Positions 1 to 58,069 of a DNA stretch of 58,069 bases are shown here, piece after piece. Position 1 is the stretch's first letter. Every line of letters starts with the position of its first letter. Source of the DNA: Prevotella sp. (GTDB lineage: Bacteria; Bacteroidota; Bacteroidia; Bacteroidales; Bacteroidaceae); the NCBI GenBank assembly GCA_017618275.1, contig JAFZUS010000075.1:1-58069 (forward strand). The letters are read 5' to 3'. The translations under genes and the position numbers were made by a program. The notes beneath the pieces were generated by a model that was not told the origin of the DNA, searched no databases, and worked only from the letters and a program-made list of their open reading frames with translations.

Positions 1-154
1 ATTACTTCCATAGGCAGTACTTTCAGATGTAGATTATGTTTTGAACTGATGTCGTAGCTTTCAGTTCTTGTGTGGAGATAGTCACCCATACGGTGTGCGT
101 TCATGGTGTTTGCGATTGTGCATTGTGCATTGTGAATTGTGCATTGAGGAAATA
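1..154. other. 23S-5S rRNA spacer
   Basis: No protein gene or tRNA is recognisable here. By position it is the internal transcribed spacer ahead of the 5S gene; the 23S end itself is not visible. Positions 117-146 hold a TGTGCATTG-type short tandem repeat of the same family seen around gldK (27417-27449 and 27507-27539). Confidence 0.6.
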
Positions 155-265
<111 letters not shown>

Positions 266-276
266 CTTTTTTTCAG

Positions 277-310
277 AAGCCCTGGAGAGAAATCTCCGGG
301 GCTTTTTTGT
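277..310 (+). terminator. rRNA operon intrinsic terminator
   Basis: A 12-bp stem (277-288 with 293-304, one G-T pair) closes on a GAAA tetraloop and runs into a T-rich tract. It sits 12 bases after the 5S gene, so it ends the rRNA operon. Confidence 0.92.
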
Positions 311-368
311 TTTTGCCGTTTAGATGTATTTTTTTTCTTGCAATCGCTTGAAAACCGAAAATTATGCT

Positions 369-376
369 TATCTTTG
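369..376 (+). promoter_or_regulatory. Bacteroidetes -7 box for microprotein operon
   Basis: TATCTTTG fits the TAnnTTTG -7 consensus and lies 33 bases before the ATG at 409. A CTTG at 347-350 could be a poor -33 element, although its spacing (18) is short. Confidence 0.6.
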
Positions 377-408
377 TACCCAAATAACGTTTCAAAAACT
401 TAACACTT

Positions 409-489
409 ATGGGATTGCCTGATATTATTGCAGTTGTGGCACTTGTCGTAATAGGCGTGTTTATCTATTGGAAAAAGAAGAATGGATAG
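409..489 (+). CDS. 26-residue single-pass membrane microprotein
   Basis: This is a short open frame of 26 codons plus stop. Residues 3-20 are almost entirely hydrophobic (about 18 residues, Ile/Val/Ala/Leu) and are followed by Trp and a basic WKKKNG tail, as in a single-span protein with an N-out, C-in orientation. A promoter-like TATCTTTG lies 33 bases upstream, and the frame overlaps the start of the next gene by 8 bases (482-489), which suggests translational coupling. I do not recognise a family. A chance ORF is possible, but the position between a promoter and a coupled start makes it plausible. Confidence 0.5.
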   Translation: MGLPDIIAVVALVVIGVFIYWKKKNG

Positions 490-1000
490 GTTCCTGTGCC
501 CTTTGATATGGCTCCGTAGGATAACTCATTGCAGGGGCTTCGGCATCCAGTCGCCTACTGACTACTGGCTGGTGCGCTATGTCATCAATGAGCACTGGCC
601 GTATTATCAATATGCTTCATTTGAGAACGGAGATGACTGGTTGACTCGGAAGTTGGGACGACTTTATTTCCGTATGGCTAATTGGCGACAACCAACTGTC
701 ATCGACAGCGATGGCTATCAGAACTATTTCCACGCTGGATGCAAGAAAGCTACTTTTGGGGATTCATCGGAATTGGTACGTATGACATTGGACGGCGACT
801 ATCGTCAGCGATTGGCCTCTATATATAATAAGGTGTACGACGATACGGTGCTTATTGTAGAGGGAATCTGGCGGAATCGTTCCTTCTGGAAAGAACTAAG
901 GGCAGATGAGCGGGCAGTCATCACCTTCGACCTCTACTATTGCGGAATTGTATTGTTTGATAAGAAACGACAAAAGCAGAACTATATCATTAATTTCTAG
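482..1000 (+). CDS. Shortened Bacteroidetes methyltransferase-like protein
   Basis: The 172-residue product starts with a Cys/Arg-rich segment and a GFGIQSPTDYW motif near residue 20. It ends in a beta-rich segment, FDLYYCGIVLFDKK, followed by a KQNYIINF terminus. Both ends resemble a Bacteroidetes family of class I SAM-dependent methyltransferase-like proteins (HSPFVY N-terminal motif; iDLf.cGivff C-terminal strand). Those are typically longer (from memory about 230-260 residues), and the glycine-rich SAM-binding motif is not evident here, so this copy looks internally reduced and may not bind SAM. It overlaps the upstream microprotein and lies 11 bases before the adenosyltransferase gene, probably in one transcript. 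Function unknown; the family link is from memory. Confidence 0.6.
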   Translation: MDRFLCPLIWLRRITHCRGFGIQSPTDYWLVRYVINEHWPYYQYASFENGDDWLTRKLGRLYFRMANWRQPTVIDSDGYQNYFHAGCKKATFGDSSELVRMTLDGDYRQRLASIYNKVYDDTVLIVEGIWRNRSFWKELRADERAVITFDLYYCGIVLFDKKRQKQNYIINF

Positions 1001-1011
1001 CCAAGAAAGAT

Positions 1012-1575
1012 ATGAAAATAACGAAAGTCTATACCCGTACGGGTGATAAAGGAATGACCAGCCTGGTGGGAGGCGTGAGAATCAAGAAGAGTGACATCCG
1101 TCTGGAGGCTTACGGGACTGTGGATGAACTGAGTGCCCAGTTGGGAATGCTTGTGGCGATGATGCCGGAGGGTTCTGAGCGCGATTTCGTCATCCGTGTG
1201 CAGAACAATCTTTTCAATGTCTGTACCCATCTGGCTACGGATCAGAGTCAGACACCGCTCTACCCCTCTGCCCATTTGGCTGAGGGAGAGATTGAGATAC
1301 TGGAAAGTCGTATTGATGAACTGATGAGTCAGTTGCCAGAGCGACAAGGCTTTATTCTGCCCGGAGGCGTGCCTGCTGCTTGTCAGGCCCATATCTGTAG
1401 AACAGTATGCCGTAGGGCTGAACGTCGTATCGCAGCCCTTGCTGAAGTGGCTCATATTGCCTCCGAAATGGGGCAGTACGTGAACAGATTGAGTGACTAC
1501 CTCTTCGTTTTGGCGAAAATAATAAATTTTAACGAAGGGAAAAGCGAAATTGTTTGGCAAAATGTTTGCAAATAA
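1012..1575 (+). CDS. Cob(I)yrinic acid a,c-diamide adenosyltransferase, PduO type
   Basis: The enzyme transfers the adenosyl group of ATP to cob(I)alamin to make coenzyme B12, used by enzymes such as methylmalonyl-CoA mutase. The 187 residues match the all-helical PduO/MMAB family: ATP-binding TRTGDKG at residues 8-14, VDELSAQLG around 42-50, and the later helix with CRRAERR near residue 140. The length is typical. It is cytoplasmic and has no signal peptide. It follows the methyltransferase-like gene by 11 bases. The 3' end of the gene contains the -33 box of the next gene's promoter. No cobalamin riboswitch is seen upstream. Confidence 0.93.
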   Translation: MKITKVYTRTGDKGMTSLVGGVRIKKSDIRLEAYGTVDELSAQLGMLVAMMPEGSERDFVIRVQNNLFNVCTHLATDQSQTPLYPSAHLAEGEIEILESRIDELMSQLPERQGFILPGGVPAACQAHICRTVCRRAERRIAALAEVAHIASEMGQYVNRLSDYLFVLAKIINFNEGKSEIVWQNVCK

Positions 1576-1595
1576 GAAATAATTGTGTACTTTTG
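1565..1595 (+). promoter_or_regulatory. Promoter of the DUF2795 gene
   Basis: TTTG at 1565-1568 and TACTTTTG at 1588-1595 are 19 bases apart, an excellent match to the Bacteroidetes -33/-7 consensus. The -33 box lies inside the end of the adenosyltransferase gene. Confidence 0.82.
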
Positions 1596-1658
1596 CGGGC
1601 AAATTCGGCGATAGCTGGTTTGGAATGAGAAAGTAATAACTATTATGATTTAAAAACT

Positions 1659-1880
1659 ATGTATTGGACACTGGAATTAGCATCTAAGTTAGAAGACGCT
1701 CCCTGGCCCGCAACCAAGGATGAGTTGATAGATTATGCAATACGATCAGGTGCACCCCTTGAGGTGCTCGAGAACCTGCAAGAGATAGAAGATGAGGGTG
1801 ATGTCTACGAGAGCATCGAAGAGATATGGCCTGACTATCCGACAAAAGAAGACTTCCTTTTCAACGAGGATGAGTATTAG
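1659..1880 (+). CDS. DUF2795 family small acidic protein
   Basis: The 73-residue, strongly acidic protein (many Glu and Asp, C-terminal FNEDEY) matches the short DUF2795 family that is highly conserved in Bacteroidetes. The recognisable core is the run from WTLELASKLEDAPWPATK through the helix IDYAIRSGAPLEVLENL. No enzyme motif, membrane segment or signal peptide is present. It is monocistronic, with its own promoter at 1565-1595 and a hairpin after the stop. The molecular role is unknown; in other bacteria the domain tends to occur in small, abundant, probably nucleic-acid- or ribosome-associated proteins, but that is not shown here. Confidence 0.85.
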   Translation: MYWTLELASKLEDAPWPATKDELIDYAIRSGAPLEVLENLQEIEDEGDVYESIEEIWPDYPTKEDFLFNEDEY

Positions 1881-1908
1881 ATTTTTGGAAAGTTTAATAG
1901 ATTGAATA

Positions 1909-1953
1909 CCAACGGGATAAGAGATTTTTAGTCTTTTGTCCCGTTGGCGTTTT
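1909..1953 (+). terminator. Terminator-like hairpin after the DUF2795 gene
   Basis: CCAACGGGA at 1909-1917 pairs perfectly with TCCCGTTGG at 1939-1947 (9 bp), followed by CGTTTTAT. An outer GAATAC/GTATTC pairing may extend it. The T-tract is short. Confidence 0.65.
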
Positions 1954-2103
1954 ATGGTATTCTTCCATACAATATTTTGTTGGATAAAAACAGTCTTGAA
2001 TTGTAGGTGTGGTAAAGGAAAGAATACAGCAACTCCTTTGCGAGTTCTTCCTTAGGAGGATTTTATGCAAAATCCTCTTTTAGTGCAAATAATTCTTTCA
2101 TAA
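1954..2103. other. Intergenic, no gene seen
   Basis: AT-rich spacer between the DUF2795 terminator and the surface-operon promoter. It contains a small AGGATTTTATGCAAAATCCT palindrome at about 2056-2075 that could act as an operator or weak hairpin. No ORF of credible length. Confidence 0.5.
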
Positions 2104-2135
2104 TTTGTGTATTTGAAAAATAATATGTAAATTTG
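2104..2135 (+). promoter_or_regulatory. Promoter of the 18.5-kb surface operon
   Basis: TTTG at 2104-2107 and TAAATTTG at 2128-2135 are exactly 20 bases apart, a near-perfect Bacteroidetes housekeeping promoter. Transcription should start near 2142, giving a leader of about 170 nt before the first ATG at 2312. Confidence 0.85.
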
Positions 2136-2193
2136 CGGCGATTCATGGAGTTTTGCGATTATCGTTCATGGAAGAATGGTTACACGCTCTGAG

Positions 2194-2292
2194 GGTTACG
2201 ACACTCAAAAAAGGTTTTATAGTCCCCAAATCTTTTGATGTCGTTTAGAACCAATAATTAATAAGGGCTGCATCTAGGGGACAAGAAAGCCC
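2194..2292 (+). ncRNA. Candidate structured leader RNA with kissing loops
   Basis: Hairpin 1 pairs 2194-2197 with 2249-2252, 2198-2203 with 2239-2244, and 2205-2210 with 2233-2238 (16 bp in all, one bulged C and one four-base bulge). Its 22-nt loop carries GTCCCC (2222-2227). Hairpin 2 pairs GGGCT (2265-2269) with AGCCC (2288-2292). Its loop carries GGGGAC (2277-2282), the exact complement of the first loop sequence. The two loops could therefore form a 6-bp GC-rich kissing interaction. The element lies in the leader of the surface operon, 20 bases before the first start codon. It matches no riboswitch class I can name. It could be a riboswitch, a protein-binding leader or an RNA-stability element. 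Confidence 0.55.
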
Positions 2293-2311
2293 ATAGAAAT
2301 AGTACTATAAT

Positions 2312-3346
2312 ATGATGGCTAATCAACACAAGTATTCAAGTATTCTTATCATTGCCTTGCTCTTCTTTGCTGGCGGCCATTCTGATGCTGCCTCGTGGCG
2401 TATCAACAACAACGCCAACCGCCATGCCCACTTTACTGACATCAATGCGGCGATGAATAGCAGCGAGGTGCAGGATGGTGACACGCTCTATCTGGATCCG
2501 GGGTGTCTGCTTACCAGTACGCAGAACATTACCAAACGTGTGACTATCATAGGGACGGGGTATTTTCTTGGTGCCAATACTCATCAAGAGGCCTCCGTCA
2601 GCGGAAGTGTATACCTGAAGGCTGCCAGCACAAAAGTGGAAGGTCTGAAGATGACTGGCAAAGTATATATGTCAGCCAACAATGTGACCGTGGAAAGATG
2701 TTATCTTGGAGGAGTCGGCTACAGCGGAACTGCTCAGTATGCCACCATTCGCCAATGCTATGTTCCCAATGGTCAGATAGGTGGCAAGGGTAATACAGAT
2801 ACTGCAACAGCAAATTGGACAATTGAGAACTGCATCATCATTCGTACAGATGGTTACGATCCTATTATCAATCTTTATTGCCCCACTATCCGTAACAATT
2901 ATGTGCGACCTAACTACTCCAGTGCTTCTGCAGCAGTGGCACACGTTTCTGGAGCTACTATTATCAATAATATCTTCATTAATACGAGATTCATTGGCAA
3001 TGCAGAACTTTATGATGCGTCTGATTGTATTGTTAAGAATAATATTTTCCATGTAGCTTCGTATAAAACTACCTATCCGGGCAACGTAATAATAGATACG
3101 AACACAGAGTCAGCCGTGTTCGCCCTTACAGGAACCAACGAACAGCGTTATACTTTGAAAGAAGATAGTCCTGCGAAGGGAGCTGCCACCGACGGTGGCG
3201 ATTGTGGGCCTTACGGAGGAATTTATCCATACGTGCTTTCAGGCTACCCCTTGGGCATGCCCCGTTTCGACAGTAGCAACGTCGGCACCCGCGCCGTTGA
3301 CGGTCAAGTGCGCGTCTCGCAGCAAGTGACCATCCAGGGCCAATAA
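2312..3346 (+). CDS. Secreted beta-helix-like protein, copy 1
   Basis: The 344-residue protein has an N-terminal signal peptide (hydrophobic core ILIIALLFFAGG, about residues 11-22, cleavage near SDAA). The body is a series of short strands with turns such as NNVTVERCYL, ATIRQCYV, WTIENCIII, PTIRNNYV and TIINNIFI at about 20-30 residue spacing. That is the pattern of a right-handed parallel beta-helix (pectate-lyase-like fold), but no polysaccharide-lyase catalytic residues are evident. The C-terminus shows no T9SS sorting domain. It is the first gene of the surface operon and is followed 30 bases later by a clear paralogue (shared WRINNNA, FTDINAAM, DTLYxDPGC, TIIGxGY). Likely a surface or periplasmic structural or glycan-binding protein; substrate unknown. 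Confidence 0.7.
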   Translation: MMANQHKYSSILIIALLFFAGGHSDAASWRINNNANRHAHFTDINAAMNSSEVQDGDTLYLDPGCLLTSTQNITKRVTIIGTGYFLGANTHQEASVSGSVYLKAASTKVEGLKMTGKVYMSANNVTVERCYLGGVGYSGTAQYATIRQCYVPNGQIGGKGNTDTATANWTIENCIIIRTDGYDPIINLYCPTIRNNYVRPNYSSASAAVAHVSGATIINNIFINTRFIGNAELYDASDCIVKNNIFHVASYKTTYPGNVIIDTNTESAVFALTGTNEQRYTLKEDSPAKGAATDGGDCGPYGGIYPYVLSGYPLGMPRFDSSNVGTRAVDGQVRVSQQVTIQGQ

Positions 3347-3376
3347 TTACAAATAACAAAATAGAAAACCATCAAA

Positions 3377-4426
3377 ATGCTTACGACAATGAAAACCAAG
3401 AAGACAAACATTCGTATGATATTAGCAGTGGCTCTTCTCGCCCTGACCGCCACCACCGTCCAGGCCCGTTCCTGGCGTATTAATAACAATGCTAAGCAGA
3501 AACCAGACTTTACTGACATCAATGCTGCCATGAGTAGCGAGGATGTTGTGGCGGGTGATACGCTATATATGGATCCGGGCTGTAACCTGATTGCAGCACA
3601 GAATGTCACAAAGCAGGTCACCATCATCGGCTGCGGTTACGAGGGCAACGGCGTGCCATACGGTCAGACGGTCATCTCCGGACGCCTTAACATCAAAGCC
3701 GCCGATACCAAAGTAATAGGTGTTGTGACTACGGAGATTGTCTATATTATGGCCAACAATGTCACTCTGGAGCGTTGCCGTACCTATTGCATCAGAACTA
3801 GTGGTGACAATTGTAAAAATGCAGTCATCCGGCAATGCTATTGCAACTATTCAAGTGGAGCCCCCGTCATTGAAGGAGCTGGTAAAGAAAATACCAAGTC
3901 GGCTTTCTGGACGATTGAAAACAGCATTATCTTGGCTAATGGATCATATGATGCCCAGTGTGTATCTAATCTTTATAACGCTACGATACGTAACAATCTA
4001 CTCATAGATTACTATAATAACTATAATGGCTATACATTTTGTAATATTGGCAAAAGTCTAATCCAGAACAACATCATCATCCACACGACAAATGCCTCGC
4101 GTGCGCTCAACAACGTTGACACCGACCAGTTGAGCAACAATGTCATATCAAGCAACACGCGTGCCGAATACAACCACAGTAATGTGCTGACCACGGATTC
4201 CGTCTATACCGGTAATGTTCAGAGTTATGTGCTAACCGAAGACAGCCCTGCCAAGAATTATGGAGCTGACGGTACTGACTGTGGCATCTTCGGCGGTCTC
4301 TATCCTTACGTGAAGGGTGGTCTGCCATACGGCCATCCCTACTATACCCGCTATAACATCAGTTCACGAGCCGACGAGAACGGCAAGGTAAAGGTTTCAC
4401 TCAACATCAAGATGCAAGATGAATAG
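3377..4426 (+). CDS. Secreted beta-helix-like protein, copy 2
   Basis: The 349-residue paralogue of the preceding gene shares the SWRINNNA, DFTDINAAMSS, DTLYMDPGC and TKQVTIIGCGY segments and the same strand-turn rhythm (NNVTLERCR, AVIRQCY, WTIENSIIL, ATIRNNLL, SLIQNNIII). The signal peptide lies at about residues 13-31 (core MILAVALLALTATTVQA). The start used gives MLTTMKTKKT; an internal Met at residue 5 is equally possible. The 3' end overlaps the next gene by 8 bases, so the two are probably translationally coupled. The clear divergence between copies shows the duplication is old. No catalytic motif is visible. Confidence 0.7.
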   Translation: MLTTMKTKKTNIRMILAVALLALTATTVQARSWRINNNAKQKPDFTDINAAMSSEDVVAGDTLYMDPGCNLIAAQNVTKQVTIIGCGYEGNGVPYGQTVISGRLNIKAADTKVIGVVTTEIVYIMANNVTLERCRTYCIRTSGDNCKNAVIRQCYCNYSSGAPVIEGAGKENTKSAFWTIENSIILANGSYDAQCVSNLYNATIRNNLLIDYYNNYNGYTFCNIGKSLIQNNIIIHTTNASRALNNVDTDQLSNNVISSNTRAEYNHSNVLTTDSVYTGNVQSYVLTEDSPAKNYGADGTDCGIFGGLYPYVKGGLPYGHPYYTRYNISSRADENGKVKVSLNIKMQDE

Positions 4427-7400
4427 TCAGCACATCCATCAACAGGCGTTGGCGCTAGGATGGATGCGGTTGATAGTTTTCTTGTTTATCATTTCTCATT
4501 TGTCATTTAGTGCCAGCGCACAGGCGCAACTGGAGTACTGGTTTGACCAGGATCCCGGCCTGGGACGTGCCACCGTTGCGCAGGGAGCAGTTGCCGATGC
4601 CGAAGGCAACGTGACCTTCGAGGCACCTACGGCCGGTCTGGCCGTGGGCAGTCATTTGATGGGTGTCCGCTCTATTAATACCAACGACAAAGGTACGTAC
4701 TACGGCCCGACGCTCCTGCATACTGTCCTCGTACCCCATGAACAGAGCGAGGCCAGTGTCAGTTGCATAGAGTATTACTGGGACAACGACCCCGGACGAG
4801 GGAAAGCCTGTATTGTAAATGTCTCACCGGGCGACGAGGTTAACCTTGACGACCTAAAAATCCCCACCGACGGACTGGCACCAGGCATCCATCTTCTTGG
4901 ACTGCGTGCATTCGGCAATTGCGGCTGGGGTCCTACCATGCTGCAAGAGGTGCGAATACCCGTCAATAAGGCTGGTGTCAACATTACGCTCTTGGAATAT
5001 TTCTGGGGCGACGACCCTGGCTATGGTCTGGGTATTCCCATCGCTTTCACTCCTGACAAGGAGGTGAATCTCACCGATTTAGAGATTAGTTCCGACGGCT
5101 TGAACGGTGGCATATACCAACTGGGATTGCGTGTCTTTGGCAACGACGGCTGGGGGCCCACCCTCATTCAGGAGGTGCAGGTACCTACTGACAAGGCCAA
5201 CATCTTAGTAAAGTTAGTGGAATATTTCTGGGATAATGACCCAGGCTACTCGAAGGGCATCCCTATTGCTTTCGCTGCCAATAGGGAAGTCTCTATAGAG
5301 AATCTTGAACTGCCTACCGACGGACTTGATGCCGGAACTCATGTCTTGGGTATCCGTGCATACGGCAATGTGGGCTGGACACCTACAGTAAGTAGTGAAA
5401 TCTACATTGCTCCTGATCCTGCTAAACTTATCGTCAGCCAGGCTGAATATTTCTGGGACAACGACCCGGGTTACGGTCAGGGTACGCCTATCAGCATCAC
5501 GGAGGGTCAGAGCATCAGCGTAGAGTCCTTGGGCATACCCACCGACAACCTCACACCGGGCGACCACCAGTTGTTTGTGCGCTATCGTGGCCCGCAGGGC
5601 TGGAGTCCCACGCTGTGCAGCGACGTACGCGTCTTGGGCGAAACTCCTACCATCTCTGCTGCCGAATATTTCTGGAACGATGATCCTGGTTACGGTCAGG
5701 GTATACCACTCAATATAGAGCCGGGTCAGATGGTAACCATCAACGATGTGGGTATACCCTCGTTCGACGTTCATGGCGATGCCACGTTGTTCATCCGCTA
5801 TCGTGGTACTACGGGTTGGAGTCCCACGGTGGCCTACGTTATCATGGTCGATGCTGAGGGACACTATACGTTGAACGCAGCAGCGGAGACATCTATGGAA
5901 AACCGCAACTACCAGAGCTTCACCGATGCTCTTGATGACTTCGCTGACCGTGGCGTTGGTAACGACATCACGTTGGAGGTGACGACTACTAATAACGATT
6001 ATGCCCTTGACGCTACTACCGACGAGCGGATTGCACAGTTGACCACTATCACTGCGCAGATAAAGAAAGACAACACTACCCGCCACCAAAAGGCTATTGG
6101 CTTCACCGCCAATGAGGGTAGCGGAAACACCGTCACGGTGACCACTACCGCTGAGGGATTGCCCGCTGTCGTAGCCTTCTTTGCCCAGACGTCGTGGCAG
6201 AACGTCAGTCTGACCATCAATGGCACGGTCTACGATTTCACCCCAGCCAGTCAGCGCATGGATGAGACTTGTTCGGACAACGAGACAGCACCTGTGGCCC
6301 TGTCGGCTATCAGCAGCGCTGTCAGAACTACGTGGACGGCACAGCCACATGAAGGTACGATGCTCAGTGGTTTTGTTGCTGAAGGCACTGGTGACCTGAC
6401 GGCCATGACCATCGTCAACAGCGGCACGAAGACTGACTCGCTGGCCTATCAGGTGACGCTTGCAGACACTGAGGGGAACGAACTCTGCACCTATCTCTAT
6501 TATATATATGTTCACCCGCGCGTAGGTAACCAGACCTTTAGCAGCCTCCTGCCGAAGGATGACAGCAGCCTCGACCCCGGTGAGGTGACGCTTCGGTGGA
6601 ACGCCATCGGTGGTGTTGAGGGTGGCTACCGTGTGGACATTACAGAGACCGATAACGCCGAAGAACCGTCAGCGTCCAATAACTCGTACACGACGACGGA
6701 AACTAGCCTGAAGTTGACAGTAAAGAGCGGCTACACTTACATATGGACAGTGACGGCCATGGGAAGTTGTGACGAGTTAACCAGCACACCGCAGACCTAC
6801 AAGGGACGACTGTTGCCCGACTTCGTGGTTGAGGATATTACGCTGTCCGAAGGTGCAGAAGCCGGCAATACCATTACTATAAAGGCCATCGTCAAGAACC
6901 AAGGCGAGGGTGATGCCATCGAAGGCTCATGGATAGACCGTCTCTACTATATCATAGACAGTGAGGACTTCGCAAAGGCTGTACAGGCTGCCGAGGCCAC
7001 ACACGATGGTAATCTGGCTGTAGGCGATAGTTACGAAGTAATCTTCACAATGAAGGTACCATATCTGGAAAGTGGAAACCTGCGTGTGTTCGTTGAGACA
7101 GATGTTACGTCGGCGGTCATGGAGACCAACGACAACAATAACCGCACGCTCTCCACAGCCTCCGCCACACTCCAGCCCTTCTACATGAATGCTGCCGACC
7201 TCGCCGTCCTGCGACAACTGTACAGCGACTTCGACGGCAGCAACTGGAACGGTACACGATGGAACACCGCCTCGGAGTTGATTACCGAAAATAACTGGAG
7301 TGGCGTCACCTTCAATACCGAAGGTCGTGTTACCGCCATCAACCTGAAAGGGCGTGGACTGAAGGGAACGCTTTCTGCAGCAACGACCCTCTATCTGCCT

Positions 7401-8603
7401 GCCCTCACATCACTGAATCTGAGCCACAATGCCCTGACGGGTGATGTGACACCGTTTGTGACAACAGAAGGCTTGACATCGCTCGATGTGTCATACAATC
7501 AGATTAGCGATGTCTCTGCACCATTGCCTTCTACAATCAGTTCGCTGAACATAAGCAACCAGGTTCTCACCGATGTCACAGATTTTGATTTGGCTACGAT
7601 GATAGACGATACGTTCCTGGATCAGTTACCTACGATAGTTCGCTATGACCATAAGAGCCAGAACTACATGACTGATGTCAAACTCAGATGTGTGACCGCT
7701 AATGGTAATTTCGTGCTGAACCGCTCTAATGGCGAGACAACTGTTTCACCTGTTTCTTCTTCCTTGGTCTACAAAGGAATGACAGGCGACATGTTGAGCG
7801 TGTCTTCGGAAAGCGGTCTCGCCTCTGGCACAACGTTCCGAATGACATTCACGTTCCCGCAAGGTGATGCCACCTTTAATGGTGTGACAGACATTCTTGA
7901 CCTTCAGGCCACTATCAACTATATGTTCTTCAAGTGGAACGGACGCTTGTTCAACTATGCTGCCGTTAACTTGTATCCAGACGAAAGCATCAATATTCAG
8001 GATGCTATTCGACTGATTGATGTTCTCATCAACGAGCCATGGTACGATAAACCTGAAATCGTTCTTCATGCTCCGCTCAAGTCCAGACAAACAAAAGTTC
8101 CGGCACGGTTGTTTGTGGATGGTAATCTGTTGAAACTTTCAACGACGAAACCAGTAGCCGCATTGGATATTGTGTTGTCAGATTGTGATGTCATCTCTGA
8201 TTTATCGGAGATCACATCAGCAGGTCTGACTTATAACACGAGGCAGACCGAGACGTCTCACCGTCTCATTGCATATTCATTCAACGGCGGGACGTTGCCT
8301 GTCGGCGAGACAACACTCTGCCGTCTGGAGGGAGACACCCCATGCATTCTGAGAGCCAAACTGTCCGATGTTGATGCCAACGAGGTTATTGTGGATTTCA
8401 GTCATAGCACCACTGGCGTATCGGATAGTTCAGCACCAATCTCCTTCAAACTATATTCCATTGCAGGTATCCTATTGAAAGACGGTACTACGTCGGACTT
8501 GAGATCCACTCTCAACAGTCTTCCCATTGGCACCTATATTCTAAGACTGTCATACGGGAATGGCAAGGTGACACAATCCAAAATACGTATTGAATCCAGA
8601 TAA
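4419..8603 (+). CDS. 1394-residue T9SS-exported repeat/LRR/dockerin protein
   Basis: The signal peptide is at about 15-36 (core LIVFLFIISHLSFSASA). Six repeats of about 75 residues follow, each opening with EYxWDxDPGxG (near residues 38, 116, 192, 266, 341 and 415) and closing with a WGPT/WSPT turn. Residues 480-690 are an unassigned region, 695-780 look fibronectin-like, and about 800-915 is a CARDB-like beta-sandwich. A short leucine-rich segment (LTSLNLSHNALTG) lies around 1000-1050, and a degenerate dockerin-like pair of helices around 1148-1210. A further cohesin-like sandwich is possible. The last 70 residues (LYSIAGILL to KIRIESR) form a type A T9SS sorting domain. This predicts export across the outer membrane and surface anchoring. 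Dockerin loops are weak and may not bind calcium. Confidence 0.8.
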   Translation: MNSQHIHQQALALGWMRLIVFLFIISHLSFSASAQAQLEYWFDQDPGLGRATVAQGAVADAEGNVTFEAPTAGLAVGSHLMGVRSINTNDKGTYYGPTLLHTVLVPHEQSEASVSCIEYYWDNDPGRGKACIVNVSPGDEVNLDDLKIPTDGLAPGIHLLGLRAFGNCGWGPTMLQEVRIPVNKAGVNITLLEYFWGDDPGYGLGIPIAFTPDKEVNLTDLEISSDGLNGGIYQLGLRVFGNDGWGPTLIQEVQVPTDKANILVKLVEYFWDNDPGYSKGIPIAFAANREVSIENLELPTDGLDAGTHVLGIRAYGNVGWTPTVSSEIYIAPDPAKLIVSQAEYFWDNDPGYGQGTPISITEGQSISVESLGIPTDNLTPGDHQLFVRYRGPQGWSPTLCSDVRVLGETPTISAAEYFWNDDPGYGQGIPLNIEPGQMVTINDVGIPSFDVHGDATLFIRYRGTTGWSPTVAYVIMVDAEGHYTLNAAAETSMENRNYQSFTDALDDFADRGVGNDITLEVTTTNNDYALDATTDERIAQLTTITAQIKKDNTTRHQKAIGFTANEGSGNTVTVTTTAEGLPAVVAFFAQTSWQNVSLTINGTVYDFTPASQRMDETCSDNETAPVALSAISSAVRTTWTAQPHEGTMLSGFVAEGTGDLTAMTIVNSGTKTDSLAYQVTLADTEGNELCTYLYYIYVHPRVGNQTFSSLLPKDDSSLDPGEVTLRWNAIGGVEGGYRVDITETDNAEEPSASNNSYTTTETSLKLTVKSGYTYIWTVTAMGSCDELTSTPQTYKGRLLPDFVVEDITLSEGAEAGNTITIKAIVKNQGEGDAIEGSWIDRLYYIIDSEDFAKAVQAAEATHDGNLAVGDSYEVIFTMKVPYLESGNLRVFVETDVTSAVMETNDNNNRTLSTASATLQPFYMNAADLAVLRQLYSDFDGSNWNGTRWNTASELITENNWSGVTFNTEGRVTAINLKGRGLKGTLSAATTLYLPALTSLNLSHNALTGDVTPFVTTEGLTSLDVSYNQISDVSAPLPSTISSLNISNQVLTDVTDFDLATMIDDTFLDQLPTIVRYDHKSQNYMTDVKLRCVTANGNFVLNRSNGETTVSPVSSSLVYKGMTGDMLSVSSESGLASGTTFRMTFTFPQGDATFNGVTDILDLQATINYMFFKWNGRLFNYAAVNLYPDESINIQDAIRLIDVLINEPWYDKPEIVLHAPLKSRQTKVPARLFVDGNLLKLSTTKPVAALDIVLSDCDVISDLSEITSAGLTYNTRQTETSHRLIAYSFNGGTLPVGETTLCRLEGDTPCILRAKLSDVDANEVIVDFSHSTTGVSDSSAPISFKLYSIAGILLKDGTTSDLRSTLNSLPIGTYILRLSYGNGKVTQSKIRIESR

Positions 8604-8606
8604 GTC

Positions 8607-11600
8607 ATGATAAAAAGAAAGTATATATATCTTCTACTTATTCTGCTTCTGCCAATGGCGCTACACACAGCGACAGCGCAGACGAACCGCCTCTATATGA
8701 GCGATGTCCAGCTTGAGGCAGGGAGTACAAGTACGCTTGATGTCTACATGGAGAACACGACGGATGTGGTAGGTTTCCAGTTCACGCTGACAGTCCCCGA
8801 AGGCATAACGCTGCTGCCTCAAAACGTGAAGTCCTCAGAACGTTTGGCAAAGCATGAGTTAGTGGCTCAATCCATAGGTGCAAACCAATATATGTTTGCA
8901 GCCTACTCCGCCAATAACGAAGCCATCAGCGCTATTCAGGGCGTGTTGTTCACAATCCCTGTGCAGGTGGCATCTGACATAGAGGACAACGTAAGATATG
9001 AGCTGAGCATGACACAGGCCGTCATGGGTAACAAGAATGGCAACAATGTTCTGGCATCGGCTTCTGGAAGTAAAATATTCGTTGCCGGCCTTCCAAACCT
9101 GCATGTCACCTCAGTGGATTGCTCTGAAGCTGTTGCCGGCCGGAAGATGACTGTCACATGGCGTGTGCGTAACGACGGGGCTGGTCCGACGGGCGATATC
9201 GGCTGGAAGGACTATGTGTGGCTGACACCCGACATTCAGGGTGGCATGAATATGACTGGCCTCAAACTCTTACAGACAATAGACAACGTGACTGCACTAC
9301 AGCCCGGTGAATGGTATGACAACAGCATTGAGGTAGAGTTGGAAGAGCGTAAGTATGGCAAATACCATATTGTCGTTACCTCTGACATGTATGGCTTTGA
9401 CAAGATGGAATTGTCACCTGCTGGCAATGCGCTTCCCGAAGTCTATCAACCTGAAACGGAAGACTATGGCTATCTCTTCGCTACTGGCACTGCAAGTTAT
9501 GACCAGTTGGTGGAATCAGGTGAAAGCAAGGGGCGTAGCGACAACTTCTTCTATAAACGCATCAACATCGCTGTGCCACCACTTCCCAACCTGAGGGTGA
9601 GCCAAGTGGTTGCCGTAGTCGACAACGGTCTGCCCGACGGCTGGTCTGGAGGATTTATCATATCAGATTCTGGATTAGCCAGTTCCTCACTGTTTTATTC
9701 TATTAAGAAAATCAAGGTGACTGCTCGCATAACGAATACGGGTGAGGCTCCTGTCAGCAATGCAGTGGTTAGGGATGCCCTCTATATGTCCCATAGCGAG
9801 GATATGACCGGTGATGTTTATAAGATGGCAGTGAAAAACGACACGCTGAACATACAACCTGGCGGAGAACAACTCATCACATTCTCCACACAGTTGCCCT
9901 ATGTCTGGAGCGGAGACACTTGGTTCCATGTACATGTGGACACCAAAGATGCGGTTTATGAGGGTGCTGCCACTACCGACAATCTCGGCACGAGCGGTAA
10001 GATTGAATGTTTGCAGGCACCCACGCCCGATTTCAAGGTTACCAGCGTCAGCGTTCCCAAGCAGGTGACACTCGGCATTCCATTCGACGTGACATACAAA
10101 GTAAAGAACGTCGGTCCCGGCAAGCCCTACTCTACGGGCTGGACGGACCGTATATATGTATCAAACAGTAACTCAACTGCTGGAGCTTCCCGCGTAGAAT
10201 CACATCGGCAAACGGGCGGTTTTGTAATGGATGAAAAAGGCAACGTCCAATATAATGGTGACAACTATACGGCAACACGTAGTGTGAAGCTAAACAATTT
10301 GACTGCCGGTACCTATTATATATATGTTAAGACGGACACTGAAGATGACGTGTATGAGTATGACGGTGAAGGCAATAACTGGTCAGAACCAGTGGCTACG
10401 CTGGTCGTTGCTGCCGACCTGACTGCAGAGTTGCTATCGGTCTCTCCCGACACGTTGTACAACAACTCACAAACCACCATCAGGTGGAAGGTGAAGAACA
10501 TTGGAAATGGAACCCTTCAGAACATAGCCCTGACAGATGCTTTCTATGCCACTCCAGTCAACGGTAATACTTCACATTATTTAGGACGGTCTACAAACAC
10601 CGTATCGATAGCCCCTGGTAGCGAGAAAGTATTGATGGCCAATATCACCCTGCCTAACAACAGTCAGCTCAATGGCAATATGTCGGTATTCGTCAAAACG
10701 AATACTAATGGTGTGGTGGAGTCAACGACAGGTAACAACATCTCGGCAGGTATCGTCAAGCCCTTCAAGTATGAGGAAGAAGCAGTCAACAATCCTCATC
10801 CACCCATTACCATTGGAAGTCGCCCCAATTTGGTGGTAGCCAATGTGACGGTTTCTGCAACCATCACGTCTGGACAAGAGGCAGACATCAGTTACCAGTT
10901 GAAGAACATCGGAGCAGGTGCAACAGGAGTACAAGTCAAGCAGGAAGTGTACCTGTCGCAGAGCGCCTCCTTCAACAGTCAGTCGGCAATAGCATGTGAG
11001 ATCGTCAGCGAGCAACTGTCTTCGATGTCTGATATTCTACTGAAATATAATGGCTCGTTGAACACCTCCATGCGCATCAAGGTACCAGGGAACATCCGTG
11101 GCGGCAAGTATTATCTGCATGTCATCGTCAATAGCGACGGCATGATTGAGGAGACAAAATATACCGACAATTCAGCCTCCGCATATTGTCAAGTCAATGG
11201 CAGTTTGCCCGACTTGGAACTGAGCGGTCTCACGGTACCAACAGCAGTGAAGACATCCGTACCTTTCGATGTGAAATGGACTATGGCTAATGTGGGTACA
11301 TGGGATGCTGTTCAGACAGTCTGTGATGTCTGGCTGACGGCAAGCGAAAAGCCTGTGAAGCTTTTGAAGACAGTGGAGGTAGAGGCTTTAGCCACTCATA
11401 AGAGTTCCAATAAGTCTGTTACCATTCAATTGGAAGATGATATCGTTGGAAGCTATGGCATCATGGTAGTAGCCGATTCTGCACATCGGCAGAACGAGCT
11501 GTCACGAAGCAACAACCGGCTCACGTCACCTATTACTGTAACCCAGTCGCCACTGCCCAATCTGCATCTCATGAACCTCGACGTTGATGGTCATCTGCAT

Positions 11601-13298
11601 GGCGGTGACACGATTACCGTGACAGCCCTTGTCAGGAACATTGGCAACAACAGCACTCACAAGGAGAAGTGGTCGGACGCATTCTACCTGTCAACCGGTT
11701 ATGAGCTGGATACAAAGAAAGACATCTGTCTTGGTAGTAAAGTTCACGTGGGCGAACTGGCTCAAGACGGCTCTTATGAGTTGACAGCCAAATTGCGCAT
11801 CCCTACGAACGCTCACGGCTACTATCTGTTGTATGCGGTGGCAGACGATGGAAAGAAACTTATCGAGACCTCGCGAGACGACAACACAGCACGTATGTCA
11901 ATCTTCGTGGAAGATATCAACGACCGACCCGCCCAACTGATCGTAGGTCACGTCGCAGCCCCGGCGACAGTGAAGGCCGGAGCTTTAACGGGCATCAGAT
12001 ACTCTGTTGTCAACAATGGCCTCTACCCGGCCACTGGCGTCCTGCGCGATGCCATTTATCTCTCTGCCGATAACAAATGGGACGAGAGCGATATCATGGT
12101 AGGTGTGGTGGAAGAAAGCGTCGATATACCTCCAGGACAGTCTCTCTACAGAGAGGCCGTCGGTCGTGTTACTAATGTCTCGGAAGGTGACTACAATGTC
12201 ATCGTACGTACCAATTCCACCCATACTATCGTCGAGTCTGATTACGATGACAATATGTGTGTTGAGACATCATCGTGCAGAGTCAACTTCTCACAACTGT
12301 CGTTAGGGGGCGGCCCAGCCACCTTCTACCAAAAGGGCTATTTCAAGCTGCCCGTGGAGGATGTAGGACAGAGTGCCACGATAGGCTTCACCTTAGGACA
12401 TGAACTAGACCAGCAGGCTGGTCTCTACGTGGCCTACGAGCGCGTACCCTCTACCGCCAGGTTCGACTATGCATCGTCGCACCTGAACACCACTAATCAG
12501 AGCGTTCTGGTACCCAATGCCAAGCCAGGAACCTACTATGTGCTGGCTCAGAGAAACGACATCGACCCCAATGGCTACAACCGTTGGGTAACAAGCAAGA
12601 TCGAAGGCGGCAAACACTGGACGGTAGTGATTCCCATACCCGAATTAATTGACATGGGCGAGATAGCCATGAATCTCTCTGCCCGTGAGGTGCAGTTTGG
12701 CGCCACTCGACTAAGCATACGTGAGGGAGGTACCGACGGATGGGTTACCACCGACATTCAAGGGGCATTGTTCGACAGCATCATGGACTTCCGTCTGGTG
12801 CGCAATAAGGATATGATTCCTATCGAGACGCTGACCTATAACGACCAGACCTCTACCAGAGTGACTTTCAACCTGAACAGGGCTGAGACAGGAGTCTACG
12901 ATGTGGTGTCGGAACTACCCGACGGCACACAAGCCACCCTACCGAACGGATTCACGGTAGTGCCAGGGGTAAGTTCTGCATTAGGGGTGAAGATTGACAT
13001 GCCACACTGGATTCGCAGGGATAATTACGTTCCTATAACTATTACCTATGCCAACAGTGGAAATACAGATGTCGTCATTCGCGAATTCCTTTTTGCAACC
13101 GAAGATGGCGTGCTTTCTACAACGATGGACGGTTTGTTGAAAGAACCACAGCATGAACTCCATCTTTTACCTGATGGCAAACAGGATAGTCGTGGTTATA
13201 TCACCATACCTCCAGGCATGCAGAGTGCAATCAGATGCTACTTCAAACAAAGACCCGAAGTAACACCCGCTCATTTGACATTGTATTTAGTTAATTAG
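8607..13298 (+). CDS. 1563-residue cohesin-like/CARDB secreted protein
   Basis: The signal peptide ends near residue 25 (TATAQ). Residues 27-155 resemble a cohesin-like sandwich (VQLEAGSTSTLDVYMENT, VVGFQFTLTVPEGI). Eight CARDB-like modules follow, starting near residues 161, 327, 473, 603, 739, 867, 982 and 1109. Each has the signature LPxLxVxxVxxP, then VKNxGxG, then IYxSxxxxxD. Residues 1225-1345 resemble a pre-peptidase C-terminal sandwich, and 1350-1563 hold IPT-like and ITYANSGNTD segments. The protein ends abruptly with LYLVN and has no T9SS sorting domain, so it must be retained by partners or by another route. It starts 3 bases after the preceding gene. Its C-terminal modules are ones I associate with RHS-containing giant proteins, and the next gene encodes the RHS part. 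Confidence 0.75.
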   Translation: MIKRKYIYLLLILLLPMALHTATAQTNRLYMSDVQLEAGSTSTLDVYMENTTDVVGFQFTLTVPEGITLLPQNVKSSERLAKHELVAQSIGANQYMFAAYSANNEAISAIQGVLFTIPVQVASDIEDNVRYELSMTQAVMGNKNGNNVLASASGSKIFVAGLPNLHVTSVDCSEAVAGRKMTVTWRVRNDGAGPTGDIGWKDYVWLTPDIQGGMNMTGLKLLQTIDNVTALQPGEWYDNSIEVELEERKYGKYHIVVTSDMYGFDKMELSPAGNALPEVYQPETEDYGYLFATGTASYDQLVESGESKGRSDNFFYKRINIAVPPLPNLRVSQVVAVVDNGLPDGWSGGFIISDSGLASSSLFYSIKKIKVTARITNTGEAPVSNAVVRDALYMSHSEDMTGDVYKMAVKNDTLNIQPGGEQLITFSTQLPYVWSGDTWFHVHVDTKDAVYEGAATTDNLGTSGKIECLQAPTPDFKVTSVSVPKQVTLGIPFDVTYKVKNVGPGKPYSTGWTDRIYVSNSNSTAGASRVESHRQTGGFVMDEKGNVQYNGDNYTATRSVKLNNLTAGTYYIYVKTDTEDDVYEYDGEGNNWSEPVATLVVAADLTAELLSVSPDTLYNNSQTTIRWKVKNIGNGTLQNIALTDAFYATPVNGNTSHYLGRSTNTVSIAPGSEKVLMANITLPNNSQLNGNMSVFVKTNTNGVVESTTGNNISAGIVKPFKYEEEAVNNPHPPITIGSRPNLVVANVTVSATITSGQEADISYQLKNIGAGATGVQVKQEVYLSQSASFNSQSAIACEIVSEQLSSMSDILLKYNGSLNTSMRIKVPGNIRGGKYYLHVIVNSDGMIEETKYTDNSASAYCQVNGSLPDLELSGLTVPTAVKTSVPFDVKWTMANVGTWDAVQTVCDVWLTASEKPVKLLKTVEVEALATHKSSNKSVTIQLEDDIVGSYGIMVVADSAHRQNELSRSNNRLTSPITVTQSPLPNLHLMNLDVDGHLHGGDTITVTALVRNIGNNSTHKEKWSDAFYLSTGYELDTKKDICLGSKVHVGELAQDGSYELTAKLRIPTNAHGYYLLYAVADDGKKLIETSRDDNTARMSIFVEDINDRPAQLIVGHVAAPATVKAGALTGIRYSVVNNGLYPATGVLRDAIYLSADNKWDESDIMVGVVEESVDIPPGQSLYREAVGRVTNVSEGDYNVIVRTNSTHTIVESDYDDNMCVETSSCRVNFSQLSLGGGPATFYQKGYFKLPVEDVGQSATIGFTLGHELDQQAGLYVAYERVPSTARFDYASSHLNTTNQSVLVPNAKPGTYYVLAQRNDIDPNGYNRWVTSKIEGGKHWTVVIPIPELIDMGEIAMNLSAREVQFGATRLSIREGGTDGWVTTDIQGALFDSIMDFRLVRNKDMIPIETLTYNDQTSTRVTFNLNRAETGVYDVVSELPDGTQATLPNGFTVVPGVSSALGVKIDMPHWIRRDNYVPITITYANSGNTDVVIREFLFATEDGVLSTTMDGLLKEPQHELHLLPDGKQDSRGYITIPPGMQSAIRCYFKQRPEVTPAHLTLYLVN

Positions 13299-13315
13299 TT
13301 TATCTCATTTGCATT

Positions 13316-16300
13316 ATGAAAAGAATAATCCATACGATATTTTGTCTTCTACTATTTGCCCATACCAATGCCCAGAACATCATACACCCGAAGATAGCTG
13401 GACCAAATGATCTGTGGGTAAACAGCTACAATGGTGTATTGTTCTTTGGTCGGACTGACATGGAGACACAGAATTCAGCCATGCCTATGCAGCTGCGCTT
13501 CTACTATAATAGTTCTGCAACTGATATGGATTACGGTTATGGGCTGGGCTTCTCGTTAGGATTTGAGATGAGCTGTACTGTGGATGAGGATGGAAACGTC
13601 ATGATTACCCAGGGTGATGGTCGTACAGACACCTATATGCGCTATGGCGAGGACTACCAATCGCCTCCAGGAGTGTTCAGCCAGCTGACACATCCTAATT
13701 CCCTTAAATACGTGCTTACGACAAAGGAGGGAGAGAAATATGAGTTTACCACGGAACTGAAGATAAAACTGATGGTTGTGCGTCCTGTATTGGCTTTTGC
13801 AGACGGAGACAGAAGCGGTGGTGGCAATATCGTTAAAAAGCCTGCTAACCGCTATATCAAGCTGACAGCGATGGAAGACCGACACGGCAACCGTACGGAG
13901 TTGAAATACAACAACAATGATTATCTGGTGGAAATCAAGGATGCTGTCGGCCACACCATCAATATGACGTATGAGGGCGGACAACTAATCCGAGCCACTT
14001 CTTCTTTCTATGATGGTAGCTACACCTACAACTATGATTCCAAGAATAGATTGGTAAAGCTTACCGACGGCATGGGCTATACGACGCTCTATGGCTACGA
14101 CAAGCAGAATCACATCAACGAGATTACCGATGCCAATGGTCATAAGACGCTGATCTCCTATAACGGTGTGGGCATGGTGAGTCGTCTAAAGACTGATGTA
14201 AGTGACAAGAGCATTCGCTACGATGGTGACAAGACCGTATTCATCGACTATACCCAACCCAAGAATCTTTATTCCTACTATCGATGGGATGACTTTGGAC
14301 GTGTCATCGAGAAGGTGGGACTGTGCTGCGGTATCCAACAGAAAATGGAGTACGACGAGGACGATAACGTTATCAAACGGACGGATGCCAACGGACACAG
14401 CACCACCTATACGTACGATGACCGGGGCAACATGCTCTCCATGACCGATGCGAAAGGTAATACCGAGCGGTACACCTACGATGACGTGTTCAATAATGTG
14501 ACATCCTTCCAGGACCGTAACGGTAATACTTATCGGTTGGACTATAATAACAAGGGTGATCTGATCTCGCTCACCGGGCCGGAGGAACTGTCTTTCTCTT
14601 TTACCTATAACAATCGTGGATGGGCTGTGACAGCCACTGATGCACTGAATAATGTGACAACAACCAGCTACAATGACGACGGTACGACGGCAGAGGTGAT
14701 GGATGCTGCAGGCAACATTACGACTTACAGTTATGACAGCTATGGACTGTTAAAGAATGTCACTGACCCTGAACAGTTTTCTACGTCGCTCTTCTACGAA
14801 AAGAACGGCTGGCTGAGAGCTGTCATTGACCATATCGGGCATACCACATCTGTGAGTCGTGACAAGGTGGGACAGGTGGTGCGCTTGACCAATGCCAAGA
14901 ACCAGATTACGGCCTATACCTACGACCCCTTAGGACGCATCCTTACGCGTACTGATGCCATGAAGGGGGTGACGCGTATGGAGTATGACGGGCGGGGTAA
15001 TATCATCAGTGTCACTGACCCACTGGGTCGCAAACAGACCCAAACCTATGATGAACGTAACAAGCTACACTCACAGACCAACGCTGCCGGTGAGACCACG
15101 ACATATGACTACGATGCCAAAGGAAACCTGATTGCCATTTTCATGCCTAATGGCAATGTGCAGACTATCGACTACGATGAGAACGACCTCCCGGTGCTGG
15201 TCAGTGATAACATGGGTGTCATTGCCCAATATACCTACGATGCGAATGGCAATGTCCTGACAGTGACCGATGGTGAAGGACGCATCATCACTTATACTTA
15301 TGATGGGCTGAATCGTATGACGAGTCAGACTTTGCCGTCAGGCAGCACGACGAGTTATGCCTACGACGGCAATTCGAATCTGGTGTCAGTGACTGATGCC
15401 AATGGCTCAGTGACAAGCTATACCTATAGTTCGCTCAACCAGCAACTTTCCATAACCGATGTCCTAAATGCCAAAACACAGTTTGAGTACGATGCCAACG
15501 GAAATCTCAAGAAAGCTACTGATGCCAATGGCAACGCCACCACCTATACTTACGACGCATTGAACCACCTTACGGCTATCAGCTACGCCAACGGCCTTTC
15601 AGAGCAGTTTGTCTATGATGAGGTGGGCAGCATTGTGGAGGAATCCGACCGTGCCGGACGCAAAACCAAGATGAATTATGATGCTTTAGGACGTTTACTC
15701 ACACAAACATACGCTGATAACACAAGCGACCGCTATACATACGATGTTGCCGGACAGCTGTTGTCGGCTATCAATAACAATGCAACGGTGAAGTTCACTT
15801 ACGATAGTGCCGGGCGTCTGCTTTCCGAGACTTTAGGAGGAAAAACCACAAGCTATAGTTACGACGTTGCAGCAGGAAAGCGCATCCTGACCTACCCCAG
15901 TGGCATGAAGGTGACAGAGTTGCTGAACGCTCGGGGACAGATAGCATCCCTGTTACAAAACGGCAGTGAGGTGGTGACGATGACCTATAACACGGTAGGT
16001 CAAAAGATCCGGCAGACCTATGCCAACGGCATCACTACTGACTATGCCTATAACGAGAACGGTTGGCTGTCGCAAATTAATGCCAGCAAGGACGTGATGA
16101 AACTTAGTATGGCCTACGATGTATTAGGCAATATGACGTCGCGCACTGACCAACTTAACGGAGAACGGTCGGAAAGTTATGGCTATGACCTGATATCGCA
16201 GTTGACAAGTTTCAAACGTGGAACCAGTGTTGACCACAACTACCAATATGACCTGTTGGGGAATCGCGTTCAGACATTAGAGAACGGTGTTCAGACCACG

Positions 16301-17416
16301 TATAGGGCCAATAACGTGAATGCCTACACCTCTGTCAGCGGACGACTGAACATGACGCCGCAGTATGATGATAATGGCAACCTGACGCGTGAGACCAGCC
16401 ACAAATACGCATACGATTGCAACAACCGCCTCATCGCTCTGGACGATATCACGGCCCGTTACAGCTATGACGCACTGGGACGTCGTATCAGCAAGACGCT
16501 TGCTGGCGTTACCACCAACTTTTTTTACGCTGGCGACCAGATGGTAGAGGAATACAACGGCAACACACTCGCAGCCTCCTATTTATATGGCAACGACATC
16601 GATGAGGTTTTGCAGATAAAACGGGGCAACAATACGTATTATTATCACGCGAACCATCTCGGCTCCACGATGGCACTCACGGACAATGAGGGGAATATCG
16701 CCGAGCGCATCGACTATGATGCATTCGGCATGCCCACCTTCTATGATGCCTCTGGTAATACTCTCGCTGCTTCTGCCATTGGCAATAACATTCTCTTCTC
16801 TGGTCGTGAATACGATGCAGAGTCCCAAACTTACTATTTTCGCGCCCGTACCCAGCACCCCGCCCTCGGACGATTCCTCCAGAAGGATCCATTGAGATAT
16901 GTGGATGGAATGAATGATTATGCGTATGTGGGAAATAATAGTTTGATGATGTATGATAATAGCGGTAATCGTAAAATTAGAATTTCCAAAAGAATAAGAA
17001 TTTCTAAAGGTAAGGCAAAAAAAATAAGAAAATCCATAAGGAAAGGTAATGGCTCTGATTTTATTCCTATTAAAGATGATGTTTATGCTACCTATGATTG
17101 GGAGAATGATATGATTGGAGCGGATGAACTAAGCCAAAAATATGCAGATAGGGCTATGCAGGCACGAAGTGAAAACGAAATCAAGGCATTATATGTAGGA
17201 TATTTTGGAGAATCCTTAATTTATATACCAAGATCATTAATAAAAACACCTTTTCTGGATGAAGCGTTATCACCAATATTGGATCCAATTCAAGAATGGT
17301 TGGGAGATAAGTTTAAGGAACTTGCAGAGGACTATTTAAATAGTAAAGATAAGCCTAAATCGGATACGAAGCATGACTGTAGTACTCCATACAAGAGTGG
17401 TAGTAGAACGCAATAA
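13316..17416 (+). CDS. Secreted RHS/YD-repeat protein with variable tip
   Basis: The 1366-residue protein has a Sec signal peptide (core IIHTIFCLLLFAHTNAQ) and an RHS N-terminal plug-like region (GVLFFGRTD, YGLGFSLGFEM). Several dozen YD repeats (GNxxxxTDxxGxxTxYTYD) at about residues 215-1080 should form the hollow RHS shell. The RHS core (YYHANHLGSTMALTD, DYDAFG, GREYD, YYFRARTQHPALGRFLQKDPL, NDYAYVGNN) lies at 1105-1215. The final 150 residues form a distinct tip: a Lys/Arg-rich stretch, then an acidic helical part. DNA there is AT-rich. No PAAR, VgrG or T9SS sorting domain is present. The tip could be a toxin or a species-specific module, but no immunity-like gene follows. The gaps to its neighbours are 17 and 7 bases. 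Confidence 0.88.
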   Translation: MKRIIHTIFCLLLFAHTNAQNIIHPKIAGPNDLWVNSYNGVLFFGRTDMETQNSAMPMQLRFYYNSSATDMDYGYGLGFSLGFEMSCTVDEDGNVMITQGDGRTDTYMRYGEDYQSPPGVFSQLTHPNSLKYVLTTKEGEKYEFTTELKIKLMVVRPVLAFADGDRSGGGNIVKKPANRYIKLTAMEDRHGNRTELKYNNNDYLVEIKDAVGHTINMTYEGGQLIRATSSFYDGSYTYNYDSKNRLVKLTDGMGYTTLYGYDKQNHINEITDANGHKTLISYNGVGMVSRLKTDVSDKSIRYDGDKTVFIDYTQPKNLYSYYRWDDFGRVIEKVGLCCGIQQKMEYDEDDNVIKRTDANGHSTTYTYDDRGNMLSMTDAKGNTERYTYDDVFNNVTSFQDRNGNTYRLDYNNKGDLISLTGPEELSFSFTYNNRGWAVTATDALNNVTTTSYNDDGTTAEVMDAAGNITTYSYDSYGLLKNVTDPEQFSTSLFYEKNGWLRAVIDHIGHTTSVSRDKVGQVVRLTNAKNQITAYTYDPLGRILTRTDAMKGVTRMEYDGRGNIISVTDPLGRKQTQTYDERNKLHSQTNAAGETTTYDYDAKGNLIAIFMPNGNVQTIDYDENDLPVLVSDNMGVIAQYTYDANGNVLTVTDGEGRIITYTYDGLNRMTSQTLPSGSTTSYAYDGNSNLVSVTDANGSVTSYTYSSLNQQLSITDVLNAKTQFEYDANGNLKKATDANGNATTYTYDALNHLTAISYANGLSEQFVYDEVGSIVEESDRAGRKTKMNYDALGRLLTQTYADNTSDRYTYDVAGQLLSAINNNATVKFTYDSAGRLLSETLGGKTTSYSYDVAAGKRILTYPSGMKVTELLNARGQIASLLQNGSEVVTMTYNTVGQKIRQTYANGITTDYAYNENGWLSQINASKDVMKLSMAYDVLGNMTSRTDQLNGERSESYGYDLISQLTSFKRGTSVDHNYQYDLLGNRVQTLENGVQTTYRANNVNAYTSVSGRLNMTPQYDDNGNLTRETSHKYAYDCNNRLIALDDITARYSYDALGRRISKTLAGVTTNFFYAGDQMVEEYNGNTLAASYLYGNDIDEVLQIKRGNNTYYYHANHLGSTMALTDNEGNIAERIDYDAFGMPTFYDASGNTLAASAIGNNILFSGREYDAESQTYYFRARTQHPALGRFLQKDPLRYVDGMNDYAYVGNNSLMMYDNSGNRKIRISKRIRISKGKAKKIRKSIRKGNGSDFIPIKDDVYATYDWENDMIGADELSQKYADRAMQARSENEIKALYVGYFGESLIYIPRSLIKTPFLDEALSPILDPIQEWLGDKFKELAEDYLNSKDKPKSDTKHDCSTPYKSGSRTQ

Positions 17417-17423
17417 ATTGTAG

Positions 17424-20261
17424 ATGTATATGATAAAGTCATATTATATAACGGCAATCTTATTGGTCTGTGTGTTATCTACAACAAATGCACAGGTCAG
17501 TTGTAATCAAGGTGACCAAAATTCTCCTGGACAAAAAACTCCTGGAGTATGTCCTATCGGAGATCTCACTCCTGTCGAAGAAAAATCATACGACCCTAAC
17601 GAGCTGATTGGTCCGGAGGGTTATGATTCCGTACGTTGGGTGAGCATCAACGATGTTCTGCGCTATACCATCATGTTTGAGAACGACCCGGAATTTGCAA
17701 CGGCGGCAGCGCAGGTGGTAGATGTCAGGTTCAACTTCCCGAATAAGAACATGATGCGAGGCTTTGGTATCAGCGACTATAGTTTCTCCAATCAAGCGTT
17801 CACAGTGCCGACACCCTCTAACGCCTACCAGACACGCATTGACCTGCGTGATTCCTTGGGTTTCTTCGTTGACTTGATAGGTGGCCTCGATCAGACGCGG
17901 CAACAAGGGTTCTGGAAGTTCATGACCATCGACCCGATGACGGGCTATGCTCCCACGGAGGTATACAAGGGCCTACTGCCCGTGAACGACTCCACCCATG
18001 TGGGTGAGGGCTATGTGACATTCCAGATGACTCCTACCGAGGACATGCAGACAGGCGATACCATCAGTTTTGCAGCCAACATCGTGTTCGACACGAACGA
18101 TACCATTCCTACCAACCGCTGGAGGGTGACCGTCGATGCAGGAGCGCCTCAAAGCAAGGTACAAGGAACCCCCATCTTATCCCCTCAAGGGGGGACGACC
18201 CCAACCAGTTATCAGTTGACGTTTACGGCAAATGACGACGAAGGGGGCTCGGGCGTAAAGCATGTGCTGCTCTATCTGGCCAATAATATGGGCATCTACG
18301 AGGAGACAGACACCGTGGCGGTTGACTCCGTGTTGCTGTTCCCCGTAGAGCAAGGCAAGCAATACAAGTTGTACTCTATTGCCGTTGACAACGTCGGCAA
18401 CCGCGAACCTGCGAAGATGGAGCCGGATGTCATTCTGAATTTCAACCTTGCGCCTACCGACATCGTTCTTAGTGACACCACTTTTCAGGACGATATCGCT
18501 ACAGGTGGCTTCATTGCTGAACTCACCTCGGAAGATGTTGAGCAGGATGGTTCCTTCACGTATGCCCTCGCCGAAGGCGACGGTGCCATCCATAACGACC
18601 TGTTTCAGGTTTCTGGGACACAGTTACAGGCTAAGCAGCCATTCAAATGCGCTGGTGATACCTGTTATCAAATCCGTCTGAGTACGACTGACGAAGGAGG
18701 TCTAAGTTTTAGTAAGGCCTTTAATCTGGACTTGAAGAAGGTATTGGTAAGGCCGAAGGTAGATACGCTGAACGTGACACTCTGTGATGGTGAAACCTGT
18801 CTCTTCAAAGGTATGGAATACACCGAGACAGGACAGTATAAATCGTCGAAGGAGAACGAATACATGTGCGACAGCCTGTTTGTGCTGAACCTGACGATAC
18901 TGCCCAAGCAGGAAATACCGCTGGTCAGCGTTGAAGGAACGCATACGCTTGTATCATCAGCAGCCAAGGGTAACCAGTGGTTCCGTGAAGACGGTACGCC
19001 CATCGCTGAAGCCACAGACCAGAAGTTTACACCGGAGGAGGATGGCATCTACTATGTTGCTGTTTCGAACGGAGTCTGCTATTCTGAACCTTCACAACTT
19101 TATCAGGTGCGACTGTCTGACTATATCGACTTGCGGATGGATCTGAAAACGGGTTGGAACTGGGTGTCATCGAGCCTTTCCGAACCTGCCAATCAAGATG
19201 CCAAGCAGTTCCTTCAGCCCATCGCCGACATCACCGAGCGTTTTGTGGGTCAGCAGGACGAACTCATTAACGACCCAGTCTATGGTCTTACCGGCGGTTT
19301 GACCACCATTGCCCCTACAGAGAGTTATAAGTTGCAAGTGTCGGAAAATAACAGCAATGTCTGGAGCGGTAATGGCAGTAACCCCGAGACTACTACTTTT
19401 AATCTGCGCAAGGGCTGGAACTGGATAGGTTATGTACCCATTAGAGCCAATACGCTCAGTGCCGCGTTGACAGGCATTACCCCTTCGGAGAACGATATTA
19501 TAAAATGTATAGATGAATTTGCAACCTTCACTGGCGGTAATTGGGTTGGTACGCTCACACAACTGAAACCCGGTGAAGGCTACCTGTACTACTCTGGCAA
19601 AAACACTACGTTCAAGTATCCTGCCATGCGGGCGTTCCCTGTGGAATCAGACCAAACGCCAATGGCTGCAAGGTCATATGGTAGTCCTTGGCATTATGAT
19701 GCCCACGGTGCACCTGACAATACGACCCTGATAGGGCAGTTGTATGCTGATGGTTCGCTGACATTGGAAGGCACCTATACCGTTGGCGCATTCTGTGGCA
19801 ATGAGTGCCGAGGTGTGGGTAAATATGTAGACAACAAGTTGTTTATGACCATTCATGGCACCGTTGACAAAAGTGAGACGATCAATTTCAAGGCATACGA
19901 GAATGCGACAGGACAGGAATACAACATCAGTGAGAGCATAGCATTCAACGGTCAGCAAGAGGGAAACTTTATCTCACCAATTGCTTTGCACATCAGCGGG
20001 GCAACGGGAATCAGTGAAATCTCTGATAAATTCACAATCTACCCGCGTCCATTGCACAGCCGGTTATATGTAAACGGTGAAACGACAAACATCAAGAGCA
20101 TTCTTGTGTTGTCGACCGACGGATCCGTAAATATATCTCAGATGGGCTACTATGAAGACGGTATTGATGTGAGCATTCTGTTGCCTGGTGTCTATGTGGT
20201 TGCTATCACATTGGATAACGGAAAGGTATATTATGAAAAAGTAATTAAAGCACAGAACTGA
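17424..20261 (+). CDS. 945-residue modular surface protein with T9SS sorting domain
   Basis: The signal peptide ends near TTNAQ (residue 24). Next comes a DPNELIGPEGYDSVRWV / LRYTIMFENDP module (about 50-235), which I know from large CARDB/RHS proteins. A cadherin-like repeat follows (about 340-440), then a module with a CDSLFVLNLTI ending, an Ig-like stretch, and paired WNWVSSSL/WNWIGYV segments. A YTVGAFCGNECRGVGKY module (about 775-850) comes next, and the last 75 residues are a type A sorting domain (FTIYPRPLHSRLYVNG to YYEKVIKAQN). The protein is predicted to be exported by T9SS. Its GAFCGNECRGVGK module matches the protein encoded immediately downstream. A GC-rich palindromic insert lies at 18169-18204. 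The stop codon overlaps the next start by one base. Confidence 0.8.
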   Translation: MYMIKSYYITAILLVCVLSTTNAQVSCNQGDQNSPGQKTPGVCPIGDLTPVEEKSYDPNELIGPEGYDSVRWVSINDVLRYTIMFENDPEFATAAAQVVDVRFNFPNKNMMRGFGISDYSFSNQAFTVPTPSNAYQTRIDLRDSLGFFVDLIGGLDQTRQQGFWKFMTIDPMTGYAPTEVYKGLLPVNDSTHVGEGYVTFQMTPTEDMQTGDTISFAANIVFDTNDTIPTNRWRVTVDAGAPQSKVQGTPILSPQGGTTPTSYQLTFTANDDEGGSGVKHVLLYLANNMGIYEETDTVAVDSVLLFPVEQGKQYKLYSIAVDNVGNREPAKMEPDVILNFNLAPTDIVLSDTTFQDDIATGGFIAELTSEDVEQDGSFTYALAEGDGAIHNDLFQVSGTQLQAKQPFKCAGDTCYQIRLSTTDEGGLSFSKAFNLDLKKVLVRPKVDTLNVTLCDGETCLFKGMEYTETGQYKSSKENEYMCDSLFVLNLTILPKQEIPLVSVEGTHTLVSSAAKGNQWFREDGTPIAEATDQKFTPEEDGIYYVAVSNGVCYSEPSQLYQVRLSDYIDLRMDLKTGWNWVSSSLSEPANQDAKQFLQPIADITERFVGQQDELINDPVYGLTGGLTTIAPTESYKLQVSENNSNVWSGNGSNPETTTFNLRKGWNWIGYVPIRANTLSAALTGITPSENDIIKCIDEFATFTGGNWVGTLTQLKPGEGYLYYSGKNTTFKYPAMRAFPVESDQTPMAARSYGSPWHYDAHGAPDNTTLIGQLYADGSLTLEGTYTVGAFCGNECRGVGKYVDNKLFMTIHGTVDKSETINFKAYENATGQEYNISESIAFNGQQEGNFISPIALHISGATGISEISDKFTIYPRPLHSRLYVNGETTNIKSILVLSTDGSVNISQMGYYEDGIDVSILLPGVYVVAITLDNGKVYYEKVIKAQN
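18169..18204. repeat. GC-rich palindromic insert in the 945-residue protein
   Basis: CCCC-TCAA-GGGG (18181-18192) inside a C- and G-rich stretch; encodes the out-of-place linker TPILSPQGGTTPT. Similar in style to the inserts in gltX and waaA. Confidence 0.5.
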
Positions 20262-20860
20262 TGAATAGGACAAGATACAAATCTCTGGCACTGATCCTGC
20301 TATGTTTTTTCATGACAGGAATATTACAGGCGCAAGAACAGCATTGGCAGTATAACCCGTATGCATTCGAATATGATATGACGGCATATGTTACACTGAA
20401 GGTGAACAACGCAATAGTCAGTAACCCAGAAAATTATGAAATTGCAGCGTTTTGTGGTACGACTTGCCGTGGTGTCGCTAAACTGATGACGGCAGATGAT
20501 GGGGCAAAATATTATTACTTGCGCATACGCAGCAAAAAGGCTAGTGGTGAGAAAATTAAGTTCTGTGTCTATAATTGTGCTAATGACGCGGAAATCTGGG
20601 CAGAAAAAACTGTCAAATTCGTTTCGCAGTCAGCAGTTGGATATCCAAGTAATCCATTTGTACTTCAAATCGTGGAATATAAGAATGGCGACGCTAACGG
20701 CGATGGCGAGGTTAATATTTCCGATGTGGTGGAAATTGTGAACTATATTCTAGGAAATCCTTCAGAAAACCTCAATGAAATGGCTGCAGATGTAAATGGC
20801 GACGGCAATATCACCACCGCCGATGCCGTGGGTGTGGTGAACATCATTATGAATGAATAA
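20261..20860 (+). CDS. Small secreted dockerin protein
   Basis: The 199-residue protein has a signal peptide (core SLALILLCFFMTGILQA) and an ENYEIAAFCGTTCRGVAKLM-containing module (residues 25-135) shared with the preceding protein. It ends in a classic type I dockerin pair, DANGDGEVNISD and DVNGDGNITTAD (about 145-199), each a calcium-binding loop followed by a helix. It begins at TGATG, overlapping the upstream stop. It has no sorting domain. The dockerin suggests docking onto a cohesin-like partner; the cohesin-like N-terminal domain of the 1563-residue operon protein is a candidate. Last gene of the operon; I see no strong terminator before the convergent HU gene. Confidence 0.82.
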   Translation: MNRTRYKSLALILLCFFMTGILQAQEQHWQYNPYAFEYDMTAYVTLKVNNAIVSNPENYEIAAFCGTTCRGVAKLMTADDGAKYYYLRIRSKKASGEKIKFCVYNCANDAEIWAEKTVKFVSQSAVGYPSNPFVLQIVEYKNGDANGDGEVNISDVVEIVNYILGNPSENLNEMAADVNGDGNITTADAVGVVNIIMNE

Positions 20861-20895
20861 ACCTAAGCATGCAATGTTTTAAGGAGAAGCCAGCC

Positions 20896-21312
20896 CTATG
20901 GTTTGAAGCCTTTCTGCCAGACCGCCTTAACACCGTCGCAGAAGTCATAGAGGATATGTCCGCCGGCTATACGGCGGCCGGCGGGGAGGAAACCACAGAT
21001 GATACGGGTGATGTGACGTCCGATGTTAAAGTCCTTCGGGTTGTCGACACCAATACTCTCCACACGTAGGCTGAAGCGACCAATGCCCGGAAGGATGACT
21101 GTCTGGCCTTCCGACAACCGGTGTTTGAGAATGTCCTGTAGTTCGGTGACCACCATGACAACCGTCCCCTCGGAACAGCCGCTGTTACGACAGGCTTCCT
21201 TAGCGATGTCTTCAAGTGTTATCTCACCTTGACTGATGGCCTTGGCATAATATTTCCCATAGCCGCTACTGCTCTTGATGTTGTTTCTAATAAGTTTTAT
21301 ATGTACTGCCAT
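20896..21312 (-). CDS. HU/IHF-family DNA-binding protein, Bacteroidetes type
   Basis: The 138-residue protein belongs to the extended HU-like family of Bacteroidetes. It begins with IKLIRNNIKSSSGYGKYYAKA. The HU-like helices follow, then the beta arm region with VILPGIGRFSLRVES, and a C-terminal extension. Such proteins bend DNA; in Bacteroidetes many sit beside VapE/BT4734-type proteins, as here, where the primase-helicase-like gene is immediately upstream on the same strand. The 196-bp gap between them carries two perfect inverted copies of a palindrome (21420-21440 and 21486-21506). No clear TAnnTTTG promoter was found for this gene, so it may be co-transcribed with the upstream gene. Confidence 0.8.
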   Translation of the reverse strand: MAVHIKLIRNNIKSSSGYGKYYAKAISQGEITLEDIAKEACRNSGCSEGTVVMVVTELQDILKHRLSEGQTVILPGIGRFSLRVESIGVDNPKDFNIGRHITRIICGFLPAGRRIAGGHILYDFCDGVKAVWQKGFKP

Positions 21313-21419
21313 TTCTTTAACTTGTTTTTATTAAAGCATCACTATTTGCTCTAACTTGTTAATTATATGTTTGTTATAAAGGTGATTGTTCTTTGAAAAG
21401 CATAACCTGTCATTATGAT

Positions 21420-21440
21420 AGCAAAACAAGTTGTTTTGGT
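21420..21440. repeat. Palindromic inverted repeat, left arm
   Basis: AGCAAAACAAGTTGTTTTGGT. The central CAAAACAA-G-TTGTTTTG is itself a palindrome. The exact reverse complement of all 21 bases recurs at 21486-21506, so the two copies face each other across 45 bases. Confidence 0.9.
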
Positions 21441-21485
21441 GTGAATGGAATGGTACTTTACGGTGAAAGAAAGGCCTTCTACGAT

Positions 21486-21506
21486 ACCAAAACAACTTGT
21501 TTTGCT
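21486..21506. repeat. Palindromic inverted repeat, right arm
   Basis: ACCAAAACAACTTGTTTTGCT, the perfect reverse complement of 21420-21440. It ends two bases from the stop codon of the primase-helicase-like gene. It could act as a terminator stem, as paired operators for the HU gene, or as an HU or recombinase target. Confidence 0.9.
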
Positions 21507-21508
21507 GT

Positions 21509-23533
21509 TTAAGGGATTGTCTCTATCATCCTGTATGCGGCTCCGCTATTCAACTTGTGGTACTTGTATCCCATCGCTATGAGCCTGCGGCCCAGTTCCA
21601 TGTCAGTACCCTTACGGACGATGAAGGTAGGGAACTTCCTGGCCAGTTGCTTCATGATATCCTTCACGAGTACTGGCTTGGTGTTGGCAGGTGTTGCCTC
21701 TGGCGGCAGGTAAGTCAGTTCCACCATCTTCTCGTAGTCGAATACCTGCTGGAAGTCTTTGTTTTGCTCCATGATGCGCTTGTTGTCATCATCCTCGAAC
21801 CAGTAGCGGTATCCCTCGTTCAGTTCTTGGTAGAGTTGGGCGTAAAGTTGGTTATAGTTAGTGATACCTGAATTGTCAATCTCGTCGGCATAGACACAGA
21901 TGAAACGACGTGAGCCTGTGGGATCGATCAGCGGACGGCGGTTGTTGGTGGTGGCAATGAATGAGGCGAAACGCTGGCGTTCCTCCATCACCTTGCCGTA
22001 TGGCGGGCGGAACTTCACATCATGCTTCGAGAGGAGATATTTCAGAATGGGCTGCTGTCCTTTCGACATAGCATCGAACTCGTCGATGTTGATAAGGGCA
22101 TACGATGACATGGCGATGAAGATGTCATTATCGTTCTTCATCGAGAGACGGTCATTGTAGTACATCTGTAAGTAGCCAGGCAACAATCGGCTGCAGAAGG
22201 TGGTCTTGCCACTGCCCTGCGGTCCGATGAGCAGGGGTACGATGGCGTTGCCGTACTGGCGGTCCTTGCCCATCCACTGTGCCACCATGGAGAGCATCCA
22301 TTTGTGGAAGTCCTCCACCCAATGGGGATTGTCTGTTTTCACCCGGCGCGCCAGTTCACCCACATAGTCGTGCCTGCTATCCCAATGAGGCAGATGGCGC
22401 AGGTAGTCTTCCATCGGATAGTAGCGGGGAATTAAGTTCGAGTCGATGTAACGGCTCAGGTCCTTATCCCAGGAGTCGACACCAGCCTTCAGTGCATTGA
22501 TGGCCATCGTGTTCCGAGCAGCCTGGTCCAACGGCTGAAAGCCGTAGCCCACGGCGTTCATGCGGTACTCCGGGATGCCTGTCATCACGTTCAGGCGTAG
22601 GGTGTAGTGCTCCTTCATATAGGCCTCGGTCTTGTAAGCCAACAAGGCCGAAGGACGGGTAAACTTCATCGGGATGGTTTTCAGCGTTTCCTTCAGGTAG
22701 GCGGATTTAAAGACACTTTCTATCGTGTCACGGCTGGCCCCGTATGTGATGCGCGGGATATATGAGGCGACGCGGACACACCAGGCCTGGGGCAGTCCCA
22801 TCTGACGGCAGCCTTCGGCCAACTGTTCAAGCACGGCCACAGCGAAGAGATGCTCATCGTCTTCGTCGATGTGAGCCTCGGTAGCGGCATCAAGGCAGTC
22901 GTGGAAACGGCGCATCCGACTGTCGCGTACACTCATGCCGGGAATCTCCTCAGGATAGTTGTAGTCGCTGATGTCTTCTTTGACACTACGATACTCGGGC
23001 GTTTTCTCAGGTTCCGCCGATACGGTGATGGCAAGTGCCTCGGGGTTATAGTACGGCTGTGGGTCGTAACCTACCTTGCAACTGACGCTGAGTGTCGGCT
23101 CATGGTTGGCCACCTGAGTACCCAACTGTGAAGAATAGATGTAGTGGAGTTTGCGGAAGGCATTTAGTTGTGTCGTCTCCGACGGTTCGCCGTTTGTCAC
23201 ATCATAGCGGCATACGATGCGAAGTGAGTGCCCGTCGTGTCCGATGAAACAGAGTAAGGTATAAAGCTGGCTGGCAGCCAGTTCCTTGTACTCACGGACG
23301 GTCGGCAGGTCGCGCAGATTCTCGACGGAAAGCAGCACCAGACCGTTGAGGCTTTTTACGTTCGCTTCGCCTTTCTGTTTGACCCATTCCGCCGCAAAGC
23401 AAGCCTCTTTACTGAAGTCGTGGGTGTTCTGGTGAAGGAAGGTTCCGTCAGCCAACTGGGCGACAAACTCGTCAAGTTCCATGCGCGAGTACCTCTTTTC
23501 ATTTCTTTCAGTGTTGATGATGGTAATCTTCAT
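21509..23533 (-). CDS. BT4734-like/VapE/DUF3874 primase-helicase-like protein
   Basis: The 674-residue protein has three parts. An N-terminal BT4734-like domain (about 30-170; LNGLVLLSVENL, HSLRIVCRYDV) is a primase-type fold in known relatives. A central virulence-associated E (VapE/VirE) P-loop ATPase follows, with Walker A LIGPQGSGKTTFC and Walker B LINIDEFD, plus FIATTNNRRPLIDPTGSRRF downstream. The C-terminus is a DUF3874-like winged-helix region (EATPANTKPVLVKDIMKQL). VapE ATPases occur in phage satellites and mobile islands, while this Bacteroidetes version is widespread in chromosomes next to HU-like genes. No integrase, capsid or att site is visible nearby, so it may be a resident remnant. 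Promoter at 23558-23589. Confidence 0.85.
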   Translation of the reverse strand: MKITIINTERNEKRYSRMELDEFVAQLADGTFLHQNTHDFSKEACFAAEWVKQKGEANVKSLNGLVLLSVENLRDLPTVREYKELAASQLYTLLCFIGHDGHSLRIVCRYDVTNGEPSETTQLNAFRKLHYIYSSQLGTQVANHEPTLSVSCKVGYDPQPYYNPEALAITVSAEPEKTPEYRSVKEDISDYNYPEEIPGMSVRDSRMRRFHDCLDAATEAHIDEDDEHLFAVAVLEQLAEGCRQMGLPQAWCVRVASYIPRITYGASRDTIESVFKSAYLKETLKTIPMKFTRPSALLAYKTEAYMKEHYTLRLNVMTGIPEYRMNAVGYGFQPLDQAARNTMAINALKAGVDSWDKDLSRYIDSNLIPRYYPMEDYLRHLPHWDSRHDYVGELARRVKTDNPHWVEDFHKWMLSMVAQWMGKDRQYGNAIVPLLIGPQGSGKTTFCSRLLPGYLQMYYNDRLSMKNDNDIFIAMSSYALINIDEFDAMSKGQQPILKYLLSKHDVKFRPPYGKVMEERQRFASFIATTNNRRPLIDPTGSRRFICVYADEIDNSGITNYNQLYAQLYQELNEGYRYWFEDDDNKRIMEQNKDFQQVFDYEKMVELTYLPPEATPANTKPVLVKDIMKQLARKFPTFIVRKGTDMELGRRLIAMGYKYHKLNSGAAYRMIETIP

Positions 23534-23557
23534 TTCTTTATAATTTTATGTGGCCTA

Positions 23558-23589
23558 CAAAGGTACAAAATTTTGAGGCAATTTGCAAG
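23558..23589 (-). promoter_or_regulatory. Promoter of the VapE-like gene
   Basis: On the minus strand TACCTTTG (23565-23558) is preceded 20 bases upstream by CTTG (23589-23586), close to the TTTG -33 consensus. It lies 25 bases before the ATG at 23533. Confidence 0.7.
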
Positions 23590-23763
23590 AATTTCCTTGA
23601 AAATCTTGTCGAACAATTTTAAAAAGTGATGCTTTTAACAAAAGAGTCACTTATATAATCTATTTATTGTCAATTAATTATATATGATAGTGATGTTTTT
23701 TAGTTAACATGAAATCTCTGCTAAATAGTGATTACTGGGCTGTAATTAGATGAAACTCTTATG

Positions 23764-24066
23764 TTATTCAATGGCTTCGATATAGAAACTGAAAGGGCGG
23801 AAACCGTCGTTACAACTGATCATCGCACTCATGGGATCCTTCATCCAGCCGTCGAAGAAGTTGCCTTCGCCTTTAGCCAGTGACTCCACAAACTCACGCA
23901 TAGAACTCCATGCGGAAGGACACATCCCCTCAGGGCGCTTTCCGTCTATGGAGATCCACTGTTGTCCCTCCTTGACATCGCAGGTGTGCTCAATGGGATT
24001 CTCGTACTTTGCCATTAGGTCAGGGTATTCCGTCTGGCGAATGGCTGTGATTCGTACTTTGTTCAT
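23764..24066 (-). CDS. TIGR04076 family protein
   Basis: The product is 100 residues when started at MNKVRITAIRQ (ATG at 24066-24064). This start overlaps the upstream stop as ATGA, whereas the longer frame up to 24102 would lie inside the hydrolase gene. Family hallmarks are visible: KVRITAI at the start, a CDVKEGQQW segment, PEGMCPSAWSSMREFV in the middle and ISCNDGFRPFSFYIEAI at the end. The conserved cysteines suggest a metal or redox role, but the biochemical function of the family is unknown. It is cytoplasmic and translationally coupled to the hydrolase gene. Confidence 0.82.
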   Translation of the reverse strand: MNKVRITAIRQTEYPDLMAKYENPIEHTCDVKEGQQWISIDGKRPEGMCPSAWSSMREFVESLAKGEGNFFDGWMKDPMSAMISCNDGFRPFSFYIEAIE

Positions 24067-24650
24067 AAATCTATCAGTTTCTTGATCAGTGGGACATACC
24101 ATGTATTGACTTCCTCGGCTGTGGGTGTATGACCGCCGGGGAAGTGGAAACTATGGGTATAGTGTTCCAAGAAGAGTGGCTCGAAATGTGCCAGCGTATC
24201 TTTTTCGCCAAAGAGTCCCCACACGCATTCCTTATTATAATTATTGCAGTCATCAAATTGATGCGCTTCCATCTCTGCAAATTCAGAAATCAGTTGTTCA
24301 TTGATGATGAAGTCCTGTCTGCCGTCCTTGCGGGGCGATTTGTACTGATGCGCCCCGATTCTCGGTTTCAGGAACTCCGTCATCTGAAAGTGAGGATTCC
24401 CCAACAATGCCGGGATGCCCAAGGCTGGAGCCACCATCTGTGCATAGAACGACCCACAACTATTGCCCACCAGTATATCGGGCTTTTCGTGGTCTATCAG
24501 TTCACGGATAAAGGCGAGGGCCTCTTTCGGGTGCATTGGCAGGTCAGGTGTCAGCACCTCGGCACATTCCCCGAAAGCCTCTCGTAAAGCCAGGGCAGGT
24601 ACACATTGTCCACTGGCATAGAAGCCGTGAAGGAACAGTATCTTTTTCAT
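24063..24650 (-). CDS. YqiA/YcfP-like alpha/beta hydrolase
   Basis: The start is placed at MKKILFLHGFYASGQC (ATG at 24650). Upstream codons look non-coding and overlap promoter sequence. The 195-residue protein is a compact alpha/beta hydrolase of the YqiA type: LFLHGF oxyanion-strand motif at 4-9, nucleophile elbow VGNSCGSFYA near residue 62, a conserved LLGNPHF segment, GEKDTLAHFE as the acid loop, and catalytic His in FPGGHTPT near residue 175. Probably an esterase of unknown substrate. It has no signal peptide. A -7 box sits at 24684-24691 on the minus strand, divergent from fhs. Confidence 0.82.
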   Translation of the reverse strand: MKKILFLHGFYASGQCVPALALREAFGECAEVLTPDLPMHPKEALAFIRELIDHEKPDILVGNSCGSFYAQMVAPALGIPALLGNPHFQMTEFLKPRIGAHQYKSPRKDGRQDFIINEQLISEFAEMEAHQFDDCNNYNKECVWGLFGEKDTLAHFEPLFLEHYTHSFHFPGGHTPTAEEVNTWYVPLIKKLIDL

Positions 24651-24683
24651 GCCTTTAGTGTAAGTTATGAGATAATTATGGTG

Positions 24684-24691
24684 CAAAGATA
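24684..24691 (-). promoter_or_regulatory. -7 box of the hydrolase gene
   Basis: TATCTTTG on the minus strand, 33 bases before the ATG at 24650. No clear -33 element. It lies back to back with the fhs promoter. Confidence 0.6.
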
Positions 24692-24719
24692 AACAATTCC
24701 TATGATATTTAGTCAGTTT

Positions 24720-24751
24720 TTTGGCAGAATCATTTATTCTTCGTAATTTTG
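24720..24751 (+). promoter_or_regulatory. Promoter of fhs and probably the T9SS genes
   Basis: TTTG at 24720-24723 and TAATTTTG at 24744-24751 are exactly 20 bases apart. The ATG follows 19 bases later. With only small gaps downstream to 35382, this may serve the whole fhs-por-priA block. Confidence 0.82.
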
Positions 24752-24770
24752 CGCCCATAAATTATAAAAC

Positions 24771-26450
24771 ATGAAGACTGACATACAGATTGCTCGCGAA
24801 TGCGAACTGTTGCCTATCAGCGACATTGCATCACAGTTAGGGATAGCCCCGGAGAAGATAGAGCCATACGGACGGTATATGGCAAAGGTACCAGTATCTC
24901 TCATTGATGAGAAAAAGGTTAAGAAGAGTCGCCTGATACTGGTGACTGCCATCAGTCCTACGAAGGCAGGTATTGGTAAGACTACCGTTAGCATCGGTCT
25001 GACGTTGGGTCTTAACAAGATTGGTAAGAAGACTGCTGTGGCCCTGCGCGAACCGTCGTTGGGTCCTTGTTTCGGCATCAAGGGCGGCGCTGCCGGTGGC
25101 GGTTATGCCCAAGTGTTGCCGATGGAGAAGATCAACCTTCACTTCACGGGTGATTTCCACGCTGTGACCTCTGCCCACAATACTATTAGTGCCCTGCTCG
25201 ACAACTATATCTACCAGCATCGTAAGGACGGTTTCTCGCTGCGAGAAATCTACTGGAAGCGTGTGCTTGATGTGAACGATCGTGCACTTCGCAATGTGGT
25301 GACAGGCCTGAGGGGTGACGGCGTGGTATCAGAGACAGGCTTTGACATTACGCCTGCCTCAGAACTGATGGCTATCCTTTGTCTGGCAACGAGTGAGGAA
25401 GACCTGCAACGTCGTATTGAGAATATCGTGCTGGGCGTCACTGCTGACGGCAAACACTTCCGTGTCAAAGACCTAGGCGTAGCGGGTGCTATCACAGTCC
25501 TGTTGAGGGATGCCCTCAATCCAAATCTCGTCCAGACAACGGAAAATACGCCCGCCTTCATACACGGTGGCCCGTTTGCAAACATCGCCCACGGCTGTAG
25601 TAGTGTGTTGGCTACGAAGATGGCTATGACATACTGTGATTATGTGGTGACGGAGGCTGGTTTTGGTGCCGATCTTGGTGCTGAGAAATTCTTCGACATC
25701 AAATGCAGGAAGGCAGGTCTGCAACCTCGATTGGTGGTCATCGTGGCTACCACCCAGGGCTTGAAGATGCATGGCGGTGTCAGTCTCGATCATATCAAGG
25801 AACCAAATGCAAAGGGATTGACTGAGGGTTTGAAGAACCTGAACCGTCATATCCGCAATATGCAGGGATTCGGACAGCCTGTCATCGTGACCTTGAACCG
25901 TTTTGACTTTGATACTGACGAAGAGATAGATATTGTTCGTAAGAATTGTGAGGATTTGGAAGTAGGTTTTGCTGTCAACGAAGCCTTCTTGAAAGGTGGT
26001 GAAGGTGCCATAGAACTGGCACAGCAAGTGGTTGACACCATCGACAAGCAACAGCCCCTGCCGATTCGCTTTACTTATAAGGAGGCCGACTGTTTGGAGG
26101 ACAAGATAGAGAAGGTCTGCAAGCGAATCTATGGTGCGTCGGCAGTGGAGTACGGTCAGAAAGTTAAAAAGAAACTTGAAAGCCTGCGTGCTACCTTTAC
26201 CGACGACGATGGCGCTATTGCCCACTATCCCGTTTGCATTGCCAAGACGCAATTCTCCTTTTCTGCCGACTCAACGCTCTATGGTTCGCCAGAGGGCTTT
26301 ACCATCCGTATCCGCGATGTTATTCTCAACTGTGGCAGCGAGATGATTGTAGCCATTGCTGGTGATATGGTCCGTATGCCAGGATTGCCAAAAAGTCCGC
26401 AGGCTGAACGTATCACCATCGTTGATGGAGAAATCGAAGGACTATCGTAA
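24771..26450 (+). CDS. fhs: Formate-tetrahydrofolate ligase
   Basis: The enzyme activates formate with ATP and tetrahydrofolate to give 10-formyl-THF, feeding one-carbon metabolism (purines, fMet-tRNA) in the cytoplasm. The 559-residue length is standard. The P-loop-like [11 protein letters not shown] lies at about 62-72 (usually TPAGEGKTT), followed by [23 protein letters not shown] (about 90-112), an [11 protein letters not shown] motif and a C-terminal [13 protein letters not shown] signature. It has its own strong promoter. The T9SS gene porP begins about 36 bases after its stop with no terminator between, so read-through into the secretion genes is likely. Confidence 0.97.
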
Positions 26451-26486
26451 TGCAATAAAACGGGGTTGTGTTACGTTATATGTCAA

Positions 26487-27419
26487 GTGAGACGTTTCTT
26501 AATAGTCACGGTAGTACTGCTGGCGACTCTGACGGTTCAGGCGCAGCAGGATGTGTCCTTCGGCCATTACTGGGCGATGGAACCGTCTTTTAACCCCGCT
26601 TCTGCCGGTAAGGAAGAAAAACTGAATGTTGTTGTGGCCTATGCGATGCAGTTGGCCGGTTTTGAGCATAATCCGAAGACGATGTATGCTGCTGCCGATA
26701 TGCCGTTCTATGCGATGAATAGTTATCACGGCGTTGGTGTGCAGATTATCAATGATGACATCGGTCTGTTTTCCCACAAGCGTCTTGGCTTGCAATATGC
26801 CTATAAGAAAACGTTGTTTGGAGGTACGCTGAGTGGCGGCGTGCAGGTTTCGATACTGAGCGAGGGCTTTACCGGTTCGAAGTTGGAAGTCATTGATGAC
26901 GGCGATGAGGCACTGCCCAAATCGGATGTTACCGGAACGGGTTTTGACCTGGGTGCGGGCCTGTATTACACCCACCGTAACTGGTATGTGGGCATCTCTG
27001 CCCTCCACTTCAATTCTCCGACAGTTGAACTGGGTGAAACCAATGAATACAATATCTCTTCATCATATTATTTGACGGGCGGATACAATATTCGGCTCAG
27101 AAATCCGTTCTTAACAATACACACCTCTGCTTTGGGGCGTACTGACGGTGTGGACTGGCGGGCCGATATCACGGGTCGTCTGGTATACACACATGAGAAG
27201 AAGATGATGTATGCAGGCGTGTCGTATAGTCCGATGAAATCAGTGACAGCAATGATTGGCGGTAACTTTCACGGCATTCATCTGGGATACAGTTACGAGG
27301 TTTATACGACAGCCATCAGCATTGGCAACGGAAGCCACGAACTGTTTGTAGGATATCAGACAGAACTGAATCTCTTCAAGAAAGGTCGGAACCTTCATAA
27401 GAGTGTGAGAATTCTATAA
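26487..27419 (+). CDS. porP: PorP/SprF family T9SS outer-membrane protein
   Basis: The start is set at a GTG (26487) giving MRRFLIVTVVLLATLTVQA, a clean signal peptide ending before QQDVSFGHYW. A TTG at 26466 is a longer alternative. The mature protein of about 290 residues is a beta-barrel of the PorP/SprF family. It has FNPASAGKEEKLNV near the start (typical 'NPA.aG' motif), YYTHRNWYVGISALH in the middle and alternating aromatic strands to the end. PorP is a T9SS component linked to the PorK/PorN ring and to surface adhesin delivery. The following gene is gldK, as in the classical porPKLMN order. The 3' end overlaps the upstream arm of a repeat pair (27417-27449). Confidence 0.9.
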   Translation: MRRFLIVTVVLLATLTVQAQQDVSFGHYWAMEPSFNPASAGKEEKLNVVVAYAMQLAGFEHNPKTMYAAADMPFYAMNSYHGVGVQIINDDIGLFSHKRLGLQYAYKKTLFGGTLSGGVQVSILSEGFTGSKLEVIDDGDEALPKSDVTGTGFDLGAGLYYTHRNWYVGISALHFNSPTVELGETNEYNISSSYYLTGGYNIRLRNPFLTIHTSALGRTDGVDWRADITGRLVYTHEKKMMYAGVSYSPMKSVTAMIGGNFHGIHLGYSYEVYTTAISIGNGSHELFVGYQTELNLFKKGRNLHKSVRIL

Positions 27420-27449
27420 TGCACAATGCACAATGCATAATGCATAATT
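27417..27449. repeat. AT-rich dispersed repeat, upstream arm at gldK
   Basis: Tandem ATGCACA/ATGCATA units fill the gap between porP and gldK. An inverted copy lies inside the gldK signal-peptide region (27507-27539), so the transcript could fold around the gldK start codon. Confidence 0.8.
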
Positions 27450-27457
27450 AAAGATAG

Positions 27458-28942
27458 ATGAATATGAAGAAGATAAAACATACATTAATGAAAGAAATGC
27501 GCAGCCAATTGTGCATTGTGCATTATGCATTATGCATTTCAGTAGTAACGCTACTGACAAGTTGCTTCGGCAGTAAGTTGGCTTCATCTGGTGGAGGCGA
27601 GGTGACTGGAACGGGCGGAAGAGCCTTCTCGGAACCGACACCTTATGGTATGACCCTCATCAAGCGGGGGCATCTGAAGATGGGTATTGAGACTCAGGAC
27701 AGTCTCTGGGGCAAGCAGACACCTATCCGTGACATCTCTGTGGACGGATTCTGGATGGACGAGACGGAGGTGACGAACTCCAAGTATCGTCAGTTCGTGA
27801 ACTATGTACGCGACTCCATCCTCCGTGAACGTCTTGCAGAACTCGATGAGACCTATCGTACTGTGAAAACGGATAAGGATGGCGAGGAGATCGGTACCCA
27901 ATTGAACTGGAAGAAGGCCCTGCCCCGAAAGCCGAGTGAGGATGAACAGGAAATCATCGATGGACTCTATGTCACCAATCCGGTAACAGGTGAGAAGATG
28001 CTCGATGTTTCACAGTTGAACTATCGTTACGAGGTCTATGACTATACGACAGCGGCTCTGCGCCGCAACCGTCTGAATCCTGAGGAGCGTAATCTGAATA
28101 CGGATATTGCCGTCAATCCCAATGAGGAGGTTTGGATCTCGAAGGATACGGCGTATATCGACGATGAGGGAAAGATTGTCAGGGAAACTCTCAATCGCCA
28201 GTTGACGGGACCGTGGGACTTCCTTAACACGTACATTGTTAATATATATCCCGATACCACCTGTTGGGTGAATGACTTCCCCAATGCCGACAATGAGACT
28301 TATATGCGCTACTACTTCTCGAATCCCGCTTATAACGATTATCCTGTAGTTGGCGTGACATGGGAACAGGCCAATGCTTTCTGCGCTTGGCGTACGGAGT
28401 ATCTGCTGAAAGGGCTTGGTCCTGCAGCGCGCTATGTACAGCGTTATCGTCTGCCGACAGAGGCAGAATGGGAGTATGCTGCCCGTGGCAAGGACCAGAA
28501 CGAATTCCCCTGGGATAATGAGGATGTGGCCAGTGGCAAGGGTTGTTTCTATGCCAACTTCAAGCCCGACAACGGCAACTATACGAAGGATGGTAACCTG
28601 ATTACCAGTCGTGTGGGCATCTATGCTTCCAATACCAATGGTCTTTTCGATATGGCAGGCAATGTGGCAGAGTGGACCAGTACCATCTATACTGAGGCAG
28701 GTGTGGAGGCCATGAACGATATCAATCCGCAACTGAAGTACAACGCCGCCATCGAAGACCCCTATCGTTTGAAGAAGAAGAGTGTGCGTGGTGGTTCATG
28801 GAAGGATCCTGAGTCGTATATCCGCTCGGCCTGGCGCTCTTCTGAGTATCAGAACCAGCCCCGCTCCTATATAGGATTCCGTTGTGTGCGTAGTCTGGCC
28901 AATACAGTTAGTGAAAAAACCAAATCTTCGAGAAAGAAATGA
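27458..28942 (+). CDS. gldK: T9SS ring lipoprotein GldK/PorK
   Basis: The 494-residue protein has a lipoprotein signal peptide ending in the lipobox LLTSC (Cys near residue 36) and a formylglycine-generating-enzyme/sulfatase-modifying (FGE) fold. Landmarks are GMTLIKRGHLKMG, VDGFWMDETEVTNSKYRQFV, YPVVGVTWEQANAFCAWR, YRLPTEAEWEYAARG, GLFDMAGNVAEWTS and VRGGSWKDP to GFRCVR. In T9SS this protein forms the periplasmic ring with GldN under the outer membrane. The gene order porP-K-L-M-N is diagnostic and rules out a true sulfatase activator. The signal-peptide core QLCIVHYALCIS is encoded by an AT-rich short repeat. The gene overlaps gldL by 4 bases (ATGA). Confidence 0.95.
   Translation: MNMKKIKHTLMKEMRSQLCIVHYALCISVVTLLTSCFGSKLASSGGGEVTGTGGRAFSEPTPYGMTLIKRGHLKMGIETQDSLWGKQTPIRDISVDGFWMDETEVTNSKYRQFVNYVRDSILRERLAELDETYRTVKTDKDGEEIGTQLNWKKALPRKPSEDEQEIIDGLYVTNPVTGEKMLDVSQLNYRYEVYDYTTAALRRNRLNPEERNLNTDIAVNPNEEVWISKDTAYIDDEGKIVRETLNRQLTGPWDFLNTYIVNIYPDTTCWVNDFPNADNETYMRYYFSNPAYNDYPVVGVTWEQANAFCAWRTEYLLKGLGPAARYVQRYRLPTEAEWEYAARGKDQNEFPWDNEDVASGKGCFYANFKPDNGNYTKDGNLITSRVGIYASNTNGLFDMAGNVAEWTSTIYTEAGVEAMNDINPQLKYNAAIEDPYRLKKKSVRGGSWKDPESYIRSAWRSSEYQNQPRSYIGFRCVRSLANTVSEKTKSSRKK
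27507..27539. repeat. AT-rich dispersed repeat inside gldK signal peptide
   Basis: ATTGTGCATTGTGCATTATG-type units encode the hydrophobic core of the gldK signal peptide. They are an inverted copy of 27417-27449. Confidence 0.8.
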
Positions 28943-29769
28943 CAACATACAGCAAATTAAATGTTATCTACCGCTTACAGAAGTGGATGGATAGTGTGCC
29001 AGGGCAGACGTTCCTGAACTATGCCTATAGTTGGGGAGCCTCTATCGTGATCTTAGGTACACTCTTTAAACTGACCCACCTGCCAGGAGCCAATTTCTTC
29101 CTGTTCTTAGGTATGGGAACCGAGGTGTTTGTGTTCTTTATCTCTGCCTTCGACCGTCCTTTCGACAAGACAACGGATGGTATGGAGTTGGATACGCACG
29201 TGAAGACTGCCGAGGATGAAGTGGTAGAGGCAGCCGTATCCTCTGAGGTAGCACCTGTCGCTGGTGGCGGCGCTACAGTTATTGGAGGCGGTGGCGGTAC
29301 TATCATCATCGGAGGCGGTGGCGGCGGTTCCTGTCAGGAGGCTGTAGATACTGAGGCCATTGCAGCAGTAGCCTCTTCGGTGGCTGCCGTATCCAGAGGT
29401 GACGGTGAATCTGGTACAGCCGGTGTTTCCGGCGTATCTGCTATCACTGGTCTTCCCACTGTGAATCCAGAACTGGAGGAGGCCACAGCCAACTATGTCG
29501 ATGAACTGAAACGACTCACTGAGATGCTCTCGAAGGTATCCGAACAGAGTGAACGTCTGGCTCGTGACTCTGAGGAGATGGAGAACCTGAACCGTACGCT
29601 GACAGGTATCTGTAAGGTCTATGAGATGCAGTTGAAGAGCGCCAGTTCACAGATCGGCACCATCGATGAGATCAACGAACAGACCCGTAAGATGGCCGAG
29701 CAGATTGCAGAACTCAATAAGATCTACGCCCGTATGATTGAGGCGATGACCGCAAAGATGAACGTATAG
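28939..29769 (+). CDS. gldL: T9SS motor membrane protein GldL/PorL
   Basis: The 276-residue inner-membrane protein has two transmembrane helices near the N-terminus (about 26-46, YSWGASIVILGTLFKLTHL, and 51-70, FFLFLGMGTEVFVFFISAF). The acidic residue within the second helix (GTEVF) fits the proton-coupling Glu of the family. A glycine-rich linker (about 112-134, runs of Gly) and a long cytoplasmic coiled-coil region (about 180-270) follow. GldL and GldM form the proton-motive-force-driven rotary motor that powers T9SS. It starts within the end of gldK (ATGA) and is followed by gldM after 4 bases, so all are co-translated. The Gly-rich run may be length-variable. Confidence 0.95.
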   Translation: MTTYSKLNVIYRLQKWMDSVPGQTFLNYAYSWGASIVILGTLFKLTHLPGANFFLFLGMGTEVFVFFISAFDRPFDKTTDGMELDTHVKTAEDEVVEAAVSSEVAPVAGGGATVIGGGGGTIIIGGGGGGSCQEAVDTEAIAAVASSVAAVSRGDGESGTAGVSGVSAITGLPTVNPELEEATANYVDELKRLTEMLSKVSEQSERLARDSEEMENLNRTLTGICKVYEMQLKSASSQIGTIDEINEQTRKMAEQIAELNKIYARMIEAMTAKMNV

Positions 29770-29773
29770 AACT

Positions 29774-31333
29774 ATGGCAATCAGGAAAAGACCAGTCTCT
29801 CCGCGCCAGAAGATGATCAATCTGATGTACGTCGTCTTGATGGCCATGCTTGCGCTGAATGTCTCGAACGAGGTGCTCAACGGCTTCTCCATCGTGGAGG
29901 AAAGTCTGAATCGTACTACGAGCAACTCAGCGAAGGAGAACCTGGCAATCTATGAGGACTTCGAGGCCCAGATGAAGGCCAATCCCCAGAAGACCAAGGA
30001 GTGGTACGACAAGGCGCAGAAGGTGCGTCAGATGTGCGACTCGCTCTATAACTTTGCCGCTGAGTTGAAGCAGGCCATTGTCCAGGAAGCAGACGGAAAG
30101 GACGGCAACGTCAATGATATCCGTAATAAGGAAGACTTAGAGGCAGCCAGTCAGGTGATGCTCTCTCCGAGTCGTGGTCAAGGCGAGACACTCTACAACG
30201 CCATCAACTCCTTCCGTGAGCAGATGTTGCAGATGGTGAACGACCCGAAACAGAAAGAGATTATCGCCAGTAACCTGACCACCAGCGTTCCAAAGAATGC
30301 GCTGGGCAAGAATTGGCAGGAGTATATGTTTGAGTCGATGCCTGCTGCCGCTGCCGTCACCCTGCTCTCGAAATTGCAGAGCGACGTGCGCTATGCCGAG
30401 GGAGAGGTGCTTCATACGCTGGTACAGAATATCGATGTGAAGGATATCCGCGTAAATGCCCTGGAGGCCTTTGTGATTCCCAACTCACAGACCATTGTGC
30501 GGGGTGACAAGTTCTCGGCACATATCGTCATGGCAGCCGTGGATACCACTCAGGTGCCGGATATCTATATCGGCAACCAGAAGGTGACGCTCCATGATAA
30601 TCTTTATGAGCGTATATGCGGAGCCACTGGCGATTTCACGCTGGCAGGCTATATGGAAACCGTGAATGGTAATGGCGACAAGATCCGTCGTGACTTCTCT
30701 CAGAAATATACGGTGGTGGATCCGAGTGCGACGGTGAGTGCCGACCTGATGAATGTGCTCTATGCTGGCTATAATAACCCCATTAGCATCAGTGTGCCAG
30801 GTGTACCCCTCAACAAGATTACTGCCACGATGTCGGGTGGTACGTTGCAGCCTGTAGGCCCAGGAAAATATATCGCCCGTCCGTCGAAGGTGGGTGAGAA
30901 TGTCACCTTTACCGTGATGTCGACGAATACGGGCCGGGCACAGCAGATGGGACAGTTCTCGTTCCGTGTACGCAAATTGCCCGATCCTACACCTTATATT
31001 AATATGAAGGACGAACATGGTAACCCCGTTCGTTATAAGGGTGGCGGTCTGGCCAAGGGACAGTTGGTGGCTGCCGATGCCATTGGTGCTGCCATCGACG
31101 ACGGCATCCTCGATATTGCTTTCCGTGTGCAGAGTTTCGAGACTGTGTTCTTCGACAATATGGGTAATGCCGTGCCAATGGCCTCTGAGGGCGCCCAGTT
31201 CTCTGCCCGTCAGAAGGAGAACTTCCGCAAACTGACGCGTAATCGCCGTTTCTACATCTCGCGTGTGACAGTAGTAGGGCCTGACGGTCTGACGCGTACG
31301 CTCCAGAATCCGATGGAGGTCATAGTGAAGTAA
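29774..31333 (+). CDS. gldM: T9SS motor protein GldM/PorM
   Basis: The 519-residue protein has one N-terminal transmembrane helix (about 15-37, MINLMYVVLMAMLALNVSNE) and a long periplasmic part. The first periplasmic domain is helical (about 40-220), followed by beta-rich domains ending with NRRFYISRVTVVGPDG. GldM spans the periplasm from the GldL motor to the GldK/N ring and transmits rotation or force. The KRPVSPRQKMINLMYVVLMAMLALN start is characteristic of the family. It lies 4 bases after gldL and 30 bases before gldN; the gap to gldN is filled by an A-rich tandem repeat. Confidence 0.95.
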   Translation: MAIRKRPVSPRQKMINLMYVVLMAMLALNVSNEVLNGFSIVEESLNRTTSNSAKENLAIYEDFEAQMKANPQKTKEWYDKAQKVRQMCDSLYNFAAELKQAIVQEADGKDGNVNDIRNKEDLEAASQVMLSPSRGQGETLYNAINSFREQMLQMVNDPKQKEIIASNLTTSVPKNALGKNWQEYMFESMPAAAAVTLLSKLQSDVRYAEGEVLHTLVQNIDVKDIRVNALEAFVIPNSQTIVRGDKFSAHIVMAAVDTTQVPDIYIGNQKVTLHDNLYERICGATGDFTLAGYMETVNGNGDKIRRDFSQKYTVVDPSATVSADLMNVLYAGYNNPISISVPGVPLNKITATMSGGTLQPVGPGKYIARPSKVGENVTFTVMSTNTGRAQQMGQFSFRVRKLPDPTPYINMKDEHGNPVRYKGGGLAKGQLVAADAIGAAIDDGILDIAFRVQSFETVFFDNMGNAVPMASEGAQFSARQKENFRKLTRNRRFYISRVTVVGPDGLTRTLQNPMEVIVK

Positions 31334-31362
31334 AAGAGTAAAAAAGTAAAAAGGTGAAAAAA
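31331..31362. repeat. A-rich AGTAAAA repeat before gldN
   Basis: Tandem AGTAAAAA/AGGTGAAAAA units run from the gldM stop to the gldN start and include the only purine-rich ribosome-binding candidate (AAGGTG at 31351-31356). The reverse-complement family recurs inside gldN at 31416-31451, so a long imperfect stem could sequester this site. Confidence 0.8.
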
Positions 31363-31363
31363 T

Positions 31364-32485
31364 ATGAGACAGAAAATAGTTAAGGATATCAAGTTGAAGG
31401 TAGCGGTGAAAGGTATTTTACTTTTTTACCTTTTTGCCTTTTTACCTTTTAATGCCTCGGCCCAGCCCAAGGCACGTCGTGTGCAGCAACAACAACAGCA
31501 ACAGCAGGTGGAACAGCAGAAAAAGACGGGCAGTTCTTCTTCGTCTACGATGAGCCGACGTGCGCAGATCTCGTTCCCAACCTCCTTGGACGTGCCTGAG
31601 GATGTGGTATGGCGGCGCGACATCTACCGTGAGATTAATCTCGAGGATGACCCGAATGCCGGACTCTATTATCCTGTGGAGCCGCAGGGCAAGCAGGTCA
31701 ATTTGTTTACCTATCTGTTCAAGTTGGCACAAAACGGCTATATCCCCATCTATGAATATCCCACCGATGGCAGCGATGTCTTTGAGGATGCTTCGAAGGT
31801 GGAGATGAAGACCGTCCTCGACAACTATCATATCTTCTATGAGGAACAGAATGGCAAATTGAAGGTAGACAATAGCGATATCCCCTCAGCCGAGGTCAAG
31901 AAGTATTATCTGAAAGAGAGTGCTTACTACGATCAGGCCAACTCTTCCTTCCGTATCAAGGTGCTGGCGCTCTGTCCCATCATGTTGCGCGAGGATGATT
32001 TTGGCGGTGAGGCCACGCAATATCCTCTTTTCTGGGTGAAGTACAGTGATCTGGAGCCTTTCCTGAACCGTCAGACGGTGATGACCTCCAGTCTGAACAA
32101 TGCCGCCACGATGTCGATGGACGACTATTTCACGATGAACAAATACCGTGGTAAGATCTATAAGACCACGAATATGCTTGGTAAGACTTTGGCACAGATC
32201 TGTGATGGCGACACTACCAAACTGACGGCAGAGCAGAAGCGTATCGAGGCAGAATTGGAGGCTTTCCGTAAGAATATCTTCGGCGACCCAGCCAAGCGCG
32301 ATTCCCTCGACAGCATTGCCAATGCTAATCCGCAGAACATAAAGGCTGCCAAGAAGGCCAAGGCGCAACAGGCCAAACAGAACAGCGCCCGTCGCACCAA
32401 GGTCAGCGGTACGAAGACCAAGAGCAGTCCGTCTGCCTCTGCCAGTGGGTCTGCCCGCGTGACGGTGCGCCGTGAAAGGCATTAA
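31364..32485 (+). CDS. gldN: T9SS ring protein GldN/PorN
   Basis: The 373-residue protein has a signal peptide with core ILLFYLFAFLPFNASA (about residues 17-32), a Gln-rich stretch (about 39-51), then the GldN domain: VVWRRDIYREINLEDDPNAGLYYP, NLFTYLFKLAQNGYIPIYEYP, VKKYYLKESAYYDQANSSF, and QYPLFWVKYSDLEPF. It partners GldK in the periplasmic ring. The C-terminal tail of about 70 residues is Lys/Ala/Ser-rich and low-complexity. The signal peptide core is encoded by a pyrimidine-rich short repeat that is the inverted partner of the A-rich repeat before the gene. Confidence 0.94.
   Translation: MRQKIVKDIKLKVAVKGILLFYLFAFLPFNASAQPKARRVQQQQQQQQVEQQKKTGSSSSSTMSRRAQISFPTSLDVPEDVVWRRDIYREINLEDDPNAGLYYPVEPQGKQVNLFTYLFKLAQNGYIPIYEYPTDGSDVFEDASKVEMKTVLDNYHIFYEEQNGKLKVDNSDIPSAEVKKYYLKESAYYDQANSSFRIKVLALCPIMLREDDFGGEATQYPLFWVKYSDLEPFLNRQTVMTSSLNNAATMSMDDYFTMNKYRGKIYKTTNMLGKTLAQICDGDTTKLTAEQKRIEAELEAFRKNIFGDPAKRDSLDSIANANPQNIKAAKKAKAQQAKQNSARRTKVSGTKTKSSPSASASGSARVTVRRERH
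31416..31451. repeat. T-rich short repeat encoding gldN signal peptide
   Basis: Repeated TTTTACC/TTTTTGCC units encode LLFYLFAFLPF. They are the reverse complement of the type of repeat at 31331-31362. Confidence 0.8.
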
Positions 32486-32516
32486 GCGAAAATATAGAAG
32501 TTATAATTGACCAATT

Positions 32517-33125
32517 ATGAAAAAGTTTATTTCTTTAGTAGTGCTGCTTTCCGCCATGACAATGGCTGTGCAGGCACAAAATGTCAAGTTCGGTGTCAAG
32601 GGAGGTCTTGATATTCAGAAAATGGAGTTTGATAATGATGTCTTTAAAACAGACAACAAATTAGGTTGGTTTGTTGGCCCGAGCCTTCAGGTCACACTGC
32701 CTGTTGGTGGTCTGGGTGTTGAGATTGCCGGACTCTATAATCAGAAAAAGTATGAAGTCAACGGCGAGTCTATCACACAGAAAAGCATCCTCGTACCTGT
32801 CAATGCCCGTCTGAATTTGGGTGTTAGCAGTACCGCAGGAATATACGTGGCGGCTGGTCCTCAGTTCTCCTTCAATGTTGGCGATGATGAGTTCAAGTGG
32901 GAGAGAGCAAGTATTGAGAATACCTTCCAGTTAAAGAAGTCTGCTTTCAGCGTGAATCTTGGGGCAGGTGTCTATTTGTCAGACTTTCTGGAGATAGGAT
33001 TTGCCTACAACATCGCCTTAGGATCTACGGCTGATGCCACCTGGGGTAAGGCTACTGACGCTGCGTTCCATAATGACGATACCAAGCCCAAGACCTGGTA
33101 CATTTCTGCCGCTTATTATTTCTAA
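32517..33125 (+). CDS. Outer-membrane beta-barrel protein (PorT-like barrel family)
   Basis: The 202-residue protein has a signal peptide (MKKFISLVVLLSAMTMAVQAQ) and an 8-stranded-barrel pattern: VKFGVKGGLDIQKM, GWFVGPSLQVTLPVGG, VPVNARLNLG, IYVAAGPQFSF, FSVNLGAGVYL and a terminal aromatic YISAAYYF, the usual outer-membrane insertion signal. It fits the 'outer membrane protein beta-barrel' family common in Bacteroidetes. Its position 31 bases after gldN and 7 bases before priA suggests co-transcription with the secretion genes, but a T9SS role is not shown. It is shorter than PorT itself, so a specific name is not given. Confidence 0.8.
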   Translation: MKKFISLVVLLSAMTMAVQAQNVKFGVKGGLDIQKMEFDNDVFKTDNKLGWFVGPSLQVTLPVGGLGVEIAGLYNQKKYEVNGESITQKSILVPVNARLNLGVSSTAGIYVAAGPQFSFNVGDDEFKWERASIENTFQLKKSAFSVNLGAGVYLSDFLEIGFAYNIALGSTADATWGKATDAAFHNDDTKPKTWYISAAYYF

Positions 33126-33132
33126 GTAGGCT

Positions 33133-35382
33133 TTGTTTGTCGACGTCATCCTTCCCTTGCCGCTCGACGGTTACTTCACCTATTCCGTTCCACAACCGTG
33201 GGGGGAACAGGTGAAGATTGGTATTCGTGTGTTGGTTCCTTTTGGTCGCAGCAAGACCTATGTCGGTATTGTTGCCAAGACGCACAAAGGACTGCTCCCC
33301 AGTGATTTTCAGATTAAGGATATCCTTCAGGTGATAGACTCAGAGCCAATCCTGTTGGATAGTCAGATGCGCCTCTGGCAGTGGATAGCCGATTATTATA
33401 TGTCGCCCATCGGCGAGGTCTATAAGGCTGCACTTCCCTCAGGCTTGAAGGCTGAGGATGGCTATAAGCCGCGTACTGAGACTTATATCCGTTTGACACC
33501 TAACTTCCGTAGTGAGCAATCTCTTCATATTGCCCTTGATATGCTCCGGCGGGCCCCTAAACAGCAGAAAGTGTTGATCGACTTTCTCTCGCTCTGCGAC
33601 GATTTCTGTGATCCTCAAATATCCATCTCGCGCGATGAACTGCTCAATCAGGATAACACGCTCCAAGCCGTCATGGCCTTGCAGAAGCGTGGTATCTTGG
33701 AGGTGTATGAAAAAGAGGTGGGACGTCTGAATCATGGCGGAGAACCACATCTTGACAAGATCAAGTCGCTGAGCGAACCCCAGTTGGGAGCCTACAACCA
33801 GATACAGTTCTCCTTCCTGAAGAAGAATGTCACTCTCCTTCATGGTGTCACTTCTTCCGGCAAGACGGAGATATATATCCACCTGATATGTCAGGCTCTC
33901 CAACAGAAGCAGCAGGTGCTCTATCTCCTGCCAGAGATTGCCCTGACGGTTCAGATCATGGAACGTCTGCAACACGTCTTCGGCAATCGCTTAGGCATCT
34001 ACCACTCCAAGTACTCTGATGCCGAACGGGTGGAGATTTGGCAGAAACAACTGTCCGGGAATCCTTACGATGTCATCCTCGGTGCCCGCAGTGCCGTATT
34101 CCTGCCCTTCCAGCGCCTTGGTCTTGTCATCGTCGACGAGGAGCACGAGACCTCCTACAAGCAGCAGGAGCCCTCGCCCCGCTATCATGCCCGTAGCGCA
34201 GCCATCATGCTGGCGCAGTTGTTCAAGGCCAAGACGTTGCTCGGTACTGCCACCCCCTCCCTTGAATCCTACCACAACGCCAAGACCGGTAAATATGCTC
34301 TCGTCGAACTTTTTCAGCGTTACAAGGGCATCGAACTGCCTGAGATACAGATTGTCGACATCAAGGACCTACAGCACCGTAAGATGATGAATGGTCCCTT
34401 CTCGCCGTTGTTGTTGACGAGGGTGCGCGAGGCCTTGGAACGAGGCGAGCAGGCCATCCTCTTCCAGAACCGACGGGGATATGCCCCGATGATTGAGTGC
34501 AAGCAATGTGGCTGGGTGCCCCATTGCAATCATTGTGATGTGTCACTCACTCTCCACCGTAACCTGAACCAACTCACGTGCCATTATTGCGGGGCTGTCT
34601 ATCAGGTACCCACGGAGTGTCCTGCCTGTGGCTGTAAGGAACTCCAGACCCGTGGCTATGGTACGGAAAAGGTCGAGACCGATGTGCGCGATATCTTCCC
34701 TGAGGCCCGCATCGCCCGCATGGACCTTGATACCACTCGTACCCGTCAGGCCTATGAACGCATCATCAGCGATTTTTCTACTGGTCGCACCAACCTCCTT
34801 ATCGGTACCCAGATGATTTCCAAGGGCCTCGACTTCGACAAGGTCTCTGTGGTGGGCATCCTTAATGCAGATACCATGCTCAATTATCCCGATTTCCGGG
34901 CTTACGAGCATGCGTTCATGATGATGGCACAGGTCAGTGGCAGGGCAGGGCGAAAGGGACGCCGGGGGCTCGTCATCCTTCAGACCAAGAGTCCTGACCT
35001 CCCCCTTATCCAACAGGTCGTGCGCAATGATTATGCCGCCTTCTACCGCTCTATGATTGCTGAGCGGCAGCAGTTCCGTTATCCCCCATATTTCCGTCTT
35101 GTCTATGTCTATCTCAAGCACCGACAGGATGCTGTGGTCGAGGCTGCTGGCATCGAGATGGGCAGTCGCCTGCGACAGTGGTTCTCTGGTCGCGTCCTCG
35201 GCCCCGACAAGCCAGGCGTTTCCAAGGTCAAGTCACTCTCCATCCGTAAGATTGTCCTTAAGTTCGAGTTGAGCCTCAATATGGCTGAGGTGCGCAAATA
35301 TTTAGCGCTTGCCCAGCAGCAGATGCTCCAAGACAAGCGCTATGCTTCCCTCCAGATCTACTACGACGTAGATCCTTTGTAA
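33133..35382 (+). CDS. priA: Primosomal replication helicase PriA
   Basis: PriA restarts stalled replication forks by recognising branched DNA and loading the replicative helicase. The 749 residues contain an N-terminal DNA-binding domain (VDVILPLPLDGYFTYSVP), helicase motif I GVTSSGKTE (about 237-245), the DEEH box (about 334-337), a zinc-binding segment with CKQCG, CNHCD, CHYCG and CPACG (about 455-500), and helicase motifs GTQMISKGLDFD and QVSGRAGR. The start codon is TTG at 33133, seven bases after the upstream stop; the family consensus begins at this point and no ATG is available. The end lies 4 bases from the convergent porin gene. Confidence 0.96.
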   Translation: MFVDVILPLPLDGYFTYSVPQPWGEQVKIGIRVLVPFGRSKTYVGIVAKTHKGLLPSDFQIKDILQVIDSEPILLDSQMRLWQWIADYYMSPIGEVYKAALPSGLKAEDGYKPRTETYIRLTPNFRSEQSLHIALDMLRRAPKQQKVLIDFLSLCDDFCDPQISISRDELLNQDNTLQAVMALQKRGILEVYEKEVGRLNHGGEPHLDKIKSLSEPQLGAYNQIQFSFLKKNVTLLHGVTSSGKTEIYIHLICQALQQKQQVLYLLPEIALTVQIMERLQHVFGNRLGIYHSKYSDAERVEIWQKQLSGNPYDVILGARSAVFLPFQRLGLVIVDEEHETSYKQQEPSPRYHARSAAIMLAQLFKAKTLLGTATPSLESYHNAKTGKYALVELFQRYKGIELPEIQIVDIKDLQHRKMMNGPFSPLLLTRVREALERGEQAILFQNRRGYAPMIECKQCGWVPHCNHCDVSLTLHRNLNQLTCHYCGAVYQVPTECPACGCKELQTRGYGTEKVETDVRDIFPEARIARMDLDTTRTRQAYERIISDFSTGRTNLLIGTQMISKGLDFDKVSVVGILNADTMLNYPDFRAYEHAFMMMAQVSGRAGRKGRRGLVILQTKSPDLPLIQQVVRNDYAAFYRSMIAERQQFRYPPYFRLVYVYLKHRQDAVVEAAGIEMGSRLRQWFSGRVLGPDKPGVSKVKSLSIRKIVLKFELSLNMAEVRKYLALAQQQMLQDKRYASLQIYYDVDPL

Positions 35383-35386
35383 TTTA

Positions 35387-36868
35387 TCAGAAGTTTAGTT
35401 CGCAGGCGAGACCGAGGACGCGGTTGGTGCGGGTGAAGGAATCGCTGACCAGAGGTTCCTTCGACGTGACGCGGTCGTAGTTCTCGTAGTTGGTCTGGAA
35501 ATAGCCAGCCTTGAGTGTGACCTGATCGCTGGCTTTGTAGTTGAAGCCGAAGCCAAGGCTATAACTGTTGACGACAAACGACATATCGTTCATGTAGGCA
35601 TCGGTGAGTTGGTAGCGTGTGAACTGGGCACCGCCGCTGACGGTAAGTCTGTCGGTGATATCCCACTCGACACCTGCCAGATATTCGTTGGTACCTCCGT
35701 CGAGCAAATCCTGCGTGTTGTTGTACCAGTGGACGTTCTTGTCGTAGAAGTGGTGGTAGCCGAGGTTCAGACGTACATCGTCGGTGATGTTCCACATGGC
35801 GCCAAGGGCGAGTTGGGCCGGGGAGTCTTCATCGATCTTCTCTGCATCGCGGAACTTGTTGACGGCGGGAATCTCGCTGGCTTCGTTGACGGTAGACTCG
35901 TTCTTCATGTGAATCTCCGTCTTGAATTCGTACTTTGCGGCGAGGTTGAAGCGGCCGACCTTGTAGTCGATGCCGAGAATGGGGGCGATGCCGACAGATG
36001 ACTGATTACAGAGCAGGTTGACACCCTGGGAGTATTTCTGCAGGGCGTTGAGGCTCTGTTTGGTGCCTTCGAGTTGGGCTTTCTGGGCGGTGAGTTCGGC
36101 GGGGACGGGTGCGCCGGCGGCCTCATACTGGGCAATGCCGGCATTGATCTTGCTGATGCCTCCGTCGAGGGTGGTCTCTGCGCCCTGCAGGAAACTGCCG
36201 AAATCGACATAGCCGCCAGCGGTGTTTACCATGATGTTGCTAATCTTGGCCTTGTAGGTGGCTGTGCCGTAGAGAAGTCGCAGACCGCCGTAGACGGAGA
36301 GTTGGTCGCTTACCTTATATGCGGTTCCGAGTTGGAAGCCGAAATAGTAGTTGCGCCCCTGCATGTAGCCGTCCATGTCGTAGCCTGTAGCACCAAATGG
36401 CTGCAACTGGTTGGCGATACTGCCTACAACGCTCTCGAAGGAACCGAGGCCATCGGCAAACTCACAACTGCCGCCACCACCAGGGACGGAGAAGTTGAAT
36501 TGCACACTCCAGTTACCTTTATTATAGGCAGCCTGGATAGAGGGGATGCAAGGGGCATCGGCCACGCCCTCGAAAGTCTTGGAGGTCAGGCCTTGGTTCT
36601 TACGACCCAAAGCGAAGACGGGGTTCTTGCTCTCGATGGTACGCGTCTGGTGGGCATACTGCCAGTTGATGCCGAGGTGGAATCCTTCAGGCAGGAAGGC
36701 CACGCCTGCGGGGTTGCTGTACACACCGTCGAGTCCGATGGCGGCATCGCGGGCGGGGTTGCGGAGGAAGTCAATACTCTGGTTGGTGTTGGTTAAGATG
36801 CCACCGGCGGTGGCGGTTGTTGCTGTGGCCAGCATCACGCCGGCGACAAACGCATTAATCTTTTTCAT
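35387..36868 (-). CDS. OmpP1/FadL family outer-membrane transporter
   Basis: The start is set at MKKINAFVAGVMLATATTATAGG, a clean signal peptide; an in-frame ATG at 36880 (MFKDMKK) is the alternative. The mature protein, about 470 residues, has the FadL-family N-terminal plug motif (DAAIGLDGVYSNPAGVAFLP), followed by barrel strands, a helical insert (about 230-290) and a terminal aromatic residue (LACELNF). FadL-type barrels take up hydrophobic compounds. The protein is longer than PorV, the FadL-related T9SS component, and lacks its context, so a transport role is preferred. It converges with priA with a 4-base gap. Confidence 0.86.
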   Translation of the reverse strand: MKKINAFVAGVMLATATTATAGGILTNTNQSIDFLRNPARDAAIGLDGVYSNPAGVAFLPEGFHLGINWQYAHQTRTIESKNPVFALGRKNQGLTSKTFEGVADAPCIPSIQAAYNKGNWSVQFNFSVPGGGGSCEFADGLGSFESVVGSIANQLQPFGATGYDMDGYMQGRNYYFGFQLGTAYKVSDQLSVYGGLRLLYGTATYKAKISNIMVNTAGGYVDFGSFLQGAETTLDGGISKINAGIAQYEAAGAPVPAELTAQKAQLEGTKQSLNALQKYSQGVNLLCNQSSVGIAPILGIDYKVGRFNLAAKYEFKTEIHMKNESTVNEASEIPAVNKFRDAEKIDEDSPAQLALGAMWNITDDVRLNLGYHHFYDKNVHWYNNTQDLLDGGTNEYLAGVEWDITDRLTVSGGAQFTRYQLTDAYMNDMSFVVNSYSLGFGFNYKASDQVTLKAGYFQTNYENYDRVTSKEPLVSDSFTRTNRVLGLACELNF

Positions 36869-36899
36869 ATCCTTAAACATCTTTTTACAAAAACGGGTG

Positions 36900-36907
36900 C
36901 AAAGGTA
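36900..36907 (-). promoter_or_regulatory. -7 box of the FadL-like gene
   Basis: TACCTTTG on the minus strand, 32 bases before the ATG at 36868 (20 before 36880). No clear TTTG at -33. Confidence 0.6.
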
Positions 36908-37042
36908 AAAAGAATGATGGGAAACCGTCTGTTTGCGCGCACAAAGTTAACGAAGTTTAACGAATATTGCACACAAATATGCACACTTGTGCAATTTTGT
37001 GCAGAAATATGCACACTTTTGAACCATTTGTGCAACGTGCGG
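36908..37042. other. Intergenic with GCACA/TGCACA repeats
   Basis: Between the two minus-strand genes lie four copies of a short TTGTGCA/TATGCACA motif (about 36968-37036). They could be operators or binding sites upstream of the FadL-like gene. No ORF. Confidence 0.5.
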
Positions 37043-39094
37043 CTACTTCTTCAGTTCTGGATAGGAGACACGGGTATGGTAGATAGTCTTCAGTTTCTCG
37101 ATGAGTACCGTCTTGGCATACTCGATGTCACGGAAGGTAATGGGGCATTCCTTGAAGTAACCCTCGGCTACTTGTCCGTCAATGAGACGGTTCACCAGGT
37201 CTCGGATGCTCTTCTCCGTATAGTCGGGCAGGGAGCGCGAGGCAGCCTCCACGGAGTCTGCCATCATCAGGATAGCCTGTTCTTTGGTGAAGGGATTCGG
37301 TCCAGGATAGGTGAATAGCAGGTCGTCAACCGGCTCGTCGGGATGGGCGTTCTTCTGCTGCACATAGAAGTACTTTGCCTTGCCCTGACCGTGGTGGGTA
37401 ACAATGAATTCCTTAATGATGTCGGGCAGATTATATTTATCGGCCAGTTTCATACCGTCAGTGACGTGACTGATGATCATCTGGGCGCTGTCAATGAAAG
37501 TCATACTCTCATGCGGATTCACACCCGACTGGTTCTCGGTGAAATAAATGGGGTTGAGGATCTTGCCGATGTCGTGATAGAGGGCGCCCGTGCGCACTAA
37601 CTGACTTCTGGCATCTATCTTCTGTGCAATCTCACCTGCAAGGTTCGCCGCCTGAATGGAGTGATTGAAGGTACCGGGGGCCACCTCACTCATACGGCGA
37701 AGCAGTTCCTTATTCATGTCGGAGAGTTCAATCAGCGTGATATTTGATGTAAAACCGAATGCCTTCTCGATGAGATAGAGTAGCGGGTAGGAACAGAACA
37801 GCAGCAGACCATTAATAATAAGGTAATTGAATTCGCTGTATTCAATCTTGGTGAGGCTGTTGTCGCGGATCCATTCAAGGGCGAGGTTCGTGAGTGAGGC
37901 GGCTACGGTAACGAGGACGGCAGTCCAGAACAATTGGGAGCGGCTGGACAGTTCGCGCAGGGAGTAGATGGCCACAAGGCCTGCCACCAGTTCGACGGCA
38001 ATGAACTCCAAGGGGTGCTGTAGCACGCAGGCACAGATAAGAATCATTGTGGTGTGCGCTATGAAGGCCGTACGAGAGTCCATGAACACGCGGATGAAGA
38101 TAGGCACCATCGCGAAGGGGATGATGTAGACGTGGAGGACGTTGTGGCTGACCATCAGTGAGGCGGCAACCGTGAAGACGATGATGAGTGAGTAGAGCAT
38201 AGCCAGCGACCTGGGTTTCTCAAAATAGTCCTTGCGGAAAAGAGTCAGGAAGAAGGTCATGCAGACCACAAGAATGGTGACATAGAGTATCTGCCCCAAG
38301 ATGGTGACGCTAATTTGTTGCTTGTTTTTCTCACGGCGGTCCAGTTCTTTCTGGAGTGATATGAGAATGGTATAGGTTTTGGCATCAACAATCTCGCCAC
38401 GGTCGATGATCTTTTGGCCTTGTTGGGCAAGACCACTGGCCAGAGGGATGCTATTCTGTAACTCACTCAGACTGGCCTCACTCCGCTCTTTGTCGTAGAT
38501 TAGATTGGGTGAGATGTAGTCGTTGAGATTACATTTCTGAAGGATCTCCCTGTAGGCGGACAGTTCGGGTTCGGCAAAAATAAATTCATAGGCCGACACA
38601 GTGGAATAGGTGTGGTTGATTTGTGCACTCACCGCTACCTTCCCGTTGATGATACGTATCATCTGGGTGGTGTCTTTACTGAATTTGGCATAGTCGGTAT
38701 TGCTCATGACACCCTGAGTATAGATGCGGTGTAGGCGGTTGGCAATGATGCTGATGTAGTCGTCGGGCAGGCCGGGGATGCCTTTGTCGTAGTCTTTCAC
38801 AAACTGACGGGTCTGGATGCCCTCCATGTCCTTGGAATAACTGAAATAGGGCTCATATAGCCGCATCAGCGAGTCGCGCTCAGCCTTGACAATTTCATCA
38901 CTCTTATAGATGGGGAAGTCGAAAGGGGCTTTCAGGTCGGAATATATCCAGGGCTTGCCTTTCTCTATGCGGTAGGTGCTGTGGGTATCACGTGGAAGAG
39001 CCCATATAATGATGGCTACAGTGCCTATGATCAATCCGGCACGGATGAGGAAATCGTGCCAGGAGATGTCGGATTTCAGATTAAAACTGCCCAT
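37043..39094 (-). CDS. PgpH-like 7TM-HD phosphodiesterase
   Basis: The start is set at MGSFNLKSDISWHDF (ATG at 39094-39092), 19 bases after a -7 box; codons beyond this are antisense to gltX. The 683-residue protein has an N-terminal membrane anchor, an extracytoplasmic 7TM-HDED domain (about 35-270), seven transmembrane helices (about 275-465) and a cytoplasmic HD domain. The HD domain carries FNHSIQAANLA, ALYHDIGK (about 503-510), ESMTFIDSAQMIISHV and VTHHGQGKAKYF. This architecture is that of PgpH, which hydrolyses cyclic di-AMP; the nucleotide substrate here is inferred from the family. It is divergently transcribed from gltX. Confidence 0.92.
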   Translation of the reverse strand: MGSFNLKSDISWHDFLIRAGLIIGTVAIIIWALPRDTHSTYRIEKGKPWIYSDLKAPFDFPIYKSDEIVKAERDSLMRLYEPYFSYSKDMEGIQTRQFVKDYDKGIPGLPDDYISIIANRLHRIYTQGVMSNTDYAKFSKDTTQMIRIINGKVAVSAQINHTYSTVSAYEFIFAEPELSAYREILQKCNLNDYISPNLIYDKERSEASLSELQNSIPLASGLAQQGQKIIDRGEIVDAKTYTILISLQKELDRREKNKQQISVTILGQILYVTILVVCMTFFLTLFRKDYFEKPRSLAMLYSLIIVFTVAASLMVSHNVLHVYIIPFAMVPIFIRVFMDSRTAFIAHTTMILICACVLQHPLEFIAVELVAGLVAIYSLRELSSRSQLFWTAVLVTVAASLTNLALEWIRDNSLTKIEYSEFNYLIINGLLLFCSYPLLYLIEKAFGFTSNITLIELSDMNKELLRRMSEVAPGTFNHSIQAANLAGEIAQKIDARSQLVRTGALYHDIGKILNPIYFTENQSGVNPHESMTFIDSAQMIISHVTDGMKLADKYNLPDIIKEFIVTHHGQGKAKYFYVQQKNAHPDEPVDDLLFTYPGPNPFTKEQAILMMADSVEAASRSLPDYTEKSIRDLVNRLIDGQVAEGYFKECPITFRDIEYAKTVLIEKLKTIYHTRVSYPELKK

Positions 39095-39112
39095 AATACT
39101 TGTATTTTGCTG

Positions 39113-39120
39113 CAAAGATA
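39113..39120 (-). promoter_or_regulatory. -7 box of the PgpH-like gene
   Basis: TATCTTTG on the minus strand, 19 bases before the ATG at 39094. No good -33 box; a TGCATAATT-type repeat fills that position. Confidence 0.62.
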
Positions 39121-39164
39121 CAAAATAATGCATAATTAATAACGCATAATTCATAATAATTTTG

Positions 39165-39172
39165 TAATTTTG
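39165..39172 (+). promoter_or_regulatory. -7 box of gltX
   Basis: TAATTTTG, 19 bases before the ATG at 39191. It overlaps an in-frame ATG at 39170, which is therefore unlikely to be the translation start. Confidence 0.65.
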
Positions 39173-39190
39173 CATCCAAATTGCAATTTT

Positions 39191-40738
39191 ATGTCTGAAA
39201 GAAGAGTAAGGGTGCGCTTCGCACCAAGTCCTACAGGGGCTTTGCATATCGGCGGTGTGCGCACTGCCTTGTATAATTACCTGTTTGCCAAGCAGCACGG
39301 TGGTGACTTGGTGTTCCGTATTGAGGATACGGACTCGAACCGTTTCGTGCCAGGCGCAGAGGAGTATATCATCGAGTCGTTCAAGTGGCTGGGTATTAAA
39401 TTCGACGAAGGCGTGAGTTTCGGTGGCGACAAAGGCCCTTATCGCCAGAGTGAGCGTCGCGACATCTATAAGCAGTATGTGAAACAGTTGTTGGATGCCG
39501 GAAAGGCCTACATTGCCTTTGATACTCCAGAGGAACTGGAGGTCAAGCGCCAGGAGATACAGAATTTCCAGTACGACTGTCATACCCGTAGCATGATGCG
39601 TAACTCGCTGACACTCCCGAAAGCGGAAGTAGACAAGTTGATTGCCGACGGCAAACAGTATGTGGTGCGTTTCAAGATTGAGGCAGGACAGGAGGTGCTG
39701 GTAAATGACCTGATCCGTGGTGAGGTGCGCGTGAAGAGTGATATCCTCGACGACAAGGTGCTCTACAAGAGTGCCGACCAATTGCCGACCTACCATCTGG
39801 CCAATATCGTGGATGACCATCTGATGGAGATCTCCCATGTGATCCGTGGCGAGGAGTGGTTGCCTTCAGCCCCTTTACATGTGTTGCTCTATCAGGCCTT
39901 CGGCTGGGAGGACACGATGCCGCAGTTTGCCCATTTACCCCTGTTGCTGAAGCCCGACGGCAAGGGCAAACTCTCGAAGCGTGACGGCGACAGACTGGGA
40001 TTCCCTGTGTTCCCGCTGTTGTGGAAGGATCCGAAGACGGGCGAGACCTCGCGCGGCTATCGTGAGGATGGCTATTTCCCTGAGGCCGTCATCAACTTCC
40101 TGGCCTTGTTGGGTTGGAATCCGGGAACGGAACAGGAAATATTCTCGTTAGATGAACTTGTCCCGTTGTTTGATATCTCAAAATGTTCGAAGGCTGGTGC
40201 GAAGTTTGCCTATGAAAAGGCCATCTGGTTCAATCACGAGTATATCCTGATGAAGTCGAATGAGGAGATTGCCGCTCTCTTTGAGCCGATCGTCAAGGAG
40301 CACTGTCCGCAGGAGACCTCTGAGCGTATCCTGCAGGTGACGGCGATGATGAAGGACCGTGTCAGTTTCGTTCATGAACTGTGGCCCCTGTGCTCGTTTT
40401 TCTTCGAGGCTCCTACGACGTATGACGAGAAGACAGCCAAGAAGCGCTGGAAAAAAGTTGAGGGTTCTGACCCCTCCGAAGGAGTGGGTTCTGCACAGCA
40501 ACTTTCTGAACTTATCGGCGTGCTCGAAGGCATCGATGATTTCTCGTTGGAGAATCAGGAGCAGATTGTACATGCATGGATTGAACAGAAAGAATATAAA
40601 CTGGGTAACATTATGAATGCCTGGCGGTTGACACTCGTCGGCGAAGGCAAGGGACCAGGTATGTTTGATATCTCTGCTTTCTTAGGCAAGGAAGAGACCA
40701 TCGCAAGAATGAAACGAGCCATCGAAGTACTTGGCTGA
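39191..40738 (+). CDS. gltX: Glutamyl-tRNA synthetase
   Basis: This class I synthetase charges tRNA-Glu. It starts at [22 protein letters not shown], with the HIGH-type motif at about 13-20. The KMSKS-type loop KLSKRDG lies near 260-266, and FRIEDTD and the C-terminal anticodon-binding helices are present. 515 residues is slightly longer than Bacteroidetes homologues as I recall them. Extra residues [11 protein letters not shown] (40457-40489) lie between KKRWKK and SAQQLSELI, where relatives have only a short linker. This segment is encoded by a GC-rich imperfect palindrome and looks like an insertion. The stop overlaps the waaA start by one base. Confidence 0.96.
40457..40489. repeat. GC-rich palindromic insert in gltX
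   Basis: ACCC-CTCC (40470-40477) pairs with GGAG-T-GGGT (40481-40489) around a GAA loop: 8 bp with a one-base bulge. It encodes an 11-residue in-frame insertion. A similar GC-rich insert occurs in waaA and in the 945-residue surface protein. Confidence 0.6.
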
Positions 40739-41997
40739 TGATATACAACCTGATTATATACGTCTATCTTCTGGGTGTGGCTGTCTACAGCCGCTTCAAC
40801 GAGAAGGTGCGGAAAATGTGGCGCGGCGAGCGCGAGGCCTTCCGTATCCTGAAGGAGAAGGTGGATCCCACTGCGAAGTATGTGTGGTTCCACGCTGCCT
40901 CGTTGGGTGAGTTCGAACAGGGTCGCCCGTTGATGGAGCGTCTGCGTCAGGAGCATCCGGAATTCAAGATTCTGCTCACGTTCTTCTCGCCTTCGGGCTA
41001 TGAGGTCAGGAAAAACTACGAAGGGGCTGACATTATTTGTTATCTGCCGCTGGACACGCCTGTCAATGCCATCCGTTTCCTACGTCTGGTGCGTCCCGTG
41101 ATGGCTTTCTTCATCAAGTATGAGTTCTGGTATAACTATCTCCATATCCTGAAACATCGTAATGTGCCCGTCTATAGTGTGTCGAGCATCTTCCGTCCGG
41201 ATCAGGTGTTCTTCAAGTGGTATGGTCGTCAGTATGGACGTGTGCTGAACTGCTTCACGCATTTCTTTGTGCAGAATGAGCAGAGCAAGGATCTGTTGGC
41301 AAAGATTCACATCACGAATGTGTCCGTAGTGGGCGACACACGTTTCGACCGTGTGCTGCAGATTAAGGAGGCTGCGAAGCAGTTGCCGATTGTGGAGGCG
41401 TTTGTGAAGAAGTCTGACGAAAAACCGAAGGTGTTTGTGGCTGGTAGCAGTTGGCCGCCTGATGAAGAGTTATTCATCAAATACTTTACGGTGCATCGTG
41501 ATTGGAAACTGATTATTGCCCCACATGTCATTGACGAGGATCACCTGCAGCAGATTGAAGCGATGCTCGAAGGTTTTCATGTAGAGCGTTATACAAAACT
41601 TGCCGCTCAGGGAGATACTACTTCCTTCGCCCCTTGGAGAGGAAATGGGGGTGAGGCTTTGATCATCGATTGTTTCGGCCTTTTGTCGAGCATATACCAC
41701 TATGGCGATGTGGCCTACGTGGGTGGTGGCTTTGGCGTAGGTATCCATAATCTCTTGGAGGCTGCTGTCTGGGATGTGCCCGTATTCTTCGGCCCCAACA
41801 ACCAGAAGTTCCATGAAGCACAGGGACTGAAACAGAGTGGGGGCTTCGAGATTAGCAATTACGAGGATTTTGAACTGCAGATGAACCGTTTCGCATCAGA
41901 TGACAACTATCTGCAGGAGCAGGGCCATAAGGCAGGACAATTCGTACAAAGTCTGGCTGGTGCCACAGAGAAGGTGATGACCTCTATTTGTTTATGA
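40738..41997 (+). CDS. waaA: 3-deoxy-D-manno-octulosonic acid (Kdo) transferase
   Basis: WaaA adds Kdo to lipid A precursor at the inner membrane, the first step of LPS core assembly. The 419 residues include an N-terminal membrane anchor ([20 protein letters not shown]), WFHAASLGEFEQGRPLME (GE motif with catalytic Glu near residue 60), LTFFSPSGYEVRKNY, SSIFRPDQVFFKWYG, VVGDTRFDRV, VAGSSWPPDEE and GGGFGVGIHNLLEAAVWDVPVFFGPN. An extra segment GDTTSFAPWRGNGGEA (about 41611-41658), encoded by a GC-rich palindrome, sits in a loop before LIIDCFGLLSS. The 3' end overlaps the convergent nucleotidase gene by 14 bases. Confidence 0.93.
   Translation: MIYNLIIYVYLLGVAVYSRFNEKVRKMWRGEREAFRILKEKVDPTAKYVWFHAASLGEFEQGRPLMERLRQEHPEFKILLTFFSPSGYEVRKNYEGADIICYLPLDTPVNAIRFLRLVRPVMAFFIKYEFWYNYLHILKHRNVPVYSVSSIFRPDQVFFKWYGRQYGRVLNCFTHFFVQNEQSKDLLAKIHITNVSVVGDTRFDRVLQIKEAAKQLPIVEAFVKKSDEKPKVFVAGSSWPPDEELFIKYFTVHRDWKLIIAPHVIDEDHLQQIEAMLEGFHVERYTKLAAQGDTTSFAPWRGNGGEALIIDCFGLLSSIYHYGDVAYVGGGFGVGIHNLLEAAVWDVPVFFGPNNQKFHEAQGLKQSGGFEISNYEDFELQMNRFASDDNYLQEQGHKAGQFVQSLAGATEKVMTSICL
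41611..41658. repeat. GC-rich palindromic insert in waaA
   Basis: CTTCGCCCCTTGGAGAGG followed by AAATGGGGGTGAGG: CCCC (41630-41633) can pair with GGGG (41647-41650), and flanking bases partly extend this. It encodes about 16 residues absent from relatives as I recall them. Confidence 0.5.
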
Positions 41998-43405
41998 TCT
42001 CCAGTCTTCTTGTGCCCTGGTAATCAACCCATTTTTGTTTCTCCAGGTATTGCATGATTAAATCAGTCGTCTGGACGTTCAGTGTCTGGGCTGAGCCTTC
42101 TGGAATCTTACTCGTGGCGGTAATGTAGTTGTTGGTTACCACACGATACTTTCGCTTCATATCGAATTTCTTGCCGTTGGCAGTCAGCAGTTGCACACTC
42201 TTAATCCTGGCAGGATTCAACTTGTCGAGTGTCAACTCACACTTCATACCTCCTACGTACGGGAAACTGACGAGTCTGTTGTTGCTGTAGGTCAACATCA
42301 TTCTCAGTATCTCTTCGCCAGTCAACTCAAGAACGACGGCATGGTTGTCGAAAGGATCCATTTCCAGTACGTCTCGTACTGTGATTTCGCCAGCAGGATG
42401 TGAGTCAAGGCGTACACCACCGGGATTCTCTACGGCAATATCCGCTCCCGTCTCTGCCATAAAGGCATCGCACATCATACAACCCAGTTCTTCACGGGCT
42501 TCAAAAGGCGTTTCTGCTGTAGCCAGCACATGCTTGAACTTGGGGTCTTCACTGAAGTGCTCGACCATCGCCTCGACAAGATGATCCTTTTTCGGATACT
42601 TCTTGATATCGATATATTCTGCCTTCTTGTCGATAATCTTTCCGTCCTCAAGGGTGATAGTGGTGTAGGTGACGCGTCCGAACTTGTTCTTGTTCTGGGT
42701 GATGAGTACACCATTGACAACTTCGTCGCCTTTCAGTTGTGTATGTGTGTGACCGCCGATGATAAGGTCTAACCAGGGGAAGATGTTCGCCATCTCTATG
42801 TCGTCAGGGTAACCCAGATGGGAGAGGAGAATGGTGACATCGCACTGGTCATGTACCCATTTGTAATTGCTGATAGCCTCCAGGGCCGGAGTGAACCAAA
42901 TTCCTTTCAGATTGTCAGGGTGTGTGCTGGGTGTGCCCTGTGCCCCCAGTTGTATTACTCCGATGACACCCACCTTCAAGCCGGCTACGTCGAATATCTG
43001 ATAAGGTACGGTACGGATACCGGCAGAGTCTGTAGAGAAGACATTGGCACAGATATAGCGGAAATTCGAAAGTCCGATGAGGGGCCGAAGCGAATGCACA
43101 TCAAACTCGTGGTTGCCCAGTGTGGAACCGTTGAAACCTACCTGGTTCATCAGTGCCACCATGGGGTAGCCGGAAATCTCGTGTTTGTCGTTCAACGGGT
43201 TGCCCGTACGATTGTCGCCTGCCGAGAACACCAGTAGTGACGGGTCTTCTGTCCGCAGGCTGTCGATGAGTGCGGCTAATTGTGGGAACACACCTATTTG
43301 GGCGTGCATATCGTTGACAGACAAAATGTGAATCTCTCGTTTCTCTGCGTTGACAACTATGGCTAAGGTGAGTGCCAGACACAGGAAGGCAAACTTTTTC
43401 TTCAT
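41984..43405 (-). CDS. 5'-nucleotidase/UshA-family metallophosphoesterase
   Basis: The 473-residue protein has a signal peptide (MKKKFAFLCLALTLAIVVNA) and the two-domain 5'-nucleotidase architecture. The metallophosphatase part carries SVNDMHAQIG (metal Asp and His; usually NDxHG), FSAGDNRTGNPL, LGNHEFDVH, LLSHLGYPDD and IGGHTHTQL. The C-terminal domain, from about residue 300, has GADIAVENPGGVR, VLELTGEEILRML-like and YRVVTNNYI motifs. It should be a periplasmic or surface enzyme that hydrolyses nucleotides or UDP-sugars; the exact substrate is not readable. It has a single-gene transcript from a -7 box at 43439-43446 and overlaps the convergent waaA by 14 bases. Confidence 0.9.
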   Translation of the reverse strand: MKKKFAFLCLALTLAIVVNAEKREIHILSVNDMHAQIGVFPQLAALIDSLRTEDPSLLVFSAGDNRTGNPLNDKHEISGYPMVALMNQVGFNGSTLGNHEFDVHSLRPLIGLSNFRYICANVFSTDSAGIRTVPYQIFDVAGLKVGVIGVIQLGAQGTPSTHPDNLKGIWFTPALEAISNYKWVHDQCDVTILLSHLGYPDDIEMANIFPWLDLIIGGHTHTQLKGDEVVNGVLITQNKNKFGRVTYTTITLEDGKIIDKKAEYIDIKKYPKKDHLVEAMVEHFSEDPKFKHVLATAETPFEAREELGCMMCDAFMAETGADIAVENPGGVRLDSHPAGEITVRDVLEMDPFDNHAVVLELTGEEILRMMLTYSNNRLVSFPYVGGMKCELTLDKLNPARIKSVQLLTANGKKFDMKRKYRVVTNNYITATSKIPEGSAQTLNVQTTDLIMQYLEKQKWVDYQGTRRLEIINK

Positions 43406-43438
43406 TTGTTTTGCGCTAAAAGTTATTAATGCGGCTGC

Positions 43439-43446
43439 AAAGGTAC
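43439..43446 (-). promoter_or_regulatory. -7 box of the nucleotidase gene
   Basis: TACCTTTG on the minus strand, 34 bases before the ATG at 43405; no clear -33 box. Confidence 0.58.
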
Positions 43447-43489
43447 AAAATATTTCTTAAATATAAGCATATATTTTTGATTTCTTAGT

Positions 43490-43497
43490 AACTTTGC
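43490..43497 (+). promoter_or_regulatory. -7 box of the FMN-binding protein gene
   Basis: TAACTTTG, followed by a 60-base AT-rich leader with AAGAAGAAATATG at the start codon. No TTTG at the expected -33 distance. Confidence 0.6.
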
Positions 43498-43559
43498 GGT
43501 CTAAAATAACGAACATCATAAATAAAAGGGAAAATAGATAATTAAATTAAAGAAGAAAT

Positions 43560-43943
43560 ATGAAGAAGTATGTTGTCTTGTTATTGACTGCTGTGGCGCT
43601 GATGAGTGCCGGCAAGCAGGATGGTGCCATTACCAAGGAAGATGGCGCTACTGTTGTGAACACGACCACCATTGCCAAGGATGTGGAAGGCTATAACGGT
43701 CCTGTTCCCTTGAAGATCTACATCAAGAAAAACAAGATCGAGAAGATTGAGATTTTGAAGAACCAGGAGACGCCCAAGTATATGGTAAAGGTGAAGAACG
43801 CTTTGCTGACAGCCTGGAACGGACTGACCGTCAAGGAAGCCAAGGCCAAGAAAGTCGATGGCGTGACGGGTGCCACCTTTACCTCAGAGGCCATTAAGGA
43901 GAATATCCAAAGGGGTCTCGACTACTATCAGAAAAACAAATAA
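43560..43943 (+). CDS. FMN-binding domain protein
   Basis: The 127-residue protein has a signal-like N-terminus (MKKYVVLLLTAVALMSAG) and a single FMN-binding domain like those of NqrC and RnfG. The motif DGVTGATFTS (residues 100-109) matches the flavinylation consensus (S/T)GAT.(S/T), in which the last Thr or Ser is bonded to FMN by ApbE. Extracytoplasmic electron transfer is therefore likely, although no ApbE or quinone-reductase partner is nearby. Monocistronic. The stop codon is part of a bidirectional terminator shared with the convergent transporter gene. Confidence 0.85.
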   Translation: MKKYVVLLLTAVALMSAGKQDGAITKEDGATVVNTTTIAKDVEGYNGPVPLKIYIKKNKIEKIEILKNQETPKYMVKVKNALLTAWNGLTVKEAKAKKVDGVTGATFTSEAIKENIQRGLDYYQKNK

Positions 43944-43966
43944 GGGGTGGACATCACCCCTTATTT
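43938..43966. terminator. Bidirectional terminator overlapping two stop codons
   Basis: AAATAAGGGGTG (43938-43949) pairs perfectly with CACCCCTTATTT (43955-43966) around a 5-base loop. A-rich and T-rich flanks suit either strand. The stem contains the stops of both convergent genes (TAA at 43941-43943; TGA at 43956-43954 on the minus strand). Confidence 0.88.
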
Positions 43967-44925
43967 GTTCTCCGATGCTGCCATATCTCTACCGAATTGA
44001 CGATGTTCTGCCAGAGGATGTAGCAGCCAGGGCCTACACTCGACAGGGGATTCAGGTAGGTGTAGGCCATCCAGATGGCAAAGGCCGTGTTCTTTTGTCC
44101 CAATGCCTGACCCGCTTCCTGTGTATGGTTGAAATAATGGCCGATGAAGCGTCCCACGGCAAATTGTACGATACACATCATCAGTCCGAGGATGGCAATG
44201 GCCATCAGCAGCGTGAGTGTCGTGTTGGAGTGGACGATATTCTTCACTGTCGTGCCAGTGACAATCATCAACGAACAGCCCCAGAGGTAGTAGGAGAGGT
44301 CCTTGATGGAAATCACCTTCTGATGCAGGCGGTGGGCATGGTGCTTGACGATATAGGCCAGCAGCATCGGCACAAGCAGTACAATCGCCACCTCATAGAG
44401 TATCTTATAGAAGGCAGCCCAGAAAGTCATGTCCGTCCCTTTCTCGATGAGTGGGAAACACACAGGCACCATCATCGCTGTGATGAAGTTGGAGATAAAG
44501 GTGTAGGTGGTCATCTGTTCCAGTGAACCTCCAAGTTTCTGGGTGACGACGGCTGCGGCTGCAGCGCAGGGCGCAATCACACACATCAGGATGGCTTCCA
44601 TCAGGATGAGACTGTCGCCTTTCATCGAAAAACCCAGAATCAGACCCATCAACAGACCAATAAATAGCAGTTGGAACATGCTCACCCAGAAGTGCCATGT
44701 CACGGGACGCAGTTTGTGGAAGTCCACCTTGCAGAAGGTGACAAAGAGAATCAGGAACATGAACATCGGGAGGATGGCGTCGAAGATGGGGTCAAAGAAC
44801 TCCGCTGCCGACTCCAATTGCGGTGTAAAGGCGAAGATGAGATAAAGCAGACAGCCCGTTCCCATGGAAACGGGCAGTGTCCAGTCTTTCAGGAACCTGA
44901 TGACAGTCGAGTCGTCACTCCTCAT
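43954..44925 (-). CDS. BASS-type (bile acid:sodium symporter family) transporter
   Basis: The 323-residue integral membrane protein has about nine or ten hydrophobic helices (for example MFMFLILFVTF, LLFIGLLMGLILGF, EVAIVLLVPMLLAYIV, LTLLMAIAILGLMMCIV). It has a cluster of small residues, MCVIAPCAAAAAVVTQKLGG, and a LGQKNTAFAIWMAYTYLNPLSSVGP segment late in the protein; both are typical of the BASS/SBF fold, including the crossover-helix region. Substrate is unknown: bile acids, ketoacids or organic anions are all possible. It overlaps the upstream gamma-carbonic anhydrase gene by 11 bases (44915-44925), so it is translated from the same operon. Confidence 0.82.
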   Translation of the reverse strand: MRSDDSTVIRFLKDWTLPVSMGTGCLLYLIFAFTPQLESAAEFFDPIFDAILPMFMFLILFVTFCKVDFHKLRPVTWHFWVSMFQLLFIGLLMGLILGFSMKGDSLILMEAILMCVIAPCAAAAAVVTQKLGGSLEQMTTYTFISNFITAMMVPVCFPLIEKGTDMTFWAAFYKILYEVAIVLLVPMLLAYIVKHHAHRLHQKVISIKDLSYYLWGCSLMIVTGTTVKNIVHSNTTLTLLMAIAILGLMMCIVQFAVGRFIGHYFNHTQEAGQALGQKNTAFAIWMAYTYLNPLSSVGPGCYILWQNIVNSVEIWQHRRTNKG

Positions 44926-45421
44926 TCAGGTAATATTTCGAATATGCCACGTAGTGCTTGGCGTTGTCCGTCTGTCCGGGACTGACGGGCTTGAGGTATT
45001 TGGCCGGTACACCGCCCCAAATCTCATGAGGAGGGATCTTCGTGTTCTGCAATACCAGTGCCCCTGCCGCCACGATGGCTCCCTCGCCAATCTCACAGTT
45101 GTCGAGCAAGGTACTGCCCATGCCTATCAGGGCGCCGTCGTGAATGGTGCATGCATGTACGGTGACATTATGCCCTATGGTCACATCGCTGCCGATATGG
45201 GTGGGACCAGTGTCGTGGGTCACATGTACACAACTGCCATCCTGCACATTCGTACGGTCACCGATGGTGATGGGAGCCACGTCGCCACGCACCACGGCAT
45301 TGAACCATACCGAGCATTCGTCGCCCATGGTCACATCGCCTACGATGGTGGCATTCTCACTGAAATAACAGTCTTTGCCCCATTTGGGCGAAAGACCTCT
45401 GTAACTTTTTATGAGTGCCAT
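44915..45421 (-). CDS. Gamma-class carbonic anhydrase family protein
   Basis: The 168-residue protein is a left-handed beta-helix of hexapeptide repeats: ENATIVGDVTMGDECSVWFNAVVRGD, then VTIGHNVTVHACTI. It ends in a C-terminal helix (EIWGGVPAKYLKPVSPGQ). The zinc-ligand histidines sit where expected (HVTHD, IGHNVTVHA). It fits the YrdA/PaaY-like gamma-carbonic anhydrase group; hydration of CO2 is possible, although many such proteins are inactive or act on other substrates. The start overlaps the upstream lipoprotein stop by one base, and the 3' end overlaps the transporter start. Confidence 0.88.
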   Translation of the reverse strand: MALIKSYRGLSPKWGKDCYFSENATIVGDVTMGDECSVWFNAVVRGDVAPITIGDRTNVQDGSCVHVTHDTGPTHIGSDVTIGHNVTVHACTIHDGALIGMGSTLLDNCEIGEGAIVAAGALVLQNTKIPPHEIWGGVPAKYLKPVSPGQTDNAKHYVAYSKYYLNEE

Positions 45422-46056
45422 TAGTATATGCTGTATTCTATGATGCCGTCGTCGGCAGTTTCCTCCTGCTGTTGCTTGCCTTTCTTCTCAAGGTAGAGCA
45501 TCATACTGTTTTTCCAATTCATCTTGTGGGTCTCGTCAATGAAATTGCCAATGAACCATTCGCCCCGTTCAAAGACCAACTCCAGTTGTACCTTCGTCTG
45601 ACTGCCTAAGTTGTGCAGGATAAAGAAGGCGTTGGCATGGGTGTCGTCTTTTATGTCGACCTTCAAGCCGCTGATGGTGATTTTCCCCCAGTCCTGTCCC
45701 ATGATCCAGTAGTCTGAATCAAAGAAACCTCCTCTGCCCATGTTCTCAGCGTCTTTCGAGTTGACCATCTGCACAAGGGTATTCCATTCCGAGGTACAGT
45801 AGGCATCATCCAGTTGGTCGTTGGACGGGGGGATGTCATTGATTTCCGGGTAGGCCTCAGCCACGGCTGCATAGATGGCCTTTACGCGGTCTGTAATCAA
45901 TTCGGGATCGGCACTGTCCTTTGTCTGTCCATTGCCAGTTGCGACTTCTTCCACAGGCGGCGCATCATTCCCCAGGGGGATGATGTTGGCTTTGTCCTTG
46001 TTGCTGCAACTTGCCAGCGCCATGAGGAAGCAGCAGATTAGAAAGTTTTTTTTCAT
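45421..46056 (-). CDS. DUF3828-like lipoprotein
   Basis: The 211-residue lipoprotein has a signal peptide with lipobox LASC (Cys at about residue 17) followed by SNKDK. The mature part contains VKAIYAAVAEAY, LDDAYCTSEWNTLV, a GGFFDSDYWIMGQDWGK segment and a C-terminal beta region (KVQLELVFERGEWFIGNFID). It resembles DUF3828-type small lipoproteins of Bacteroidetes, of unknown function. It is first in a three-gene overlapping operon with the carbonic anhydrase and transporter, from a -7 box at 46082-46089. Confidence 0.78.
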   Translation of the reverse strand: MKKNFLICCFLMALASCSNKDKANIIPLGNDAPPVEEVATGNGQTKDSADPELITDRVKAIYAAVAEAYPEINDIPPSNDQLDDAYCTSEWNTLVQMVNSKDAENMGRGGFFDSDYWIMGQDWGKITISGLKVDIKDDTHANAFFILHNLGSQTKVQLELVFERGEWFIGNFIDETHKMNWKNSMMLYLEKKGKQQQEETADDGIIEYSIY

Positions 46057-46081
46057 ATTTTTAGTTTTGATGGTAATGTCG

Positions 46082-46089
46082 CAAAAGTA
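46082..46089 (-). promoter_or_regulatory. -7 box of the lipoprotein operon
   Basis: TACTTTTG on the minus strand, 26 bases before the ATG at 46056. Its expected -33 region is occupied by the mdh terminator hairpin. Confidence 0.62.
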
Positions 46090-46122
46090 AAGAGAGCAGC
46101 ATGGTGAACCACACTGCTCTCT
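46089..46122 (-). terminator. mdh terminator
   Basis: AGAGAGCAG (46091-46099) pairs with CTGCTCTCT (46114-46122). On the minus strand the stem is followed by TTACTTTTGC. It lies 14 bases past the mdh stop and abuts the downstream operon's promoter. Confidence 0.8.
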
Positions 46123-46135
46123 CGTATAGAATCAA

Positions 46136-47125
46136 TTACAGGTTCGGATTGATCTTGCTCCACTCAGAGATAGGAGGAACAATGTTCAGCGTCACCAGTT
46201 CGTCGCGCATCTTGCAGAGGTGCTCGTAACTCTGGTCGAGTTTGGCATTCTCCTCAGCAGTACCCTGAGGAACCTCGAACTTGGCACCCTCGGCAGTCAT
46301 GGTGGTCTTCATGGCCATCATGATGTGGTCGTACTTGTCGGTCTTCACGTACGTTCCGACGGGGAAGCGGAATGGCTCACCACCCATGGCAGCACGGATC
46401 ATCTCCACAGAGAGGTAGGCTGGGCTCTGGAAAGAAGAGCGTCCACGGAGTTCGATGATCTTGGCACCACCCTTGGTCACGTCGACCTTCATCTGCTCCC
46501 ACTCCTCAGCGGGGAACTCAGCGGTACCGATGATGTCGGTCAGTTTGCGGCCTGCAATCTCCACGTGGCTGCCGAAGACGGCCATCTGCTCACCGTGGCC
46601 ACCGTAGGTAGCGCAACCGGTGATCTGGTTCTGCATCACACCGAACTTCTTGGCCAGTGCACTCTGCAGACGGGTTGTGTCGAGACCAGCGAGGGTTGTC
46701 ACCTGACCCGGCTTCAAACCAGAGTAGAGCAGTGTTACCAGACCAGTGAGGTCGGCGGGGTTGAAGATGATGACGACGTGCTTCACGTCAGGACAGAACT
46801 TCTTGATGTTCTGACCCAGTTCCTCGGCAATCTTACAGTTGCCGGCGAGCAGATCCTCACGGGTCATACCGGCCTTACGGGGTGCACCACCTGAAGAGAT
46901 GATGTACTTGGCGTTCTTGAATGCTTCCTCAGCATCGGTGGTAGCCACAATGTTCACATCGTCGAAGCCACTCTGGCGCATTTCCTCTGCCACACCTTCG
47001 GGAGAGAATACGTCATACAGACAGATTTCACTTGTCAGACCCATCATCAGGGCGGTCTGAGCCATGTTCGAACCAATCATGCCGGCTGCGCCGACGATGG
47101 TTAATTTCTCATTTGTTAATGCCAT
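46136..47125 (-). CDS. mdh: Malate dehydrogenase
   Basis: The enzyme interconverts malate and oxaloacetate with NAD. The 329-residue protein has the Rossmann GxxGxxG motif (TIVGAAGMIGSN, about 9-20), the substrate loop with APRKAGMTREDLL (about 81-93), IIFNPADLTG and the catalytic His in TYGGHGEQMAVFG (about 185-197). In Bacteroidales it belongs to the reductive branch toward fumarate and succinate. Monocistronic, with -7 box 47162-47169 and a terminator at 46089-46122. Confidence 0.96.
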   Translation of the reverse strand: MALTNEKLTIVGAAGMIGSNMAQTALMMGLTSEICLYDVFSPEGVAEEMRQSGFDDVNIVATTDAEEAFKNAKYIISSGGAPRKAGMTREDLLAGNCKIAEELGQNIKKFCPDVKHVVIIFNPADLTGLVTLLYSGLKPGQVTTLAGLDTTRLQSALAKKFGVMQNQITGCATYGGHGEQMAVFGSHVEIAGRKLTDIIGTAEFPAEEWEQMKVDVTKGGAKIIELRGRSSFQSPAYLSVEMIRAAMGGEPFRFPVGTYVKTDKYDHIMMAMKTTMTAEGAKFEVPQGTAEENAKLDQSYEHLCKMRDELVTLNIVPPISEWSKINPNL

Positions 47126-47161
47126 AATTGTATTATTACGTTTTAATTATCAAAAGTGCTG

Positions 47162-47169
47162 CAAAGTTA
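47162..47169 (-). promoter_or_regulatory. -7 box of mdh
   Basis: TAACTTTG on the minus strand, 37 bases before the ATG at 47125; no clear -33 box. Confidence 0.62.
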
Positions 47170-47202
47170 CGAAAAAAAATGGGTTCCACCTTTTTTTTTG
47201 TA

Positions 47203-47233
47203 TTAATCTGTGTTAATCTGTATAATCTGTGGC
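47203..47233. repeat. AATCTGTGT/AATCTGTAT short tandem repeat
   Basis: Three imperfect copies of a 10-base unit TAATCTGTGT lie between the divergent mdh and aminopeptidase promoters. It may be a dispersed repeat; no function is visible. Confidence 0.6.
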
Positions 47234-47243
47234 TAATTCTTTG

Positions 47244-47251
47244 TACCTTTG
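47244..47251 (+). promoter_or_regulatory. -7 box of the aminopeptidase P gene
   Basis: TACCTTTG, 29 bases before the ATG at 47281; -33 is not TTTG. Confidence 0.62.
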
Positions 47252-47280
47252 TAAAGTCGGAATTACAAAATGAATAGAAA

Positions 47281-49050
47281 ATGAATATTAATCAGCGAAT
47301 ACACGACTTGCGCGAGGTGATGCAGAGAGAGCATCTCGCCGCCTTTATCTTCCCCAGTACAGACCCCCATCAGAGCGAATATGTGGCCGGCCACTGGAAG
47401 GGGCGCGAGTTTATTTCGGGTTTCAACGGCTCGGCCGGAACGGCAGTAGTGACAATGACGTCGGCTGCCCTCTGGACGGACTCCCGTTATTTCATCGCTG
47501 CCGAAGCGCAGTTGAGAGGCACCGAGTATCAGTTGATGCGTCTGAAGATAGAAGGCACCCCCACCATCGCTGAGTGGATAGGCCGCGAGTGCGGCCCTGG
47601 GGCCGATGTGGCCATCGACGGTACGTGCAGCGCCGCCAGCAGTGTGCAGGAACTGATAACCGACCTCCGCAAGCAGGGCGGTATCACCCTCCGTACCAAT
47701 CTCGACCCGCTTGCACTAATATGGAAAGATCGCCCGACTATCCCGGAGAATCCGGTGGAGATCTATCCTATGGAGTATGCCGGTGAGGCGGCTCACGACA
47801 AGATTACCCGTATTCGCAAGGCCCTGAGACAAAAGCATGCTGACGGTATGCTGATGGCGGCCCTTGATGATATTGCCTGGACACTGAATCTCCGAGGTTC
47901 TGACGTGCATTGCAATCCCGTCTTCGTCAGTTATCTGCTCATCTCTTCGCAGGATGCGACACTTTATATAAATAAGGTGAAACTCTCGCCAGAGGTGTTG
48001 GCTTACCTGAAAGCCGAAGGGGTAGGGGTGGCACCCTACGAGGATGTGCGCAAGGGATTGAAGGATTATTTCGAATACAATATCCTGCTCGACCCCGACG
48101 AGGTGAACTATACGCTTTTCAAGTCCGTGACCCGTGAGATTGTCAAGGCAGAGTCGCCTGTCAAGCGGATGAAGACCGTCAAGAATGAAAGGGAGATAGC
48201 GGGTTTTAAGTCGGCGATGCTGCGTGACGGCATCGCCATGACCCAGTTCCTCTACTGGCTCAGTCATCAGCAGCCAGAAACCCTTACCGAGATTTCCGTT
48301 TCCGACAAACTTACTGCGCTGAGAGCCGAACAGCCGCTCTATCGCGACATCTCCTTCGACACCATCGCCGGTTATCAGGCACATGGCGCCATTGTCCACT
48401 ATGAGGCCACGCCTGAGACAGATATTCCTTTGCAGGCCGAGGGTTTCCTGCTGCTTGACAGCGGCGCCCAGTACCTCGATGGTACCACCGACATCACCCG
48501 TACCATCCCCCTCGGTCCCCTCACCGACGAACAACGGCGTGTCTATACGCTTGTGCTCAAGGGGCATATCCAGATAGAACTCTGCAAGTTCCCCTCGGGT
48601 GCCAGTGGTACCCAACTTGATGTCCTCGCCCGTCAGGCCCTGTGGCGTGAGGGCCTCAACTACCTGCACGGCACGGGTCACGGTGTAGGCACCTACCTCA
48701 ATGTCCATGAGGGTCCTCATCAGATCCGCATGGAGTGGAAACCCGCTCCCCTCGTGGCAGGGATGACCGTCACCGACGAGCCTGGTATCTATCTTGAGGG
48801 TAAGTTCGGGGTGCGCATTGAGAACACGTTGCTTATCACCCCCTACAAGCAGACGGAATTCGGTCAGTTCTTCCAGTTCGAGTCGCTCACCCTCTGTCCC
48901 ATCGACAAGTCGCCCATCATTGCCGACCTGCTGACACCTGAGGAAACCGACTGGCTCAATGACTACCACCAGCGTGTCTTTGACACCCTCTCACCCCATC
49001 TTACCCCTGATGAGGCCGCCTGGCTCCGTACAGCCTGTGCCCCGTTATAG
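47281..49050 (+). CDS. Xaa-Pro aminopeptidase (M24 family)
   Basis: The 589-residue protein has the three-part aminopeptidase P layout of eukaryote-like length: two N-terminal creatinase-type domains (HLAAFIFPSTDPHQSEYV, ALWTDSRYFIAAEAQL) and a C-terminal M24 pita-bread catalytic domain. The metal ligands are visible: Asp in LLDSGAQYLDGTTDITRT, His in HGTGHGVGTYL, Glu in TVTDEPGIYLEG and Glu in GVRIENTLLI. It removes the N-terminal residue from peptides with proline at position 2. No signal peptide, so it should be cytoplasmic and involved in peptide use. Followed after about 50 bases by the histidine-phosphatase pair. Confidence 0.94.
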   Translation: MNINQRIHDLREVMQREHLAAFIFPSTDPHQSEYVAGHWKGREFISGFNGSAGTAVVTMTSAALWTDSRYFIAAEAQLRGTEYQLMRLKIEGTPTIAEWIGRECGPGADVAIDGTCSAASSVQELITDLRKQGGITLRTNLDPLALIWKDRPTIPENPVEIYPMEYAGEAAHDKITRIRKALRQKHADGMLMAALDDIAWTLNLRGSDVHCNPVFVSYLLISSQDATLYINKVKLSPEVLAYLKAEGVGVAPYEDVRKGLKDYFEYNILLDPDEVNYTLFKSVTREIVKAESPVKRMKTVKNEREIAGFKSAMLRDGIAMTQFLYWLSHQQPETLTEISVSDKLTALRAEQPLYRDISFDTIAGYQAHGAIVHYEATPETDIPLQAEGFLLLDSGAQYLDGTTDITRTIPLGPLTDEQRRVYTLVLKGHIQIELCKFPSGASGTQLDVLARQALWREGLNYLHGTGHGVGTYLNVHEGPHQIRMEWKPAPLVAGMTVTDEPGIYLEGKFGVRIENTLLITPYKQTEFGQFFQFESLTLCPIDKSPIIADLLTPEETDWLNDYHQRVFDTLSPHLTPDEAAWLRTACAPL

Positions 49051-49099
49051 GTGCTTCATGTGAAGAACAAAAAGTTTATTATTATAAATAAGGTAGAAA

Positions 49100-50446
49100 G
49101 TGGAATATTCTTACACATCCATCGTCTATAGATTGACACGGTTTTTCGTTAGCGCCTTGCTGCTGACGAGTGTCGTGACGGCAGCGGGACAGACCGTTGC
49201 CGAGGAGTTGTTGGCCGATCCGAACCGGGCGGCAGGTTATTTCTATGGCCTTCCCGTAGGTAAGGTGCCGAAGGATACACCAGCCCCAGAGGGCAAGAAA
49301 CCATACTATATCAACCGATACGGCTGTCCCTCATCCTATTACCGTGAGTCGAGCGACTTGTACGAGGCTCCCTGCGCCACATTTGCCAAAGCCGACAGCC
49401 TGGGCAAGTTGACGAAGTTGGGACAGGATGTGAAGAGGCGGCTCGACCTGATACGTCGTGATGCCCAGGGACGTACAGGTGAACTCACGGCAAAGGGGGC
49501 TCAGCAGAGCCGCGAGTTGATGCGCCAGTTGGTGATGCGGTTCCCCGATGTCTTTATCTCCGACGTCTATTGCAGCGGACGCAGCATCGTGCAGAACAAC
49601 TGTCTGATGACGGTCGAGGAGGCCTTGTTGCAGTTGTCGACGATGATCCAGCCCTTCGAGTCGAGCCTCTCGTCGTCGCATCGGGCAGACTGGTACATGG
49701 ACCCTCGTGACAAGAAACTCGAGGAGCAGTGCTGGGACTCGCTGACACTTGCCCACTACAATCGGTTCCTGTCGCTCAATACGGGTAATGCGCGGCTGAT
49801 GGAGTTGCTCTTCAATGACCAGAATTTCCTGATTCAGACAGTCGATCCCGAGACGTTAAGCCGTCAACTCATTGTTCTCGCAGGCAGCATCCAGCATACC
49901 GACCTCTCTGGCAGTGTGAAACTCTTCGACCTCTTCACGCCAGTCGAGATTATGAGTCACTGGAAGAAACTGAACGCCAGGAACTATATCCAGAACGGCG
50001 CGTGCAGCCTGAACGGCGGCACACAACCCTTTATACAGCGTTCTACCCTGCGCAGCATGATCCACATGGGCGACAGTTTGCAGACAAGCCCTACTCCCAT
50101 CGTACACTTGCGATACACCACCGAGAACGTTGTGATGGCGCTGGCCTGTCTGATGGAACTTGACAATTGCGGCCTGCAGACCGACGACCTCAATGCGCTG
50201 GGTGATATGGGCTGGGTGAACTACCGCATCGCCCCCCTTGGCGGAAGCATCATGATGGTTTTCTATCGCCATGATCCAGACGATCCCGACAAACTTGTAA
50301 AGGTGCTGCTCAACGGTCAGGAGGCCCGTCTGCCCATTGAGAGCGACTGCGCCCCTTACTACCATTGGAACGATGTGAAGCGCTACTACCTGCGCAAACT
50401 CTACCGTTACGAGAATACCCGACTGAATGAGGAGGCGAATAAGTAA
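49100..50446 (+). CDS. Secreted histidine-phosphatase paralogue lacking catalytic residues
   Basis: The 448-residue protein starts at GTG (49100); the signal peptide follows (core FFVSALLLTSVVTAAG). It is collinear with the next gene through GKKPYYI, VMRFPDVFISD, WYMDPRDKKLEEQ, NGACSLNGG, LNGQEARLPIESDCAPYYHW. At the RHG motif, where the neighbour has HYGRHGSRY, it reads RYGCPSSYY, and at the second catalytic site LRFGHETVL becomes LRYTTENVV. Both histidines and the phosphate-binding Arg are therefore lost, in frame and without stops, which suggests a pseudoenzyme retained for binding or regulation. It is 9 bases from the active-looking copy. Confidence 0.82.
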   Translation: MEYSYTSIVYRLTRFFVSALLLTSVVTAAGQTVAEELLADPNRAAGYFYGLPVGKVPKDTPAPEGKKPYYINRYGCPSSYYRESSDLYEAPCATFAKADSLGKLTKLGQDVKRRLDLIRRDAQGRTGELTAKGAQQSRELMRQLVMRFPDVFISDVYCSGRSIVQNNCLMTVEEALLQLSTMIQPFESSLSSSHRADWYMDPRDKKLEEQCWDSLTLAHYNRFLSLNTGNARLMELLFNDQNFLIQTVDPETLSRQLIVLAGSIQHTDLSGSVKLFDLFTPVEIMSHWKKLNARNYIQNGACSLNGGTQPFIQRSTLRSMIHMGDSLQTSPTPIVHLRYTTENVVMALACLMELDNCGLQTDDLNALGDMGWVNYRIAPLGGSIMMVFYRHDPDDPDKLVKVLLNGQEARLPIESDCAPYYHWNDVKRYYLRKLYRYENTRLNEEANK

Positions 50447-50455
50447 AACTGAAAA

Positions 50456-51748
50456 ATGAAGATTGAAATCATGAGAAGAGATACGTTATTGATGGTGCTG
50501 GTGATACTATTCACGCTTCACGCATCAGCCCAGCGGGTGCGCGACCTCATCATCCAGAACCCCACCTATGCCTCGTGTAACTACGATGTTTATCCTGACA
50601 GCGTTCCGAATACCCTGACGCCTGCCCCCAAAGGCAAGAAACCCTTCTATATCTCGCATTACGGTCGTCACGGCTCGCGTTATATCAGCAGTCGTGCCGG
50701 TTTTGACACGCCCTTCAGGATGATGGCTCATGCTGACAGTGTCAATGAGTTGACACCCATTGGAGACCGTGTGTTCGACGAGATGAAACTTATCATGGCC
50801 GATACCGAAGGTCGATGGGGTGAACTGACACTTCACGGCAGGGAGCAGCACCGTCAGATAGCGCAAAGGATGGTGGAGCGTTTCCCCGAGGTGTTTAGCG
50901 GCGATGCACGTGTCAGTTGTATCAGCACCATCGTGCCCCGATGTATGATGTCGATGGGCTGCGCGATGATCCAGATGAAACAGATGAACCCCCGTCTGCG
51001 CATCACGATGGAAGCCTCGCAGCGCAATCAATGGTATATGAACCACCAGAACAGGAAACTGCGCCGTGACTATATGACGCCAGAAGCCCGGAAGGCTTAT
51101 GAGGAGTATATATCCGGTCGTAGGAGCAACAGTAGACTGATGGAACTCATCTTCAAGAACCCTGATATCGTGAAGGAGATTGTTGACGAGGAGGACTTCA
51201 ACTACTACCTGATGAAGATGGGCCTCTTCCAGCAGAACACCCATCTCCGGCAAAATACCTACCTGCAGGATCTCTTCCTGCCCGATGAACTATACCAGAT
51301 GTGGCAAGTCGACAACGCCCTCTGGTATATCCAACACGGTGCCTGCAAACTCAACGGTGGCAAGCAACCCACCAGCCAGATTCCCCTGCTCCGGCAACTC
51401 ATCGCTGATGCCGACAGTTGTATCCGCCTCGATAAGCCTGGAGCCCAACTGCGCTTCGGCCACGAGACCGTGCTGCTGCCGCTGGTCTGTCTGATTGGTA
51501 TCAACGGCTACGACCTGGCTACTGACAACCTCGACGACCTCGAAGCCAAAGGGTGGTGGTGCTCCAGCGTCTTCCCCATGGGGGCCAACCTGCAGTTCAT
51601 CTTCTACCGTAGCAGTCCGAAAGACAAGGATGTGCTTGTGAAGGTGCTCCTGAACGAACAGGAGGCTACGCTGCCCATCGCCACCGACTGCGCCCCCTAT
51701 TACCACTGGAGCGACTTCCGTAATTATTGTCAAGAAAAATTGAAGTAG
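50456..51748 (+). CDS. Secreted histidine-type phosphatase (phytase/MINPP-like)
   Basis: The 430-residue protein has a signal peptide (LLMVLVILFTLHASAQ) and the histidine acid phosphatase signature HYGRHGSRY (about 62-70), with the distal catalytic GHET motif (about 328-331). The long helical insert between them is typical of multiple inositol polyphosphate phosphatases and phytase-like enzymes of Bacteroidetes. It may release phosphate from inositol phosphates or other phosphomonoesters outside the cytoplasm. An alternative start is the internal ATG at codon 5. The upstream paralogue is 9 bases away; the gene is followed by hairpin-rich intergenic DNA. Confidence 0.85.
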   Translation: MKIEIMRRDTLLMVLVILFTLHASAQRVRDLIIQNPTYASCNYDVYPDSVPNTLTPAPKGKKPFYISHYGRHGSRYISSRAGFDTPFRMMAHADSVNELTPIGDRVFDEMKLIMADTEGRWGELTLHGREQHRQIAQRMVERFPEVFSGDARVSCISTIVPRCMMSMGCAMIQMKQMNPRLRITMEASQRNQWYMNHQNRKLRRDYMTPEARKAYEEYISGRRSNSRLMELIFKNPDIVKEIVDEEDFNYYLMKMGLFQQNTHLRQNTYLQDLFLPDELYQMWQVDNALWYIQHGACKLNGGKQPTSQIPLLRQLIADADSCIRLDKPGAQLRFGHETVLLPLVCLIGINGYDLATDNLDDLEAKGWWCSSVFPMGANLQFIFYRSSPKDKDVLVKVLLNEQEATLPIATDCAPYYHWSDFRNYCQEKLK

Positions 51749-51764
51749 GTATTCCCGTTGCCGT

Positions 51765-51791
51765 ATAGGCGCTGTTTTGCGCTATGCCTAT
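51765..51791. repeat. Short hairpin after the phosphatase gene
   Basis: ATAGGC (51765-51770) pairs with GCCTAT (51786-51791), with an inner GC/GC pair. It is followed by GAAAAAAG rather than a T-run, so it is not a clear terminator on the plus strand. Confidence 0.5.
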
Positions 51792-51891
51792 GAAAAAAGT
51801 GTTCGTAGGCTATGAAAAATTTGTTGCATAGTTATGCCGCAAATTTTGCCTCGTTATACATATTTCAGAGACACTGTATGTTTTGTAAAAC

Positions 51892-51959
51892 TTTCTGACG
51901 GATGGCAGTTCTGACGGATGGCAGATGGCAATTAACTGCCATCCGCCATCTGCCATCCC
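51892..51959. repeat. GGATGGCA-repeat hairpin
   Basis: GGATGGCAGATGGC (51916-51929) pairs with GCCATCTGCCATCC (51945-51958), 14 bp. An alternative inner stem pairs GATGGCA (51924-51930) with TGCCATC (51937-51943). A direct copy GACGGATGGCAG also occurs at 51897-51908. The region can switch between two folds; it looks like a small dispersed repeat or terminator. Confidence 0.7.
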
Positions 51960-51983
51960 CAAACAAAAATAAATCTCGTTTTA

Positions 51984-52015
51984 TTTGGAACTTACCGAAA
52001 AACTCCGTAAATTTG
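51984..52015 (+). promoter_or_regulatory. Promoter of the antitoxin/PIN-toxin operon
   Basis: TTTG at 51984-51987 and TAAATTTG at 52008-52015, exactly 20 bases apart. The antitoxin ATG follows at 52036. Confidence 0.85.
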
Positions 52016-52035
52016 CAAACGTAAAATATATATGT

Positions 52036-52248
52036 ATGGAAACTGCTGCATTAAATCCAACCCAGATGCACTTGTTGAAACTCTTTGCTTTCAACAACAG
52101 TGAGGAGTATGCCCGTGAGGTCCAGATGGTGCTGACCCGCCATTTTCAGGCTCAACTTGATGCCGAGGCCGACCGTCTATGGGATGAGGGCATTCTGAAT
52201 CAGGAGAAACTTGATGCCATCCGTCAGGAAGACCTCCACGCAAAGTGA
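52036..52248 (+). CDS. Antitoxin partner of a PIN toxin
   Basis: The start METAALNPTQMHLL (ATG at 52036) is chosen because an earlier in-frame start would precede the promoter's -7 box. The 70-residue protein is mostly helical and polar (SEEYAREVQMVLTRHFQAQLDAEADRLWDEG). It is the usual small partner found before TIGR00305-type PIN toxin genes in Bacteroidetes. It should neutralise the toxin and may repress the operon, although no ribbon-helix-helix or HTH signature is plain. The toxin gene follows 7 bases after the stop. Strong promoter at 51984-52015. Confidence 0.75.
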   Translation: METAALNPTQMHLLKLFAFNNSEEYAREVQMVLTRHFQAQLDAEADRLWDEGILNQEKLDAIRQEDLHAK

Positions 52249-52255
52249 TCAGACA

Positions 52256-52660
52256 ATGGCCAGATTAGTTCTCGACACGAACAGCCTCCTGCAATGCATA
52301 TCCCGTCGAAGCCGTTACCATGAATTGTGGCTTTCATTGCTCGATGGGAGGAATACTTTGTGCGTTTCAACAGAGATTCTGGAAGAATATGCCGAGATCT
52401 TGGAGCGTAAAACAAGTCCGAAGTTTGCAGAGTTGGCTCTTAGTGTCATTACTAATAATCCGTACACGCAGTTTGTTACTCCCTACTACCATTTTAGATT
52501 AATAGCAGCAGATCCGGACGATGATAAGTTTGTTGACTGTGCTGTAGCCGGGAATGCGAAGTATATTGTCACAGAGGATAGTCATTATGATGTTCTCAAA
52601 GAACTTGACTTCCCGAAAGTCGATATCATAAAACTGGATGACATCATCCAGAAACTATAG
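52256..52660 (+). CDS. PIN-domain toxin (TIGR00305-like)
   Basis: The start is set at MARLVLDTNSLLQC (ATG 52256), which puts the first catalytic Asp (LVLDTN) at residue 6, as in the family; a longer reading frame overlaps the antitoxin. The 134 residues show the PIN acidic residues: Asp in LDTN, Glu in STEILEEYAEIL, Asp in DPDDDKFVDCAVAGNAKYIVTED. PIN toxins of this group are ribonucleases that cleave RNA when freed from the antitoxin. Likely co-transcribed with the antitoxin; a long hairpin with a T-rich run (52814-52903) may end the transcript. Confidence 0.88.
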   Translation: MARLVLDTNSLLQCISRRSRYHELWLSLLDGRNTLCVSTEILEEYAEILERKTSPKFAELALSVITNNPYTQFVTPYYHFRLIAADPDDDKFVDCAVAGNAKYIVTEDSHYDVLKELDFPKVDIIKLDDIIQKL

Positions 52661-52729
52661 AATTGTCGAACCCTCAAAACCGCAAATGCCTATGGGCTGA
52701 GATAAAATATAAAAGGACATAAGATAGAA

Positions 52730-52903
52730 CGTCCACTTTTGATTCTTGTCTCCCTAATATCGCCAAATAATTGAGACAATCAAGAACGAAAAGATGGAAG
52801 TTCGCGCCAGATGGCGTGGACTTTTACTCGTTTAGATTGTTAGGCGTTTGGCGACGCTTGGGAGACGTAGACGAAGTAAATTGTCCACGTTTTCTTTTTT
52901 TTA
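52730..52903. repeat. Double hairpin with terminator-like T-tract
   Basis: CGTGGAC (52815-52821) pairs with GTCCACG (52883-52889) enclosing a long imperfect stem with GGCGT/ACGCT inside. TTTTCTTTTTTTTATG follows at once, as at a terminator. A related sequence upstream (52731-52790; GTCCACTTTTGATT... and ...GACAATCAAG) can form its own hairpin and contains GTCCAC complementary to the GTGGAC. Together they look like a pair of diverged inverted repeats. Confidence 0.6.
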
Positions 52904-52952
52904 TGTCTTTTAAACTCGAATAACCGAATTATAAACTCAAAACAATAAAACA

Positions 52953-55691
52953 ATGAAAAAACTTTTTATTACCCTTATCGCAATACTCTTGCCGATGCTT
53001 GCGAGCGCAGATGCTGTGAAGATAGACGGCATCTATTACAACCTTATAACAAATGCTAAGCAAGCAGAGGTAACAAGTAATCCTAATAAATACAAGGGAG
53101 ATGTTGTTATACCTGTATCTGTCAACTATAATGGGATTGATTATAGCGTTACATCCATTGGTAATAGTGCTTTCTATAATTGTAGCGGCCTCACTTCGGT
53201 CACCATCCCCAACAGCGTGACCTCCATCGGCAATGATGCTTTCTATTATTGCAGCCGCCTCACTTCGGTCACCATCCCCAACAGCGTGACCTCCATCGGC
53301 AATGATGCTTTCCAGAACTGCAGCGGCCTGACTTCCGTGACTATCCCCAACAGCGTGACCTCCATTGGTGGTTACGCTTTCTCTGGGACTGGATGGTATG
53401 ATAGTCAGAGTGATGGTATCTTATATCTTGACAATTGGCTTTTGGGTCATAAAGGAGAAGTACCAACGGGAGCAATAACAATACCTGATGGTACAAAAGG
53501 AATCGCAGGTTATGCTTTCTCTAGATGTCGTGGTCTGACCTCTGTCACCATCCCCAACAGCGTGACCTCCATAGGCCAGAGTGCTTTCTATGGTTGCAGC
53601 GGCCTGACTTCGATTACCATCCCTAACAGCGTGACCTCCATTGGTAATAATGCTTTCGCTAATTGTAGCGGCCTCACTTCTGTTACCATCCCTAACAGCG
53701 TGACCTCCATCGGCGGTTATGCTTTCTTTGGTTGCAGCGGCCTCACTTCGGTCACCATCCCCAACAGCGTGACCTCCATCTATTACGGTGCTTTCCAGAA
53801 CTGCAGCGGACTGACCTCCGTGACCTGTTTATCTAGCCCGACTTCATATGGGAGTGGTATTTTTTCAGGTTGCACCAATATAAATGAAGTAACATTCGAT
53901 TGTGAAAAAGTTCTATCATTATTCTCTGGCTTATCTTCAATAACTAAAGTAACCTTGACAGATAAAGTAACTTCCATCGGCGGTAATGCTTTCTCTGGTT
54001 GCAGCGGTCTAACCTCTGTGACCATCCCAAACAGCGTGACATCCATCGGCGAGTCTGCTTTCGTAAGCTGCAGCGGCCTGACCTCTGTGACCATCCCCAA
54101 CAGCGTTACCTCCATCGGCAGTTCTGCTTTCTCTGGATGCAGCGGCCTGACCTCCGTTATTATTGGCAGTGGCGTTACATCTATAAGTTCTAATGCATTC
54201 CCTAATGCAAATCTGAAAAAGACAATTTGGCTAACCAATACACCTCCTTCTGGTTATACTTATGCTAAAGGTGCTGTTAATTATGTATCCAATGACCTAT
54301 ATACGTCATTAAGTAATGTGATAAAATATCAATTCCTTAGTTCATATTTTGATGTTGATGGTATCAGGTATGTACCAGTCAGTCCCTCGGAGAGAACCTG
54401 TGATGCGATAGACTGTGAGTATAACGAAAGTACAGAAAATATGAGTATTTCTTCTACAGTTGTATATAAGGGTGTTACGATGACGGTAAAGGATATCCAA
54501 CCCTATCTGGCCTATAACAACAAATTTATCAAAAAACTGACAGTAAATAACGACGGCGAACTGGCAAATTATGCTTTTACTGACTGCTCAAACATGCAAA
54601 GCGTTACATTAGGCACAAAAGTTTCTGCCATCGGAGAGTCTGCCTTCCAAGGATGTTCGTCAATTGAAAAAATAGATATACCCAAAATAGTAACAGTATT
54701 GAACAATTCCACTTTTTCTGGTTGTACTTCTCTGAAAGCGATAAAAATCAAGCCCAAAATGACAGAAATTAAAAATAATGTATTTTACAATTGTACGAGT
54801 CTTAAAAATGTGGTAATTGCAGACAGTGAAGAGGAATTGGAATTGGGCTCAAACGGTAGTAATCCCATATTCTCTTCCTGCCCTTTGGATTCCGTTTATA
54901 TTGGAAGAAATATCAATTATAACACAACAAATTCTTACGGTTACTCACCTTTCTATCGCAACACATCATTGAGGGCGGTAAAGATTACAGACAAGGAGAC
55001 GGAAATTTCTACTAATGAGTTCTATGGCTGTACCAACCTTCAGAGGGTAATTATCGGCGACGGTGTGACCACTATTGGCGATTGGGCCTTTTCAGGTTGC
55101 CAGAGCCTGAAATACTTTGCCTTTGGTTCTCAGGTACAGACAATTGGAAAGGAGGCTTTTTCTGACTGTACATCAGTTATAGAAATCATCAGTAAGGCAA
55201 CTGCGGCTCCAACTTGTGGTTCTCAGGCTCTTGACGATATCAACAAATGGGATTGTATGCTCTATGTACCCGATGGTTGCCTAGCTGCTTATCAGGCAGC
55301 GGATCAGTGGAAAGATTTCTTCTTTTCTGAAGAGGGTGAGGGCACACAAGGTTCAGGCGAATCTGGTGATAATCCTGATGGAAAGAAATGTGGGAAGCCT
55401 ACAATCAGTATCAAAGGCGGAAAGTTAATATTCACTAGTAAGACCAGTGATGTGATATTCCATTATAGCATCACTCACTCTGATGCTAGAAACGACATCT
55501 CTAATGGTGAGGTAAATCTTACCAATACCTATATAATCAGTGTATATGCATCAAAGGAAGGTTATGAGGATTCCAAGGTGGCAAGAGGAGAGATTCTGGT
55601 GAAAGGCGGTTCAGATGGTGATCTGAATGGTGATGGCATAATTAATGCCGCTGACGTGGTGAAGTTGGTGAATATTATCTCGGGGCAATAG
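52953..55691 (+). CDS. BspA-like leucine-rich repeat surface protein
   Basis: The 912-residue protein has a signal peptide (MKKLFITLIAILLPMLASA). Two blocks of LRR_5 repeats follow, the first (about 73-409) with near-identical 23-residue units CSGLTSVTIPNSVTSIGxxAF, the second (about 520-750) more diverged. A chitobiase C-terminal-like module (CGKPTISIKGGKLIFTSKTS, about 815-885) comes next. The protein ends in a half dockerin, DLNGDGIINAADVVKLVNIISGQ. It has no T9SS sorting domain. BspA proteins of oral Prevotella and Tannerella relatives bind host or bacterial surfaces. DNA-level repeat identity suggests the LRR copy number can change by recombination. Confidence 0.88.
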   Translation: MKKLFITLIAILLPMLASADAVKIDGIYYNLITNAKQAEVTSNPNKYKGDVVIPVSVNYNGIDYSVTSIGNSAFYNCSGLTSVTIPNSVTSIGNDAFYYCSRLTSVTIPNSVTSIGNDAFQNCSGLTSVTIPNSVTSIGGYAFSGTGWYDSQSDGILYLDNWLLGHKGEVPTGAITIPDGTKGIAGYAFSRCRGLTSVTIPNSVTSIGQSAFYGCSGLTSITIPNSVTSIGNNAFANCSGLTSVTIPNSVTSIGGYAFFGCSGLTSVTIPNSVTSIYYGAFQNCSGLTSVTCLSSPTSYGSGIFSGCTNINEVTFDCEKVLSLFSGLSSITKVTLTDKVTSIGGNAFSGCSGLTSVTIPNSVTSIGESAFVSCSGLTSVTIPNSVTSIGSSAFSGCSGLTSVIIGSGVTSISSNAFPNANLKKTIWLTNTPPSGYTYAKGAVNYVSNDLYTSLSNVIKYQFLSSYFDVDGIRYVPVSPSERTCDAIDCEYNESTENMSISSTVVYKGVTMTVKDIQPYLAYNNKFIKKLTVNNDGELANYAFTDCSNMQSVTLGTKVSAIGESAFQGCSSIEKIDIPKIVTVLNNSTFSGCTSLKAIKIKPKMTEIKNNVFYNCTSLKNVVIADSEEELELGSNGSNPIFSSCPLDSVYIGRNINYNTTNSYGYSPFYRNTSLRAVKITDKETEISTNEFYGCTNLQRVIIGDGVTTIGDWAFSGCQSLKYFAFGSQVQTIGKEAFSDCTSVIEIISKATAAPTCGSQALDDINKWDCMLYVPDGCLAAYQAADQWKDFFFSEEGEGTQGSGESGDNPDGKKCGKPTISIKGGKLIFTSKTSDVIFHYSITHSDARNDISNGEVNLTNTYIISVYASKEGYEDSKVARGEILVKGGSDGDLNGDGIINAADVVKLVNIISGQ
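53164..54155 (+). repeat. 69-bp tandem coding repeats of the LRR protein
   Basis: Units of about 69 bp around AACAGCGTGACCTCCATCGG recur at least eight times with very few changes, in three clusters (53164-53372, 53533-53830, 53971-54155) separated by non-repeat segments. They are far more alike than protein selection would require. Confidence 0.85.
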
Positions 55692-55700
55692 TTCTGTAGA

Positions 55701-55790
55701 ATGAACCCTAAGGTTTCGAGGGCTGAAGGGTTAGGGTTGAAGGCTTGAAGCTTTAGGGTTCAGCCATTCAACCCTTAGGGCTCGTAGTAT
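55701..55790. repeat. AACCCTAAGG/AGGGTTGAA inverted repeats
   Basis: GGCTGAA/TTCAGCC and AGGGTTGAA/TTCAACCCT pairings nest with several AGGGTT copies just after the LRR stop. It could be a terminator-like or dispersed element; several folds compete. Confidence 0.6.
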
Positions 55791-55820
55791 GCCTCACAGC
55801 ATTCCTGTGAGGTTAAAATG

Positions 55821-55904
55821 ATAACCCTGCCTTATTGTGCAATAACCCTGCCTTATTTGGAAATAAGGGTGCCTTATTGGATAATAACCGTCCCTTATGG
55901 ACAT
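55821..55904. repeat. Four tandem 21-bp repeats
   Basis: Units start at 55821, 55842, 55863 and 55884, each like ATAACCCTGCCTTATTTGGAA. The third reads GGG where others read CCC. CCTTATTT-GG-AAATAAGG at units 2-3 is a perfect 8-bp hairpin. No gene or integrase site is attached. Confidence 0.85.
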
Positions 55905-56000
55905 TTTTACGAAACCCAGACCTGGAAGCGGAAATGATTCTTGGATAATCCGAGATTACCAAACATTTCGAAAGAAATTTTATAAAAAAAGAGATAAATA

Positions 56001-56032
56001 CTTGGTGGTTTCATAAAAAAGTAGTAATTTTG
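56001..56032 (+). promoter_or_regulatory. Promoter of rpsU
   Basis: CTTG (56001-56004) as -33 and TAATTTTG (56025-56032), 20 bases apart. The S21 start lies 68 bases downstream at 56101. Confidence 0.7.
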
Positions 56033-56100
56033 CACCCGCTTTTCGTGGCACGTGTGCCAGAAGCATGAAGTTTAACATAAAATTAAAAAACAAAAGACAA

Positions 56101-56292
56101 ATGATTATTGTACCCGTAAAAGAAGGTGAGAACATCGAAAAGGCTCTCAAGAAGTTTAAGAGGAAGTTTGAGAAGACAGGCGTGGTGAAGGAACTTCGCC
56201 GCCGTCAGCAGTTCGACAAACCTTCTGTACTTAAGCGCCTTAAGATGGAACACGCTGTTTACGTACAGAAGTTGCGCACGAACGAGGAATAA
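56101..56292 (+). CDS. rpsU: 30S ribosomal protein S21
   Basis: The 63-residue basic protein starts at MIIVPVKEGENIEKAL (ATG 56101) and matches S21: IEKALKKFKRKFEKTGVVKELRRRQ and FDKPSVLKRLKMEHAVY. An upstream in-frame ATG at 56065 would add 12 residues not seen in S21 and is unlikely. S21 sits near the anti-Shine-Dalgarno end of 16S rRNA in the small subunit. The rpsU-recombinase-hpf-tRNA order is typical of Bacteroidales. Confidence 0.97.
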   Translation: MIIVPVKEGENIEKALKKFKRKFEKTGVVKELRRRQQFDKPSVLKRLKMEHAVYVQKLRTNEE

Positions 56293-56309
56293 TAAAAGTT
56301 CCTAAAAAA

Positions 56310-56341
56310 TTTGGTAGTTTCAGATTTTATTCGTAAATTCG
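56310..56341 (+). promoter_or_regulatory. Promoter of the tyrosine recombinase gene
   Basis: TTTG (56310-56313) and TAAATTCG (56334-56341), 20 bases apart. A perfect 6-bp hairpin ACGAAT-GGCT-ATTCGT (56374-56389) lies in the leader. Confidence 0.65.
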
Positions 56342-56458
56342 TACCCGAAAATCGTTATTAAGTGAGCGCCGCGACGAATGGCTATTCGTAAAAGGCCGAG
56401 CGTGAACGATTTATGTAAGACAGGACATAGCGTTCTGTTGTGACGAAAAGGAAAAAGA

Positions 56459-57337
56459 ATGATATACCAGTTTCTGAACTACCTGCGTTATGAGCGGAAT
56501 GCTTCCGCGCAGACTGTGCAGACATACGAGGAGGCTCTTGAGGAGTTTGAATCGTATCTCGAACTTAAGGATAAAGGGCTCTCGCCGGCGACGGCAGACA
56601 CCGATCTCATCCGCGACTGGATGGAGAGTCTGATGGATAAAGGAAACACTGCATCAACTATCAATAAGAAATTGAGTGCATTGCGTTCCTTTTATCGCTT
56701 TGCCCTCAAGCGGAATCTGGTAGAACGTGATCCGGCCCATTGTGTAACTGGTCCCAAGAAGTCGAAACCGCTGCCGCAGTTCCTCAGGGAAGGGGAGATG
56801 GACAGGCTGCTCGACGATCTGGAATGGGATAATACCTATAATAACGTGCGCGCGCGTACCATATTATTATTATTCTATGAGGCCGGGCTCCGACGCTCGG
56901 AACTGGTAGGACTCAACGATGAGGATATCGACTTCGGATCCTGTCAACTGAAGGTGACGGGCAAACGGAACAAACAGCGTATCATACCTTTCGGAGAGGA
57001 ACTGGCTACGGAACTGCGCCACTATATGGCGGTGCGTGACGCTCAGTTCGGGGAGGGACACGGAGCGCTGTTCCTGAACGACAAGGGCCTGCGGATAAAG
57101 GGCAGCCAGGTGTACCTGATTGTGAGGAAGTACCTGTCGGCAGTCACCTCGTTGAAGAAAAAGTCGCCCCACGTGCTTCGCCATACCTTCGCCACAGCCA
57201 TGCTGAACAACGGTGCAGGACTTGAGGGTATCAAGAACCTGCTGGGTCATGAGAGCGTCAGTACGACGGAGATCTATACCCACACCACGTTCGAGCAGTT
57301 GAAAAGAGTATATAAAGAGGCTCATCCCAGAGCCTGA
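56459..57337 (+). CDS. Tyrosine recombinase XerC/XerD family
   Basis: The 292-residue protein has the N-terminal SAM-like core-binding domain (about 1-85, FLNYLRYERNASAQTVQTY) and the catalytic domain with the full set: Arg in EAGLRRSELVGL, Lys in VTGKRNKQRIIPF, His and Arg in PHVLRHTFATAML, His in NLLGHESVSTTEIY and Tyr in TTEIYTH. Size and position between rpsU and hpf are typical of the chromosomal Bacteroidales recombinase acting in chromosome dimer resolution at dif; no mobile element is attached. Which of XerC or XerD it is cannot be decided from the sequence. Confidence 0.93.
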   Translation: MIYQFLNYLRYERNASAQTVQTYEEALEEFESYLELKDKGLSPATADTDLIRDWMESLMDKGNTASTINKKLSALRSFYRFALKRNLVERDPAHCVTGPKKSKPLPQFLREGEMDRLLDDLEWDNTYNNVRARTILLLFYEAGLRRSELVGLNDEDIDFGSCQLKVTGKRNKQRIIPFGEELATELRHYMAVRDAQFGEGHGALFLNDKGLRIKGSQVYLIVRKYLSAVTSLKKKSPHVLRHTFATAMLNNGAGLEGIKNLLGHESVSTTEIYTHTTFEQLKRVYKEAHPRA

Positions 57338-57362
57338 CCCTAATTAATAACTATCTTAAAAC

Positions 57363-57369
57363 AGGAGGT
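57363..57369 (+). promoter_or_regulatory. Strong Shine-Dalgarno site before hpf
   Basis: AGGAGGT lies 4 bases before the ATG at 57374. Bacteroidetes genes rarely show a full SD, and few other starts in this window do, so this decides the hpf start and hints at special translation control. Confidence 0.7.
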
Positions 57370-57373
57370 AACT

Positions 57374-57673
57374 ATGGAAATTAAGATCAAGTCGATTCAT
57401 TTCGACGCTACCGAGCAGTTACAGGCATTCATCGAAAAGAAGATTGCCAAGTTGGAAAAGTCTTTTGAGGATATACAGAAAGTAGAGGTACAGTTGAAAG
57501 TAGAGAAGCCCGCTACTGCCGACAACAAGACCGTGAGTCTGTCGGTAGCAGTACCAGGAAATACGCTGTTTGTGGAGAAGACGAGTGACACTTTTGAGGA
57601 AAGTACGGACCTTTGCGTAGATTCCATGCGCGGACAACTGACGAAATTCAAGGAAAAATTGAGGAATAGATAA
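57374..57673 (+). CDS. hpf: Ribosome hibernation-promoting factor (HPF/RaiA family)
   Basis: The 99-residue short-form HPF starts at MEIKIKSIHFDATEQLQAFIEKKIAKLEK and has the beta-alpha-beta-beta-beta-alpha fold with VEVQLKVEKP and a C-terminal helix VDSMRGQLTKFKEKLRN. It binds the 30S subunit in stationary phase and blocks tRNA and mRNA sites. It follows the recombinase gene by 36 bases and has an unusually strong Shine-Dalgarno site. The tRNA promoter lies just after its stop. Confidence 0.95.
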   Translation: MEIKIKSIHFDATEQLQAFIEKKIAKLEKSFEDIQKVEVQLKVEKPATADNKTVSLSVAVPGNTLFVEKTSDTFEESTDLCVDSMRGQLTKFKEKLRNR

Positions 57674-57690
57674 AAAAATCGAGGAAAAGT

Positions 57691-57721
57691 TTTGTTAATT
57701 CGAAAATAAGTAGTAACTTTG
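57691..57721 (+). promoter_or_regulatory. tRNA operon promoter
   Basis: TTTG (57691-57694) and TAACTTTG (57714-57721), 19 bases apart, 54 bases before tRNA-Thr. Confidence 0.82.
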
Positions 57722-57775
57722 CAGCCGTTTTCCGACAGGTCGTAAATCTGAAACAGAGAGCGGCTGCTTAGAAAC

Positions 57776-57849
57776 GCCTCTTTAGCTCAGTTGGCCAGAG
57801 CACGTGATTTGTAATCTCGGGGTCGTTGGTTCGAATCCGACAAGAGGCT
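57776..57849 (+). tRNA. tRNA-Thr (anticodon TGT)
   Basis: Cloverleaf read directly: acceptor GCCTCTT/AAGAGGC, D stem GCTC/GAGC, anticodon loop TTTGTAA, T stem GTTGG/CCGAC with TTCGAAT. 74 nt to the discriminator T; CCA is not encoded. Confidence 0.97.
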
Positions 57850-57889
57850 CTTCAGTAGGGAAATAAGTTCGTTTACGGACAAAAGGCTT

Positions 57890-57972
57890 GGGTGTTTTCC
57901 AGAGTGGCCAAATGGGGCAGACTGTAAATCTGCTGTCTTTCGACTTCGGTGGTTCGAATCCATCAGCACCCA
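57890..57972 (+). tRNA. tRNA-Tyr (anticodon GTA)
   Basis: Acceptor GGGTGTT/AGCACCC with discriminator A, anticodon loop CTGTAAA, long variable arm as usual for bacterial tRNA-Tyr, T loop TTCGAAT. 83 nt, no encoded CCA. Confidence 0.97.
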
Positions 57973-57992
57973 CACAGGAGAGATGCCGTCTT

Positions 57993-58065
57993 GCGGAAAT
58001 AGCTCAGTTGATAGAGCACTAGCCTTCCAAGCTGGGGGTCGCGGGTTTGAGCCCCGTTTTCCGCT
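57993..58065 (+). tRNA. tRNA-Gly (anticodon TCC)
   Basis: Acceptor GCGGAAA/TTTCCGC, D stem GCTC/GAGC, anticodon loop CTTCCAA, T stem GCGGG/CCCGT with TTTGAGC. 73 nt including discriminator T; no encoded CCA. Confidence 0.97.
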
Positions 58066-58069
58066 CAAA

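Follow-up and report, generated by a model that had tools for sequence, protein, structure and literature searches.

The window, meaning the whole 58,069-nucleotide stretch of Prevotella sp. DNA that was analysed, contains seven ORFs arranged head-to-tail on the + strand between positions 2312 and 20860, as judged from the ORF list and its translations (Table 1). The intergenic gaps are, in gene order, 30, -8, 3, 17, 7, and -1 bases; the tight, co-directional packing described in the first-pass annotation is real. A single promoter had also been placed ahead of the cluster, and the pattern scan agrees: upstream of P0001 lies a match to the Bacteroidetes-type promoter motif, and the pattern does not recur on the + strand within 2300-20860. 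With spacers of 18-22, this pattern has five matches in the window versus 0.72 expected. A sigma-70 scan of both strands gave 42 matches versus 30 expected; these are scattered, and some lie inside the cluster. In the Rfam scan of 1500-21600, the sole hits were to two miRNA families, both below threshold and located where an inverted repeat lies, and a known RNA family was therefore dropped as an explanation for the leader. PADLOC had no matches among the seven proteins, and PHROGs had one, between P0005 and a family of unknown function. Signal peptides of the cluster proteins were called by eye.

Table 1. Features of the gene cluster and of the T9SS genes in the same window.
Feature	Position	Strand	Evidence
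Promoter match TTTG-N20-TAAATTTG	2104..2135	+	Pattern scan, Bacteroidetes-type motif
P0001, beta-helix-like secreted protein; accessory, outside the conserved core	2312..3346	+	Translation, Pfam, comparison across loci
P0002, paralogue of P0001 (43% identity)	3377..4426	+	Translation, sequence comparison
P0003, YWFDND-type repeats (by eye), CARDB, LRR, weak dockerin, T9SS type A tail	4419..8603	+	Pfam, NCBIfam
P0004, scaffold: signal peptide, cohesin, CARDB repeats, linker domain; no T9SS tail	8607..13298	+	Translation, Pfam
Cohesin domain of P0004	8676..9116	+	Pfam below cut-off; AF2 fold
C-terminal linker domain of P0004 (P4_C), ending at the gene break	12249..13295	+	Locus comparison
P0005, RHS/YD shell, signal peptide; no T9SS tail	13316..17416	+	Translation, Pfam, NCBIfam
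Hypervariable tip of P0005 past the Rhs core	16970..17413	+	Alignment of four Prevotella; Pfam blank
P0006, DUF7619 protein, T9SS type A tail	17424..20261	+	Pfam, NCBIfam
P0006 region aligned to other DUF7619 proteins; leucine at the isopeptide lysine position	17586..18443	+	Pfam, alignment
T9SS type A sorting domain of P0006	20037..20249	+	TIGR04183, 28.7 bits, cut-off 23
P0007, dockerin protein; N-terminal domain common to P0006	20261..20860	+	Translation, Pfam, comparison across loci
T9SS core genes porP-gldK-gldL-gldM-gldN	26466..32485	+	Gene search of window

Domains of the cluster proteins

The first two genes had been read as beta-helix paralogues. The paralogy holds; only P0001, and not P0002, touches the Pfam Beta_helix family, and this below the cut-off. 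In P0003, the LRR and the T9SS sorting domain were recovered (LRR_4; TIGR04183 at 24.8 bits, cut-off 23) along with CARDB, but the dockerin also claimed for this protein is only a weak Pfam match (E 0.22). P0007 is a dockerin protein, as annotated (Dockerin_1, E 1.2e-12).

P0004 has eight CARDB stretches in Pfam. Its N-terminus matches the Pfam cohesin family with an E of 7e-4 and 20.2 bits, under the cut-off of 24.1; the AF2 model of this region has a pLDDT of 91.2, and the best 50 PDB matches in a fold search with this model are all cohesins or scaffoldin pieces. By fold, P0004 therefore has the cohesin of a cellulosome-like scaffold, and its description as a cohesin-like/CARDB protein stands. 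The model of P4_C is only middling (pLDDT 73.6), and the generic Ig-like matches it gave were set aside. The likely partner of the cohesin modelled in P0004 is the P0007 dockerin; the weak dockerin of P0003, a protein with a tail of its own, may be another. The pairing is uncertain, since a genome-wide Pfam cohesin search at E 0.001 did not return P0004 and dockerins are common in the source genome (37).

The RHS/YD-repeat assignment of P0005 is well founded: Pfam and NCBIfam find 22 RHS-repeat stretches, DUF6531, and Rhs_assc_core, with 372 bits for PF05593 and 65 bits for TIGR03696, and a Sec signal was recognised by eye. Neither library has a PAAR, VgrG, or TANFOR match in P0005 (both may be without a TANFOR model), and Pfam, which may have no FN-plug model, gives no NHL or plug match in P0005 or P0004. 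Among four Prevotella, the mean pairwise identity per 100 columns is 0.44-0.75 before the end of the core and 0.04-0.13 after it; a hypervariable tip following a conserved core is a feature of Rhs polymorphic toxins.

P0006 is modular, with DUF7619 and a T9SS sorting domain, as had been proposed. DUF7619 has been described as an intramolecular isopeptide domain with a Lys-Asp-Asn triad (PMC12617251). The corresponding motif in P0006 is DPNEL, in which the lysine of the triad is missing, and by eye only 1 of 54 aligned DUF7619 rows has a lysine. With the lysine absent in the other 53, an isopeptide bond, including the idea of a split tag and catcher, was rejected.

The RHS gene is indeed located between genes with T9SS tails: P0003 and P0006 each have a C-terminal sorting domain, and P0004 and P0005 do not. 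The same distribution is found across loci: a tail was matched at 14 of 15 C-termini of DUF7619 genes and at none of the 25 C-termini of scaffold or RHS proteins encoded on their own. The source genome has a T9SS (porP-gldKLMN in the window, SprA in the genome).

Conservation, fused relatives, and the payload slot

Gene order was compared between five Prevotella loci. The P0004-P0005-P0006 set is found in all five, and SprA was found in each of these Prevotella. Three of them (the window, L099, and L131) have a P0003-like gene and also a gene that matches P0007 at least over its N-terminal part; in L099 and L131, it is the C-terminal part of P0003 that is matched, and near L100 and L101 no match to P0007 was found. 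The beta-helix pair has no match in the other four loci, of which L131 begins at its contig end. The notion of seven genes forming one conserved set thus fails, and in this comparison the beta-helix pair is not conserved together with the core. One relative comes from buffalo rumen.

The first-pass annotation suggested, as an inference, that a giant architecture had been divided into subunits. Fused proteins with the same order now give this idea comparative evidence. The 4202-aa protein BBD63171.1 of Nostoc sp. HK-01 contains, in one chain, CARDB, P4_C (1671-1913, where the profile covers the second part of this domain), RHS (2067-2753), and DUF7619 (3150-3430). Within the same phylum, a single frame encodes all four modules in seven loci of family f18 and three of the four in three further f18 loci. 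Two-gene forms occur in Chitinophagaceae PMP191F (L091/L102) and in L107, and three-gene forms beyond Prevotella in L103, L104, and L111. The order CARDB, P4_C, RHS, DUF7619 is present on one strand in the window and its relatives, and P4_C, slot, and DUF7619 follow one another on a single strand in 36 of the 37 loci compared; the exception, L093, has no P4_C match. In the 17 split loci, the first chain stops where the linker domain ends. On a 41-locus tree, the states split and fused require a single change, so the split looks old. Judging from these loci, the division into subunits is widespread in Bacteroidia, beyond this predicted operon.

The slot between the linker and DUF7619 is filled by RHS, by M4 or M23 peptidases (six loci), or by nothing recognised; RHS is one among several contents of one slot. 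Tree distances for RHS, P4_C, and DUF7619 from 18 loci correlate at 0.90-0.96, in part a consequence of organism history, and none of 2000 permutations gave values as high. The slot RHS sequences do not form one clade: L107 and f18 branch separately from the others, and a non-slot RHS of the source genome (L003) falls among the slot sequences on a long branch with weak support. RHS may therefore have entered the slot repeatedly.

A putative surface device and its alternatives

We think it somewhat probable that P0004, P0005, and P0006 are the parts, each with its own gene, of a single surface device, made as one giant protein in some other bacteria, and that this device is exported on the tail of P0006. 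P0004 would be a long scaffold of beta-sandwich domains with the cohesin first. P0005 would form a hollow RHS shell that occupies the payload slot, with the last scaffold domain on one side and DUF7619 on the other, and would hold or present the fast-changing tip. P0006 would provide the DUF7619 base and the sole T9SS tail among the three. All three would reach the periplasm via Sec and bind one another there; the complex would then exit via the T9SS on the P0006 tail and stay held at the surface, where the variable tip, as effector or adhesin, could be delivered or displayed towards other cells. The gene order, fused homologues, split sites, tails, cohesin fold, and tip variability are observed; from them we infer the binding, the joint export, the surface site, and the use.

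The fixed gene order, the common split site, and the one tag per set point to export in trans. More generally, and more tentatively, the T9SS might export preassembled devices on the tag of one subunit, with the untagged CARDB scaffold and payload docking at the sides of the slot and only the DUF7619 subunit being recognised. T9SS cargo is described as bearing the sorting domain itself (e.g., in the abstract of PMC8545088), passages of PMC10202324 name no untagged cargo, and CARDB and PorSS are not mentioned in the portion of PMC3482391 that was searched. With no tail of their own, P0004 and P0005 are putative cargo; lacking the signal found on known T9SS cargo, they could remain periplasmic. 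The fusions in f18 and the cyanobacterium, compared by their modules, argue for the assembly rather than for this export route.

Two alternatives are compatible with such a device. The tip may be a toxin released to neighbouring bacteria, as happens with Rhs and TANFOR proteins elsewhere; we give this rather less than even chances. The sharp drop in tip identity past the core fits a polymorphic toxin, Sec-signal TANFOR toxins beside genes with T9SS tails have been described (PMC7073777), the slot also takes peptidase payloads, and by eye the tips of L099 and L103 look like papain-like candidates. However, eight of the 15 RHS tips printed were scanned and none had a Pfam match over the cut-off, so a toxin-domain assignment for the tips was set aside; in Nostoc, the region past the shell is a VWD domain; and inspection by eye of six loci revealed no immunity-like ORF between the RHS and DUF7619 genes (7 bases apart in the window). 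Two immunity candidates, a 124-aa ORF between these genes of L103 and the L131 gap, were rejected as both consist by eye of short-unit repeats.

The device could instead be a structural adhesin or plant-fibre binder resembling a cellulosome, with RHS as a rigid module and the tip variation neutral or antigenic. The cohesin and dockerin in the operon, the CARDB, LRR, and beta-helix-like modules, and the rumen origin of one relative speak for this; the operon, however, has no catalytic carbohydrate domain in Pfam, and peptidases can occupy the slot in relatives. We regard this use as unlikely, if only a little more so than the toxin.

It is less probable still that the operon encodes independent surface or periplasmic proteins, of which only the tailed P0003 and P0006 reach the surface while the RHS shell is periplasmic. 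The missing tails of P0004 and P0005 agree with this, but the order retained in 36 of 37 loci, the one-chain fusions elsewhere, the matching tree distances, and the RHS shells of L091 and L107, which are in the same chain as DUF7619 and a T9SS tail, do not. RHS core proteins are frequent T6SS cargo and, among the five Prevotella that carry the set, G1113 has TssD. Delivery of P0005 as a T6SS effector is still highly improbable and was dropped: P0005 has a Sec signal (by eye) and no PAAR or VgrG domain, and Bacteroidetes TssD, the sole T6SS family searched, was not found in the other four, including the source genome (92% complete).

If the separately encoded device is real, RHS shells would gain a delivery route that requires neither a T6SS nor a single giant chain. 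Loaded with RHS or with a peptidase of the M4 or M23 type, it would be a surface weapon or adhesin with an exchangeable payload, long kept split across Bacteroidia, and the slot would be a handle for finding further effectors in uncultured Bacteroidota. In a literature search with thin coverage of subscription titles and bioRxiv, no paper was recognised as dealing with the split CARDB-RHS-DUF7619 set.

Comparison with known systems

Cellulosomes likewise pair a cohesin fold on a scaffoldin with dockerins, here within one operon; however, one cohesin was seen here, the scaffold is built of CARDB, and the operon contains no dockerin-bearing carbohydrate enzyme. BBD63171.1 and family f18 have identical modules in identical order, in one gene rather than three; the likeness is one of modules.

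According to PMC7073777, TANFOR polymorphic toxins of Bacteroidetes have a Sec signal, variable C-termini, and neighbours with T9SS tails, and T9SS export has been proposed for them. Our set shares the first three features. Unlike these toxins, it has no TANFOR among the NCBIfam matches of P0005, its partner proteins correspond to segments of a single fused protein, it has a defined slot and split site, and no immunity gene was seen beside the tip.

Bacterial teneurin-like YD-shell proteins contain beta-sandwich repeats, including CARDB, a YD shell, an Rhs core, and a highly variable C-terminal domain (PMC6425310). Both they and our set have beta-sandwich/CARDB repeats ahead of the YD shell, followed by the Rhs core and a variable C-terminus. 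The teneurin-like proteins, however, are described there as single chains with TTR, FN-plug, and an NHL propeller ahead of the shell; in our set, TTR, FN-plug, and NHL are not reported by Pfam, the shell is a protein of its own, and the next gene carries DUF7619 and the T9SS tail.

The seven-gene cluster and its relatives in Prevotella

The seven open reading frames of the first-pass annotation (P0001 to P0007) were all present where it had placed them, separated by gaps of 30, -8, 3, 17, 7, and -1 bases. The outline of the domain content it had assigned also held; its weak assignments were the beta-helix, for which a single protein matched below cut-off, and a dockerin in P0003 (E 0.22). A pattern search of the window with what we take to be the Bacteroidetes-type promoter motif gave five matches against 0.72 expected, with no match inside the cluster on the forward strand. 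SprA is present in the genome of origin (G000; 3.6 Mb, 213 contigs, 92% complete).

Table. Features located in the window and in two compared loci.
Feature	Coordinates	Strand	Remarks
Promoter match, Bacteroidetes type	2104-2135		pattern search of the window
Seven-gene cluster, P0001-P0007	2312-20860	+
Inverted repeat, arms of type CCAAAACAACTTGTTTTG	21410-21516		directly downstream of the operon; miRNA models match weakly
porP-gldK-gldL-gldM-gldN, T9SS core genes	26466-32485		~5.6 kb downstream of the operon
912-aa protein	52953-55691		partial matches to LRR adhesin HupY and Gli349, far below cut-off
Short-unit repeats (by eye), between RHS and DUF7619 genes	L103:952-1326
Short-unit repeats (by eye), between RHS and DUF7619 genes	L131:12404-12734

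At E 0.001, P0006 matched 88 and P0005 (the RHS protein) 62 of 200 genus genomes, G000 being one of the 200; among the matches listed, near-full-length ones came from G000 and G133 only. A profile of the P0004 C-terminus matched eight of 398 genus genomes, three partially (E about 1e-4) and five strongly: G000, G133 (locus L101), G970 (L100), G1048 (L099), and G1113 (L131). In all five, P4, P5, and P6 are adjacent separate genes. L131 has a P3-like gene 5' of P4, and a complete P0007-like dockerin gene followed by a cohesin-like gene after P6. In L099, the end of the P3-like gene matches the P0007 dockerin, and the long gene after P6 has only the N-terminal domain of P0007 in common with it. 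In L100 and L101, P4 is longer and includes a cohesin-like part, and P0007 has no match nearby. The beta-helix pair P0001/P0002 had no match in the four other Prevotella loci, of which L131 starts at a contig end. From the gene content of these five Prevotella loci, the core is P4-P5-P6, often accompanied by P3 and P7; their gene order bears out this set of three, and not the seven genes as one conserved set.

The beta-helix pair resembles proteins from RHS-free cassettes in the genus. In the cassettes L037, L040, L041, L042, and L044, a beta-helix-like protein of ~350-400 aa comes first, and the second protein (1100-1500 aa) has a DUF7619 match and, by eye, YWFDND-like motifs. Matches to the P0007 dockerin were obtained in L037, L041, and L044, and also in L040, where it lies in a gene of its own. 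L041 has a small cohesin-like gene identified by a match, and L040 one recognised by eye. The beta-helix proteins of these cassettes end in a conserved tail like 'SKTTADGKLSVDIEVKAAE'. This tail, less clear in P0001 and P0002, may act as a signal for assembly or sorting.

The model of P0004 residues 24-170 (four-row alignment) reached a pLDDT of 91.2, and all 50 PDB matches listed, of 104 at E 0.001, were to cohesins or to parts of scaffoldins, with a TM of 0.65-0.83 across the query. The dockerin in P0007 is clear. That the two pair inside the operon is plausible, not assured: G000 has 37 dockerin matches, whereas only one cohesin outside the operon (C191) passed the Pfam cut-off, in a genome-wide search that did not recover the weaker cohesin of P0004 itself.

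Split and fused forms around a payload slot

The linker domain P4_C (last 336 residues of P0004) was used as query. The sequence search matched 16 of 395 phylum genomes (20 stretches retrieved) and the profile 30 of 395 genomes from the class (we retrieved 20 of the 22 top-ranking new places), our genome included in both. In 36 of the 37 loci compared, P4_C precedes DUF7619 on the same strand, with a slot between them. At seven loci of the same-phylum family f18 (L079+80, L081+82, L083-L087), the window order CARDB-P4_C-RHS-DUF7619 lies within one frame, and the end of P0004 is the point where these fused proteins continue towards the RHS part. In L096, P4_C-RHS-DUF7619 share a frame, and CARDB is encoded by the preceding, separate frame. 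The L098 frame, which starts at the contig end, holds P4_C, a weak match to RHS, and DUF7619, and L088 (CARDB-P4_C-RHS) is cut by a contig end. RHS forms also occur as three genes (L103, L104, L111) or as two, in which RHS and DUF7619 make up one protein (L107 and Chitinophagaceae PMP191F, L091/L102). A non-RHS payload occurs in split forms that comprise two to four genes (L105, L106, L108-L110, L112, L114), and RHS-free one-gene forms (L113, L115-L122) were also found. Among plasmid records, 28 matched P0006, four of which were examined. BBD63171.1 of Nostoc sp. HK-01 (plasmid record; L136) combines all four modules in a single chain; P4_C was recognised there through a profile match to the second part of the domain. 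WP_245126930.1 of Hymenobacter volaticus combines CARDB, P4_C, and DUF7619 with repeats matching the N-terminal part of P0003; the plasmid records of Gloeothece and Terrarubrum lack RHS and carry CARDB, P4_C, and DUF7619.

According to Pfam, the slot holds an M4 thermolysin in L110, L112, and L114, and an M23 peptidase in L105, L108, and L109. These peptidases take the place of the RHS shell, with the CARDB scaffold gene on one side and DUF7619 on the other. L106 has a weak M12 match in a separate gene (E 0.0027, below cut-off). The Nostoc protein carries a VWD (von Willebrand type D) domain between RHS core and DUF7619, the Gloeothece and Terrarubrum slots carboxypeptidase-regulatory-like domains (the latter below cut-off), and L113 one marginal match; these four belong to a set of ten other stretches scanned, and the remaining six gave no match. 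Since the slot also holds M4, M23, and other domains, RHS is one option for a fixed position.

Shared history and the variable RHS tip

The tree of 41 loci (P4_C and DUF7619) was rooted at its midpoint, which leaves the direction of change open. At the P4_C end, 17 loci are split and 24 fused, a difference that requires one change, on a starred branch (98/96); payload type requires four, with L106 coded as peptidase and L098 as RHS, and the RHS-DUF7619 break three among RHS loci. Over 18 loci, the distances of RHS, P4_C, and DUF7619 show correlations of 0.90, 0.92, and 0.96, with none of 2000 permutations as high. Judged by these distances, the analysis shows that the three share a history; part of the correlation could come from organism history alone. 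In the RHS tree, slot RHS sequences are not a group apart: L107 and f18 separate from the others, and a non-slot RHS of our genome groups with them on a long branch with weak support. It may therefore be that the slot acquired RHS on more than one occasion.

Across the RHS proteins of four Prevotella, the mean identity between pairs, per 100 columns, is 0.44-0.75 up to the core and 0.04-0.13 past it. None of eight tips scanned, of 15, had a Pfam family over cut-off. The L099 and L103 tips, without Pfam match, have, by eye, Cys/His motifs reminiscent of papain-like toxin domains. Such variation is in keeping with either an effector or an antigenic adhesin; a standard antibacterial toxin is disfavored because, in six loci, no immunity-like ORF was seen between the RHS gene and the DUF7619 gene.

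One sorting tail per set and comparison with known systems

We searched the last 120 residues against NCBIfam (E 0.01). None of the 25 C-termini of stand-alone scaffold (17) and RHS (8) proteins matched any family, and 14 of 15 DUF7619-gene C-termini from split forms matched TIGR04183, the T9SS type A sorting domain; we guess that the exception is L109, whose frame ends early. P0003 bears its own T9SS tail. Collinearity, split sites, tail pattern, cohesin fold, and tip variation are the observed basis for a mechanism in which P0004, P0005, and P0006 would meet in the periplasm and exit jointly on the tail of P0006; at the surface, the RHS shell would sit between scaffold and base. On balance, we lean toward reading the three as pieces of one surface device exported in this way.

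Full-text literature searches did not find the payload slot, the split-gene form, or the one-tag pattern. Cryo-EM of the F. johnsoniae translocon shows the pore of SprA with CTDs of substrates bound inside it (PMC10994853); in the available portion of that paper, no case of an untagged partner was found. Closest in print is the proposal that the T9SS exports TANFOR toxins that have Sec signals and lie beside T9SS-tailed genes (PMC7073777). YD shells after CARDB-like repeats (PMC6425310), T9SS tails, and toxins whose gene is distinct from that of the carrier (PMC7073777) are each known separately.
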